This document shows positions 1-64,000 of a DNA stretch of 64,000 nucleotides, in pieces. The notes below the pieces were generated by a model that had not been told where the DNA came from, made no database searches, and saw nothing but the letters and a program-made list of their open reading frames with translations. The stretch is taken from the NCBI RefSeq assembly GCF_039555335.1, contig NC_092646.1, positions 26,027,280 through 26,091,279 on the forward strand. The letters are read 5' to 3'. The stretch's first letter is position 1; each line of letters starts with the position of its first letter. This DNA comes from Amphiura filiformis (taxonomy: Eukaryota; Echinodermata; Ophiuroidea; Amphilepidida; Amphiuridae). A program made the translations under genes and the position numbers.

Positions 1-929
1 TAGCTTCGCAAATACCAAAAAAAAGCCATTTTCCCGAATTTAATTAAAAAAAAAAATTAAAAAAAGTAAATAAGATATTTCATTTTTTCTTTTTAGTCAA
101 GTTACATAATGTAGTGCAAACAAATGGGCTCAAATTTGATTGCAAAGGTGGTTTCTAGAAAAGGGGTAAATTTATTTTGTTGCAAAACCCCTTACATCCA
201 CAAAAGGTGCGATATAAAAGAAATAATAAAATAAATAGGAAGCCTTGAAAATTGTCCCAAACCTATTCTTTTAGTTTCTATTCATCAACACTTTATCCAA
301 TCCCAAATTGAATCAAATCGAACAAGTAATACTTGCACAATTAAAAAAAGCTGTTTTTCTCAAAAAGTCAAAAGTGGATGTAAGGGGTTTTGCAACAAAG
401 CTCTTCATTTGCAGAACTTTCAATTTTGGAGAAATAATGTTTAATGACTATAAAAGCATGCGCTTTACCAAACCCTACTTATTTACTAATTCTATAAATA
501 TTTGAACTTACTTACAATTAATTAAAATAAACATGTAGAAGACTACTCATATTCTTTCAATATTTATTGATTTTTATTCAGAAACAAGTAGGAATTAAGA
601 CATCAAAAAAAAAATAAAAAAAAAAAAAAAAAAAAAAAGTAGCAAAAATGGTTACACAAATTATGCAGTCACTTCTACCCAGTCACAATTATAACATGCA
701 CAAGGTCACAAAGTAATCCAGAAACATATAGTCTACAAACTTTTATAAATAAAACAAAAATACCAGAAATCTAGATGTCAAATCTCCATTTACGAAAATG
801 GCAAGAGAGTTTGTTTTTCTTTTTAGCGATGAAATACTCAGAATCACTGTTTATTTTTAAAAAAGCCTTAAGACCAATTGTATTGGGAGTTTTATTTGAC
901 TACTCATATTTTACTTTTGTACATTCAAG
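1..929. other. AT-rich flank or intron with one hairpin; no gene seen
   Basis: No supported exon. About 175-203 and 372-399 form an inverted repeat around GCAAAACCCCTTACATCCAC. A long A-run lies near 607-639. The stretch ends in the acceptor of the first recognised exon. Confidence 0.5.
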
Positions 930-1031
930 GTAATTCAGATGTTAGAAACAATAAGGACTATGAAAGAGGAGGAGGTGGATTTAGGCATGGTGGACCAAGA
1001 GGAAGACCAAGGAAGCAGAGGAAGCCTGGAG
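930..1031 (+). CDS. Exon: Gly/Arg-rich, basic, with AT-hook-like motif
   Basis: The acceptor is TACATTCAAG at 929 and the donor is GTAATT at 1032. The exon is 102 nt and phase 1-1. It starts like the linker exons (GNSDVRN, compare GHSDVKK at 14145), continues with an acidic/Gly stretch (YERGGGGFRHGG), and ends in a basic tail, PRGRPRKQRKPGG. It therefore looks like a linker plus a basic exon in one. The intron after it carries a GGGCTATTC-family repeat close to the donor, as after the basic exons at 16975 and 37614. RGRPRK matches the core of an AT-hook, a DNA minor-groove motif, but in a low-complexity protein this may be chance. The upstream exon is not in the window. Confidence 0.68.
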
Positions 1032-1048
1032 GTAATTAATCATGGGAA

Positions 1049-1321
1049 TGGGCTATTCAGTTGAAATCCACCCTACCCCTGTGGAAGATTTTGGAAACAT
1101 CTTTCACAGGGGGAGTATGTTTTTCAAATGTAATTGGTCAGCGTAAATCATTTTGAAACCCATACTCCTGCATTATGGTTTTTCCTATATCTTCCACAAC
1201 TGGAGTGAGTATTTCAAATGGAAGTTACCCAATTGTCTATTCAAACTTTTTACTCCCTCTGTTGAAGACTTTAGCTAAATCTTCCACAGGGGTAGTGTGG
1301 ATTTTAAATGGAATAGCCCAA
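1049..1321. repeat. GGGCTATTC-family inverted-repeat element
   Basis: The ends are TGGGCTATTCAGTTGAAATC and its near reverse complement ending GGAATAGCCCA. The inside holds several copies of CTTCCACAGGGGTAGTGTGG-like blocks in both orientations. Related copies lie at 2594, 4430, 17036, 37686, 38295, 40200, 52660 and 54590. It is non-coding and probably a non-autonomous DNA transposon. Confidence 0.75.
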
Positions 1322-1410
1322 TGTCGAGCTAAAATTTACAAAACATTTCACACATTTTGTTTATAGCAGGTCATAGCTTTCCTTTCTGGTGGTTGTGGTA
1401 TTGAATATAG

Positions 1411-1778
1411 TTAAGGGGGTACTACACCCCTCGATAAATTTGAGCCTATTTTTGCATTTTTCTCAAAAACTAATAACACACTGGTAACAAAAGTTATGTA
1501 TATTATAGGGGCAAGGAATCCAATTACTACACTGGAATTTCAGTCACCCAAGACAAGCGGTTCATTATTTATGATAAGAAATAAGGTACCGCTAGGATGT
1601 ACCTAATTTCCTATCATATATACTTAACCGCTTGTCTTGAGTCACTGAAATTTCAGTGTAGTAATTGGATTCCTTGCCCCAATAATATACATAATTTTTG
1701 TTACCAGTGTGTTATTATTTTTTGAGCAAAATGCAAAAATAGTCACAAATTTACCACAGGGGTGTAGTACCCCCTTAA
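1411..1778. mobile_element. TTAA-flanked palindromic element
   Basis: TTAA at both ends borders the terminal repeat GGGGGTACTACACCCC. The arms are about 150 nt and nearly complementary, including TAATTGGATTCCTTGCCCC in one arm and its complement in the other. A TTAA target duplication fits piggyBac- or Kolobok-type transposition. No coding capacity. Confidence 0.75.
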
Positions 1779-2000
1779 TGCCTGGGACTTGGTGACATGT
1801 GAACGTTAATCTGCAGAGCTTACACCTATGTTTCTTAACCCCCTGGACACCATCATTTCTGATTGGTTGATAACTTGAAATGCTCATTTCAATTGCCAAT
1901 TATGACTAGGCTTTAAACTATTTATGGGCAAACTTGTGTTGTTTGATGGAAAATTAATCAATTTGTTGAATTTGATTAATACATAACATATAGGCCTATT

Positions 2001-2424
2001 AGGCCAAAAAACCCCAAGTTTGTTTCCTGTAGCACGCTCGCATTACATTTTTGATGGCTTATTTTGCGCATTAGAAAAATACCCTCAAAAATGGAAAAAT
2101 TGCAAAAAAATACTATAAAACACTACTGGAGTAAACATTTACACATTACACAACAAACGAGCGTAGTGAAAAATTATCATACATTTTTTTTAATACTTTT
2201 TAAATCTGCAGGTTGAAAGGGGATCATAAATATTCTTGAATATGAGGAAATATGATTTTTTTTTTGTGTCGGAGAGTCCCACTGTAAATTCCCATTCCAA
2301 TTTGTAGCAAAAAAGGTGTTTTTTTTTCCATTTGAAAACATGGATTAAAAAAAGATAAATAAAAAACGCATTTAGCATTTGCATTTGACCTGCTACAGGA
2401 AACAAACATGTGTTTTTTGGCCTT
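2001..2424. repeat. Inverted-repeat element with GGCCAAAAAA ends
   Basis: The left end GGCCAAAAAACCCCAAGTTT and the right end, with ACAGGAAACAAACATG followed by TTTTTTGGCC, are reverse complements. The element at 30049-30317 has the same layout (GGCC plus an A-run, then GTTTGTCTC) and may be a distant relative. Non-coding. Confidence 0.6.
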
Positions 2425-2593
2425 ATCCATATAAAGATACACACATACCTACCCACGACCCCACTGGTAAGACCTGTCAACCTTATAATGAAATACAAAA
2501 GCAAAAAAATGAGGTCAGTAATTTACTGTCAAACAGCGGTTTCTGACCTAAGCGGTCAGCTGTGGGCTGATATATGAATCACTTTGAAATATA

Positions 2594-2875
2594 TTGAGCT
2601 ATTCCATTTAAAGTCCACACTACCCCTGTGGAAGATTCAGCTAAAGTCTTCCACAGGGGTAGTATAAGTTTCAAATAGAATAGACAATTGGGTAACTTCC
2701 ATTTGAAATGCTCACCCCATTTGTGGAAGATATAGGTAAAGCCATAATACAGGGGGAGAATGGGTTTCAAACTGATTTACTCTGACCAATTACATTTGAA
2801 AAACATACTCCCTCTGTGGAAGATATTTCCAAAATCTTCCACAGGGGTAGTGTGGATTTTAACTGAAATAGCCCA
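2594..2875. repeat. GGGCTATTC-family inverted-repeat element
   Basis: The ends are GAGCTATTCCATTTAAA and AACTGAAATAGCCCA, with internal CCACAGGGGTAGT blocks. Same family as 1049-1321. Confidence 0.7.
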
Positions 2876-2979
2876 TTTCAGGCTTTTTGCAAATTTGAAC
2901 TGTTAAGGTTGGTGAGAAACCATGGATGTCCACGGTTGATTGTGGGTCCACAGTTTTCAAAGTTATCGTAGTGTAACAG

Positions 2980-3320
2980 GAAAATCCATGTTTTACATTA
3001 ACAGGTCTTATCCACACACCCACACGCTACCGTGCACAAACAGTCACACACCACTATCTCATTTTGTGACAGCTGCATGTGTGTTTTTAACAATAATATT
3101 TTCAAGGTTTTTGTATAGATCTTTCAGCTTTGTTTTGAGTGATTCTATTGATTATGAGAAAAACAATAACTGTAATCGAAGTATGCATAAAATGCAAAGG
3201 TGTTGAAAAAAAAAGTGTTAAAACAGATGTTATCAACACCTAGGGCATAGAAAACAGAAGAACAAACTTTGTTAAATGAAAGCGGCTGAACTGAATAGTA
3301 TAAGTTTATGAAGTTTTTAA
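2980..3320. repeat. Intron segment duplicated at 8980-9990
   Basis: The run TTCAGCTTTGTTTTGAG and the following GATTATGAGAAAAACAATAA recur at about 9090-9140. AACACCTAGGGCA followed by a run encoding no protein recurs near 9933. Both copies lie upstream of an acidic exon (3926 and 11072), which indicates that the exon and its intron were duplicated together. Other sequence was later inserted into the second copy. Confidence 0.7.
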
Positions 3321-3925
3321 AAATATTTCTGATGAGCTTTTATTTTATGATAACTTTTTTGTGTTTGCATACATTGTAGTGGTGGTAGTTATTATTATTG
3401 TTTTTGTTATAATTTTTATTATTATTATTTTTGCATTCTGAAGATGTAAAAACATGTATTTTAGAGCTTGTGTTCAACATTTTAGTTGTTTTGTAATGTT
3501 ACATGTAGTTGGCATTTTGACACCAAAATTGTCTGATTTTTCATATTTTGAGCCTTAATTAATACAAACAGTAGAGTTTGCTAGTAATTGAAAAAAAAAA
3601 AAAAAAAAAAATCCCAACCGACTGACCCAATTGTTAAAATTCATTTGAGGGCAAGCAAACAATTTTTTTTTCTTGGCCTTACAGGGGTGCAGGGGCACTT
3701 AATTTGAACTGCTGAACTTATATTATGGAACCATATAGGGGCTTGCTGATGGATTGAAATTTCCACATTCTTTTTGAGATCTGTGAACTAAAATCAGGCC
3801 AAATTATAAGCTGTGGAGCTAAAAAAAATCCAATGCTTTTGCAATTTCTCATATGAACAGAAAACTGTTTTTACATTCTAGGATCTAAAATGTTTTCTCA
3901 TTTTGTTTCTGTTTTTGTCATCTAG

Positions 3926-3988
3926 TGGAAGAAGAAGAAGAAGACGAAGAAGATGACCTCTTCGGTGGTGGAGGCGGTGGCTGGGGAG
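3926..3988 (+). CDS. Exon: acidic block then Gly-rich tail
   Basis: The acceptor is TTTTTGTCATCTAG and the donor GTGAGT. The exon is 63 nt and phase 1-1. After joining to the exon at 930 it reads VEEEEEDEEDDLF followed by GGGGGGWGG. It is the first acidic exon of the array. The purine repeat GAAGAAGAAGAAGAAGACGA suggests growth by replication slippage. The upstream intron contains a segment shared with the intron before the acidic exon at 11072. A longer open frame beginning at 3953 is in a different frame and runs into the intron, so it is not used here. Confidence 0.68.
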
Positions 3989-4429
3989 GTGAGTGATCAT
4001 CATGTCTTCAAAAGGACATTTAGTGATTTTGAGTTCGCACATTTTTGCAATCGTTTGTTTACGAAAACCCTTTCACAGGATCCATCACATCAAAATAGGG
4101 CACTTTCAAAATGGGCAATAAGCCAAATCGGCATTAGAAGTTTGCAATGCATTGTGGGACAGTTTTTGCATTTTTAGGACACTTTGTCCTTTGACCTTTC
4201 ATGAAAATTGTTTTTTGTACATACAAAATATAATCAAAAAAGTTTTGCTTGAATAAAAACAAATCCAAAAAATATATTTATTATATAAATTAATTATCTA
4301 AATATTTTTAATTGTAACCTTATTAGAATAATAATAAAAAAAAAAAAAAATTAGAGTAATTTTCCCGAAATGTCAGAGGTCAAAGTGTCCTAAAAGTGCT
4401 CTCAAAAACCGGAAGTCACAATGGCGATT

Positions 4430-4562
4430 GGGCTTATTCCAGTTGAAATCCATACCGGAGACATGACCTTGGGTGACTCCATTTGAAATTCACATCCCCT
4501 ATGTGTGAGTGATTGAGGGGGTCTTCCATAGGGGGTGTAAGGATTTCAACTGGAATAGCCAA
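4430..4562. repeat. GGGCTATTC-family short copy
   Basis: The ends are TGGGCTTATTCCAGTTGAAA and TTTCAACTGGAATAGCC, with two short oppositely oriented inner blocks. It resembles the copy at 17036 more than the longer ones. Confidence 0.65.
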
Positions 4563-5549
4563 ATGAACATTTAGATTCCTTGTCCTACTGTTTCCAGAAA
4601 ACAACAGCATTAATTATTTTGGGATTAAGAATATAATATCCTGTTTTGCCAATGAAACATTTCTAAATTGTAATACTGTAGTTGGATGTTACTGATAATA
4701 AAAGTAATTCAAATTGCAATATTATGCCAAGTTTTGAAAATAAGAGCCAAAAACGGCACTTTTTTGGGCTGGGACAATCAACCCCAAAGACTTCTACAAA
4801 GACTCTAACTCAGGCTCTGCATATTTCTATTCTCTTTCATAATCAATTGAAAAAAATCATAAAATAATAAAATGAAGAGCAATATCTAGCCTATCTTCAT
4901 GATTCTGAATGCTTACGCTTGGGCAAAATCTAATTGTAAGAAACATAAGAGCATATTGCTGCATTGTCATCCTGCTATGATAATTGCATTTTTTGTAGTT
5001 TTGAGAGAAAGTGCAAAATATGTTTCGAGCATGTATATAAACATATTTATTCACCAATCTTTGGTCAAGAACAAATAATAATGAGATAAATTTAAAGAAA
5101 TTATCAGAAACAAATAGGTGATTACAAAACTGATACATGTCAATTTCAGTGACTTTGGCCTGTGACTTAAGCAAATATCAGAGCAAAATCTTCAGACAAA
5201 CAGCTGGGTTAGGCATAAATTCCGGTGTTAAAATGCCTAACTCAAAATATCCTTTATGATAGGTTTATGGCAATGGCATTACTACAGCAGGTGCACATGC
5301 TAATAAAGACATGATTTTGGCAAAAAGCTCATTTTGGCTGAAAAGGAATTTAGGCAATTATCGTAGCAGGGTGACGAAATATTACAATTGGACTTTTACT
5401 GCCAGTTAGGTCTAACTAAAGGATAAGGATTATGTGTTTTATTTGTCAAAAAATTTTTTTTATATTATATATCCCAGCTGTATTTTTCTGGAATCAGACC
5501 TAGGAGTATCTAGTTTGCTTTAAAATGGACAACTTGCACATTAATAACT

Positions 5550-5900
5550 TATTTTGACATTAGCTAAACAGTTACCTATCCAGAGCCAGTGTTGAGCAGC
5601 AGTGTACGTAGCTTGCAACCAGTGTCCGAAATAAGGAAAATATGGGTGTTGTCCCGAGGACAACTTTAAGCATAAATTCTGCTTGTCCTCAAAACATTTT
5701 GGTTGTCCCCAAAATGTGCCATATTTAAGAGGTAAAATATAGTGGTTGTCCAGAGGATAAGTACATATCTCGATATGGTTGTCCCCAGTGATTTTTGGAC
5801 AAGAGGACAAGAGGATAAGTGTTTATTTCGAACACTGCTTGCAACACCATCACAGCATCTTCATTCAGCGTAATGTTTACACCCCTCTGGTCACATGACC
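5550..5900. repeat. Segment repeated inverted at 10036-10125
   Basis: TTGACATTAGCTAAACAGTT at about 5555 and ACCATCACAGCATCTTCATT near 5850 reappear as reverse complements at about 10036-10122. The pair encloses about 4.2 kb. Confidence 0.6.
5620..5837. mobile_element. hAT-like non-autonomous element, 8-bp target duplication
   Basis: The terminal repeats are CAGTGTCCGAAATAA and TTATTTCGAACACTG. They are flanked by perfect 8-bp duplications CTTGCAAC at 5612-5619 and 5838-5845. The inside holds inverted GTTGTCC/GGACAA motifs. The surrounding sequence, inverted at 10036-10122, carries no insertion, so an empty site exists nearby. CAGTG ends with 8-bp duplications are typical of hAT transposons. 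Confidence 0.8.
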
Positions 5901-5948
5901 ACCTGATTGGGGGGGGTAAAATGACAGCAGAACCGTCAATTAGTCCAT

Positions 5949-7165
5949 CCCAGGGACAGAACCCTGGACTCCAACAAATAACCATAACCCTTCAATTCAA
6001 TGGGACGGGACATTGAGAAAAATCAACAATATGAATCAAGATAATGCAATTTATGCTGTTAAAAAATTGAAATCATGCGAAAGAAATTTAAAAATCTAAT
6101 CAATAAGAAGTCTTATGTTTGTGTCCTGTTGTCACCATAGACCCTGTTCACATTAGGAAATTTGCCTCTTTCTACGAACCTCGAACGAAGATTAAAAGTC
6201 ATTTTTTCCTAATGTGTACGCACTTTTCTTCCTTCGACGAAGATTAAAATTGCTTTGTTCAACGAAGCTAAAAAGGTTGTTTCGACGAAGGAATACTTCG
6301 TTAGACGAAGCTAATTTTGTAATGTGTACGCTAAAGCTTCGTTCAACGAAGAAGAAAGTGATCATGTGACAAGTGACTTTCGCGGTTTTAATAATAGCCG
6401 GCGTTAATAGCTTCGTTCGAGCTTCGTTAATTTTCATGAAATGTGTACAGTGCAATGTCTTCATTCGGTCTTTGTTCAGCGTAATGTGTAGACATGCTTA
6501 ATTAGTTAATCAAGATTAACTTATCTTCGTCGAATGAAGAAATTTTCTAATGTGAACAGGGTCATAGATACAAACGCAAAAAATGCAAAAATCAAACACT
6601 AATTTTTTTGGATTTCCTATTACTTTAGAGCAATGTGTCACATCCGAAAGTCAAATATCACTCCATCAGACACATTACATAACTAAACTTGCTTGCTGAG
6701 AAGAATAGCAGAAGTGGGTTTCTGATTTGCTGATTGCATCACGTCATGAAAAACTATGAAAATGTAATCTGGATGCAGCTCCTGGGAGCAGCTCAGATGA
6801 ACAAAGTGCCATTTGCATCTAGAAAATTTTGCATCAAATATGTCAGGATTGGTAGAGGCTTTATCATCCAGATAATGTACTTTTAGGAAAAAGAATGTTA
6901 TACAGTATTGATGCTGAGACCCCGATACCAAAAGTAACTTCAAGTCATATGCTTTCATTGTTTCATCTACATGTAAACTATGTAATATCCCAGGGGGTCA
7001 CTGGTCATTGGGTCATTGACAAGGGGATATCATGCATGAGCATCAAGTCTCAAATAGCACCCTAAACAACTTGGGATTAGTGAGGTCTGAAAATGCACCC
7101 CCAAAACAAGTATGACAAGTGTAATTTCCTACCCTAAACAAGGATTGGCATTACCCCCCCCCCCC
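5949..7165. repeat. First copy of a 1.2-1.5 kb tandem duplication
   Basis: It begins with CAGGGACAGAACCCTGGACT and is nearly identical to 7169-7790 through its first 600 nt. After a 300-nt stretch unique to copy 2, it matches 8090-8640 (GAGCAATGTGTCACATCC and onward). The high identity of the first part implies a recent event. No exon is contained. Confidence 0.8.
6141..6562. mobile_element. Inverted-repeat element with 5-bp duplication, copy 1
   Basis: The ends ACCCTGTTCACATTAGGAAA and TTTTCTAATGTGAACAGGGT are flanked by CATAG on both sides. The inside is full of CTTCGTTCGACGAAG-like short palindromes. Non-coding. Confidence 0.75.
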
Positions 7166-7168
7166 CCC

Positions 7169-8640
7169 CAGGGACAGAACCCTGGACTCCAACAAATAAC
7201 CATAACCCTTCAATTCAATGGGACGGGACATTGAGAAAAATCAACAATATGAATCAAGATAATGCAATTTATGCTGTTAAAAAATTGAAATCATGCGAAA
7301 GAAATTTAAAAATCTAATCAATAAGAAGTCTTATGTTTGTGTCCTGTTGTCACCATAGACCCTGTTCACATTAGGAAATTTGCCTCTTTCTACGAACCTC
7401 GAACGAAGATTAAAAGTCATTTTTTCCTAATGTGTACGCACTTTTCTTCCTTCGACGAAGATTAAAATTGCTTTGTTCAACGAAGCTAAAAAGGTTGTTT
7501 CGACGAAGGAATACTTCGTTAGACGAAGCTAATTTTGTAATGTGTACGCTCGCTTCGTTCAACGAAGGAAAGTGATCATGTGACAAGTGACCTTCGCCGG
7601 TTTTAATAATAGCCGGGCGTTAATAGCTTCGTTCGAGCTTCGTTAATTTTCATGAAATGTGTACAGTGCAATGTCTTCATTCGGTCTTTGTTCAGCGTAA
7701 TGTGTAGACATGCTTAATTAGTTAATCAAGATTAACTTATCTTCGTCGAATGAAGAAATTTTCTAATGTGAAGAGGGTCATAGATACAAACTAGATCCAG
7801 CTGTGTGAAGATAAAAGAGAAGTGAATAAAGCTGTATAGTCACTCACATGGCCAATGACTGCTGGCATGAAACCTAACTTTTAAAGTAGGCGAAAGACTG
7901 GATTTCTAAGGTTGATGGTGTGTAGCAGGGAAAAGTCACATATGAGATGCAAAAATCTTCACCCCCACCCTGCACACACACCATCATACCAGTGTTGAAG
8001 TCGAGTCCTGAGTATTTGAGTCGAGAGTCTTCAGCATCCAAATCTGATTACGAGTTCTTGGCATCCAAGTCCCGAGTACAAGTCCTAAATGCAAAAATCG
8101 AACACTAAGTTTTTTGTATTTCCTATTACTTTAGAGCAATGTGTCACATCCAAAAGTCAAATATCACTCTATCAGACACATTACATAACTAAACTTGCTT
8201 GCTGAGAAGAATAGCAGAAGTGGGTTTCTGATTTGCTGATTGCATCACGTCATGAAAAACTATGAAAATGTTATCTGGGTGCAGCTCCTGGGAGCAGCTC
8301 AGATAAACAAAGTGCCATTTGCCTCTAGAAAATTTTGCATCAAATATGTCAGGATTGGTAGAGGCTTTATCATCCAGATGATGTACTGTTAGGAAAAAGA
8401 ATGTTATACAATGTTGATGCTTATTTTAACTTTAAGTCATATACTTTCATTGTTTCATCTACATGTAAACTATGTAATATCCCAGGGGGTCACTGGTCAT
8501 TGACAAGGATGACCATGAAGTCTCAAAAAGTACCCTAAACAACTTGGGATTTATGAGGTCTGAAAATGCACCCCTCAACAAGTATGACAAGTGCAATTTT
8601 ATTCCCTAAACAAGGATTGACATTAAAGCAAGTAAATGAG
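7169..8640. repeat. Second copy of the 1.2-1.5 kb tandem duplication
   Basis: It starts after a run of C residues at about 7156-7169, which may be the junction. It differs from copy 1 by point changes and by an extra segment at about 7790-8090 containing GAGTC-rich sequence. Confidence 0.75.
7359..7778. mobile_element. Inverted-repeat element with 5-bp duplication, copy 2
   Basis: This is the duplicate of 6141-6562, again flanked by CATAG. It was copied with its surroundings rather than inserted independently. Confidence 0.72.
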
Positions 8641-9357
8641 TCATTTCCTTGACCCTAAAAACTATCACAGCAACTTTGTTACTTCTTTATCCCATGCTAC
8701 ATTGTCTCAAAGGACCCAAAACACTGTGATTTATTATACAAGGTATACTCTTATTCTTAAAATGTCCTTTTAGATACCCTATTCATGATACGTACATACA
8801 TTGTACATGTCTGGTCAATAACTAGTGGCCCACCCTGCTGGGTGTAATATTGAAACATGAGAGAGTTTGTTTTTTTTAATTTAAAAATTACACCATTTAA
8901 ATATTAGTCAGAGTTTGAGTCCTGCAAAACCGAGTCCAAACCAGCCCTTGAAAAAAGGACTCAAGACCGTCCTCCAAAAATGTGTCATGCGCAAACAGTC
9001 GCCCACCACCACTTCTTGTTTTTAACAGTAATATGTCGAAGGCGTATAGATCTGTGTTCACACTACCTGTATTGATTGAACGTTTGTTCAGCTTTGTTTT
9101 GAGCGATTCTATTGATTATGAGAAAAACAATAACTGTAATCGAAGTTTGCATACAAGGCCATTACAAAGGTGTTGAAACCAGTGATGCCAATGCTGCATC
9201 TTAGGTGGCAAATTGGGCTACTCAGCAATTACTCAGAAAACCATGCAGCTACAATCAGGCCGCAGCAGTAATTTTATGTATTTTCCTTTCAATTTAGCTG
9301 AATATAAAAGTTTTGAGTCTCTGAAACTGCAATGAAAGTGGGTTTTATCACTATCAC

Positions 9358-9525
9358 CAGTGGCTTGTCCAGGGGGGGCTTTTGGTGCTGAACCCGTGCA
9401 CTTTGTTAAAAATCATTCAAAATTGGCCGTATTTTAGCAATTTCAGCCAATAAGCCCCCCTGCATTACTCTGAAAGCCCCTCTGAGCCCCCTGCAGGAAA
9501 GGATCCTGGACACACCAGTGATCAC
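9358..9525. mobile_element. Degenerate hAT-like short element
   Basis: The ends CAGTGGCTTGTCCAGG and CCTGGACACACCAGTG have ATCAC on both sides. The inside is rich in GCCCC. The terminal repeat is imperfect, so the superfamily call is tentative. Confidence 0.5.
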
Positions 9526-9713
9526 TCAAGTGCTTTTGTTTTCAATTGGTTGATTTACATTTTATATTCGGTGATAAAACTTCCCAAATATCCAGTATTT
9601 TTAATTGTTTGGAGTCTTAAAAATTTGTCTACTCGTGTCTTTCACCGTGGCCTGGCAAGCCAGTTCACTGCACCTTGATATGGAAAAGTTTTGGCAACAC
9701 TGGTTAACCCCAT

Positions 9714-9917
9714 GAGAACTACCTGCCAATTGGCCAAAAAGAAGTTTTCATTATCAATTTGACCAATCGGCAACATTGTTAGAATAGGTTCACCATGCAA
9801 AAAAATAGGGTGAATTATTTGTAAAGCTCCATTCTGATTGGTGATTAAAGTGAAGATATCCCCTAATTGACCAATCAGAGGCAGTGTTAGATTGGCAGGT
9901 AGTGCTCAGGTGGTTAA
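9714..9917. mobile_element. TTAA-flanked 200-nt element, copy 1
   Basis: The ends TTAACCCCATGAGAACTACC and GGCAGGTAGTGCTCAGG, then TGGTTAA, contain CCAATCGGCAACATTGTTAG. Further copies lie at 30596-30800 (opposite strand) and 55326-55542. TTAA duplications suggest a piggyBac-like source. Confidence 0.72.
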
Positions 9918-10125
9918 ACAGATGGTTTCAACACCTAGGGCAGAACAAATATTGTTATGAAAGCAGCTGAATTGAACAGGATAGATTTGTGAAACCAACT
10001 CTTAAGTGATGGGGGCATTCATATAACCAGAGGAGTTGAATGAAGATGCCGTGATGGTGTCACAAGCTACTCTGCTACTCGGCACAGACTCTGGAAAGGT
10101 AACTTTTTAGCTAATGTCAAAATGA

Positions 10126-11071
10126 CAAAGAGTCCAACTACGTGCTGCTATTATTGTTGTTATTATTTGTGCCACGTAATAAATTGGGCACATGTTTATA
10201 TATATGTCTATGTATGTGTGTGCTGTGGCAGAACTGTTTTGAGTTTGGGTGATCAGATGTATCTTTAAAGTAAACTAACACAAAGTCATTGATTATAGTG
10301 GGTAAATGAAAACAAAATGCTTCAAGTTTATCTACATACAGGTATATCACTTTATACTCGTTTATACTAGGGAAAAGTCGTACTTCAACAACGAATTTTT
10401 TGAAGTTCAGTCAAATTCAGGTCTAAACAGGTACAGTCCTTGTTCAAGTACGACTGAAGTCGAGTTCTAAAGTCGTTGTTCAACAATGCTCCTGAGGTTC
10501 ATTAAGTTTTTAAGACTTTTCCTGGTTTAAACAGTCAGTTGAATTGATTTTGACTTTTTCATGCGTGTCGCTGACCTGGCGAGGTTCCGCTGTTCTTATG
10601 CATTTTCGTACATGCGCAGCATACTGCAGTGAGTGTACATCCATGCACAATCATGCAAGTGTCTGATCATATCTTTTTTGATTTTTCCGGAAATAGCTTT
10701 TGCTAATTTTGCTTTAAATTGATCGACCTGAAATTGAAATGGCTTCGCAAGGTTCCCAACAACTTCAACTAGATGAAACCACAGAAACTCTTGGTAAAAT
10801 GTGGACTGAAAACAAGAAAATTGCGTTGATAAATGTTTTTTTAGGCTATTGGACGGGACGTGCCGAAACTCAAATGTGCATAAGTCAAATTTTGGCTCGG
10901 GCGCATAGTGGAAACACCCAGTAAAAACCAAAAACACAAATTAATTTATGCAAATCCTGTCTTAATCGAATTAGATGTCGAAGTTTGAATTTGACTTTTC
11001 TCTAGTCCTAGGATCACTTATCAATAATTTTGTATCAATTTATTAATATCAATGTTTATCTGCTTAATTAG
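10126..11071. other. Intron stretch without supported gene
   Basis: Contains a small GTT/ATT microsatellite near 10150 and two short overlapping open frames on opposite strands around 10596-10937. Neither has recognisable domains or splice context. The end is the acceptor of the exon at 11072. Confidence 0.45.
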
Positions 11072-11143
11072 GTGTTTATAATCCTGATGAAGATGGAGTA
11101 GTAGGTCATACTGTGCCAAGTGAAGATGACACACCTCAGCGAG
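11072..11143 (+). CDS. Exon: acidic, EDDTPQRG end
   Basis: The acceptor is TCTGCTTAATTAG and the donor GTAAGAAAT. The exon is 72 nt and phase 1-1. It reads GVYNPDEDGVVGHTVP then SEDDTPQRG. The end is closely matched by the exon at 56088 (DEDDAPERG), and both donors are followed by GTAAGAAAT, so the two are paralogous exons about 45 kb apart. It opens the first full acidic-linker-basic cassette, followed by linker exons at 12794 and 14145 and a basic exon at 16975. Confidence 0.72.
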
Positions 11144-11479
11144 GTAAGAAATAAATTAATATTTGTTGTGAATATACCGTACTGACATGAGTATAGTCCT
11201 ACCTCCAAATTTTCAAAAAATTCTAAAAAAAAACCCCTTTTTTATTTTTTGGTCAAAATTATTTTATAACTCAAAAATTCTTGTCATTTGATTGATCTAA
11301 TAGTATTGATGATTTTTGCTGTCTTTAGAAAAAGACTATATTGCAATAGTGAACTTTCTATTGCAATCACACATAGCTACCATGGCAATGATCACTGTCT
11401 TTACAAATTACATAGCAGTGAGTCACCATTAGCACACATGCATCGCTACTAGCCAGGGTCTTTAGTATGCCTACAGTTT

Positions 11480-11945
11480 TGGGGTCAAAGGTCATTAAGG
11501 GGTTACTTCGGTCAAAAACCAAAATTATCAAAAATTTTAAAAATTTTTATCTCAAAATAAAAACAAACCAGAGTAATATAACCATCATACATGAATTAGT
11601 GTTACCTGATGTATGGGTGGTATTTTTATTTTGGGGGTCAAAGGTCATTAAAGGGTCACTTCCTGTTTTTAGCTAAATAACTTCAAGAATTTTTATCTCA
11701 ACAATTAAACAGTAGAATTTTTTAATTAAAATTAGAACAATGCCTTTTGTCGGTGTACATATGGTTTTATTTTCATTGAGGTCAAAGGTCATTAAGGGGG
11801 TCAAAAGGTCAATCATAAATTTAAAAAAAATCACAATCCATTTTTAAGTTCCGATAAAGCTAAAATTCACCAGGATGATTCCTTATGACATCCTAAGCAC
11901 TATGTAATATTTTTATGGGGTCAAAGGTAATTAAGGGATCACTTC
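11480..11945. repeat. Tandem repeat with GGTCAAAGGTCATTAAGGG core, about 145 nt
   Basis: The core recurs near 11482, 11636, 11779 and 11918 with diverged spacers. No coding potential is supported. Confidence 0.7.
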
Positions 11946-12793
11946 CGGTTCTCACAGATTCATTTGTCACTGCTGGCTGTGCATGCTCGCGGTCGCAGGC
12001 GAACGCAATCAGATCTCGTTCATATATTTTTTTTCCTGGTGATTTATATGATATTAAATGGAAGAAAAGGAATTATAATATGAGTTATATAAAACAAACA
12101 AATATTAAATGTTTTTATTCAATCATTCAATATATTCATTCATTCATTCAATTCATTCATTCAATGGAAAGAATATTTTCATTCGGTTAAATATGAACCG
12201 TTCCATTCAACGTTTGGTATGGATATATAGGGGTGTGCTCCTAAGGATTTGAAAGTGGACTCATCAAATACCAACTTTTCAAGAAATTTGGACCCATCGA
12301 TGTACGAAAAGTAAATGTTTTAAAACAACTTTTCCCGAAATTGTTAAAGAATGGTCATTTGAATCATCTGAGTTTGTTGCTAAGGACTTTTGAGGATTTA
12401 CAGAGCCAGCTAGATCATAGGAAGCTATAACCCCAAATTTACATAAATTTGTCGATTTTGCACCCCCTGAAAGTCACTTTGCCCCCCCCTAATTCCCACC
12501 TGAAAAAAATTCTGGTATATAACTCCTTTGTATTTTTTGTTTGTTCTGAGCAACCCCAAATAGCCATATCTCTGGAACCGTATGTCTAATTACGGGGTTT
12601 TCAGCAAAATGAAGCTCTAGAATGGCTTGTGTAATGATATTGAAATCTGAATTTTTTTATTTTGATTGACATCAAACTCATTTAGTTTAATAGTTGAATT
12701 ACATCACATATATCAGTGTGGTTTTAGCAATTTATTATTAACTGTGTAATTTTCAAAATAATGACTTTTTTATTTTATGTTTATTTTTGGCAG

Positions 12794-12811
12794 GTCAAGG
12801 AGGACCAAAGG
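12794..12811 (+). CDS. Linker micro-exon, 18 nt (GQGGPKG)
   Basis: The acceptor TTTATTTTTGGCAG and donor GTATGTATACACC are nearly identical to those at 14145, 29489 and 60670. The exon is 18 nt and phase 1-1. With the G of the previous exon it reads GQGGPK and supplies the first base of the next Gly. At six codons it could not be found by coding statistics. The evidence is the conserved splice context and frame shared with its paralogs. It is the parent or twin of the exon at 14145 through a local tandem duplication. Confidence 0.7.
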
Positions 12812-14144
12812 GTATGTATACACCAACAACAATTTGACATCAATGTTCATGTATTGTATACAGGGATTTCACAGGGCTTCTATTTTTATGCTTTTGCAGT
12901 TAAGGAATCAGATACAATGTAGCAACATTTGCCCAGTATTTTTTGTGGGACCCAAAAGCACACCAGACACCGAATTGCATTCTGAATACGAGGAATGTCC
13001 TTCTGATATCAAATAATTTGGATTTTTAAAAAATTGATAGTTTTAATATTTTTGATATTTAACAGTCATCAACTTTATAAAATCTAATGATATGTACTTT
13101 TATTAAGGAATCAGATAGCGTTTGCACTGTATTTTTTGTGGGACCCGAAAGCAGGATGCATTTAAAAAAACAGTATAAATCCATTAAATGGGTGCATGCT
13201 AATAACCTAATGCTATAGAGCATATGCACAAGGCAGTTTGTCAGCACTCCTGTGGCAGGACTACAGAAAAGCTCTCAGATGTAATAACCAAACTCGAGAT
13301 GACATAAACTCCAGGCATAAACTATAGCCCTAAACTACACTTGGCTACCATATTATATAAGCACCTTCATATCTAACTATTGTAACTCAACTCAGATCAC
13401 CTTTTATGTGTTCAATATCCAGCATTGAACTGAGCCTTGGATGTCCAGTGAAATTCTTACTGACATAAGAGCTCGGGACAAGTTTTTGCACATGTTTAAA
13501 AATAAGAAAGACCCTGAGCTGTATTCCAGTTACTGTATAATTAGAAATAAAGTGCAAAGACATATTTAGAAGGCAAAAGCTACTCATTTTGCTAACAAGA
13601 TGAGGAAAACAAAAACAACACCAAAGCTCTTTAGAAAGAACTCAAATCCTAGGGGTACAGCACAAAGAATAAAGATCAGTCTCAAATTGTGTTGAATATT
13701 AAGGTGGTAATGGAGGCATTTTCTACAAATTAGGAAATGGTTTGAGCATGTTTTAAACAGATTAATTGAGTAGAGTAAAGTACACTGATCAATATGCCTT
13801 TTGTTTGAAGCAAATCGGACACGGTTTTCATAATACATCAATATATATTTTCTTTGTATCTTATTGTTTTTATCAATAATCAATATAGTTAATGAGCTAA
13901 AATGACTGCAAAGGCTCATTAATATGTAATTTTTGCCAATATTTTGCTAAAAATCCATGCATTAATGTTCAGATATTGAAATCTGAAATTTTTTATATTG
14001 ATTGACATCAAACTTATTTAGTTTAATCACATCACATATATCAGTGCTGTTATATCAAATTAATTTATTATTAACTTTGTGATTTTCAAATTAATGACTT
14101 TTTTTTTCTTTTTCTTTTTATGTTTCTGTGTTTATTTTTGGCAG

Positions 14145-14165
14145 GTCATAGTGATGTCAAAAAGG
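14145..14165 (+). CDS. Linker micro-exon, 21 nt (GHSDVKKG)
   Basis: Acceptor TTTATTTTTGGCAG, donor GTATGTATACACC, 21 nt, phase 1-1. It reads GHSDVKK plus a split Gly. It is the tandem duplicate of the exon at 12794 but has already diverged in residues. GHSDV resembles the start of the exon at 930 (GNSDV), linking that exon to the linker kind. Joining it directly to 28352 keeps the frame, whereas including 16975 does not. Confidence 0.7.
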
Positions 14166-14413
14166 GTATGTATACACCAACAACAATTGGACATCAATGT
14201 CCATGTAGTGTATTGTATACAGGGATTTCACAGGGCTTCTATTTTTATGCTTTTCGCAGTTAAGGAATCAGATAGCAACGTTTGCACAGTATTTTTGGTG
14301 GGACTTGAAAGCACATCAGACACCAAATTGCATTCTGAATACAAGCAATGTCCTTCTGATTTCAAATAATTTAGATTTTTTGAAATTCGCAATATAATAG
14401 AAATTGTATTGCT

Positions 14414-15044
14414 TATAATTGAATATATGAATACAAAAGCCACCCAAGTCCATACTTTGACCAAATTGAGTTAAGCATGGGAAAGTGTTGCTATACATAG
14501 GCCTGTCATATGTATGAAAGAACAACTCAAATTCATACTCTGTGTCTATTGAGCATGTGAAAAATAGCATGTATTAAAGAATCAACCCAAGTCCATGATT
14601 TGAGTCTTGTAACACATTGATTGAAATCCAGTATGTATAAAAGTCCACTTGTAACACATTCATTGCTGGAGAGTGAATTTTGAAAAAAGAATGGGTTTAA
14701 TCAAGGAAAGTGTGTGATTTTTATTACATGGCAGAATGCATATCAACATTATACATAACTGTGTGCTTTAATTTGTATTATAATACTAGTGGTAATCTCA
14801 TTCCAACATTATTGTCTTTGTATATGATTCAAAAAACCACCCAAGTCCAGAATTTAAAATGAACCCCACGAAGTCCCTGAAATGCTAATCGTCATACCTA
14901 ATACAGTTTAACCCACCCATTTGCACGTAAAACTTACCATATTGACCAGGTAAATTTAACTGAAGGAATTAAAATAATACACCGGGTTATTTCTCAAAAT
15001 CACTTCCCATGGACTTGGGTGGGTTTTGGATTCATGTATTCAAT
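14414..15044. mobile_element. Inverted-repeat insertion inside a dispersed repeat
   Basis: The ends TTGAATATATGAATACAAAA and GGATTCATGTATTCAATT are complementary, as are CCACCCAAGTCCAT and ATGGACTTGGGTGGG. The dispersed repeat resumes after 15044 (AAAAATTGATAGTTTTGAT), so this piece interrupts it. CCAAGTCCA motifs recur inside. Confidence 0.65.
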
Positions 15045-15302
15045 TAAAAATTGATAGTTTTGATATTTTTGATATTTAAAAGTCCTCAAAGTAAACTTCT
15101 AATGATACATGTATGTACTTTAAGTGTGTATATGGAGCAGTTTACTTTTAGAATGGTTAAATATGAAAAATATCAATTTTTAATAATTTGCCATAAAATT
15201 TGTATTATATTACAAATTTCAAGAAATCAAAATTATTCATTATTCAATTTGATGTGCTATCACATCCCACAAAAATACTGTGCAAACATATTGCTATCCA
15301 AG

Positions 15303-16467
15303 CAGTGCCGCCGACAGGGGGGGGGTAACCGGGGGCGTTACCCCAGGGCCCGGGCCTGTAAAAAGTGAAGAAAAGATACTTTACTAACGCAGGGGCCCGT
15401 AAAAGGTTCAGAAAAGATACCTTGCAATTAAGGCATATTTTCTTTGCTTTTCTATACGGGCTGACAAAGGTCTCTTTTCTTAGGCTTAAGGTACCTCTTC
15501 TTCACTTTTTACAGGCCCTCCGAGGTCTCTTTTTTTTCTTTTTATTGGTCCATTAATGTATTCTTTCTTTGCTTATTAAGCTTTTTTACATACTCACTAA
15601 GGTCTCTTTGCTTTCCTTCACGGGCCTATGGTATCTTTTCGTTGCTTTTACGGGCCCACTACGGTCTATTTTCTTTGCCTTTACGGGTCAAGTATAAGGT
15701 CTGTTTTCTTTGCTCTCTTATGGCCCATAAAAAGCAAACAAAAGTAACGGGCCCGTAAAAAACAAAGAAAAGAGACGTGCATTTTATAAAAAATACAAGA
15801 TAGCCTGATACACTCTAATAAATATTTCACTTGGATTAACTCTTTGCTTTTGCCAAAATTATCATCCTCGATATAATGAAATCATCGAGAAGTCAGGGGA
15901 GTGCAGCTTAATCGTGGGAACACAAATTGCAAATTTTTCACATTATGCCTTTCACTTTATTATTTGATCATTTACCTTTTAATTGAGCTTTGCACAGAGT
16001 TTGTTTCAATAAGTCTAATCTGGGAGCAAAGGCGCTAATTCGACTTACAAATTTTTGTGCGTTTTGCGCGCATTTTGTCCAATTCACCGGTTCATATTTG
16101 GATCATTTTAGCTTCAAATTTGCTTTAAATTGGCAATTTTTTTGCACTTCGCGTTGAAGTTGTTAAGAGAAACTTAATCTGTGAGCAAAATGTCGTTCAA
16201 ATTGCAAATTTGTGTGCGATTTTGCGCGCATTTGTCTCCTTCAATGTTCATATTTGGCAGCTAAACATGCTACTTTCGCTCCGCTGCAACATTATATGTT
16301 CAAAGATTTTACACCAACCTCTCTCCCCAATGTTACACAGAAATGTATGCCACTGTTACCCCCCCCCCACACACACACACTTATGAAGTCCTGCACCGTC
16401 ATCACTGATCATAGGGGCCCGTGCGTTCACATTTCCCCCAGGCCCGTAATGGCTCTCGGCGGCACTG
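15303..16467. mobile_element. hAT-like non-autonomous element, 1.17 kb, with GGGCCCGTAAAA iterons
   Basis: The ends CAGTGCCGCCGA and TCGGCGGCACTG are flanked by TATCCAAG and TATCCAAT, an 8-bp duplication with one mismatch. Inside, CGGGCCCGTAAAA or its complement next to AAAGAAAAGA recurs many times at 15340-15780. There is no transposase frame. Confidence 0.8.
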
Positions 16468-16974
16468 TATCCAATCCCTTAAGTTCACAACTGCAAATTA
16501 AAAGCCAGCAAAAATATTTTCAGGGCTGAATGTGTAGATATTTGAAAGCATGAGTAAAACAAACCAATAACTGTTCAGAAAGGTAAAAATCTATGTAAAA
16601 AATATAACATGGCTAAAATATTGTACTTGTAATTTTTCATGTCTTGCCAATTCTGAACTGTTGCGCTTGTTCTTAAAGTTGCGATTTTGAGTTATTATAC
16701 ATATAGACCTCTGCATGAATAAACATATTGTAGTCTGTTTTTATTTTCGCAGTAGTTGTGTAGATGTGAAAAGCATTCTTTTCCTCTCCTACATAAGTTC
16801 CTTTAATGTATCGTTGCCCTGTCCTCCATCAAATAATCATTTAATCATGCATGGTATGTGAAAATAAATCTTGATGCAAAAGTAATAATTTAATCCTTGT
16901 ATAGCAAGGGTTGTCTAAAAAAAGGATCACCGGTTGCATCATGTACAACCTGTTTGTGTGATTTTATTTTTTAG

Positions 16975-17017
16975 ATACGCCAAAGAAGAGGAGGAGAAAG
17001 GGAAGGAAGAAGAAAGC
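16975..17017 (+). CDS. Basic exon with out-of-phase length (43 nt)
   Basis: The acceptor TTTGTGTGATTTTATTTTTTAG and donor GTAAGTAGCC are shared with the basic exon at 37614. Entered in phase 1 it reads DTPKKRRRKGRKKK, with ten Lys/Arg. It is 43 nt, so it leaves in phase 2, unlike its 54-nt and 27-nt paralogs. Spliced to 28352 the frame would give AYT and stop; spliced to 29489 and 31031 it also meets a stop. It is either a frame-broken copy or a frame-ending alternative exon. The purine run makes a one-base slip an easy cause. Confidence 0.62.
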
Positions 17018-17035
17018 GTAAGTAGCCAACTCTAT

Positions 17036-17207
17036 TGGGCTATTCAGTTGAAATCCATACACCCCCTATGGAAGACATGACCTTAATCTCCCACACAGGG
17101 GGTGTATATTTTAAATGGAGGCACATATTCAGGTAACCCCATTTGAAATACACACGTGTGTGGATCATTAAGGGGGTGTATGGATTTCAACTGGGATACC
17201 CATGATC
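17036..17207. repeat. GGGCTATTC-family copy next to a basic-exon donor
   Basis: The ends TGGGCTATTCAGTTGAAATC and GGATTTCAACTGGGATACCC lie 18 nt after the donor at 17018. The same family sits at the same place after 37667. The homologous intron after 62266 continues straight from GTAAGTATCC to GATCACTTACCGTATT with no insertion. Confidence 0.78.
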
Positions 17208-18640
17208 ACATACCGTATTGTTTGTTTTAAACATTCCTCCTCCAATAAGCGCCCCTACCCATTTTCAATGACAAATTGAAAAAAATGCAAAATTTTACAT
17301 GCCATATCATGTAAATGAGCTTAAAATTTGCATCAGTCATGTGACCATCGCTAAATTGCATGGACAAAACCTATAATAACTCAACTTAAACATCCATCCA
17401 GTTTATTGCCTAATTAAATAATTAGAATTTTATCCGATTCTTGTTTGATGATTACTTACTGATTTAATTTTGTTGTATTTACTGCGAAAATATTATGTTC
17501 CAAGTGGTTCCGTGAGCCATTAATGCCAATCCAGGGGGCAATCAGCCTGAATTGTCAAAAAGTGACTGAAAAGAACAATAAATTTACCATTTTGCTGAAA
17601 GGTGGAGGGACACATCAATCCTGCCCCCTCGATTGACGCCCATGCTGTGGGCGCCGCAATCTTGAAGTGAGTGATTCTTCCAAACTTTGTAGCCAATTTT
17701 AAGCTTTTTTCACTGAAAATGCACTTCTAGATGCCCCATTTTGGAAAAATACAACCCCAGGGCATTTAATACAAACAATACAGTAGTCAGGTTATGCCCA
17801 CAACTAGGGTGACTGATCGACATTGAATACCTAGCAAACTCAAAAATATTCTTGAATATATTTTTGTAAACATCTGTCAAAAAACAACATTCTTGGAGAA
17901 GCTCTTGACATAGAATAAGTGTTCAATACTGTACAATCATTAAATTTATATAGCGCCATTATCCATAACATAAAAATATATATGTGCAATGGCACTCAGA
18001 CTATGAAATGAATCTTTGGTTTATTTTCTTTAAAATATGTACATTTTGAGAGTTCCTTATGTCTTATTCCAAATAGTTTCATATACAAGTGCAACATTGG
18101 AAAATGGTTCGTAGACCGCAGGAGTAAAATTTCCACTTGGGACTACACAAAGAAGTTATTTTTTGATGATTGCAGGTCATGTGGTGATGATTTACAATAA
18201 ATAAGCCTGGAAAGATACCCTGGAGCTAGTCCATACAGGGATGTGCCACAAACATGGGTAGCATTTTCGGCCTTCTGTATATCAATTACCTCTTTTTCTA
18301 GTCCAGTTTTGGTATATAGATGGGTCCTTTAACAAAATGTTTCGATAAATAACCCAATTTTGCCACAGTGTAGCCAAAATGTTTGAAATTTTTTCCCAAA
18401 AATTGTGAGGAAAATTGTTATAAATAAAGGTAATTTGTGTTAAATTTGGCCAAAAATATTGAATTTTGGTATATCGATAGACCCAAATTTCTTGGAATAA
18501 AAAAGGTATATTGATGAGTCCACTGTCAAATTCCGAGCAGCACACCCAACCCAAACCAAACTTGAATACCACCCCGGTCAAACTATGCAACAATGTTCTA
18601 GCAGCTTGAACTGGAGCTATATTAAATTATCCAATGCTGA
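17208..18640. other. Intron stretch, no gene supported
   Basis: Ordinary AT-rich intron. The segment 18460-18545 (ATCGATAGACCCAAATTTCT) is a complement-type relative of 12250-12310 (AGAAATTTGGACCCATCGAT), indicating another old dispersed repeat. Confidence 0.45.
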
Positions 18641-18659
18641 TAGAATCAAGTGGATTTGG

Positions 18660-19860
18660 AGTAATAATTATATAAGTCTATTCCTTGGGAAATGCTGACA
18701 TGGAACATCTGTATTGGTGTATGTCCATTCCTTGAGGAAACCTCTAACACAGAACATATGTAATGGTATGACATAGAACATATGTAATGGTATATGTCCA
18801 TTCTTTGCAAAACTCTGACATGGAACATAATATAATGGTATATGTCTATTCCTTGGGGAAACCTCTGACACAGAACATATGTAATGGTATATGTCCATTC
18901 CTTGGGAAACTTTGGCATGGACATAATGGGATATGTCCATTCCTTGGGAAACTCTGACATAGAACATATGTAATGGTATATGTCCATTCTTTGCAAAACT
19001 CTGACATGGAACATATATAATGGTATAAACTGCTCAAATAAAGAAAGTCCGCAGTCATGTAACCTGTCCTACACCAGAACCTGATCATGTTATGACAATT
19101 TAAAAAATACGGTCGTATGCATAATCCTGTTAGCTCCAATTTGATACCAAATTTGCTACCAAACACTCTAAATTCAGAGAGATTGATACCAGTATATGAA
19201 ATTTGGTGCATTTTCAAAAGTTGCAAATTAAAAACGGACCACGCGGACCTGTAGAGGTGAATAACAGAGCGTAGCCCGAAACAACCGCTAGGACATATCG
19301 ATCGCATCGTGCCCTAGTATTCATCAGTAAAGCATTGTAGCAATCCATGCGTTTTAAATTAACAATTGAATAAAGTGCGCACTTGGGATAGTCGACAGGG
19401 GCCCATCGTGGGCAAGCAAGCTTGACCAAATCACCATGCAAAGCAATTTCGACCAGCGTGCATAGTGTTGATTTGCAACTTTTAAAATGCACCAAATGCC
19501 ATAAACTGGTATCAATCTTTGTCACTTTTGAGTGTTTGGTAGCAAATTTGGTATCAAGTTGGAGCTAACAAGATTCTGCATTCGACCGTATCAATTAAAT
19601 TGTCATAATACGATCTGGTTTCGGTGTAGGACAGGTTACATGACTGCGGACTTTCTTTATTTGAGCAGTTTATGTCTATTCCTTGGGGAAACCTCTGATA
19701 CAGAACATATGTAATGGTATATGTCCATTCCTTGGGAAACTTTGGCATGGACATAATGGGATATGTCCATTCGTTGGGAAACTCTGACATGGAACATATG
19801 TAATGGTATATGTCCATTGGGGAAACTCTGATATATCATCTGCAATCCATGCACCCCTTT
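18660..19860. repeat. Minisatellite, about 50-60 nt units, interrupted at 19028-19670
   Basis: The unit includes GGTATATGTCCATTCCTTGG and AACTCTGACATGGAACATAT. Copies run through 18680-19025 and resume at 19673-19835. Overlapping minus-strand open frames here are only translations of the repeat. A small related piece lies at 34130-34255. Confidence 0.8.
19028..19670. mobile_element. TA-flanked element with long inverted arms
   Basis: AACTGCTCAAATAAAGAAAG at the left and its complement ending GAGCAGTT at the right are flanked by TA. The arms pair over about 180 nt (CCGCAGTCATGTAACCTGTC and its complement). It sits inside the minisatellite. A TA duplication fits a Tc1/mariner-type origin; no transposase remains. 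Confidence 0.75.
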
Positions 19861-21947
19861 CATAACCTTGGAAAAGATAGATTCACCAGGTTTGCTGCTT
19901 GACATTCACTAGGAAAAGTGGAACGGCGTCATTTTCCTATTTTTGGCATCAAATGGCTTCAAATGGCATCAAATAGCTTCAAATGGCATCAAATGGCTTC
20001 AAATGGCATCAAGACGGAATCAGTGACGCCAATTTGGAATCAGTGATGCCAATTTGGAATCAGTGATGCTAACTTGGAATCACTGATGCTAATTTGGAAT
20101 CAGTGATGCCAAAATGGAATCAGTGATGCCAAAACGGAATCAGTGATGCCAAAATGGAATCAGTGATTCCAAATTGGCATCAGTGATGCTATCTTATCAT
20201 CAGCTTGGGTGTCAAGTACTTTTTAAGCTGTCATTAATCAATCTCATCTTTTCTTGTTAGTTTATGTCTATTTGTTCAGCATCAGTGTTGTGCTGAAACC
20301 AATGGGCCATGAATATCAGGCAGCAGCTTCATGTTTGAGTATAGGGCTCAGGGTCATGCAAGCCTATTTATCCTAGAGGCCTGATATATTGATTTTTTCC
20401 ACATAATGTAAAGACAAGTACATTTAAAATTTTTTTAAAAGAAATCTATTAATAGTAGGCCTACATTACTGAAAAATAGAGTGGAGTAGAACTGAGAAAT
20501 AAGCCAGAGACTTGTCAAGTATGTCACAGACTCCATTATTGTTACTCTAAACTTTTTGTATCTAAAATGAGAGAGTCTGCATATATTTATAAGACTAAGG
20601 AGCTTTTAAAAGTTCAGATTTCAGTTTTTAACATGATTTGGGATATTGTTCCAAATCTTTACACCCTGGTATTGCCAAATTATTCAAAGTCAGAAGCAAA
20701 TGTAGTGTTATAATTATGATTTGCTGCATTAGTTGAAGACATATTATTAAATGCTGGGGGGGGGGGGTAACACATTCTTGCAGTATTTTTACATGAATGT
20801 TCCAATATTCAGTTTACATGATATTAGTCAAGAACTTTGAGTTGATTATATTTGATAAACAGTGGATTTGAATGACTTCTGCACTCACTATTTACTGATT
20901 GCCCGGAAAGCAAGTTTTTGTAACATGTGAAGCTTATTTTTACTGCCTGCACTCAGTCGATCCTGGAAATCTTTCCAGGATATGTGCTACACTACTCCAG
21001 GCAGTATGCCATAATTACCGTAATAATATGTTTTTATTATAAAAGTGCTGTTACAGGAAGATATATTTTGACCTTATACAAAATTCTAATGCTATTTGAA
21101 TAAAACAATATGATTTTCCTAGTCAGATTTTGATCAACAGTAACACCCAAGAATATAAATTTATCACATGATTTATTTCTGTGTTATCAAGTGAAAGTTT
21201 AAATTTTTCTTTAACTTTTTTTTTTTAAAGAAAATAATACATGTAGCACAACAGAATCAGGTTTTGTTATTTTTTCTTAATTTATTTATTTATTTAATTC
21301 TAGTTCACAGTTATTTTTAAGCTTTACAATAATACAACCAATTTTAAAATCTGTCTGATTTTGTTGCATTAGCATTGGTCCACACAGTCTTAAATTTGTT
21401 TCAAAGCAAAAATATATACTTGAGTGCACTTTAAAGTATATTATATTGTAACAGTTAAAAGACTTATTATATAATATTAGGCTGGATACAATCCTCTCAA
21501 TTTCTCAAGCAATCATCTTATCTGCTTATATAATCACATAGCTGTAAATTCACATCCAATGAACTTCTGTGTTAACTTATTGATTTGCATTGATGACAAA
21601 GCAACTAAAGTGGAAGCTCCATACCAATGAAAGAAATGAATGTGTGCCAAAAATTGCTTGCGCCCCTCTCGACTTGCCAAAAATTACTTGCCCCTCCCTT
21701 TGGCTGGCCAAAAGTTTATTGTGATGTCCATTAATTTGCTTAAATGTTTTTTATTATTTTTATTGCCTTTATAAATCTCAATTTCAAATTTGCCGCATTT
21801 GGCCTACATGGACCAGATCGTGTTACATTTATTATAATGAAAAAATAGGGTCTTTCATTTGATATCAATATATTTCATGATCATGATGATTAATAAAAAC
21901 ACTGTAGACTACCAGTATCACCCAGTATAATGTCAGTAATTCCATTA

Positions 21948-22575
21948 GGCTGCGATCACATAGAAGTATCCGGTATACGGTATTCGCTATACGAAAGACG
22001 CTCATTCGATCAGGCTGAGTTCATATGATTATACTATGTGAACTCAGCCTGATCGAATGAGCGTATTTCAGTATAGCTTAATAGCTTAGTATAGGTCAGC
22101 TTACCAATTTTCTTCGTCTAATCAAATGCTTGTAACTTTACTTCTTGAGGTCACATTGCATTCAATGAGGTGTCATCATGTGCAGATTTAGATAGTACAT
22201 CTATTATAAAAAATGAATTTACCCACATATGATTTAGTTTTAAAATCAGGACGGTATACGCTGCACTAAAATCAAACACGCATGATTCCCACTATACTAT
22301 ACTATACCCTATACTATACGCAGGTGTACGGCCTTTTCGAATAGTGCCCTCTTATGTGACCCGGTACTATGAAATTACCTTGCTCGATTTAAGCTATACG
22401 CATGCACCTGCAAAACGTGCATCGTATACCCGAATAGTATAGGCCTACTTCTATGTGATCGCAGCCTTATGTGGCCTGGTACTATGAAATTGCCTTGCTC
22501 GATTTAAGCTATACGCACGCATCTGCAAAACGTGCACCGTATACCCAAATAGTATACTTCTATGTGATCGCAGCC
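21948..22575. mobile_element. Harbinger-like element, TTA duplication
   Basis: The ends GGCTGCGATCACATAGAAGT and ACTTCTATGTGATCGCAGCC are flanked by TTA on both sides. The right part is duplicated in tandem (22340-22465 and 22466-22575). A 3-bp TTA duplication is typical of PIF/Harbinger. No coding region. Confidence 0.72.
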
Positions 22576-22769
22576 TTAGGAATTAGTCACATTTACCAGA
22601 AACATTTATGTGTTCTATTTGCATGAATGCTTGAAGGGGACGACATTATAGGTAAGTTTATATAGGCAAATTTGATTTTCCAAATATATGGGGTCAACTT
22701 CCGTTAAGGGCTCGGATAGCGATGTTTTCACATATTTTTTGTGGACCTGAGAGCACATCAGACATATCG

Positions 22770-25200
22770 ATTGTGTGCAATTGGCTTCAATTTTGTTTCC
22801 TCACACCAAATGACCCTTAGAATAAAATGACATGAACAAATATTAGAATTTATGAAGTATCAAATTAAAATGATTTAAAACATTGTTATCAGCCAAACAA
22901 TCAAACACACTAAATATCTAGCTTGAGTCAAGTTTAAAAGAAAACATTTCACCTCTACAGCTTCATCCTGGGAGTTTTCATCATCCTTTTTGTACATTTT
23001 CTGACAAATTCTTTACAAGTTTTTTTTTTATTAATTCTGAATAGAAGTACTGATAAAGTTGATAAACCTAAAATGTAAAGTGTGTCATGGGTGTGTGCAA
23101 TTGGCTTCAATTTTGTTTCCTCACACCAAATGACCCTTAGAATAAAATGATTTGAATAATATTAGAATTTATGACCCATTCCTGCAAAATAAACCTTCAA
23201 TGCATTAAAAAAATGTTTTTGCTCCTTTTTCTAGCTTAGTTTGTCTATTTCTCATATATAAGTACCAAATTAAAATGATTTAAACATTGTTATCAGCCAA
23301 ACACACTAACTTGATCTGATGAGTCAAGATTAAAAGAGGAAATTTCAGCTCTACAGCGTTATCCCGGGAGTTTTCATCATTTCTGACAAATTCTTACAAG
23401 TTCTTTATAAATGCTGAATAGAAGTACTGATAAAGTGGATAAACCTAAAATGTAAAGTGATGGTAGAGCTGTCATCCTTTACATAATTCCACAATCATCC
23501 AGCATAAAGATTAGGAATTTGCCAGGAGTTTCCTCTTTTTTTAGGGAGCACTGTTATAAAGCATTGTCCATGTGTGTCATGGGTGTGCAATTGGCTTCAA
23601 TTTTGTTTCCTCACACCAAATGACCCTTAGAATAAAATGATTTGAACAAATATTAGAATTTATGACCCATTCCTGCAAAATAAACCTTCAATGCATTAAT
23701 TAAAAAAATGTTTTCCCTCCTTTTTCTAGCTAGCTTAGATTGTCATTTCTCATATGTGACGTGTCATGTCAAAAGGAGACACTTTTGGGCAGGATCGTAT
23801 TTTCTCATATATAAATATCAAATTAAAATGATTTAAACATTGTTATCAGCCAAACAATCAAACACACTAAATATCTAGCTTGAGTCAAGTTTAAAAGAAA
23901 ACATTTCAACTCTACAGCTTCATCCTGGGAGTTTTCATCATCCTTTTTGTACATTTTCTGACAAATTCTTACAAGTTCTTTATAAATTCTGAATAGAAGT
24001 ACTGATAAAGTTGATAAACCTAAAATGTAAAGTGATGGTAGAGCTGTCATACTTTACATAATCCCACAATCATCCAGCATAAAGAGTAGGAATTTGCTAG
24101 GAGTTTCCTCTTTTTTAGGGAGCACTGTTATAAAGCACTGTCCATGTGTATCATGGGTGTGCAATTGGCTTCAATTTTGTTTCCTCACACCAAATGACCC
24201 TTAGAATAAAATGACATGAACAAATATTAGAATTTATGACCCATTCCTGCAAAATAAACCTTCAAATGCATTAAAAAAACGTGTTCCCTCGTTTTTCTTT
24301 CTAGCTAGCTTAGTTTGTCTATTTCTCATATGTGTGATGTCAAAAGGAGACACTTTTGGGCAGGATCGTAAATGGAGAAATAGCCAAAAAACTACCCTGG
24401 GGTGATTTTTTCACAATTTGGGTTTGTTGGGAATTTGTGATGTCATTATTGTTTAAAATATTGTCTAATAGTTTCAGACCGGAATATAACTGGCATCTTG
24501 TATTTTTTGAGACATTTCGCCAGGTAATTCCTACTCTCAACATTGTCAATAATATTTTTAAATGCCGATATCTCAATTTCCAATTTCATAATACCATAAC
24601 TTACGAACTCAATATCTTCGCTAAGGAATGTCCGATTTCATTGGGGAAAATGGACTTGTGGAGCAAAATATCTCTATATTTCATGATATGTAAAAACCTC
24701 AAAATTGATAACCTGCCCAAAAGTGATTCCTTTTGACATGACACGTCACATATAAGTATCAGATTTAAACATTGTTATCAGCCAAACACACTAACTTGAT
24801 CTGATGAGTCAAGATTAAGAGGAAATTTCAGCTCTACAGCTTCATCCCGGGAGTTTTCATCTTTCTTTTGTGTGTTTTCTGACAAATTCTCACTTTTGAC
24901 TCTAGGAATACATGGTATCACAAACATGTGCTTTCTGACAAATTCTTACAAGTTTTTTTATTAATTCTGAGTAGAAGTACTGATAAAGTTGATAAGTGAT
25001 GGTAGAGCTGTCATCCTTTACATAATCCCACAATCATCCAGCATAAAGATTATGAATTTGCTAGGAGTTTCCTCTTTTTTTAGGGAGCACTGTTATAAAG
25101 CATTGTGGATGTGTGTGGTGGGTGGGTGCAATTGGCTTCAATTTCGTTTTCTCACACCAAATGACACTTAGAATAAAATGATTTGAACAAAATAATATTA
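22770..25200. repeat. Large tandem array, five copies of a 0.3-1 kb unit
   Basis: TGCAATTGGCTTCAATTTTG starts the marker at about 22778, 23098, 23587, 24162 and 25127. The unit also contains TTATCAGCCAAACAATCAAA and CATCCAGCATAAAGATTA. Spacing grows by insertions, chiefly the element at 24330-24755. Short open frames here are not conserved between units. Confidence 0.75.
24330..24755. mobile_element. Inverted-repeat insertion in the tandem array
   Basis: GTCAAAAGGAGACACTTTTG then GGCAG at the left pairs with CTGCCCAAAAGTGATTCCTT then TTGAC at the right. A shrunken remnant of the same end lies at 23760-23800 in the previous unit. Confidence 0.65.
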
Positions 25201-25329
25201 AAATTTATGACCCATTCCAGCAAAATAAAAGTATATTTGTTTTTAATGAGACTTACAAATTTAGCCAATTGTTATATTTAATTTCTTAGTTTGTCTATTT
25301 CTCATGACTTGTATAGTAATCAATAGTGA

Positions 25330-26425
25330 AGTATTTCGTGATCCTAGCATCCTCTTTTTCTGAAGTTTTTCAGTAGATATCCACAAAAAAACCTTTTCCC
25401 AAAAATTTCAGTAGAGATTCTGATTTTGCGTTTGTGAGTTATGCATGATTTATGTTTATTACACTGCTCCATAGACAATGTGTTGTAATTTTGTTCTAGT
25501 GTACCAAAATGAAATTCAAATTTCACGATATTTATTCTAAACAAATTAACCATTTCTGAACCAGGTCTCACTAAATCTCTGAAGTTGGAGCACTAGCAGT
25601 CTTGATGTTGATCATGGTAAATCATATGGAAGACTAAACCATTACCCAATGTTCAAACCAGACTCAATGCTGGATGATGGTGATTTCAAGTGGGATTATA
25701 ATTCCTGGATGGCATCATAATGTAGATTGTCACCACTTGACTTGTCCTTAATCAATAGTTATCAATTGATCATCTCTGTCAATGCTTATGATAAATAGGC
25801 CATGAATAATTTTTTTTAAACATCAATTTTTTTCCTTTTAATATTTTATTATTTATTGTATTTACTTGTTTTTTTGCACTTAATTATTTTTTTCACTTAC
25901 CATATTAAATGCTCTCCTACTGCAAGTGATTTATTGTACATGTAATATAATTCAGTTTTCATTTATTTTTGTGCACTTTAGGGGCCTACTTGCATCTTGC
26001 GAATGGTAGTGAGCTTTGACAAAAATTGCATTGATCATTTCATATAGCGAGCGTGTAGAAGAATTCAAATATCACAGCAACTTTCCTGATCACAGCTATA
26101 CTTTTGTAGGTTCTGTGGTTCTTGAGTTATGTTGTAAGGAAAGCTGAAACAACAACACTAAGCTTAATGACTTAACTTGAGAATCATTTTATACTTAATG
26201 TATTAATAAAGGAGGATTTTGTGATCCTTGCATCCTCTTTTTATGACATTTTTCAGTAGATATCCACGGAAAAAGCTTATTCCCAAAATTGCAGTTGATT
26301 CCGATTTTGCATTTGCGAGTTACGCATGATTATGTGTATTACACTGCTCCATAGGACACTGATGTAATTTTGTTCTGTTATACCAGAACGAAATTCAAAT
26401 TTGACGATATTTTCGCTCAACGAAT
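25330..26425. repeat. Direct duplicate pair, about 210 nt each
   Basis: 25335-25545 and 26218-26420 share TTTTTCAGTAGATATCCAC and ATTACACTGCTCCATAG, in the same orientation and with about 20% divergence. The stretch between is AT-rich and empty. Confidence 0.65.
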
Positions 26426-26583
26426 TAATCTGCAAGAAATTTTTGGTACATTTTTTGTACATAAACATTATGTAGCCAGAGGTTTTTTGTTTTTGAGAAA
26501 AGTGGGGAATGAGGCTGTGGATCAAGAAATGCCCTTTTTAAGTAAAGATATAATAGGCCTACCTTTAATGGGGGGAGGGGGGA

Positions 26584-26992
26584 GTAGCGTAGCCAGCGGG
26601 GGGCAGAGTGCCCCCCTGACAAAAAATGAAAGAAAAAAGTGCCCCTCTGACAAAAAATGAAAGAGAAAATCAGGAGGGCAAAGAAAGAAAAAGGGCAAGG
26701 AGCCCATTTTCTAGCTAAATTCAGGGCCAAAATAATGTAAAATACAACATTTTTCCGTGCTACGCGCGCACATTGTAACTATACAGCCCCTTTTCAGTCG
26801 GATAATGGGCGAAAATAGTGTAAAATACCATTTTATTTTTGCGCTACAGGCACACGTCATCCAAATAAGACCTTTTTCAGGAAGCTCAAAGACATAGTCT
26901 CTATGTATTATATGATGCAACTGCAATTTTTTTTGTCTGTGCCCCCGACATTTTATTTTGCCCCCCGACCAAGAAAGCTGGCTACGCCCTGG
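26584..26992. repeat. Inverted-repeat element with GCGTAGCCAGC ends
   Basis: TAGCGTAGCCAGCGGGGGGC at the left pairs with GAAAGCTGGCTACGCCCTGG at the right. The GTGCCCCYCTGACAAAAAAT block is repeated twice near the left end. Non-coding. Confidence 0.6.
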
Positions 26993-28351
26993 GGGCTTTT
27001 TTATGTAATTTTGTGCAAAATTGGTTGATTTGCCCCCTGAAATTCACATTGCCCCCAATACCCCCCCCCCCCACGAATAAAAGCGCCACCACTGAATACC
27101 TTTTGAAACTAACAAAACACCACCCCACATTGTAGCTCTTATTTCGAACTATATGACCATCTTATTTTGTTCACACCAGCCTCTTGCCATATAATTTCAT
27201 TTTAATTAAGACAAAAAAAAATAGCTTCAAAATTGCTAATGTTAATATTTTTGTATGATGACCTCTTTGGAAATCAGTTCTACTATTATGTAATTTTTGT
27301 CACTGAAGTACCATATTTTAAATCCTGAATAAAAAAAGCACAAACAAATAAACAATATAATATTAATACCCTGAGTCTGGGCCCTGATATTGTTGTGCTA
27401 TTAACCAGGAAAGTTTCTCAACTTTCCTGTATTAACTTACACACAAAGCTACTGACCTTTAAGAGCACAACACTCATGCTTAACAAATAGACACTTTACT
27501 TAAACAAAAGATGAGATTGATTGACAGCTTAAAAAGTACTTGACACCCAAACTGATGATAAGATAGCATCACTGATGCCAATTTGGAATCACTGATTCCA
27601 TTTTAGCATCACTGATTCCATTTTAGCATCACTGATTCCATTTTGGCATCACTGATTCCAAATTAGCATCAGTGATTCCAAGTTAGCATCACAGATTCCA
27701 AATTGGCATCACTGATTCCAAATTGGCATCACTGATTCCGTCATGATGCCATTTGAAGCCATTTGATGCCATTTGAAGCTATTTGATGCCATTTGAAGCC
27801 ATTTGATGCCAAAAATAGGAAAATGACGCCGTTCCACTTTTCCTAGTGATTATAAGAGACTTCTTTTGAACAAAATCAAAACCAAAAATCTTTTACATGG
27901 AATGCGATGCAAATACAAAAATAATCAAAGAATCCATTTGGATCAGAAGATGAGGACTCGATGTCATGAACAGAGATGAGGGAGTTCACTTCCTATAGTT
28001 TGATCAGCTCATAATCGGCGGGCCTTATAACATCGCAGATCAATACATTTTATTTTGAAAATTGCCTTGTGACATCTCGCCAGAAACATCACATATTGCT
28101 AATTGTATGCAGTGCACTTTTGAACACTCAAAAATGACATCTTAATTCAAAATTAAGTTTCAAAAAAATCTTTAAAAAAATAAAAATCTTTAAAAAAACC
28201 TCATTCTGCATTCGTTTTTGAAAATGCCATGGGCTTTGAGACATAGCATTACTTTTTTAGCCTGATGTGGAGAAGATTGTCTTTTAGAAGATGGTCTCTT
28301 ACAACCATAGCAAGAAATATCAATATCCAAAATATTTTTGGTTACTTATAG

Positions 28352-28441
28352 CTATACCTAATGATCCACAACCAGAAGAAGAACCAGAAGATGAACCAGA
28401 AGATGAAACAGAAGATGAAACAGAAGATGGACCTCATGCAG
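28352..28441 (+). CDS. Exon: strongly acidic, PEDE/TEDE repeat
   Basis: The acceptor is GGTTACTTATAG and the donor GTAAAAAAGAGAT. The exon is 90 nt and phase 1-1. After the split Ala it reads IPNDPQPEEE then PEDEPEDETEDETEDGPHAG. Fifteen of thirty codons are Asp or Glu. A 12-nt unit (CCAGAAGATGAA and variants) encodes the four-residue repeats. The intron on both sides aligns with that around 34923, and TCATGATTTRAATACAGG follows both donors. An ATG-started open frame covering this exon begins in the intron at 28291; the true 5' border is more likely the acceptor. Confidence 0.75.
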
Positions 28442-28980
28442 GTAAAAAAGAGATTAATATCATTTTGAATAAAAACCACCTTACTTCATGATTTAAATAC
28501 AGGGATTTATAATGCATGATTTATATAGTGCTCTTACAAAGATGTAATGGTAAGAACATATGTAAGTGGAATCTCCAAAAGGTTAATATAAATATTTTCA
28601 AAACTTTCTTCATGATTTAAATGCAGGGATTTATAATGCATGTTTTATAGTGCTATGCCCACATTTTACAGACTGTTGATGACCACTGTAGCTCCAATCA
28701 TTCCATAAACCATTTTTAAACACAGGTAACTACAGTGATTTGTAAGCTCACTTGTAAAAGTACTGACATATCACTACCAAACTCAAGGTGATGTAAAATA
28801 TAGCCCAAAATAACACTTGGCTACCATAGTATAGCATATCTCCATATCTGTCTGCTTGTTACTCCGATCACCTTTTCTGTGTTCAATATTATTAGTTATC
28901 CCCTGTTTGTTCAGTGATATTTTTCGTATTGCATATGAACAGACAGGGGGTAACGAATGTATCATTCAGTAGACATGAAT

Positions 28981-29045
28981 TTAACACAAATAAATAAATA
29001 AATAAATAAATAAATAAATAGGGCCTAATTAATAAATAAATAATA
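28981..29045. repeat. (AAAT)n microsatellite
   Basis: Uninterrupted AAAT repeats run through 28988-29020, with a shorter second tract after GGGCCTAATT. Confidence 0.85.
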
Positions 29046-29488
29046 CCACAATTATAAACTGACCAAGTTATAGGCCTACTCCAAACTCTTCCATGCATGC
29101 TTTACAGTTTTCTATCATGCAACTACCGCCAGGCCATGTAATACAGCGCGCCATCGCCAACGCATGACGCAATTTTGCACGCGACGCGAGATAGCGCGTA
29201 ATTGCCGTCTCTACCGCATACGCGATCAGCACAGTGTACAACGCGAGTATGCAGGCCCGTTAATTACCGGTACTGATTAAGAGCTGAATAATACAGCTAT
29301 ATATTGTACAGTAATTTATAAACGCTGAACAATACGAAATTATATTATTTGGCTATTAACCAATGAAATGTCGTTATTCATGTCTACTGAATGATAAAGA
29401 GCATTATAGCACCTGTAATTGTTTCTAGAAATTAACTGATGTTTTATTTCTTTGTTTTCTTTTGTGTTTTTGTGTTTATTTTTGGCAG

Positions 29489-29512
29489 GTCATTCACCAG
29501 TATCACAACCAA
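29489..29512 (+). CDS. Linker micro-exon, 24 nt (GHSPVSQP)
   Basis: The acceptor GTTTATTTTTGGCAG and donor GTATGTATACACCAACCACA are as at 12794, 14145 and 60670. The exon is 24 nt, phase 1-1, and reads GHSPVSQP, then a base completing Lys with the basic exon at 31031. The 60-nt intron end (TTGTTTTCTTTTGTGTTTTT) is shared with the linker exon at 60670. It is the middle member of the cassette 28352-29489-31031, the most compact in the array. Confidence 0.72.
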
Positions 29513-29561
29513 GTATGTATACACCAACCACAATTTAACATCAGTGTGTATTTAGTGTACT

Positions 29562-30045
29562 AAAGTTTGTTTGGCTTATAATAGGCAAAAATTATTCTGG
29601 ATTTGTTACTGGGCTCGTCAATAAGGTCCCAACATACGTTCACATAAATTCACACAAGCGTTCGCCAGTTACCCATTACACAACGTACGACTAGCGTAAG
29701 TGCTGCGCCCAACTGCATACATGCGATTCTATATCAATACACGATGCTAGGCACCAGAAACAAATTAGTGCGATGTTTCGATCGACCACCGATGCTTGGT
29801 CGATCCTTATTATTTATGAAATCAATTAATTTACTGTTGTTAATTGTGATAACATAGTGATTTTTGTCTGTAGTGATATTGACCAATATAAATTTAGCAT
29901 TAATTCTGATTAATTAGTTGCTATTTCATTAATATCACGAATCAAAGCAGCATCGACGGTCAATCCAAAGATCAAACAAATTTGTTTCTGGTGCCTTATG
30001 AGTCTCATTAGTATTTTTGTCTATTATAAGCCGAACAAGCTTTAA
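29562..30045. mobile_element. Inverted-repeat element inside the linker intron
   Basis: AAAGTTTGTTTGGCTTATAA at the left pairs with TTATAAGCCGAACAAGCTTT at the right. An inner pair (GCACCAGAAACAAATT and AATTTGTTTCTGGTGC) suggests one palindrome inserted in another. Confidence 0.68.
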
Positions 30046-30048
30046 TTA

Positions 30049-30317
30049 GGCCAAAAAAAAAAAGGTTTGTCTCAAAGCGCGCGCGCGCATTTGTAAAATC
30101 GTGAGATTTGGAAAAAAAGAAATGCAGAATTTTTTTTTTATTTCACAATTTTTTTTTTATAGTTTTTCCAGAAAAATTCGGCGAAAATCAAATTTTTTTC
30201 TCAAAATACCATGAAAAAAGTCGGGAATAAAAAAAATAAAAAAAAATCGCATTTTGCATTTGTTTTCAAACCACTTGTGAGCTTTGAGACAAACCATTTT
30301 TTTTTTTTGGCCTTATC
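30049..30317. repeat. Inverted-repeat element, GGCC/A-run ends
   Basis: GGCC plus an A-run then GGTTTGTCTCAAAGC at the left pairs with GCTTTGAGACAAACC then a T-run and GGCC at the right. A CG-alternating run, GCGCGCGCGCGC, lies near the left end. Confidence 0.65.
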
Positions 30318-30595
30318 ACCCATTTTTATGGACAAGTTCCAGTGGATGTGTTCCAATACGTATAGTATTATAATTAAATTGCCCGTGTTGACTCAAATGC
30401 ACGATCAAAGTTGGTACATTTCTACACGTGGGAAATAACTCCAACAAAGTACTGACGTCATTCTATGAGGAAGTTAAATGGATTCTAACAGTAGTTGGGC
30501 ATTTATGACTATTTGAAGGAACCATTTTAGATCAAAGAATGCAACCTTAGACCTGACTGAAAATATTTTTAGCTTCTGTAATGTGTTAACCCCCT

Positions 30596-30800
30596 GAGCA
30601 CTACCTGCTAATCTAACATTGCCTCTTATTGGTCAATTACATGATATCTTCACTTTAATCATCAATCAGAATGGAGCTTTGCAAATAATTCACCCCAATT
30701 TTTGTGTTTTGTGAAATTATTCTAACAATGTTGCTGATTGGGCCAATTGATAATTATAAATTCTTTTTGGCCAATCGGCAGGTAGTTCTCATGGGGTTAA
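30596..30800. mobile_element. TTAA-flanked 200-nt element, copy 2
   Basis: Reverse orientation of the element at 9714. The ends are TTAACCCCCTGAGCACTACC and GGTAGTTCTCATGGGGTTAA. Confidence 0.72.
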
Positions 30801-31030
30801 AATCTCATATACAGTAAAACAAATGTATACAATGTACATATAAAGTAAAAATAATTGGGCTAATATTAAAACTGAGCAAATGACATTGCTACCTTCATCA
30901 TATTGCAAAAAAATTTCAAAAAAGAAACCAGAGAAGATTGAAAAGATAGGAATATTATTGCACATGAAGTAAAGAAATGGCAGAAATTTATGTCTTAATA
31001 TACATCCTGTTTTTGTGATTTTAATTCCAG

Positions 31031-31057
31031 AAAAACCAGTGAGACGCCCGAATAAAC
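31031..31057 (+). CDS. Basic exon, 27 nt (KPVRRPNK)
   Basis: The acceptor TGTGATTTTAATTCCAG and donor GTAAGTAGCC are shared with 16975 and 37614. The exon is 27 nt, phase 1-1. With the split first codon it reads KKPVRRPNK and leaves a C that makes Pro with the exon at 34923. It is the shortest in-frame basic exon and lacks the poly-Lys tract of its relatives, so it may be closest to the ancestral form or a contracted one. The intron after it has no GGGCTATTC element. Confidence 0.7.
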
Positions 31058-31179
31058 GTAAGTAGCCCACTCCATTAATATATTGAGGTCATTTCCACTG
31101 CTGGAGTGACTTCGGAAATGTTTCAAAACATTTTCAGATTTTTTTAAAACTTTTCTTATTTCTCACAAACTTGAAAATT

Positions 31180-32250
31180 GCTTACAGAGAGGGAAGCTTT
31201 CATCCAGTATTCTCTTGGATGTCTTCAGCCCCAATATTTGGCACGTGGGGGCGCTGTTGGCTATTCTGAGCCACCGACACCAGAGGGTGTCAGTCGGCTC
31301 AGAAGAGAGTTATACACAGCGGGCAGGTACAAATGTAGTATCTCCCGGCGTCCCTGTTGAGGTCGCTCTTGTTAATTCTGACGTGGCAGGCTTCGCGAAC
31401 TCCACGACCAAACCATGACTCATCCTGGTCGATGATTTTGACCTATTCGGTAGGAATGTTATGTCCAGTATCCCTGGCATGTAGCGCTACAGGAGAGGGT
31501 TCACGTTTGTGCTCGCGACTTCTTACCCCTATAGAGGGTGTTTAGTTTCACCGATGTAGGTGGCATTGCACGACTGACAAGCGATGTTATACACAGTGTG
31601 GCACCGTTCTTCCTTTCTGATCTTGTCCTTAGGAGAAACTAGAAGTTCGCGAAGAGTGATGCTTGAAATTGAAAAGTGGTGAGTGATGCTTGAAATGGAC
31701 TTGAATCCCTTGTTTAGTGAGCACACGTCGCAATCCCTCGGACACCCCTCTTGCATAGGGTATGGTTATATGACCCCTGCTAGAGGGTACAGAGTCAGGT
31801 TGTTTACGAGTTTGAGGGTTGTTGGAGTTCGCGATCGCTTGAAATGTGACCTTTTGTATCCACTATATGACCCAGTACCTGTCTGATGTGTTCCAGTTCA
31901 GCGATTTTGTCCTCTGGTTCAGACACCAAAGTATTCGCGCGATGTTGTAAAGTTCTGATAACGCCTAGTTTGTGCTGGAGTGGATGATGTGAGTCCATAG
32001 ACAGGTACTGTGTGTCAGTGTGTGTCGGCTTGCGGTAGATAGTGATCTTGAGAGTACCGTCCTCCTTTCTGCTAATCATGGTGTCCAGCATGGCGATTTG
32101 TCCATTTTCCTCGTGCTTGATGGTAAATTTAATGGAAGGCGAAATGTTATTTATGTGTGTGGTGAAGGCATCGACTTGTTGATCTTGAATTACCACGAAG
32201 GTATAGTTACATAGTGAAATTTTGTGTTTTCCATAGTGGCGTATCGACCA
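31180..32250 (-). pseudogene. Penelope-like retroelement fragment (reverse transcriptase end plus GIY-YIG endonuclease), dead
   Basis: Read on the minus strand, 32250-31804 gives the end of a Penelope-type reverse transcriptase (ISRKEDGTLKITIYRKPTHT, then HHPLQHKLGVIRTL). After a frame change, 31756-31529 gives a GIY-YIG endonuclease start (YNIACQSCNATYIGET). Further remnants of its later part (RGVREACHVRINKSDLNRDA) lie near 31430-31340, with stops. The front of the reverse transcriptase, including the catalytic Asp motif, is missing. Penelope-like elements copy RNA into DNA and use GIY-YIG to cut the target. This copy has at least one frameshift and several stops. Confidence 0.85.
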
Positions 32251-34117
32251 TACGCCACTTTTTATGCACATTTTATGATTAAGAAATATCGGCAAAATGT
32301 AAAACATTGCATGTCATAGTGGCATACACCTCGCATGTCATGACGTATCGGACCTATACGCCACTATGGAATGAAGTTGACGAAAAGTAACGCCATAGCG
32401 ATTACACTGCGATCTAGGTGGAGTAAGGTTAATGTTAGGTTAGGGTATTGCGTTTTGGGGTTTTCCATTGTTACGAGTCGTTACTTGACTCAAGGCCAAA
32501 ATCACCTTTTACCCGAACTCACACGAATGCACAACACAAATACACTGTTTGATTAAGCTAACAAAATCTAAGTCTTTAATTGAAAGCACGTTATGATTGA
32601 TACAATATATGACAACAAATGCTCATACACAATAATCAAATATAAACACTCTTTATCTATTTAGTACTTAGCCAGCATTCTTCTTCTTGGTGATCATAAA
32701 GTTCTTAATGTTCTGGACGACTGATGTAATATATCCTTATTCACTTGTCCTGCGAAAATCAGCGAAGTCCAGTGAACACTTGCATTTATAAATATCCTTG
32801 CGTATGAAATCCTCACACAAAAATGATGCGGCTTTCTCCAATCATTTATCTTCTTACGCTGCTTTCTCCAAAATATATCTCCTTGCGCTGCTTTCTCCAA
32901 AAATGGTGTTTCGTTCACCAATCGCTCTTTCTCCAGGGAACAGGCTTCTTTCTGCTCCGCTGTATTTGACAGAGGTGTTGTTTTCAAAATACCAGCAAAT
33001 TCCAGCAATTTGACAGAAGAACTTTAATCCTTCGATGAGGAAGAGTACATTCGCGTACTCATAAATCTCCTTCGTTGCTGTATTAAAATAGCTCAATTAT
33101 TGGCTATGTAATCTGGTTAAAATGTACTTCTTTTTTGAAGCACGAAAGACCAACACACACATGTGGAGGTTTACAATCTCCCATGACACTCTGTCTTGAA
33201 ATCTCGGCCATAATAAAGGCTATGGCTGCCTGTTAGCTCTGTATCCAGATGATAATAATTGTAACATAATTTCATAAAGTTCGTGTCAATCCGCAGTAGA
33301 CTCTATGTCTTACTTTGGTCCATTTTCGTAGCTTTGAAATAACCATATTTCCAGCATGTCCGTGAAGTCCAAATAATAGCCCTGTGGGCAAACAACGGTA
33401 TCCGCACTTGACGAGATCCATCAACATAATCTTCATCGCTCAGAGGTTTTAAATAGCACTGTAGGAAACTCATGATCTCCATGGCCACACTCAGTAATAT
33501 ACTCCTTGAGTATCCTGATTTTAACTGGTTAACATTAAATACTCTCATTTTGAGAGCTATAGCTACATCCATTCACATTACAATGATATCGATACAGGTC
33601 TGCCTAGAATTACTACCAGCCAGATGTTTTATAGCAAACCATCTGGGATTTTCCCAAATGTTCTAATAATAGACATTACCACTGACCATTGTGCATTATT
33701 GCAACATTCTGATATCAGGGGATTTTCCCCTTGACATAAATAGTCTTGATTAATGATGTTGTTATTGCAGTCATCTGGGTTTTCCCCGTGATGTCATAAT
33801 AAACAAACTAATTGCATGATTAGAAAGGTAACTTCCCCTATTTCATGACATAGGATTATACAGGGTACATCACACCATAGTGACATATAGTTTTGTACTT
33901 TAATATTGTTTTCAGTTTGCCAGCAATATTATGTAGTTATTTCTTTTGAAAAATATATAAAAATAAAATCTATTTAGATTACTACAGAAATTTCACATAA
34001 TTTACAAAATATGATGAATGTCTGACTTACACAACTCGATTTTAAATTAGCATTTCTTAAAACCTAATTTTCTCGAAAAGTTGTTTATTTGTGGTGCCCC
34101 ACTATACGCCACTATGG
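32228..34117. mobile_element. TIR-bounded element, 1.9 kb, TTCCATAGTGGCGTAT ends
   Basis: TTCCATAGTGGCGTATCG at the left pairs with TATACGCCACTATGGAA at 34100-34117. An additional right-type end lies at 32355-32372, forming a small 145-nt element at the left. The inside has only short unrelated frames, and GCTTTCTCCAAAAAT-like units repeat near 32830-32910. The superfamily is unknown. Confidence 0.55.
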
Positions 34118-34270
34118 AATACAGCCGATGATATGTTATGGTATATGTCCATCCTTGGGGAAACCTTTGACACAGAACATATGTAATGGTATATGTAATT
34201 CTTTGGGGGAACTCTGACATATCATCTGCAATGGTATGCATCCATATGGAGGTGATCAGGAGTTCACTTA

Positions 34271-34455
34271 GAGAATAAGCGATAGGAATTTTTATTTTGA
34301 CTATCCTCTACCGTGTGATAGACGACAGGCAGGTCCAATATTTTGAGTAGGGGATGCGGCGCAGCCGGTATCCACTACGATAAAAATATTGGACCTGCCT
34401 GTCATCTATCATAGGTAGAGGATAGTCAAAATAAAAATTCCTATCGCTTATTCTC
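34271..34455. repeat. Near-perfect palindrome, 185 nt
   Basis: The arms begin GAGAATAAGCGATAGGAATT and end with its complement. They pair over about 80 nt, and the loop contains GATGCGGCGCAGCCGGTATC. The base composition of the arms matches the host intron. It resembles the palindromes at 35895, 36641, 41645 and 59967 in layout but not in sequence. Confidence 0.8.
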
Positions 34456-34922
34456 ATTCTTAGTCAGTTAAATATCATTTTAATAACTGTAAACTATTTT
34501 TTTTTTTTTTTTATTAAGTTACCGTCATAAAAACTCCGCCTTTTTATAAAATGAACGAAACTTGTTTACAACTTCACATATTTTGTTGCGCGTACTGCTA
34601 GCACGTGCGAGTATTTCGCACTGCGTCTACGCGATACCTCTATGAGCGTGTTACGCGTTATCAACACTCATGATGAAGTGGGGTCGTCTACGGCCTGATA
34701 GACGACACCCAAAATCATGCGATTGTCCAATCAGATTATGTGTCTTTGTAATAGACCACTCCCACTGACTAAGAATAGTATTTTAATACCCAGTGACTAT
34801 AGTAAGCCATCCCTTTGATGTCCATAACCTTGCAAAAGATTGCCTCTTACAAGAGTGCCCTTATGCCCTTGACTGTAGCAAGAAAAATCAACATCAAAAA
34901 TTATTGTTTGGTTCATTTATAG

Positions 34923-34958
34923 CTGAGGCACCAGAAGAACCAGAAGATGGAAATCCAG
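34923..34958 (+). CDS. Exon: short acidic (PEAPEEPEDGNPG)
   Basis: The acceptor is GGTTCATTTATAG and the donor GTAAGAAAGAGAT. The exon is 36 nt, phase 1-1. It reads PEAPEEPEDGNPG after joining to 31031. It is paralogous to 28352: upstream TGTAGCAAGAAAAATCAACA matches CATAGCAAGAAATATCAATA, and downstream TCATGATTTGAATACAGG matches as well. It is shorter because it has fewer copies of the PEDE unit. It begins the cassette 34923-36898-37614. Confidence 0.73.
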
Positions 34959-34999
34959 GTAAGAAAGAGATATAATTGTTAACATATTATTTTTAATCT

Positions 35000-35890
35000 G
35001 CCTTCATGATTTGAATACAGGTATTTAGAATGCATGATATATTCTGTCAGTTCGTGCCACGTCACTTCCGGTTGATGATGCGACTCAAATTTGAGTGAAA
35101 CAAAAATTAAGTCCTTGGTTTGTTTTTTTGTTGATGATTTCTGTCATTGGTGTTGTGTATATTTCCATCGCAAATAGTCAGTGGAATCAAACAAGTTTCT
35201 AAGTTAACAGAGTGGAAATTACTTAACTTGATTTATCGTTTTATATAATGACAAACCGACAATTAAATTCCATGGCCGAGTGTTGGTTTTTCGGAAATTT
35301 GGACTTGAGTGACAACATTGATAGTCTCCTTTACAGCCGGTTTCTGTTGTTGATTACAAACCGTGAGCCATGTGAAGCTTGGGCCGAAGACTAGAAGCTG
35401 GACCGACAGAATAGTACTATGCCAAACACACATTTTACAGACTGTTGCTGATGACCACTGTATAGCCCAATCATTCCATAAACCATTTAAAACAACACGG
35501 GTACAAGGGTGGTTTGTAAGCTCACTTGTGGCAGGACTGTAGAAAAGCACTGACATCACTACCAACTCAGTTGAAATAAACTATAGCCCTAAAGGACACC
35601 ATAGTATAGCGCATCTTCAAATCTGACTGCTTGTGACTCGGATCACATTTATCGTGTTCAATATCCAGCATTCATACACTCCTATATTAAAGCAGCCAAT
35701 CAGAAAGTGTTTCGAGCGCGTTCGCGTCGCGTAGGATTGATTCACTTTTCGGGCGGGTTGATGCATTTATAGTTGCTTCTGTTTTCCAACATTTTTAGTG
35801 ATAATTTGTTATATAAAAAAAGTAAAAATCACGTGTTTTTTTCTTCTCATGTATGAAATAGATTAATAAACTTGTATTACTTACTGCTCT
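35000..35890. other. Intron stretch; partial match to 28640-28870, no gene
   Basis: The run from ACATTTTACAGACTGTTG to GGATCACATTTATCGTGTTC matches 28655-28890, which lies at the same place after the acidic exon at 28352. This supports duplication of exon plus intron. GTATGTAAGCTCACTTGT-like text also appears near 13240 in weaker form. Confidence 0.6.
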
Positions 35891-35894
35891 CGAT

Positions 35895-36003
35895 ATTAAA
35901 CAAAATAATGCACTTGCGCTGATGTTGATGCGTCTAATGCACTCCCCTTCGGGCTCGTGCATTAGACGCATCAACATCAGCGCTGCGCATTATTTTGTCT
36001 AAT
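35895..36003. repeat. Near-perfect palindrome, 109 nt
   Basis: GCGCTGATGTTGATGCGTCT then AATGCA at the left pairs with TGCATTAGACGCATCAACAT at the right, with the loop CTCCCCTTCGGGCTCG. Unrelated in sequence to the other palindromes here. Confidence 0.82.
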
Positions 36004-36640
36004 TCTCTCCCAATAAAATACTGGCATTAACCTATAGTTAATAGAACCCTATTGTTTCTAGAATATTTTGGAAAATAGCCATATAACAGCGTGGTTATGG
36101 TAATTTATTATTACTACACCTCATAAATATTTATTAGGTAATCTATCTTATCGGTTAATAACGCCCGCGTCCGAGTACGGTATTTTGACTACTTCCCCAC
36201 GCCTGTGCAATTATACGGGCACCTGGGAAAGTAGGAAAAATTTCCGTACCCCTAGTACCACATGATGTCTCGACCCCGCGCGTCACCGTTGCTTCGATCA
36301 GAGATACATGTAGCATTATGCAACACAACAGCGATTCTGCAGATGCGTTTATCATGAAAATAGCGTCTGCTGCAGTTATTTTGCCGAGATCACCGATGGA
36401 TAATAACACACAAATTTGATGTTTTATGAAACAAAATGTTATTTATGGAAAGTTAAAAAGAAAATTAGAATAATATAGGTCAAAATGTAAATATTGATTG
36501 AACAGAAATCCTCCAATAAAATCAGGTAAGCATTAAAATATTATTTACCATGCCAGCCGGCACATTGACTGGTGTTTGTTTTGACTTTTGTTTACAATTT
36601 TACCGTGATAGTGAAAATATTTATGAGGTATAGTAAAATA

Positions 36641-36805
36641 AATACAACATGTTTCATTTCGGGGAAGTAGTCAAAACTACTGGTCCCTCGGTGTTGGGTG
36701 ATTTGACTACTTCCCTCCCGCTGATGCGTCGGGAAGTATTCAAATCATCCAACACCTCGGGACCAGTAGTTTTGACTACTTCCCCGAAATGAAACATGTT
36801 GTATT
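36641..36805. repeat. Near-perfect palindrome, 165 nt
   Basis: AATACAACATGTTTCATTTC at the left and GAAATGAAACATGTTGTATT at the right continue inward through GGGGAAGTAGTCAAAACTAC. The loop includes CTCCCGCTGATGCGTCGG. Confidence 0.82.
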
Positions 36806-36897
36806 TGTATATTAACTGTGTAACTTGTGCTCTGAATTGTCAAATCAATGAATTATATCGTTTTTATTTTGCATTTCTGTGCTTTTTTTTTTGACAG

Positions 36898-36915
36898 CTA
36901 ATGGGGTACCAAATG
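36898..36915 (+). CDS. Linker micro-exon, 18 nt (ANGVPNG)
   Basis: The acceptor is CTTTTTTTTTTGACAG and the donor GTACGTATACACCAATAAT, a diverged form of the linker donor context. The exon is 18 nt, phase 1-1, and reads ANGVPN plus a split codon that gives Asp with the basic exon at 37614. It sits exactly where a linker is expected between the acidic exon at 34923 and the basic exon at 37614. ANG recurs at the start of the exon at 41081. Confidence 0.66.
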
Positions 36916-37468
36916 GTACGTATACACCAATAATTTGTCATTAATGACTAATTCTTAAACAACTTATCACCTGTGTTATATGAGACGATAGATGAACCTG
37001 ATTATGATTTTCTTAAAAATAATATCAGCTAAACTAATTGCATTTTGACCCCACAATAGGATGATTTTAGGGATTTGACTGTTTTTGGCTTTATAATTTA
37101 ATTCCTGAGATGGGAATATTTTCCTGTTGCTGGAAACAATTAAAGTTGAAAGAAATTAAAAAATGTTTCTGTGGTGCTGTATTGCAAAAGTTATTCTCTG
37201 CGACTATCAGTGGATGTCCCCATGGGGAGGTGCATTTGACCCCACACCATCTTGTGATTTGCCCCTCCCCAACTTACCCCAGTCAAATAAGAAACATAAA
37301 GAAAACCTTTTTAGACCCAAAACAACAAATTTTAGGCAATTTTTGCCATGTTTGCACTGCCCCAAAATGTTCTTGCCCCACCCCCAGAAAAATCACAAGC
37401 AACAAATAACTCCACTTGATTGGTAGTGTCACACATATACAACATGTTTGTGTGATGTTTTGTACTAG

Positions 37469-37503
37469 ATGAATCTCAGAGGAGAAAAAGAAAAACTATT
37501 TAA
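37469..37503 (+). pseudogene. Decayed or terminal copy of the basic exon
   Basis: ACATGTTTGTGTGATGTTTTGTACTAG resembles the acceptor region of the basic exon 145 nt downstream. Entered in phase 1 the sequence reads DESQRRKRKTI and then stops at 37501-37503. There is no donor at the expected place. After the stop, TTTAACCATGATATATGAAA belongs to the usual upstream intron of basic exons. It is either a broken tandem copy or an alternative last exon; no polyadenylation signal is evident close by. Confidence 0.5.
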
Positions 37504-37613
37504 CCATGATATATGAAAATGAAACTTGATGCAAAAGTAATAATTTAGTCCTTGTATAGCGATGGTCACTGGTTGCATCACATACAACCTGTTTGTGTGA
37601 TTTTATTTTTTAG

Positions 37614-37667
37614 ATGGAACGCCAGAGAGAAAGAGGGGAAAGAAGAAGGGGAAGAAGAAGAAGAAAC
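37614..37667 (+). CDS. Basic exon, 54 nt, poly-Lys tract
   Basis: The acceptor is TTTGTGTGATTTTATTTTTTAG and the donor GTAAGTAGCC. The exon is 54 nt, phase 1-1. It reads DGTPERKRGKKKGKKKKK, with eleven Lys or Arg, and leaves a C that gives Pro with the exon at 41081. It is the best-preserved basic exon. The upstream intron (GATGCAAAAGTAATAATTTA) is shared with 16975 and 62235. The downstream GGGCTATTC element lies at the same place as after 16975. Confidence 0.75.
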
Positions 37668-37685
37668 GTAAGTAGCCAACTCTAT

Positions 37686-37785
37686 TGGGTTATTCCAGTT
37701 GAAATCCACACACCCCCTATGGAAGGCATGACCTTAATCACCCACACAGGGGGTATCACTTTCAACATGAATAGCCATTGATCAC
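37686..37785. repeat. GGGCTATTC-family short copy
   Basis: TGGGTTATTCCAGTTGAAAT lies at the left and TTTCAACATGAATAGCCA at the right. It is positioned after the donor at 37668 as the copy at 17036 is after its donor, and is then followed by TTGATCACA as in the empty site near 62285. Confidence 0.75.
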
Positions 37786-38294
37786 AAGTTATGTCTGGGA
37801 TGACTGCCATTGAATACTTAGCATACACAAAATATTTTTTTGTTTTATGTTTTTTATGTTTTTTAATTTTTTTTCAAGTTTAAAGGCACATTAACAGAAT
37901 GATTTATTCTGAAGTGCTAAGATCATTAGGATCATTCACAGTTAATTTGGAAAAAAATGTTTACCTTTTCATCTGTCACATATTAAAAATGCATTGGTTT
38001 TCCATGCATTTATAACATGTGATAGATAAAAGAGGTAAATTTTTCAAATTTTTTCAAAGTACCTGTAAGTGATCCCAGCACTTTAGAATAGGTCCAGTGG
38101 TACTCTAAAGTCATTGAATACTTTCGAAATTAAAAAAAAAAAAATTCCGATATCCGATCCGATACCGATATTGCAGATATTGGGCCAATACGATATCCGA
38201 TCCGATAATTGGTTGAGCCCTATAAATAGGTACACCCCAATAAAAGGTGCAGTTACAGCTGTGATCCCAGCAGGGGTTCTTGGAAGGATCTAAA

Positions 38295-38574
38295 TGGGCT
38301 ATTCCAGTTGAAATCCACACTACCCCTGTGGAAGATTTTGGAAATACCTTCCACAGTGGGAGTAAGTTTATCAAATGTAATTGGTTAGAGTTAAACATTT
38401 TGAAGCCCATACTCCCCCTGTATTGTGGTTTTACCTTATCTTCCACAACTGGAGTGAGTATTTCAAATGGAAGTTGCCCAATTGTCTGTTCTATTCAAAC
38501 TCAGACTCTCTCTGTGGAAGACTTTAGCTAAATCTTAGACAGGGGTAGTGTGGATTTTAAATGGAATAGCCCAA
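38295..38574. repeat. GGGCTATTC-family long copy
   Basis: TGGGCTATTCCAGTTGAAAT at the left and TTTAAATGGAATAGCCCA at the right, close in length and order to 1049-1321 and 2594-2875. Confidence 0.75.
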
Positions 38575-39060
38575 TGACCTGCCAAACTGATTTCTCTTCA
38601 CACGAAACCTTTAATATGTGTATGAAGGGTCTGCATAAAACAAACATGTGACCAGCTCCAACAAAACCCGGAACATGTCGCCAAGCCCAGACAAACAAGT
38701 ACCTAGACCAGTGACTTTGACTCGCGTGTGAAGCCGACACTGCTTAGCAACGACTTTGACAAAGACGCAACCCAGACGCAAGCAAGCAGATAATGTTCGC
38801 GTCTACGGAACATGTTGCATTTGACGCGGGCGATAACTGCGCAGTAACCACGCAAACGAGCGCGTCAGAATGTACGCGATATATCTCCGTGCCTAGTAAC
38901 CCTGTCAATCCGTCAATATCACCTTGGATACGGGGCTTCACCTCCCGCTGTGGTAAGGGATGGGCAGTCATAGGTCTAGGTGGTATGTCTATGTCGCCAA
39001 GCATGTTTTTTGAGTTATAGGCCTTTAAAGATGAAATTCCCATAAAAAAAAATCAAATTT
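38575..39060. other. GC-richer stretch, no gene supported
   Basis: Unlike its surroundings this segment is rich in CG (GACGCAACCCAGACGCAAGC near 38762). Short open frames of up to about 100 codons on both strands share no recognisable family. Probably another repeat or a transferred fragment. Confidence 0.4.
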
Positions 39061-39068
39061 TGGAATTC

Positions 39069-39725
39069 TTAAGGGAAGGGGTATGAACGTTTGGACAGTA
39101 TTTACTGTGGGACATTAGAGCACATCAGACATATCGATTGCATTCTGAATACGAAGAATGTCCTTCTGATATCAAATAATTTTGATTTTTGAAATTACAA
39201 TGTAATACACATTTTATGGCAAATGATTAAAATTGATATTTTTGATATTTAACAGTACTTTCTGAAGTAAACTTTATAAATCTGATAATTTATACTTAAA
39301 GTGTATGTAGGTGGGATGAAAAGCCGACGATCAATTGAAAATTTTGACCTTTCATATTGAAGATATGTTGAACACCCAAAAAAAAAGGTCTTTTTGGGAA
39401 AAAATCCATATCTTCAATATGAAAGGTCAAAATTTTCAATTGCTCGTCGGCTTTTCCTCCCAGCTACATACACTTTAAGAATATATCATTAGATTTATAA
39501 AATTTATTTCGAGGACTGTTATATATCAAAAATTTGAAAAATATCAAATTTTAATAATTTGTCATAAAATTTGTATTATATTGTGAATTTCAAAAAAATG
39601 AAAATTATTTGATATCAGAAAGACATGCTTTGTATTCAGAATGCAATTCGATACGTCTGAGGTGCTCTCATGTCCCACAAAAAATACTGTCGAAATGCCA
39701 TAAACGCTCATTCTAGATCCCTTAA
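39069..39725. mobile_element. TTAA-flanked palindromic element, 650 nt
   Basis: TTAA at both ends borders GGGA and TCCC. The long arms pair through GTATTTACTGTGGGAC, GAATGTCCTTCTGATATC and AAAATTTTGACCTTTCATAT. Partial copies occur near 12900, 13110, 14270, 15050 and 22730 and, split by insertions, at 43567-52135. Confidence 0.8.
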
Positions 39726-41080
39726 TTTCATGGTAATTGACTGTGGGACTAAGTGGACTTTCAAGTCCTTGAAACTACTTACTAAAAAGAGGTTTATGTA
39801 TTCAATAAATAGCAGTTGAAATATGATAATCCCTATTCAATCCCGTGTATATTAGGCAGGAAACTAATTAGCCCATTACTCAGAATAGGAATTTGGCAAA
39901 AATATCAAGGTACCATTTACAAAATTATCCATATCTTCAAAAGTATTGATGCCATTTATATAATTTAGGTATCATTTTAAAACTTATTGTCTTGTGGCTA
40001 CATTTTTATTCAAATCATGAAATGTCACAAATGTGACTTGTCCCTGGTTTTGTCAGAGCAGGCACATAATATGTGAAAAACCTGTTTGACTCAAATTCTT
40101 TGCATATCTATTTAAAATGTTGGGTATAAAGCACTATGAAAACATTTTAAAACATTCTATATCATTTGTCATCACTGATATAGCATTTTACAATGTTTTG
40201 GCAACTATGGAAGATTTAAGAAAAGTTCTCCACAGATAGAGGGAGTCTATTTTTCAAATGGAATTGGCTATAGAGTTAATTATAAATTTGTATATGGCTT
40301 AACCTATATCTTCCACAACTGGTGTATTTCAAATGGAAGTTACCAAATTGTCTCTTCTATTTGAAACTTATACTTACTCTGCAGGAGACTTGAGCTATAT
40401 TCCACAAGGGCCAGAGGAGGCTTAAATACATTCCCACAATGTGTATGATTGGGAAATTTGATCAATATAACCTAATTTTAAAGGCAAAGTCCCTATTACC
40501 ACACACAAAGTAGTAATTTAAAATTGCAGCCAATAAGCTAATAGCCAAGACTTAAAAAATTAAATTTGATTTTCTTATAGAAAACATTCATATTGTCCCA
40601 CTGCATTAATTTTATTCATAAGTCTCAATGTTTTGAATGTTAAATAAAAGGATGAAAACACCAGACATTTGCACACAATCCAAATGCAAGGTATGGTCAA
40701 CTATGCCACATGTGTACAAAAGGCAGACATACCAAGGCCAGAAACCCCATAGGGTTATGGCAATGTATTTAATGCTATGCATGCTAGCCATATAGGCTTC
40801 AATCTTTAAAAGCTTTTAGATATTTTCTCAAAATATTAAGAGCTATCTCAAGAACCTCTGAACCAATACTAGGCTTGTTTGTACTCATTTTAATGCATTT
40901 TTCATGCAGATTCCAAATATGGGCATGAAAATTTACAATTCTGAAATTTTTGAATTTTTTTTTTTTTTGAAACTTGTCGTCTGCAGTCGACACCAGCGTG
41001 GAAAGAGTTAAACATCCTCTGCACAAGGTCAATGTGGAATGGATAATAGCATATTGTTTCTCTTTGTGTCATTTATTTAG
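39726..41080. other. Intron stretch with old repeats, no gene
   Basis: A worn GGGCTATTC-family copy lies at about 40200-40435. Segment 40805-41000 (AAAATATTAAGAGCTATCTC, then GTCGTCTGCAGTCGACACC) is repeated inverted at 59480-59690. The end is the acceptor of the exon at 41081. Confidence 0.55.
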
Positions 41081-41185
41081 CAAATGGACAGGAAGAGAGC
41101 AATGAAGATAACCCAAACTTCACTGGTATGGGTGGCTTTAAGAAATCATCGACAGAGAATGAAGCTGGTGGCTTCGGTGACATAG
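41081..41185 (+). CDS. Exon: mixed, Gly/Asn/Glu-rich with glycosylation sequon
   Basis: The acceptor is TGTCATTTATTTAG and the donor GTAGGC. At 105 nt it is the longest recognised exon, phase 1-1. It reads PNGQEESNEDNPNFTGMGG then FKKSSTENEAGGFGDIG. NFT is an N-glycosylation sequon, meaningful only if the protein is secreted. It has the least repetitive composition of the array and contains several hydrophobic residues (F, M, I), so it may mark a break between cassettes. There is no close paralog in the window. Confidence 0.72.
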   Translation, partial: QMDRKRAMKITQTSLVWVALRNHRQRMKLVASVT

Positions 41186-41644
41186 GTAGGCATTTTATGT
41201 TTGCACATTTTTCCACAAATTGTGCTTGACGGAGACCTGAGACTCGTATAACTAATATATTCAGGGATCCTACCAGCCACCAACTTGGGGGGAAAAACAG
41301 CCCGAATCAGGGAGTGGCCCTACAGAGGGCAATTGTTTTGTCGTTTTGGCATACGCATGTCTTGCAAACAAATTCTTAAACAGAGAATTCTTAATAGAGA
41401 ACATTCCTACAATAATCTTCTTGGTTCTTGCCTGTGTGATATGACACAATATAACATGGGTCAGCATGTGTGCATAAACGTGATACACCTACTTGCTATA
41501 TATTTGAACCAATCTGAGGCGCATAGAAACAATGGGACAGATCAATTTTAAGCCCTAGGTAATTGCTTGTAAAATGTAGGATTTAATTTGATTAAAATTT
41601 GTAATACTTACGATATTTTTATTTGAATTAAAGTGTTTAAGAAT

Positions 41645-41875
41645 GAGAATAAAGGTATTGTTTTTAGCCACTGTCGTGCATCTATCATCTCATATAACAC
41701 GGGCGACATCATTATTTTTGGCGTAAAACAGCTTGACTTTGCCTCATTGTTTTATTTCAACTCGGCTTCGCTTCATTGTTTTACTTAAAATAATGATGTC
41801 GCCCCATGTTATTTATATGAGATGATAGATGCACTCCAGCGGCGAAAAGCAATACCTTTATTCTCTAAGTATGAC
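41645..41875. repeat. Near-perfect palindrome, 231 nt
   Basis: GAGAATAAAGGTATTGTTTT at the left and AAAAGCAATACCTTTATTCTC at the right. The inner arms ATCATCTCATATAACACGGG and CATGTTATTTATATGAGATG pair, and the loop contains CTCGGCTTCGCTTC. Confidence 0.8.
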
Positions 41876-41963
41876 TCCAAACTGTACTACAACCACATGT
41901 ATAAATGGAGTTCATATTTTATATTTTTGGAAAGAATTCTCCCTTCTCCATCTCTATAATTAG

Positions 41964-42366
41964 AGACAGGGATAAAAAGAATTTATCGCGTCTGATGTCA
42001 CTGTCAATTACGATCTTTGATTGGTTAACACAGGTTAATCAGCGCGTAAAAGGTAGACCGATCTATCTGGTGCTGATCGGAGAAAAGGAATAGCAGCAAA
42101 TGGCGAAAAATTCTGTACTTTTACAAGGCAAAAAGCATCTTTTCTAGGCATTGTGGACATGGTGCCTTCGGTTAAGAAAGTTTCCTACTATAAAGACCTA
42201 ACTTTTGAGATGGTTTGCATGTCGAAAGATGCAAAAGTAACAATAAGGCGCCCGGTTATAAATCCGTGTTCAGCAAGTCATCATCACGACACTTGTAAAC
42301 AAACCGTGCTCGAATTTGATTGACAGATGACGTCAGACGCGATAAATTCTTTTTATCTGCGTCTTT
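41964..42366. mobile_element. Inverted-repeat element, GCGTCTGACGTCA-type ends, copy 1
   Basis: GGATAAAAAGAATTTATCGC then GTCTGA at the left pairs with TCAGACGCGATAAATTCTTT at the right. The inside (TATCTGGTGCTGATCGGAGA) is nearly identical to the copy at 55649. Confidence 0.75.
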
Positions 42367-43146
42367 ATATAGGTAGTTGTTTAAAACAATTAATCCGCAT
42401 TGTCTGAAAGTAGCTCTGTTATTTCTGGTTGGAAAAAAAATTGAATGAACACCCTTTCTGGAATTTTAGTTTTTAAAAAATTGCCCTTATTTTTGGCTTT
42501 AAAACATCCCATTTTTGTGATGTCATGAAAGTTTTAGTCTACCCCTTTGTAAACAATCATGAAAAGCTGGCAATAAAATAGGCCGACTTAGATAAAATTA
42601 TTTAATCAAATTCTGTAGTGTTTAATTATATGTCACAATGATATGGAAGATTTTGAATTATTGTTGATAGTTAAAATAAAAGACTTTGTGGTCAAGAGCA
42701 AGTTAACATGAGTCACCACATGTACAAGGCTGAAAAGAAAGGGAGAATGCAAAATATATATATAGCTGAATATAGACTGATTTTATACCTCACCCCATCC
42801 CTTTGTCACTGGTAGAAGCAATAAGTATGGTACATGTAGGATCAAACTTGGCATATTCTGCCCATGAGTTGTTGAGAGTCCAGGGACCTGTATATAAGGA
42901 CTTGTCCTTTGAAATTTCCAGGTGTGCTATGAGTTGCACTCCTCAAGACACTAACGTGTGCTGTAGGTGTGTGATTTGAAGTGCCCTCCTGTAGATGTTA
43001 AAGAAAGTCTTCGGCAATCACAACAATGCCTTACATGTTAGAAAAACAATCATCAAGCACGATTCATGTGGTTTTATTTAAAACAAAGTCATATTGTCCA
43101 TAAAAATGAATAAAAACAGCCGGCTCTCAACACGCAATATTCAAAA

Positions 43147-43270
43147 TTCCCGTGCCGAAATTGCCTGTGGCAATGACATCATGCTTATTTGTGCTCAATT
43201 GTCGTCAGCCTTCATTGTGTTACTGGGACGTCTTTGCCACAGGCAATTTCGGTGCCCAGGAAATTTGAAG
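43147..43270. repeat. Palindrome, about 124 nt
   Basis: TGCCGAAATTGCCTGTGGCAA at the left pairs with TTGCCACAGGCAATTTCGG at the right. The loop includes TTGTCGTCAGCCTTC. Confidence 0.75.
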
Positions 43271-43341
43271 TTGCAACAGTTGTTTATGACTAAATGTAAA
43301 GATGATATTGCTTGCTTATTTACTTGATTGGTTAATTGATG

Positions 43342-43388
43342 TTTGATTGATTGATTGATTGATTGATTGATCGATTATTGATTGATTT
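43342..43388. repeat. (GATT)n microsatellite ahead of an acceptor
   Basis: About ten GATT units lie 60-100 nt upstream of the acceptor at 43445, in the region where branch points usually lie. Confidence 0.8.
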
Positions 43389-43445
43389 TGAACAGTTTTA
43401 TTCATTTATACATTTCCATTTTTCTCTGTTTTTTTTTCACTGCAG

Positions 43446-43469
43446 GTGATCAACCAACCCAACCTGGTG
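43446..43469 (+). CDS. Linker-type exon, 24 nt (GDQPTQPGG)
   Basis: The acceptor is TTTTTTTTCACTGCAG and the donor GTAAGTAC, both strong. The exon is 24 nt, phase 1-1, and reads GDQPTQPG plus a split Gly. Length and Gly/Pro/Gln composition match the linker kind (compare GHSPVSQP at 29489), but the splice context differs from the GTATGTATACACC group. It may be an older or independent linker. The next recognised exon is 9.8 kb away, because nested transposons fill the intron. Confidence 0.66.
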
Positions 43470-43812
43470 GTAAGTACTTTGTTTTAATTCATATGCAGAC
43501 ATGGCTATGCTCATCGTCGTTGTGGCCCCTGAACATGTTTAAAACAAAACTACCAACCAGTTACTTTTAAAGGGATCTGGAATGAGCGTTTTGAGCGTTT
43601 CGACAGTATTTTTTGTGAGACATGAGAGCACATCAGATATATCGAATTGCATTATGAATACGAAGAATGTCTTTCTGATTCAAATAATTTTCATTTTTTG
43701 AAATTCACGATATAATACAAATTTTATGACAAATTATTAAAATTTGATATTTTTCACATTTTTTGATATATAACAGTCCTCAAAGTAAATTTTATAAATC
43801 TAATGATATATT

Positions 43813-46140
43813 CAATCAATCAGATTTATTTTATTTCCATCAAAAATTACAACAAAATACAATAATTATAAAAAGTACAACACGATGGAGGAGGTACAAC
43901 GATAAGCGAAGCCTGTAAATGCTGCACCCCCTGTATAATTAAATTACACAAATTAAAACAGAATTTACAAAAACAAAACGAGGATCTGTAGCCAAAAAAT
44001 TTAAACACAAATATAAGGAATCAATCAATTTAAATATAATATTGTACTATAATCATGAGTATTTAACATTAACATATAGCAAATTACAAACACTGATATA
44101 AAGCATAAAAGCAATGATAAACAACTTTGAGATGACATATTAAGTGGAGGCAATGATTTAATAGAATGATTAACAGAAATATCACACTATAATAATGAAG
44201 CAAAACATGCTTGGATCTACTTGTCATTCAGTAAGGCATGTACTCCTCTCTTAAAGAGAGAAATGTTGGTAGCCTGTCTAATCTCATAAGGTATTTGATT
44301 CCAAATTTTTGGACCATTTGAGACAACAGTACTTGTTTTGTGCAGTTGGTAATTATGCTTATTTCTAGTATTATAACTGTGAATATCCTTAAGACTCTTA
44401 AACATAGCATCAAATGATTTTGGTAACATACCTTGGGTATACTTATACATAAAATAGACAACTCTTTCTTGTACATATCAAATATATCAAGAACATTGTA
44501 TTTATCAAAAAGTGGTCTTGAATGGCTTAAATACGGACTATGAGATATTATTCTTAAAGCTCTTTTTTGTAGCTTAAATAATTTGTTCAGATATGCCTTG
44601 TTTGCATTTCCCCAAAGTAAAATACCGTAATTAAAATAGGGTACAACTAGTGAACAGTAAAGGTTATACAAAGTTTGTTCGGGTAAATAATGCTTCACCT
44701 TGTTCAAAACGCCAATATTTCGAGAAGACACATTACAAATATTAACAATCTGTTTCTTCCAAGAAAGATTTTCATCAATAGTTAATTAGACCCAGGAATT
44801 TGGCTTCTTTAACACAAGCCAGTTTACAACCATCTAAAGATATTACAATATTATTGTCATTGATTTCCTTGGTTTTGGACACAGTACCTAAAAACATGAG
44901 ATTTGTCTTTTTTGCATTGAATGAAAGTTTGTTAGCTTTGAACCAGTTAATTACCTCCCTCAGCTCATTATTAATTACATTACAGAGTTCATTAATATTT
45001 TCATGTGAGTAGAAAACAGTGGTATCATCAGCGAATAAAATAAATGATAGTAATTCTGATGTGTGAGCGATGTCATTCATATAGATGATGAAAAGCAGAG
45101 GACCCAATATTGATCCTTGTGGAACGCCACATAAAATCGGTTCATAAGATGAGACTTCTGAATTGTATGACGCATATTGTTTTCTCTCAGAAAGATAATT
45201 TGAAAACCATTGAGATGTTACTCCTCTAAAACCGTAGTGTTCCAGTTTGCTTATCAAAATATTATGATTTATGGTGTCAAATGCTTTTGACAGGTCCATA
45301 AAAATACCAGCTGTGTGTTTCTTTTCACTACTTGCATTTTCAATGTCACATACAAAATCCAAAACTGCCATATATGTGGAATGGTTGCTTCTAAAGCCAT
45401 ACTGCTTATCATACAAAACATTGAACTTATTTAAAAATCAATACATCTATTATACACAATCCGTTCAAGCAATTTAGAAAAACATGGTAACACTGAAACT
45501 GGTCTGTAGTTACCAAACATTTCAGGGTAGTCTTTTTTGTATATTGGAACTACCTTTGCCATTTTTAAATCATCTGGCACAACACCTGTGTTTAAAGAGA
45601 TTTAAAATCCTTTGCAGTGGATATGCAATTTCATTCGCAACTCTTTTAACAATATCGGATCCTATACCATCGTGACCTGGACTTTTTCTACTACCCAAAG
45701 TTGCAATAATTTTCAGAATTTCTTCTTCAGTGGTTGGTTTAAAGAAACATGTAGAACTATTTGCATTTTTTAGATAATCACAAAAATCTTTACCAGTATG
45801 GCTTATACTTTGTGCTAGTTTGGGTCCAATATTTGAAAATACTCATTGAACTTATCAGCAATTATCTTAGGATTTGTTATTGTTTCCCCATTACTTACAA
45901 ATTTTTGAGACATGTTACGCCTTTTACTTCTCAATATATTGTTGAGAATCTTCCAAGTATTTCTCATACTGTACCTTTCTCTTTCAAGCAATGAAGAAAA
46001 ATAATGACGTTTTGCCAGTCGGAGTAAAGATGTTAGCTTACTACGATATGATTTATATTTAGAAATGTTCTCCTCTGTTGGTTTTTTGATTGATTTCTTG
46101 TACAATATATTCTTTCTACGAATTGATTTTACTAACCCTT
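43813..46140 (-). pseudogene. LINE fragment (Jockey/CR1-like reverse transcriptase), 5'-truncated and frameshifted
   Basis: On the minus strand, 46105-45815 gives the linker before the reverse transcriptase (KRHYFSSLLERERYSMRNTW). 45416-44775 gives the polymerase core with YGFRSNHST, FMDLSKAFDTINH, GVPQGSILGPLLF and FADDTTVF. 44731-44217 gives the thumb region (PYFNYGILLWGNANKAYLNK). The two catalytic Asp of FADD are intact, but frame changes separate the three parts, and the endonuclease end is missing through 5' truncation. The 3' end has TGATTGAAT-type repeats instead of poly(A). Such elements insert by target-primed reverse transcription. This copy cannot move by itself. Confidence 0.88.
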
Positions 46141-46280
46141 TAAAGTGTTCTTAAAGTGTATGTAGCTGGGAGGAAAAGCCGATGATCAGTTGAAAATTTT
46201 GACCTTTCATATTGAAGATATGGATTTTTTTTCCAAAAAGACCTAATTTTTTTCTGGTGTTTTGGGTACTGTACTGTACT

Positions 46281-49200
46281 TAGTTGGGTGATCTAGAGCA
46301 ATTCCGTGACCGTGGAGAGCGAAGGTTCGTTTCTCAGTGGATTTGTCTTCTATGAAGGTTAATAAACAAATTTAGCGGGGGTGCCCCTCGCGAAAGTGTG
46401 GGCGGAATCCGTGAGAGCCCGAAATCCAAAAGTCGGCCATTTAAAAAATTATTTTTTCAATGGTTTGGCCTACAATGCTGTTCAGTATATGTTTTCTGGG
46501 GTTTTTTGGGTCGAGGAATTCATATCTGATGTCAATTTTATGATATGACTAACTTTTGATCGTCAAATCCAAGATGGCCGCCGATTTACAGCTCAGAAAG
46601 GTTAAATTGTCACATTTATCGTATAGCCTTTATAATAGGCTCTAATTAAAGTTCTCATCGTGCCAAGTTGAGTGATTGACTCTAAAAACTCCCAGTAATA
46701 ATGATTTGACCTATTTCTGACCTTCAAATCCAAGATGGCCGCCGATTTTCAGCTCAGTAAGGTCAAATTTTCACATTTGTCGTCGAGCCTTCATAATAGG
46801 CTCTAATTTAAGCTCTCAACATGCCGAGTTGAGTGATGGACACTAAAAACTACAAGTAATAATGATTTGACCTGTTTTTTACCTTCAAATCCAAGATGGC
46901 CGCCGATTTTCAGCTGGGAAAGGTAAAAATTTCAAATGCGTCGTATAGCCTTCATAATAATTATACTCTAATTAGAGCTCTGAGTAGTCGTAGAGTCTTC
47001 ATAATAGCCTCTAATGAATACCCATTCTGGCACACACATACACCCCTGAACACCTACATATACATATATATTCACATTTGAATGAGCTTAGTCTATATTG
47101 GTTTCAGGTCTACGTGTGTTTTGCTCTGCACCCTATCAACAATGAATGAATACAGCATCAAAGATATTTATATATATTAGAATGAAACATTATCCTATGA
47201 GACTAGTGCATAGATCACCTATAACACTGCTTGCTTGTTACCTACAGCAAAATCATCCCCTAACAATGTCTACTGAGATGTGGCGCAAGCCGTATCTATA
47301 AGTCGCCTGATACTATCGTCCAAGGTAAACATGGTAAATAGGAGAGTTTACAAACAAAAACGAAAAACTGGTCAGGACCTGACAAATATGGTGATTTTTA
47401 CAACATTTCTTCAAGGTAATATGGGTCTAGAAGTCATTACATGCATCACATGTTACATTATATCTCAATCTCATCTTCAGACAAGCTTGAAAAGGCTCAA
47501 TGTTCAAGTAAACCACCAAGTTCTGAAAGTGATGATGAGACAGAGGGCCATTGGCACCCAAGCGCCCAGCGTTCATCTGTGCGTGGACCTCTCCACAAAA
47601 AAAAACTAAATGTGTATGGCGCATGCAGGGTGTGGACCACGGAGTAAGCTGTTCATAATCAACACACACTCAGCATAGCGCTCTTTTAAGAGCCACACAG
47701 TCCTCGTAAAAGATGGGGAGCTGAAGGATCGTCTATTACAGCTTGTTGAGTCCACGTCAGCACTGTATGTCAGATGCTTTCGCAAATTGATATCATGTAC
47801 TACCATGCCTGCTTCGCGTCCACACCATGACCTGAATGCGCCATACACATTTCGTTTTGTCGTGGAGAGGCCCACACACACAGATGAGCGCGGGTGCTTG
47901 GTTGCCAATGGCCCCTCTGTCCCCTGGTGGTTGACTTGGACACTGAGCAATATCACTTTCTTTGATTTTGCGCGCATTGTCAGGTCTTTTCAAGCTTGTC
48001 TGAAGAATAACATGTCTGATAAGCATGCAATGACTTCTAGTCCCACATTTCCATGAAGTAGTATATTGTAAACATAACCAAAGTTGTTAAGTCCTGACTA
48101 GTATTTGGTTTTTTGTCTCGCCTGATAAGGCAGGAGACTATATAATCTCTTTTCCGTATGTATGTGTGTGGGGTGTGTATGTGTGGGGCGTGTGTGTGTA
48201 TGTGACAAATTTGGTTAAAGTTTTGGTTAAAGTTTGCCTTCCGCCTATTTTCTCGGAGATTAGGAGTCGCACGTTCCTCAAACTTGGTGGGTGGGTGCAT
48301 CTTGACACGAGACAGAACTGGTTTGTATTGGTTAGTGGGTCAAGGTCACTGAGGTCATCTAGGGGTCATCTGAGGTCAAATTAGTAAAAACTGTCGTATG
48401 GCCATGAAACTTGGTGGGTGCGGTCAATATTCAAAGCCAAATTTTTGGAAGGTCATTTCAAGGTCACCAGGGGTCATCTGAGGTCAAATTAGTAAAAACT
48501 GTCGTATGGCCATGAAACTTGGTGGGTGCAGTCAAGATTTAAAGCCAAATTTTTGGAAGGTCATTTCAAGGTCACCAGGGGTCATCTGAGGTCAAATTAG
48601 TAAAAACTGTCGTATGGGCATGAAACTTGGAGGGTACAGTCAACATTTAAAGCCAAATTTTTGGAAGGTCATTTCTAGGTCACCAGAGGTCATCTGAGGT
48701 CACATTAGTCAAAACCGTTGTATGGGCATAAAACTTGGTGGGTACAGTCAACATTTAAAGCCAAATTTTTGAAAGGTCATTTCAAGGTCACCAGGGGTCA
48801 TCTGAGGTCAAATTAGTAAAAACCGTTGTATGGGCATGAAACTTGGTGGGTACAGTCAACATTTAAAGCCAATTTTTTGGAAGGTCATTTCAAGGTCACC
48901 AGAGGTCATCTGAGGTCAAATTAGTAAAAACTGTCGTATGGCCATGAAACTTGGTGGGTACAATCAACATCTAAAGCCAAATTTTTAGAAGGTCATTTCA
49001 GGGTCACCAGGGGTCATCTGAGGTCAAATGAGTAAAAACTGTTGTATGGGCACTTGATGCAGGAATTCCAAATAATTATAATTAACATTCACTTTTTTCC
49101 GTATCGCCATAACACTTCCATTACAAGGTTCATCGCATAAGCAGGCAATTACAAAAGCAAGCGGTCGCGAAAGCAGGCGAGACTCGTGGTTCGAGAACCG

Positions 49201-51919
49201 CCTTGTGTTTGATTCAACTCCGTACAATTATATATACTGAATATCCTCCGCTCTGAGAACCATTTTGTGATGCCTCGTTGTATAAGATAAAAAGACACAC
49301 AGAGTGCTCCAGGGCACTCCGCTACAAAACGAAATGTGTATGGCGCATTCAGGGTGTGGACACGAAGCACCCGACTAAAGCGCGGAGTATAAGCTGTTCA
49401 GAATCAACACACACTACTCAGTATGGCGCTCCTTTAAGCGCCACGCATTCCTCATAGAAGATGGGGAGCTAAGGGATCGTCTTACACAGCCTCTCGAGTC
49501 AGCACTGTCGGATCCTTTTGCAAATGATATCATGTACCAACAAGTCTGTTGCTTGAAGCACGTCAAATCACACACAATTAGAGTTAGATGGTGTAATGCA
49601 TCTTCAGAATGTGTGTCTCGCAGAGCCAAGAAATTTGTTCTTTAGACATGTGGATGGATTCGATCCTTCACCGAGCACGAGATCCGTTCACGAGGCCCTC
49701 TTATTCCCTCTGTTACTTCTTCTGTTACATTGCCTGTCATAGTATCGATCTTGGCGTGCGTCAGTGTAGAAGCGATAACAATGGCTGGCTTGCTGTCTGC
49801 AATCTCCTGCGGGCAGGTTGCTGATGCTTCAAAGATCATTAGAGTCCAGTGATCTTGAAGTCAGCATAGTTGATGCAGACACGACTCTTGTGTAGAGTTC
49901 CACCAGATCTTTACTCCTCGTCATACAAGGGACATTGATGCCCAGGTTGATAACAGTGGTGGTGATCTATTCAGTGCTGTGATCATGAGGCCCGACTGAA
50001 TATGGAATGGTTGAGATCGGCAGTTTTCTCTTAGGCTGTTTTAGCCAAGTCGACAGCTTTACTCACAACTCACAGAGCTCTTCGTCTTCTTCAAGATGAT
50101 CGATATGAAGTGGCCAGGCGACAGTAGATCTGTCTTTGATCTTCTGAGACAGCCGCCGTGACAGCTGCTCATTACTGATACCAAGTGATGAAATGGCAGC
50201 CTCAGTGTCATCACCTCTTCCCCCAGTATCATAGACCCACTCACTCTTGTTCTTCTCTTGTCTCTTGATACTCATTAATAAGCATTGAGTAGGTCCTTGA
50301 GATTGGACGATTTTACAGCACCCACTGCATAGCCATAGTCACTATGCATAGCATAGTCATGCGTTTGTAGTCTGCTATAAAGAGGGGCTGCAGTGAATGG
50401 ATCCTGTGCTCAGTGAAGATGATCGAATCCATGTGTCGAAAGAACAAATTCTTTACCTCTGCGAAACGATTCCTCAGCTCCCCATCTTTTACGAGGACTC
50501 TGTGGCTCTTAAAGGAGCGCCATGCTGAGTGTGTGTTGCTTATGAACAGCTTACCCGTGGTCTATTCGGGTGCTTCAGATCCACACCCTGCATGCACCAT
50601 ATAGTTTTTTCGTGGAGAGTTCCACGCACAGATGAACGCGGGCGCTTGGGTGCCAATGGTCCCCGTCTCATCATCAATTTCATAAATTGGTGGTTTACTT
50701 GAACACTGAGCGTTTACAAGCTTGTCTGAAGATGTTATTGAGATATAATGTAACATGTGATGCATGTAATGACTTCCAGACCCATATTACCTTGAAGAGA
50801 TGTAAGTTGTAAAAATCACCATATTTGTCAAGTTCTGACAAGGTTTTTCGTTTTTGTTTGTAAACTCTCCCATTTACCATGTTTACCTTGGACGATAGTA
50901 TCAGACGAATTAGGCCCTACACGGCTTCAGTAGACATCGTTAGGGGATGATTTTGCTGTAGGTAACAAGCAAGCAGTGTTGTAGGTGATCTATGCACAAG
51001 TCTCATAGAATATGTTTCTTTCTAAATGTTAATAAATAATATCTTTGATGCTGCATTCATTCATTATTGATAGGGTACTGAGCAAAACACACGTAGACCG
51101 GAAACCAATATAGACTAAACTCATTCAAATAATGTGAATATATATGTATGTGCGGGTGTGTGTGTGTGTGCCAGAATGGGGTATTCATTAGAGGCTATTA
51201 TGAAGACTCTCGACTACTCAGAGCTCTAATTAGAGTATATTATGAAGGCTATACTGACAATTTGAAATTTTTACCTTTCTCAGCTGAGAATCGGCGGCCA
51301 TCTTGGATTTGAAAGTCAAAAACAGGTCAAATCATTATTACTTGTAGTTTTTAGTGTCCATCACTCAACTCGGCATGTTGAGAGCTTGAATTAGAGCCTA
51401 TTATGAAGGTTCTACGACAAATGTGAAAATTTGACCTTTCTGAGCTGAAAATCGGCGGCCATCTTGGATTTGAAGGTCAAAAATAGGTCAAATCATTATC
51501 ACTGGTAGTTTTTAGAGACAATCACTCAAGTTGGCATGATGAGAACTTTAATTAGATCCTATTATGAAGGCTATAGGACAAATGTGACAATTTAACCTTT
51601 CTGAGCTGTAAATCGGCGGCCATCTTGGATTTGAAGGTCAAAAGTTGGTCATATCATAAAATCGACATCAGATATGTATTCCTCGACCCAAAAAACCTCA
51701 GAAAACATATACTGAACAGCATTGTAGGCCAAACCATTGAAAAAATAATTTTTAAATGGCCAACGGCGCCATTTTGGATTTCGGGCTCTCACATATTCCG
51801 CCCACACTTTCGCGAGGGCACCCCGCTAAATTTTTTATTAACCTTCATAGAAGACAGATCCACTGAGAAACGAACCTTCGCTCTCCACGGTCACGGAATT
51901 GCTCTAGATCACCCAACTA
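46281..51919. mobile_element. 5.6-kb element with 1.2-1.4-kb terminal inverted repeats and 8-bp duplication
   Basis: The ends TAGTTGGGTGATCTAGAGCA and TGCTCTAGATCACCCAACTA are flanked by ACTGTACT on both sides, a perfect 8-bp duplication. The arms pair from the ends inward to about 47700 and 50470, including three CCAAGATGGCCGCCGATTT blocks spaced 163 nt. The 8-bp duplication suggests hAT or a P-like group. Short open frames such as that at 47441 (SSKPPSSESDDETEGH) recur in the opposite arm, but no transposase is recognisable. Confidence 0.75.
48112..49215. mobile_element. Element with GTCTCGCCTG ends and internal tandem repeats
   Basis: TTGTCTCGCCTGATAAGGCA at the left and GCAGGCGAGACTCGTGG at the right look like matching ends. 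The centre at 48340-49045 is about seven copies of a 107-nt unit (GGTCATTTCAAGGTCACCAG, then CTTGGTGGGTACAGTCAAC). A related worn array lies at 60945-61580. Confidence 0.65.
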
Positions 51920-52135
51920 ACTGTACTTCGAGTACTGTTAAATAGCAAAAATATCAATTTTTAATCATTTGCCATAAAATGTGTATTACATTGCGAATTT
52001 CAAGAAATCAAAATTATTTGATATCAGAAGGACATTCTTGGTATTCAGAATGCAATTTGATATGTCTGGTGTGCTCCAATGTCCCACAATAAATACTCTC
52101 CAAACGTTCATACCCCATCCCTTAAGTGGTTTTGC

Positions 52136-52640
52136 TTTAAACATGTTCAGGGGCCAATGACACATAGGATGTTTTTCCTGCCCAACGATGTCATATAACT
52201 TGCCTCTTCAAGTGATATCACTCTAATTGAATATAATTATTGGGCAGGAAAACCCTCCTATTATGTGTCATTGGCCCTTGAACATGTTTAAAGCAAAACC
52301 TCCTGTGTAACCTCTTGGCAGTTTTGTTTTAAACATGTTCAGGGCACAAACACATACAAGGTTTTTCCTGTCCAACAACGATATGAACATCTCAATGTAC
52401 TATTGTGCCGCGATGCGTAAATTTTTCAGATATTCCCAATTTTTCAGGTGAATTGTGCTCCCTCCAGATATGCTTCAAATTGTCCAATTTTTGCCAGGTT
52501 ACTTATTTCATGTGTAAGCCAGTTTTTATAACCAGCCAAAAATCATATCGTCGTTGGGCAGGAAAAACCTCCTATGTGCTTGCGGCCCCTGAAAATGTTT
52601 AAAACCAAACTGGCAACAGGTTACAAAGGAGGAGGTTTTG
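52136..52640. repeat. Two adjacent inverted-repeat elements (TTTAAACATGTTCAGGGGCC)
   Basis: Element one is about 52136-52305 and element two about 52318-52612. Each is bounded by GCTTTAAACATGTTCAGGG-like ends and inner TTTTTCCTGCCCAACGA. Single ends also lie at 43486-43562 and 52625-52670, so the nested stack landed inside an array of these. Confidence 0.72.
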
Positions 52641-52845
52641 CTTTAAACATGTTCAGGGGCCAATGATGCACACCTCACCTAGATTTCAAATGGAGTCATC
52701 ACCCCTGCATCACCCATTCAGTTTTGAAATTCACACTCCCTGTGTGGAAGATTAAGGTCATATCTTCCATGGGTGTATAGATTCCATAGGGGTGTGGAAG
52801 ATTCATGTCTTCCATATAGGGGTGTATATATTTAAACTGGAATTA

Positions 52846-52910
52846 GGGGTTCATTCATAGGATTGAGGGCATAAACAGAGATCATGCCCGAAATCCTATG
52901 AATGAACCCC
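52846..52910. repeat. Short perfect hairpin
   Basis: GGGGTTCATTCATAGGATT pairs with its complement AATCCTATGAATGAACCCC around a 27-nt loop. It lies right of worn GGGCTATTC-family sequence at 52660-52840. Confidence 0.8.
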
Positions 52911-53248
52911 GTTCATACATATCCAACATTCTTAGCAATTCAATACAGATGAAAATAATAAGGGTTTACAAGTTTAAATAACATTTCCATACCGTTTTCC
53001 TTTATAAATTGGAAGAAAATGAGTAGGCCTACTTGCATGAAGCAGCTCGGCTCATGAGGTCAACGGCCGGTAGTCAACGCGTGATTACGCGTCATCTTTT
53101 GCGCTCGGCGTGAGATGGGCGCGGTGACATTAAAGACCAAAAAAAAAGGGCCCAATTCCAATCAGAAACTTCGTTATATTGTGAGTATGTATGAATAGAC
53201 CATTATCATTTATACTAATACAAAGCCTGAATGGTTTCTTTTTTTCAG

Positions 53249-53299
53249 GCCAGGGATTTAGTCCTGTTAATGAGGTGGAGAAATCTCCTGAAAGAGAGA
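53249..53299 (+). CDS. Exon: mixed, ends KSPERE
   Basis: The acceptor is GTTTCTTTTTTTCAG and the donor GTAAGTATC. The exon is 51 nt, phase 1-1. It reads GQGFSPVNEVEKSPERE and leaves an A that gives Thr with the exon at 56088. GQG matches the linker exon at 12794 and PERE/PERK is shared with the basic exon at 37614, so it may be an old fusion of linker and charged parts. SP is a possible phosphorylation site. Confidence 0.7.
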
Positions 53300-54585
53300 G
53301 TAAGTATCATAATTCAGTTTAATTTTTCAATTCAACCAGCCTGTGATATGTGTGACCCAATCATAGTGTAGTATTTGTATAAACACAGGCCACAAATGCG
53401 GGTCTTTAAAGCCATAATGTGTGATTTGCTCCACAGCAACGCCCTCAATTTTTTTTGAATTTCTACTTTTTGCACCATTGTAATGGCCATTGGTGTACAT
53501 AAATACCCTGTGAAAGACTAAAGCCTGAAGTGCTTTAATTACAGTAGAATTTAACATTTGTAATAAAACTGGGTCTCCCCGGTTTGATTCTGAGCTCACC
53601 GATCGAGTGCTGAATAAATACATCGCCTGCTTGTGTATATTGAATCAGTAGTTAGTTAATACACGCATTGTAGGCGCTGGAATGAAATACCAATTTTCTT
53701 TGTTTGGCCTCGTTTGTTTGGCCTCAGGCTCATTTGTTTGGCGTGAAATGAAAAAGGGACAATGCGATCAGTAAGCCATCAGTGAAAACTAACATTTAAT
53801 CTATTTTTTATGCAAATCACACATTATTGCTAATATCCCAAACTTGACTGCAAAACAAATGTCTAAAATGGCGGTAATTAATGACAATAATAATGTTGCA
53901 CCATCTGTTTTACAGTTAGACCAAAAAAGAAACTGTTTGATTGCCCTCCAGTGGGATTTTTGGGGGTGGGTCGGTCGGTTGGAAATTTTTCTTTTTTAAT
54001 GACTCTCTACTGTATAGGCCTGTAGGAATTGACATTGGTTGTGTGGAAATTAGATAAATCAATATTTCAGACCTTCAATACACAATATACACCATAGAAA
54101 TGGATTCAATTAAAATGACTGTATACTTATAATGAGACACAATTAATTGGAAACATTGATGCAGGAATGGATATTATAAATGTTAAAATGAGTTTACATT
54201 AATGATTTTCTTCTTAAGAAAATGTTATTGGCCAATTTAGCTTTGAAATGAAATTTACACACAGAAAAAGTAATAAAATTTATTTTTGCTTGAGAGCTCA
54301 TGCTCCCTTGAAAAATTCCCTCTGCCCAAAACAAACCTCTCCAATTTCATCCAATGACCTCAAAACAGATAGCATGCAGTTATTATTATCCAATTAAATT
54401 AGTTAACTTAAAGGAATTTTTAAAATGTTAATTAAGCCAAGACACATGCAAAACACATGTAAATTTGACTGAAGATTTATATTAGCAAAAAATGAAATTT
54501 GATTGCTACAAAGTTGAATTTTTTTTGCCTAAATGATGCTTGTTTTGTTTGATTTTGCTTTTTTACCGACAAATGGAGGAGGAAC
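53300..54585. other. Intron, no feature supported
   Basis: AT-rich sequence with two TTTGTTTGGCCT/TTTGTTTGGCGT motifs near 53700 and short frames without family resemblance. Confidence 0.4.
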
Positions 54586-54589
54586 ACCA

Positions 54590-54885
54590 TTGGGCTATTC
54601 CATTTAAAATCCACACTACCCCTGTGGAAGATTTAGTTAAAGTCTGCATCAGAGGGAGTATCAATTTTGAATAGAATAGACAATTTGGTAACTTCCACTC
54701 CACTCACTCCAGTTGCGGAAGATATAGGTAAAGCCATAATACAGGGGGAGTACATGTATGGGTTTCAAAATGATTACCTTTGGCCTGGGACCTCTGGCCA
54801 ATTATATTTGAAAACATACTCCCCCTGTAGAAGATACAATGTATTCCAAAATCTTCCACAGGGGTTGTGCGGATTTCAACTAGTA
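54590..54885. repeat. GGGCTATTC-family long copy
   Basis: TGGGCTATTCCATTTAAAAT at the left, with internal GTGGAAGATTTAGTTAAAGT and CCATAATACAGGGGGAGTA blocks. The right end is worn (GCGGATTTCAACTAGTA). Confidence 0.7.
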
Positions 54886-55325
54886 CTTGCATATGGTGTG
54901 TAACCATAGTGTTATGCATGAGACAATTCCTAGTTGGGACTCTTTGGGTGTAAACTCTTTGGTTAAAGACACATTCAGTGATCCCAGCAAAAGTGTAAAA
55001 AAAATGAAATTGTTTATAAATTGCTTAAAAGTGAAGGATAAGTCATTCAAATTGTCATTTGGTATTTTTGAAATTAAAAATTTTGCAAACAAAAAACAAC
55101 GAAGAAAACGGCAGTAATGATGAAGTTGAAGCCCCATTCAAATACATGTAGCTATATTTTATATACCTCAGTATATAAATTACAGATTCATGTAAATGCC
55201 TTATTTTACCTTAAATTCATGGCTTTTGGCTTAACCTCTAGCAGGCTATGTTAGCACATCTATGACAATCACAAAGGAACCAAAATTTTGAATTTTTCTG
55301 GATGAGCAAATCACTGAATTGGCCT

Positions 55326-55542
55326 TTAACCCCATGAGAACTACCTGCCGATTGGCAAAAAAGAAGTTTTCATTATCAATTGGACCAATCAGCAACATTG
55401 TTAGAACAATTTCATCAAGGCAAAAAAATTGGGGTGAATTATTTGCAAAGCTCCATTCTGATGGGTGATTAAAGTGAAGATATCATGTAATTGACCAATC
55501 AGAGGCAATGTTAGATTGGCAGGTAGGTGCTGAGGGGGTTAA
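55326..55542. mobile_element. TTAA-flanked 200-nt element, copy 3
   Basis: TTAACCCCATGAGAACTACC and GGTGCTGAGGGGGTTAA, in the same orientation as 9714. Confidence 0.75.
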
Positions 55543-55648
55543 AACATCCAGTAATTGCCCCTTTAATATTCATAACCTTGCATGTGTATGTCCCATAGAA
55601 GAGTGTGTGCAAAATTTGTTACTTCAGCCCTTGACCATTATATAATTG

Positions 55649-56040
55649 AAGACAAAAGATAAAAAGACTAGTTTGCGTCTGACGTCACTGTCAATCAAAT
55701 TCTCTACGATCCTTGATTGGTTAATTAGCGCGTAAAAGGAAGGTCGATTTATCTGGTGCTGATCGGAGAAAAGGAATGGCAGCGAATGACTTTTACAAGG
55801 CAAAAAGCAACTTTTCTAGGCATTGTTGTCATGGTGCCTTTGCCAAAGAAAATTTCCTAGTATAAAGACCTAACTGTTGAGATAGTTTGTATGTTTGAAC
55901 TTGCAAAATTAACAATAAGGCGCCCGGTTTTACCGCCGTGTTTTGCAACTCATATCATCACGACACTTGTAAACAAACCGTGCTCGACTTTGATTGACAG
56001 ATGACGTCAGACGTAAACTAGTCTTTCTATCTTTGTCTTT
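55649..56040. mobile_element. Inverted-repeat element, GCGTCTGACGTCA-type ends, copy 2
   Basis: AAGACAAAAGATAAAAAGAC at the left pairs with GTCTTTCTATCTTTGTCTT at the right. It interrupts sequence that is continuous before the paralogous acidic exon at 34923, so the 34923 copy is the empty site. Confidence 0.75.
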
Positions 56041-56087
56041 CATTATAGTAAGACAAATTAGCCTCCAAAATGATTGTTTAATTATAG

Positions 56088-56177
56088 CTAATCCTTCAGG
56101 GGGATCTGAGGAAACAACACCAGCACCAGGTGAAAAAGGTCATGGTACCAATGATGAAGATGACGCACCAGAACGAG
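56088..56177 (+). CDS. Exon: Thr/Pro then acidic, DEDDAPERG end
   Basis: The acceptor is TTGTTTAATTATAG and the donor GTAAGAAAT. The exon is 90 nt, phase 1-1. It reads NPSGGSEETTPAPGEKGHGT then NDEDDAPERG. The end is paralogous to the exon at 11072 (SEDDTPQRG), while the upstream intron matches that of 34923, so all acidic exons seem to have one origin. The Thr/Pro part (EETTPAPG) would suit O-glycosylation if the protein is secreted. It starts the last visible cassette, 56088-60670-62235. Confidence 0.74.
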
Positions 56178-56648
56178 GTAAGAAATATAAGTTTTTTAAA
56201 AAGACCTTTAGGTCCAATTTCTCGAAATTTGGTTAGTGGTCAGACTTCCTAAGCCAGTAGGCTAGCCCTACCAATGTGTATCCGTTTTATTGATTAATCT
56301 TTCTAGGTAGGCCTATATGGTGTGAAATTTTAAGCACTAGTATAGGACTAATGGGGCTTATGGCTGACGGCTTAGGAAGCCTGACCACTTGCCATGCTTC
56401 GAGAAACCGGCCCTTGGTGATTGAAATACAAGTTAGCTCAATCAATTAGGTGTTTGACTCACACCGTCATCATCCCTATATGTTCGTGTTAAAAATTGCC
56501 GTGGTAGTACGATAAATCCTCACGTTTTTCAACAACTACGCATGGTGATTTTGTTTGAGATAGGCCGTGCGACTCAGGCTATGCATACAATTTGAGATTT
56601 TGAGAGCCGCCACACTGTTTCTATTCTATGTTTTACGATTTTCGCATG

Positions 56649-58165
56649 ATCAGTATATGGCTGGCCGTAACCGCCTAACGTGGAGCTGCTACGGCGTAGC
56701 TTACTTTTAAACCGGCGAGCTAAATTGACCAATCATGTTAGATCTTTTCATTACGCGGAGCCAGTTGATGCATCATCGTTCCAGAGAGAAAAACTCTTGC
56801 CAAAATTAATGTTTACTATGTGGATTTTAAATGAATCGAATGTAAATAAACCACCAACAGTTGTACAGGATCAATACCATTGTTTGATTAGTGTATAGTC
56901 AATGTTACCTTGCATGCATGTGCCATGTGTGTGGCGTGTTTGTTTGTTTGTCTACTGTGTCAGGCCAGGATCACTGACACCCACGGTACTGATACTGTCA
57001 TACTATCACGGTGATCATATTGTTGAATGTTGTTGACTTTAAAATAATCATGATGCAGTCATGTCTACAGTAGAATTCACCACGACCTTTGAAGGACTTA
57101 AACCCCATTAAAAGCTATTAAACCAAGATAACACTCAATGAAAACAGCTCAACTATGTTACATCAGATCTTCTCTGGTTAAATACACATGCACTTGTGTC
57201 TGTTTTACCTGTGCAATGAACAATGAGCTGGTATTATAGTTTCAGTTGGGTGAATGATTATAAAGCGAACGCAAGGTAACAATACTGTCTGGGCTTTTGT
57301 TTACGAAATGAGACAATAGTCGGCTTATTGTTAACCAGCGTTCTTGAAAATGAGAAGCATAATGGTTTGCAGACTTAACACGGTTTAGAAATAATTTGTT
57401 CATATTTTTTGGTGTTATCTGTCGTTTACATATCCTTCCTAAAACACAAAAGTACCAATATTTCCAAACACCTAAATTAGCTAAAAATTTAGGAAATGTT
57501 ACAAAACTATATTTTCTAGAATTTCAGAGAATACTTTAAATATTGACTGGTTATTTTTTACACAGTGACGTCATATAGGCAATGGCATAATACTTCTAAC
57601 ATACACTAGGTCACGCGTCAATGGTGAGCGCACTGAGTATTGTGTATAGGAAAACGGGCAGTACCGTAACTACAGTAGGTATGGCCTACTACTAGTATAT
57701 AAAGTAAATCCGAACTGGTTTGCTGAAGGTCGAATTCGCAGAGCCACGCCCAAGCAAGATGTACAAATCAGCTCCGGCGATACACTGCAGATCGCAGAAT
57801 TGTGTGCATGGTTTACCACCACTCTGCCTAGCTATATAGTTGTGTACAATACTGTATGAGTTTCTTGTGAGTGCATGTCCATCTTAATAATAAGTCGGTT
57901 CGTACTTTTCATAAATTACTTTTTGAATCATAACTATCGTGAGTTCGTGACCGAGGATATCTTGCAACTACGTGAAGCTCGTCTGGCAAATTCTTAATGA
58001 CTAAATTCGCTTCACGTAATGAGTAAGTCGTACTTGATTGGTCAGTTTTACCTCTGAGTAATGAAAAACTCTAACATGATTGGTCAATTTGGCTCCACGG
58101 AACAAAAAGTCCGCTACGCGTAGCAGCTCCACGTTGTAGCGGTTGCGGCCTACCATATCAGTATC
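56649..58165. mobile_element. TIR-bounded element, 1.5 kb
   Basis: GATCAGTATATGGCTGGCCG then TAACCGC at the left pairs with GCGGTTGCGGCCTACCATAT at the right. The arms include CGTGGAGCTGCTACGGCGTA and ATTGACCAATCATGTTAGA with complements at 58070-58140. The inside shows no recognisable protein. Confidence 0.65.
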
Positions 58166-58853
58166 CCATATGATATTTCTATTGTAAGAAAATTTTATTT
58201 GTTGTCATGTAAATCACAGGTTTCGTTTAAATGTACTAACTGGAAATTAAATGTACTAATTAGTGAGGACCGGTATTTTGCTGTGGATATGTTTAACTGC
58301 AATTTTGATGTAAAACATTTGAAATCCTGGGTAAAAATTTTGATAATATTTAACTCTTTGAGAAAATTATTTTATAAAGGAATGCTGGTAAAACCAGGTG
58401 CAATACAATGTACATTATTGACACACTATCACGCTCTTTATCTTCGTCAATAATAGAATAATCGATTTCAATCGAATTGAATGCATGAGTTTGTAGTTGA
58501 CTACTGAGCGACCTAAGCGATCGATTGCTAGCCAATCAGATAGAACTCCTTTTCTTGCGTTCAGTGAAATACCACTCGCCTGTCGCTCACTACCACTCGC
58601 CCGTCGCTCACCAACGGAGTATTAAATTTATATTTATCGTATAGGACGTCGACGGTGTGTGACTATCAAGCTGTTCCCATTCTAAATATGTATACTTTTA
58701 TATAGCAACAATTTAGAAGTTATGAGACCCCAAAGTTTCCATAATTTCAGGGTTAAGACCACCCTTAAAGTACACTACAATCATGTAAAAATTGAAATTT
58801 TGAAAAAAAGTAAGGGCCTCCTCCTCAGCAAATGTTACAATATTGCTTGAATA

Positions 58854-59446
58854 AACTGGACTCAAAAAGAAACAATTTTTCACAAGGTCATATCTTAAAA
58901 TCCTGCCCATAAAAATGAACCAAAATTGCACACAGGATTACTTCAATACTCCACTCTAAACACTGGTCAGTAACCAAACAGTTGTCCAACTGACACAACA
59001 GCAAATTGCACTGACCTGGAACAGCTTCCTGTGCCTCATTTACAGCCCAATAATTGGCACCCAACACAAGAAATCTGTGAGAAAGTGGAATAGTGTGGAA
59101 CAAGACCTTTATTTTGAAGAAAGTGTGTGAAAAGCAGAAGCAGTCCTGTTCCACACTATTCCACTTACTCTTTGGAAATAATCACCTGTGTAAGGATCTC
59201 ATACGAATTCTCACAGATTTCTATTGTTGGGTGCCAATTATTCGCCTGTGAATGTGGTCCAGGAAGCTTTTTTGTGTCAGTGCATTTTGCTGTTGTGTCA
59301 GTTGGACAACTGCTTGGTTACTGACATGTTTTTAGAGTAGAGTATTAAAGTAATCCTGTGTGTAATTTTGGTTCATTTTTATAGACAGGATTTTAAGACA
59401 TGACCTTGTGAAAAATTTATAAGTTTCTTTTGAGCCCAGTTTAAAT
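58854..59446. repeat. Long palindrome, about 590 nt
   Basis: The arms pair over more than 250 nt: AATTTTTCACAAGGTCATAT with its complement near 59400, and CCAACTGACACAACAGCAAA with its complement near 59290. CTTATTTTGAAGAA lies at the centre. Divergence between arms is visible, so it is not recent. Confidence 0.75.
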
Positions 59447-59788
59447 GAATCCAAATGTGTTGTCCTCTTTAATTCTCTCACCGCAGGTTTTGACTGCAGA
59501 CAACAAGTTTCAAATATTATTTTAAAAATTTAAAAATTTCAGAATTGTATATTTTTATGGCCATATTTGGAATCGGCAATAAAAATACATTAAAATGAGT
59601 ACAAACAAGCATTGGTCCAGTGGTTCTTGAGATAGCCCTTGATATTTTGAGAAAATATCTCAACACTTAATTGGACTTTTTATGTTGAAGTCTGTGGCTA
59701 ACACAATGAGCATTAAGATCAAATATATCTTATTATTTAGGATCTAGCATGATCCACTTCAAACTTAGTATGGTGATAGGAGATGGTA

Positions 59789-60540
59789 GTCTAATGTGCT
59801 GTATAGTTTTGTGTCATGCTATTCGCATATTTATGAATATTAATGAGCTAATTTGCATATTTTGCACAAATTTCCATTAATCCCACTCTCCAGCTTATAC
59901 GTAGTAACCGATCAACTTCATTATTATGTTTTCAGGGTTATTAGGAGTTAAGAAAGCCTAATAATGATAATATTGGATGGCTTATTTCGCATGATACCAT
60001 AACATATCGGATTAGTCATACAAATATCGAACTCGCCGTTGGCTCGTCCGATATTTTTATGACTCATCCGATATGTTATGGTATCATGCTCAGCCATCCA
60101 ATATTATATCAAACTTGGTTTGGTGATTGGACAGGATATTGTGGCCTGATGTGCTGTATAGTTTTGTGTCATGTTATTTGCATATTTATGAATATTAATG
60201 AGTTTTTTCCATATTTTGCCTACATTTTGCCTAAATTTTCATTAATCCCGTCTGCACCTTAAACGCAATAACCAATCAACTTCAAACTTGGTTTGGTGAT
60301 TGGATATGGTGGCTTGATGTGCTGTATAGTTTTGTGTCATATTATTTCCATATTTATGAATATTAATGAGCTGATTTGTATATTTTGCCTACATTTTTAC
60401 AAATCTACTCTGCAGCTTAAACACAATAACCGATCAACTTCTAACTTGGTATTGTGATAGTATATGGTGGCCTAATGTGCTGTATAGTTTTATGCCGTGT
60501 TATTTGCATATTTATGAATATTATTAATGAGCTTATTTGC
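59789..60540. repeat. Tandem repeat, about 163 nt, four copies
   Basis: GCTGTATAGTTTTGTGTCAT recurs near 59799, 60152, 60319 and, with changes, 60480. The first interval is about 190 nt longer because of the insertion at 59919-60112. Confidence 0.8.
59967..60107. repeat. Near-perfect palindrome inserted in a tandem unit
   Basis: ATAATATTGGATGGCTTATT at the left and its complement ending CCATCCAATATTAT at the right. Arms of about 60 nt include GATACCATAACATATCGGAT, and the loop is AACTCGCCGTTGGCTCGTC. The other three tandem units provide the empty site. Confidence 0.82.
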
Positions 60541-60669
60541 ATATTGTATATTAATTGTATTTACGCACCTGTGTGTGGGGTCCATCTTAATTACGAACCG
60601 TGTAATTCTAGTTTCGAAATTAATTAATTTGTATTTGTTTTCTTTTGTGTTTGTGTTTATTTTTGGCAG

Positions 60670-60702
60670 GTCATGGAGCACCAAAAGGTCATACAGAACC
60701 AA
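60670..60702 (+). CDS. Linker exon, 33 nt (GHGAPKGHTEP)
   Basis: The acceptor is GTTTATTTTTGGCAG and the donor GTATGTACACACC, both of the linker type. The exon is 33 nt, phase 1-1. It reads GHGAPKGHTEP and leaves an A completing Lys with the basic exon at 62235. It looks like two fused linker units (GHGAPK and GHTEP). It lies between acidic 56088 and basic 62235, as in the other cassettes. Confidence 0.72.
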
Positions 60703-60944
60703 GTATGTACACACCACCAACAATTTGACATTAATGTGCTTTGTGTAACTTTTTAACTTTTTATTTTTATAACTTTGCTGTGAAGTTCAGAAGCATGATT
60801 TTAAGAAGCATCAATTTTTTTAGTAAAGTTTTGATTAAATGTTCACATGTGAAAAGTTCAAATCTCATTGCAAGCAAACTTGGGTCGTGGGTGTACTATG
60901 GGAATCTTCATGTTATGATTTTGTGTCAAATAATATAATTTAAA

Positions 60945-61580
60945 GGTCATTTCAAGGTCACTGGATGTCATCTGAGGTCAAATTAATAAGTTTGGTTCAG
61001 TGAAATATTAATAAAATGTTCTCAGGTGAAAGTTCACATCACATTACAAGCAAACCTCCGGCATATATGGTCATCTTCAACTCGGACTGGGTGGAGGTAA
61101 GAATTATGGGGAATTTCAAGGTCAGTGGAGGTCATCTGAGGTCAAATTAATGAAGTTGTGAACAGAAGATCATTCAAAGATCATCAAGGGTTATCTGAGG
61201 TCAAATTTGTAAATATTGCTTGATTTTCATAAAACTGGGTACTTCTACTTCAAAAATATGCAATTTTTTCAAGGTCATTCCAAAGTCATCAGGAGTCATC
61301 TGAGGTCAACTTAGCAAAAATTGTTGGATTTTCATCAAGCTTGATGATATGGACTTTTATAAGGTCATAAAGGGTAATCTGAGGTCAAATTAGTCAAGAA
61401 TGTTGGATTTTCATGAAACCTGGTACTTAATACTCCACATCATTTCAGGATCATAAGCGATCATTTGAGGTCAAATTAGTATTATAGTATGATGTTGGAT
61501 TTTTATGAAACTTGGCTTTATAATGTTCCAATTGATTGCAAAAGCAGGCAAGACTTGTGGTTCAAAAACTGCCTTGTTCT
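60945..61580. repeat. Worn GGTCATCTGAGGTCAAATTA repeat array
   Basis: CATCTGAGGTCAAATTA-like cores recur about every 70-110 nt. The run ends with GCAGGCAAGACTTGTGGTTC, matching the right end of the element at 48112-49215 (GCAGGCGAGACTCGTGGTTC). Confidence 0.7.
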
Positions 61581-61611
61581 GAGAAATTTCCCTCATTTCT
61601 CAAATTCTTTG

Positions 61612-61960
61612 CACGGTGGCCGAGCAGAACATGCTGCGACTCATAATTGGGAAGGTTGCGGGTTCGAGCCCCAACGATGCCATTGTGTTGTGCCCTTCAG
61701 TAAGGCACTTTATCTCGATTACTCTTCTCCACCAGGTGTGTAAATGGGTACCGGCATTCTTAAATGCTCGGAAGGTAACAGACTCGCTGTGGAGGAGGTG
61801 TGGCAATCTCCCCACAGAAACATTTCATGGTGGAGTCTGGCCTAATTGCTAATGAAAGAGAGATGGGAACTCTGTCCTGTAAAATACAGGTTCGACTCCT
61901 TACCTTTACTTTATTGTCACTCTTTTCATGCGATGGAAGTGCTGCTGCTTTTATGAGATG
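61612..61960 (+). mobile_element. tRNA-derived SINE
   Basis: GCACGGTGGCCGAGCAGAAC has an A-box-like stretch and GGTTGCGGGTTCGAGCCCC 35 nt later is a good B-box; together these are the internal RNA polymerase III promoter of a tRNA. A non-tRNA body follows (TTCAGTAAGGCACTTTATC, TAAATGGGTACCGGCATTC). The tRNA acceptor stem is not complete, so it is not a working tRNA gene. The open frames on both strands here are chance. Confidence 0.78.
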
Positions 61961-62234
61961 CATTTCTTGGTCTTCTGATTTTAAAAAAATTGATTTTGGA
62001 TTGCCATTTTCACTTGTTTTAACCTTGTTTTTTACTGCATAATTTCCCTAATTTATCCCGGTTTAAGCCCGGTTCTCTTTCCAATACATTAAACCTTGAC
62101 TCCAAAGTATTTGGCAACTGTTTAACCATGATATATGAAAATAACCTTTATGCAAAAGTAATAATTTAGTTGTCTAAAAGAAAGGATCGCCGGTTGCCCC
62201 ACATTTAACCTGTTTGTGCGATTTTATTTTCTAG

Positions 62235-62266
62235 AAAAAGGAAGAAGAAGAGGAGGAGGAAAAAAA
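62235..62266 (+). CDS. Basic exon, 32 nt, leaves in a different phase
   Basis: The acceptor is TGTGCGATTTTATTTTCTAG and the donor GTAAGTATCC. Entered in phase 1 it reads KKGRRRGGGKK and, being 32 nt, ends in phase 0. A second GT four bases downstream (GTAAGTATCC, second GT) would give 36 nt and restore phase 1 with an added Val. So either the array ends here and joins a phase-0 exon beyond the window, or the copy has slipped. The upstream intron contains GCAAAAGTAATAATTTAGT as before the other basic exons. Confidence 0.64.
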
Positions 62267-62337
62267 GTAAGTATCCAAAGTCCATTGATCACTTACCGTA
62301 TTTACTCTATTAGTTGCCCCCTCTAATAAACACCCCT

Positions 62338-62515
62338 CAGTGGCGTGTGCAGAGGGGGGCAGGGGGTCCCGCCCCCACTTTTGTTGGTCATTCGGGAAAT
62401 AAGTCATTTCCCCGAAATGACTGATTTCATCCAAGCACCTTACACTCCTAATCAGACTCCATTCGGGGGAACTGAACAACCTGGCCCCCCACTTTCAATG
62501 TGCTGCATGCCACTG
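62338..62515. mobile_element. hAT-like short element, perfect 8-bp duplication
   Basis: CAGTGGCGTGTGCAG and CTGCATGCCACTG ends are flanked by ACACCCCT on both sides (62330-62337 and 62516-62523). Non-coding, 178 nt. Confidence 0.85.
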
Positions 62516-62523
62516 ACACCCCT

Positions 62524-63255
62524 ACCAAAATTAAAATGTTAAAAAAATTGTGAAATTTCCATGATATGCTATCTTGTGTTAGTAAGCTTACCACTGTTCA
62601 CACACGATCGGTAATTGCCAAAAATGACATTGCAAATCGGAAGTCATTGATCTTAAGTTCATAGTTATTTTAGCTTACCTAACAAAATTTTCAGAAATTA
62701 TTGTTGTAAAAAAGACCTAATAAACACCCCCTCTTTTGAAAATGTCGCACAGCCCACCTCTAGTGATGGCCCTGTATAATAGGTACTTGGGAAGTGAAAC
62801 TGTGTAAAGCTATAAAAATGGGTGGTTGTATTCAAATGAGTAAAACTTGACTTTGCTGTCAGTTATTGGAACAATTCTTCTTCTTTTTTTTTTTTAGACG
62901 TGTAAAGTTTGCTCTTTCCAATTGTATTTTTATTTTTAGCAGATTCCGTACAGATCTCTAGTTACAGCCCCTCAAACATGAGTATACTTCTTTTTGACTC
63001 AGCCTGTAGTACCCCTGTGAATGTCAAGTTTGCAACTTGGATACTTAGCCCGCATTCCTGAGCAAGCTGTTTCCGTGACATAATGCAACACACCGGAGGC
63101 TCATTACAATCATCACAGCCACCATGCATTTGGTGGGGTATTTGAGTAGGCCCAGCCATAGCATGGCAGATGCAATATTTCATTGTGATGAACAGAGAAG
63201 AAAACAAGTTCAGCTTTTACCCCAATATTGTTCAATGTACAATATTCTTAGAATA
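62524..63255. other. Stretch without a supported gene
   Basis: A T-run and TAG at about 62882-62897 could act as an acceptor, but no phase-compatible exon with a donor follows convincingly. The minus-strand frame at 62962-63207 has no family resemblance. Confidence 0.4.
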
Positions 63256-63852
63256 CGAGGGGGTATCAAAAAGTTTTAGAAATCGACCAGAAGTGAAAGA
63301 GCTATATCAATGAAATTTTGTCAGTGCAATCACTGGTCCTTATGTACACTATGGTGCAAAAATGGTCTCATAAGTATGTTTACTTTTTTACAGGAGCTAT
63401 AGATGTCACTACCTGCCTATGTAACCGCATAACCAGCAAAATGGAGAAATTTGAGGCATGCAGCATGATTAAGTTCCATTTTAAGGGTTACAGTGCCCAG
63501 AAAATCTGTGATGAAATAAAAATTCCTTTTCCAAAAAGCGACAGTGACATATCACAATCACCACCGAAGATAACTTTCGTTTCATCATCAATTTTCTAGG
63601 CACTGCAGCCCTTCAAAAGCAGGATCTTAATAATGCTGCTGGCCTCAATTTTCTCAATCTTGCAGTTTATGCGCAGTAACTGGGGCAGCAGGTTATTGGC
63701 ATCTAGTGCCACCTGTAAAAAAAGTAAACATACCTATGAGACCATTTGTGGACCATAATGTACATAAGGACCAGTGATTGCACTGACAAAATTTCATTGA
63801 TATAGCTCTTTCACTTCTGGGCGATTTCTAAAACTTTTTGATACCCCCTCAG
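63256..63852 (+). mobile_element. Mariner-derived palindromic element with transposase start remnant
   Basis: GAGGGGGTATCAAAAAGTTT and its complement near 63835-63850 are flanked by TA. The terminal arms pair over about 130 nt. At 63440-63535 the + strand reads MEKFEACSMIKFHFKGYSAQ and KICDEIK, which resembles the first helix-turn-helix of mariner transposases. The catalytic domain is missing, so this is a deletion derivative. Confidence 0.72.
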
Positions 63853-63855
63853 TAT

Positions 63856-64000
63856 ATAACACAACACATAGCTATTTGAACTCAACAAAACCCAAACAAT
63901 GCAAAGATTGTTATTAATTTCACGATGTTGATGACAGGAGATACAGCGTGCATAAACGCCTTCATCAAAAATTATTTTTATTATTTGTTATTCTCTAATC
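63856..64000. other. End of window, nothing recognised
   Basis: AT-rich sequence after the mariner-derived element. Confidence 0.4.

Follow-up and report, generated by a model that had tools for sequence, protein, structure and literature searches.

The central region of Treacle (TCOF1) carries 11 motifs spread over exons 6A-16, about one per exon (PMC7957619), and is made up of successive diblock ampholytes, which stabilise Treacle condensates, its charge patterning having been tested with an engineered scramble (PMC11996177). More than 100 short exons, subject to alternative splicing, encode the PEVK region of titin, in which acidic poly-E and lysine-bearing PPAK motifs are interspersed (PMC6469411, PMC9100103); a finder of PEVK exons applies a PEVK+A threshold of 0.54, and mammal means are 0.79 and 0.84 (PMC6469411). 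Tropoelastin is built from two alternating kinds of exon-encoded domain, hydrophobic and cross-linking; its borders are in phase 1 and some of its exons are optional (PMC3458006). The schistosome MEGs, which appear restricted to flatworms, keep their coding sequence mostly in very small symmetric exons and vary their proteins by splicing, the mature part of some having high dN/dS (PMC4350168). MaSp2 spidroin genes of Argiope alternate exon types between homologous, iterated introns that average 97.6% alike by homogenisation (PMC9779670). Classifier features of alternatively spliced cassette exons in general include a length that is a multiple of 3 and conservation of the flanking introns (PMC1635713).

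The locus that we compare with these systems lies in a 64-kb window (the whole stretch of DNA analysed). It is an array of mini-exons of three kinds, acidic (A), Gly/Pro/His linker (L) and Lys/Arg-rich basic (K), following one another on one strand as A-L-L-K, A-L-K, A-L-K and A-L-K (Table 1). A preliminary description had placed alternating small exons in four stretches here, and the 13 array exons were recovered at its positions, each with AG...GT borders; the acidic-linker-basic alternation that it reported is the order found in all four units, except that unit 1 has two linkers. The label order ALLKALKALKALK reads as (A L+ K)x4, a pattern fitted by 7 of 200000 label shuffles. All 13 array copies share a strand; dispersed self-matches over the whole window, array included, stand at 85 direct vs. 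45 inverted.

The units were copied together with their introns. An intron block between A and L is common to three of the four units, the unit 2 copy also partly matching 13236-13426 in unit 1 (between L1a and L1b), and elsewhere in the window it has no match below E 0.018; this sharing shows duplication of introns along with exons. The surroundings of L1a duplicate those of L1b, at 82% identity over 424 columns, and a piece of A-type intron was seen again by profile search at 28583-28655 (E 2e-4). Profile searches of both strands of the 64-kb window found no further full array copies; the K profile weakly and partially matches 54545-54630 (E 0.0012) and, on the minus strand, 4521-4600 (E 0.0031), both of which overlap a dispersed repeat. 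Two exons upstream of the array, K0 (K profile, E 0.014 and 0.16) and A0 (A profile, E 0.42), are treated as weaker candidates since they have no convincing flank homology to it.

Table 1. Exons of the array, neighbouring candidates and the shared intron block (net, net charge)
Feature	Position	Strand	Length (nt)	Phase	Peptide or remark	Net
Candidate exon K0	930..1031	+	102	1-1	NSDVRNNKDYERGGGGFRHGGPRGRPRKQRKPG	+7
Candidate exon A0	3926..3988	+	63	1-1	VEEEEEDEEDDLFGGGGGGWG	-10
Acidic exon A1	11072..11143	+	72	1-1		-5
Linker exon L1a	12794..12811	+	18	1-1	GQGGPK	
Linker exon L1b	14145..14165	+	21	1-1	GHSDVKK	
Basic exon K1	16975..17017	+	43		DTPKKRRRKGRKKK; not a multiple of 3	+9
Acidic exon A2	28352..28441	+	90	1-1	in-frame 12-nt repeat inside	-15
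A-to-L intron block, unit 2	28647..28889	+			homologous to 35411-35664 (unit 3, 75%)	
Linker exon L2	29489..29512	+	24	1-1	GHSPVSQP	
Basic exon K2	31031..31057	+	27	1-1	EKPVRRPNK	+3
Acidic exon A3	34923..34958	+	36	1-1	AEAPEEPEDGNP	-5
Linker exon L3	36898..36915	+	18	1-1	ANGVPN	
K3p, putative extra basic or last exon	37469..37503	+			DESQRRKRKTI then stop; K-type acceptor region upstream	
Basic exon K3	37614..37667	+	54	1-1	DGTPERKRGKKKGKKKKK	+9
Acidic exon A4	56088..56177	+	90	1-1		-6
Linker exon L4	60670..60702	+	33	1-1	GHGAPKGHTEP	
Basic exon K4	62235..62266	+	32		not a multiple of 3; seven-A run before donor	+5

Reading frame is kept through most of these length changes. The exons had been called phase 1-1 throughout, and this holds for 13 of the 15 including K0 and A0 (11 of the 13 in the array), but not for K1 (1 mod 3) and K4 (2 mod 3), so that two of the four basic array exons are asymmetric. 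All nine A and L array exons stay in frame despite their differing lengths. If exons are treated as independent, 11 multiples of 3 among 13 has a binomial P of 2e-4; restricting the count to length changes in A and L is stricter and gives about 0.004. Of the 15 exons, all are open in phase 1, 13 in phase 0 and 6 in phase 2. This statistic is biased because exons were first picked for being open and charged, only the array borders fixed by homology being free of that bias. Joining all 15 exons produces immediate stops in A2 after K1, and with K1 dropped the frame is open through the end of K4. The related claim of symmetric, duplicable cassettes stands to the extent that mostly symmetric exons were duplicated with their introns, the two asymmetric basic exons being the part that fails. 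Directly after each of the four K exons comes GTAAGT, and purine tracts (at least 31 of 33 purines with 8-25 G, searched on either strand) occur only at K1, K3 and K4, starting within 7 nt of the first base of the exon. A home-made splice-site score for locating more exons was dropped because known exons scored poorly.

Similarity between copies is concentrated outside the exons. It peaks in the 60 nt of intron on either side, falls to about random level past 60-120 nt in nearly all pairs, and inside the exons is only slightly above chance (for K exons, 9 of 300 composition-matched shuffles reach the observed identity). In the 12 of 13 array exons compared (L1a was left out), 60-nt flanks of the same kind were on average 67.9% identical upstream and 61.8% downstream (18 pairs), bearing out the proposed within-kind homology of the flanking introns, and flanks of different kinds were 49.2% and 48.7% identical (48 pairs). 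The Mann-Whitney P is about 3e-9 on each side, with pairs that are not independent and overlapping ranges (the lowest within-kind value is 50.0 on either side, the highest between-kind value 61.9 upstream and 54.5 downstream). The contrast of flanks with exons is descriptive, as the gap-penalised exon measure counts gaps and unequal exon lengths therefore lower exon identity. For L1a/L1b and K1/K3 the exons diverge far more than their flanks under one alignment only; with freer gaps the excess disappears (Fisher P 0.71 and 1.0), and since it depends on gap treatment we claim no positive selection.

What copies have kept is not exon sequence but splice context, charge class, order and, for A and L, reading frame; because the 60-nt flanks are better kept than the exons, selection seems to act on splice context, frame and charge class while residues drift. 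The conserved flanks would suit regulated splicing, and gene conversion could be another source of them. Both features of the cassette-exon classifier are seen in A and L, with conservation here measured between copies, whereas K1 and K4 are not divisible by 3.

Joined without K1, the exons give a peptide of 227 residues, 40 positive and 51 negative (charged fraction 0.40), the acidic exons being rich in Glu, Asp and Pro. AILMFWVC residues number only 22, with no Cys, and there are 7 Ser. Charge blockiness is 0.152 vs. 0.043 +/- 0.009 after shuffling, above all 5000 shuffles, and the composition agrees with the disordered polyampholyte that had been predicted. The peptide matched no Pfam family and, by sequence, no PDB entry at E up to 1. 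A Pfam scan of the + strand of the window in three frames (15 pieces, E up to 0.1) found no family above cut-off, in a setting where a domain split over short exons would escape and one across piece borders could be missed; the sole sub-threshold match, PF25018 (E 0.021, 14.7 bits vs. a cut-off of 27), was put down to chance. Searching five minus-strand and two + strand open stretches identified reverse transcriptase (PF00078) only, remaining matches being below cut-off. No tRNA was found in the window, nor any Rfam family at gathering scores. Transposons and dispersed repeats abound in the window, and one dispersed repeat is located after K0, K1 and K3. Exact patterns from two repeats of the window and from flanks matched nothing in viral contigs, and one of the repeat patterns matched nothing in prokaryote genomes.

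The array exons are very likely coding. At roughly even chances, we read them as part of one animal gene in which four tandem acidic-linker-basic exon units encode a disordered charge-block part of some larger protein, with exon skipping as its probable source of variation. An ancestral unit of three exons, one acidic, one neutral (the Gly/Pro/His linker) and one basic, would have been copied in tandem to four, and negative and positive blocks would alternate along the product, whose first exon and folded domains would lie outside the window. Most exons, being symmetric (phase 1-1), can be lost by skipping or gained by copying with the frame intact, and each exon would then shift net charge by a fixed step, from -5 to -15 for A and from +3 to +9 for K. 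The likeliest use would be regulated splicing that tunes the number and balance of charge blocks, the product binding itself or charged partners through its blocks as other block polyampholytes do. K1 and K4 may be skipped, may be frame-changing or terminal exons, or may contain single-base sequence errors. Tentatively, and with considerable doubt, we extend this to a charge code set by splicing. Acidic, neutral and basic peptides would each have an exon kind with its own conserved intron flank, so that through its choice of exons the cell would determine how many blocks a condensing or matrix-forming polyampholyte has, in what order and with what net charge; tandem duplication would add units, selection would keep splice context and charge class but not residues, and the two asymmetric basic exons would serve as built-in chain terminators.

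How the basic exons end bears on an alternative that we think unlikely, namely that K exons are alternative last or poison exons, so that each A-L-K unit can end with a basic tail. The first stop lies 0.3, 1.7 and 1.7 codons past the ends of K1, K2 and K3, K3p terminates in a stop, neither K1 nor K4 has a length divisible by 3, the K1-A2 junction yields stops, and AATAAA or ATTAAA occurs within 1.5 kb after K1, K3 and K4. The stops past K donors are not independent evidence, however, because the donor consensus GTAAGTAG itself creates a stop in these phases; K0 and A0 likewise meet one 1.7 codons on, and K4 does so only after 19 codons. K2 has neither polyadenylation-type hexamer within 1.5 kb, such signals are common by chance in AT-rich DNA, and the GTAAGT donor is retained at all four K copies in spite of drift in the flanks of K2 and K4. 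The off-frame K1 and K4, near-chance similarity of exon copies and the end of K3p without a donor would also fit a formerly coding array now losing its frame, with flanks slow to diverge. We consider such decay quite improbable, given that all nine A and L exons remain in frame despite length changes and that flanks and exons of a dead array are expected to decay alike, yet the flanks are best kept. We think it very improbable that there is no gene here at all and that the array is sequence from transposons, or purine-rich sequence arisen by chance, whose borders merely resemble splice sites. A permissive search for charged phase 1-1 exons yields 42 candidates on the + strand and 30 on the minus strand, so that such short candidates are by themselves unremarkable, and the repeat content noted above, including the repeat after K0, K1 and K3, would agree with this source, but array copies share strand and A-L-K order, splice borders fall in the same place within each kind, and the window has no further full copies.

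Two more proposals are versions of our preferred reading, the single gene with a charge-block stretch, and do not exclude it. A nuclear or nucleolar protein of Treacle or Nopp140 type, with blocks driving condensation around RNA or DNA, is possible but doubtful. The joined peptide has alternating blocks and K-rich stretches, and K0 contains GRPRK, which we take to resemble the AT-hook core, although it has no Pfam match. Modules in phase 1-1 are typical of extracellular genes rather than of others, which counts against a nuclear product, as do the scarcity of Ser (7 of 227), which leaves no S/E-rich clusters, and the separation of acidic and basic pieces onto different exons; in favor, diblock ampholytes stabilise condensates in Treacle (PMC11996177). 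A secreted matrix, adhesive or elastic polymer with exon-encoded alternating modules, in the manner of elastin or spider silk, we regard as rather doubtful. Its precedents are tropoelastin, whose hydrophobic domains alternate with cross-linking ones and whose borders are in phase 1 (PMC3458006), and the spider MaSp2 genes, with alternating exon types and homologous introns (PMC9779670). Against them, the peptide lacks hydrophobic elastin-like or poly-Ala modules (22 AILMFWVC of 227), no signal peptide is visible in the window, and intron likeness stops within 60-120 nt in nearly all pairs, far from the 97.6% of silk introns (PMC9779670).

If transcripts confirm the single gene, this would be a natural gene that encodes charge patterning exon by exon, with blocks that splicing could alter singly and duplicates that keep their splice context while coding residues drift, and it would inform the evolution of disordered regions constrained in nothing but composition and order. 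Should there be no transcripts, it would be a decayed array of modest interest.

The preliminary description knew of no family with this layout, which is too strong as a general claim, since Treacle charge repeats follow exons and titin PEVK short-exon arrays have been described. Among the literature matches listed (titles and abstract starts), we found no description of separate acidic, linker and basic exon kinds. As in Treacle, charge blocks alternate along a chain, here predicted to be disordered, but the repeat is split over three exons, whereas a Treacle repeat joins an S/E-rich cluster to its own basic linker; with Ser at 7 of 227, the Ser-rich acidic clusters alternating with basic linkers of Treacle and Nopp140 are absent. 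The short-exon array with acidic and lysine-bearing motifs is titin-like, but PEVK+A content is 0.45 overall vs. the 0.54 threshold, which 4 of 15 exons reach, and titin membership by composition was rejected; on the + strand of the 64-kb window, which holds part of the gene, Pfam found no Ig domain or other titin part. Tropoelastin shares the alternation of exon-encoded kinds and, in 13 of 15 exons, the phase 1 borders, but hydrophobic and Ala-Lys cross-linking modules are lacking here and charge takes the place of hydrophobicity. Like the MEGs, the locus has very small exons (18-102 nt, the same 13 of 15 symmetric, with the rest of the gene beyond the window), but a regular three-kind charged order is not among the MEG features given in the excerpted source (PMC4350168). 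With MaSp2 it shares alternating exon types and homologous introns, but introns are not near-identical over their full length, the homology here being mainly in the 60 nt next to exons, and exon sequences are not homogenised. The layout is unusual yet of a known general type, and on our best reading the array would work like Treacle, titin PEVK or elastin, with membership of none of them claimable.

In this AT-rich, eukaryote-like window (36% GC by base counts), across which repeats are numerous, small exons of three kinds follow one another as A-L-L-K, A-L-K, A-L-K, A-L-K: acidic A exons (net charge -5 to -15), short linkers leaning to Gly/Pro/His (L, net 0 to +1) and Lys/Arg-rich K exons (net +3 to +9). 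Two upstream candidate exons, K0 and A0, bring the 13 exons of the array to 15, which total 48 positive and 54 negative charges when each is translated with G preceding base 1; the flanks of K0 and A0 score E 0.014 and 0.16 with the K profile, no convincing sign of kinship to the array.

Features of the window, by position
Feature	Position	Strand	Remarks
Candidate exon K0	930-1031	+	Basic, Gly/Arg-rich, phase 1-1
Candidate exon A0	3926-3988	+	Acidic, Gly-rich, phase 1-1
Partial K-profile match	4521-4600	-	E 0.0031; overlaps dispersed repeat
Direct duplication, ~0.6 kb	5949-6575 / 7167-7791		98.6% identity; upstream of array
A/L/K array	11072-62266	+	Four units
Inverted copies, ~7 kb apart	19906-20294 / 27464-27849		95%; block containing 20-bp minisatellite; in long K1-A2 intron
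A-type intron piece	28583-28655		Profile match, E 2e-4
Open stretch	31807-32313	-	Presumably resembles Penelope-like element
K3p, possible extra basic exon	37469-37503	+	Terminal stop, no donor; ~110 nt upstream of K3
Retrotransposon pieces	44231-46150	-	Presumably non-LTR type
Reverse transcriptase stretch	44778-45437	-	Pfam PF00078, 2.2e-31
Inverted pair, 1.5 kb	46280-47732 / 50466-51920		89% identical
108-bp tandem array	48352-49049		6.5 copies; between the inverted 1.5-kb pair
Partial K-profile match	54545-54630		E 0.0012; overlaps dispersed repeat
Candidate next acceptor	62880-62960		Long pyrimidine tract and AG ~62898; 3' of K4; may serve as acceptor

The inverted 1.5-kb pair and the tandem array within it are perhaps a single transposon-related structure. 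Open pieces beside the reverse transcriptase stretch, on the same strand, gave no match above cut-off, and the sole Pfam match of the Penelope-like stretch fell far under it.

The array exons are very probably protein-coding, judging from their lengths, their open phase-1 frame and purine tracts unique to K1, K3 and K4. With borders set by homology, 11 of the 13 lengths are multiples of three: all A (72, 90, 36 and 90 nt), all L (18, 21, 24, 18 and 33 nt) and two of the four K exons (43, 27, 54 and 32 nt). This excess has a binomial P of 2e-4, though the copies have common ancestry; counting only the A and L length changes, P is about 0.004. All 15 exons read open in phase 1, compared with 13 in phase 0 and 6 in phase 2, and the random-window chance product for open frames is 10^-5.85, a figure biased by exon selection. 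Tracts with at least 31 purines in 33 nt and 8-25 G, sought on both strands, occur only at K1, K3 and K4, each at most 7 nt from exon base 1.

The preliminary description had all exons symmetric (phase 1-1), which holds for most but fails for K1 and K4. Splicing K1 to A2 loses the frame and meets immediate stops; with K1 omitted, the frame continues to the end of K4. Read-through past K1, K2 or K3 reaches a stop in less than two codons, but the donor consensus itself creates that stop. Seven A directly precede the K4 donor, which makes a one-base length difference, genuine or from assembly error, plausible.

Isolated charged phase 1-1 candidates are common (a loose scan yielded 42 plus-strand and 30 minus-strand ones), so the case rests on homology and order. 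All 13 copies lie on a single strand, and 7 of 200000 label shuffles produced the order (A L+ K)x4. Profiles built for each exon kind, flanks included, and searched across the window recovered the known copies, and additionally matched the tabulated A-type intron piece and partial K places, the K-type acceptor region ahead of K3p (E 0.0066) and, more weakly, some other places. The claimed homology of flanking introns within each kind was borne out: over 18 within-kind and 48 between-kind pairs (12 of 13 exons, L1a omitted), mean identity was 67.9% vs. 49.2% upstream and 61.8% vs. 48.7% downstream, with overlapping ranges, and common splice signals therefore do not explain the likeness. An A-to-L intron block is common to units 2 and 3 (75%) and partly to unit 1, there between L1a and L1b, and was not found in unit 4; its presence in several units indicates that entire units, introns included, were duplicated. 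L1a and L1b, alike at 82% over 424 columns, are by sequence a later local duplicate.

Likeness between copies, again compared without L1a (12 of 13 exons), is concentrated beside the exons. Over the adjoining 60 nt, mean identity upstream and downstream of the exon is 72% and 66% for L, 70% and 63% for K, and 61% and 57% for A, 7-23 points above flank shuffles. The following 60 nt outward average 43.6-49.1%, near the 45.2 +/- 4.5% of random 60-mers, except upstream of K (56.3%), where the K3-K4 pair stands at 87%; the outer downstream 60 nt of K1-K3 reach 66%, in a place where both exons are followed by a dispersed repeat. The exons themselves average 44-50% and exceed their own shuffles by 3-10 points (the K value was reached by 9 of 300), on a score that counts gaps and is depressed by unequal lengths. 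On exon vs. neutral rate, two alignments with different gap treatment give conflicting answers.

On a plain reading, the duplication would be old: distal introns are by now almost random, and what has been retained is the order, the charge class, the flanks beside the splice sites and, in A and L, the frame. Conserved flanks and lengths divisible by three are among the classifier features of ancestral alternative exons, according to PMC1635713, which makes regulated exon skipping a natural hypothesis here. Alternatively, gene conversion could account for the conserved flanks. Which copies are closest depends on the exon kind: A2-A3 (upstream) among the A exons, K1-K3 among the K exons, and L1b, L2 and L4 roughly level. 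Duplication of whole units along a simple tree does not yield this pattern, and exon-level conversion is a possible source. We infer the splicing variation, as well as the association of the charge blocks and the cell compartment of the product. A bolder reading, a charge code set by splicing in which exon choice would fix block number, order and net charge, seems rather unlikely.

The exons joined without K1 encode 227 residues (Gly 42, Glu 31, Pro 30, Lys 24, Asp 20, Arg 16), with no Cys and 22 residues in AILMFWVC. Charge blockiness is 0.152 vs. 0.043 +/- 0.009 for shuffled sequences, none of 5000 being as high. This peptide had no Pfam or PDB match at E up to 1, and no Pfam domain passed the cut-off in any plus-strand frame of the 64-kb window, so that the gene appears there as disordered pieces only; any folded part would lie outside the window or be too finely split for the Pfam scan. 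A and K exons would provide opposite charge blocks spaced by L, and skipping or copying an exon would shift block number and net charge stepwise with the frame intact, since most exons are symmetric. Opposite blocks could associate, as argued for Treacle, where PMC11996177 describes a scrambled-block variant of equal net charge as the test of the blocks' role. Nuclear and extracellular versions are sub-cases of this charge-block explanation, and their odds do not add to its own.

The array resembles several known kinds in its working and is assignable to none. Among the literature matches listed, a minority of all matches, no acidic/linker/basic order on separate exons appeared. Treacle repeats track exons at about one each (11 motifs over exons 6A-16; PMC7957619), but are S/E-rich diblocks. 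In titin PEVK, too, exons are short, with acidic motifs and lysine-bearing ones (PMC6469411, PMC9100103), but its composition is reached by only 4 of the 15 exons here. In elastin, domains alternate and exon borders are phase 1 (PMC3458006), but the modules are hydrophobic. The exons of micro-exon genes are tiny and symmetric, but such genes are said to appear flatworm-restricted (PMC4350168). MaSp2 silk genes share alternating exons and homologous introns with the array, although their introns are homogenised (PMC9779670).
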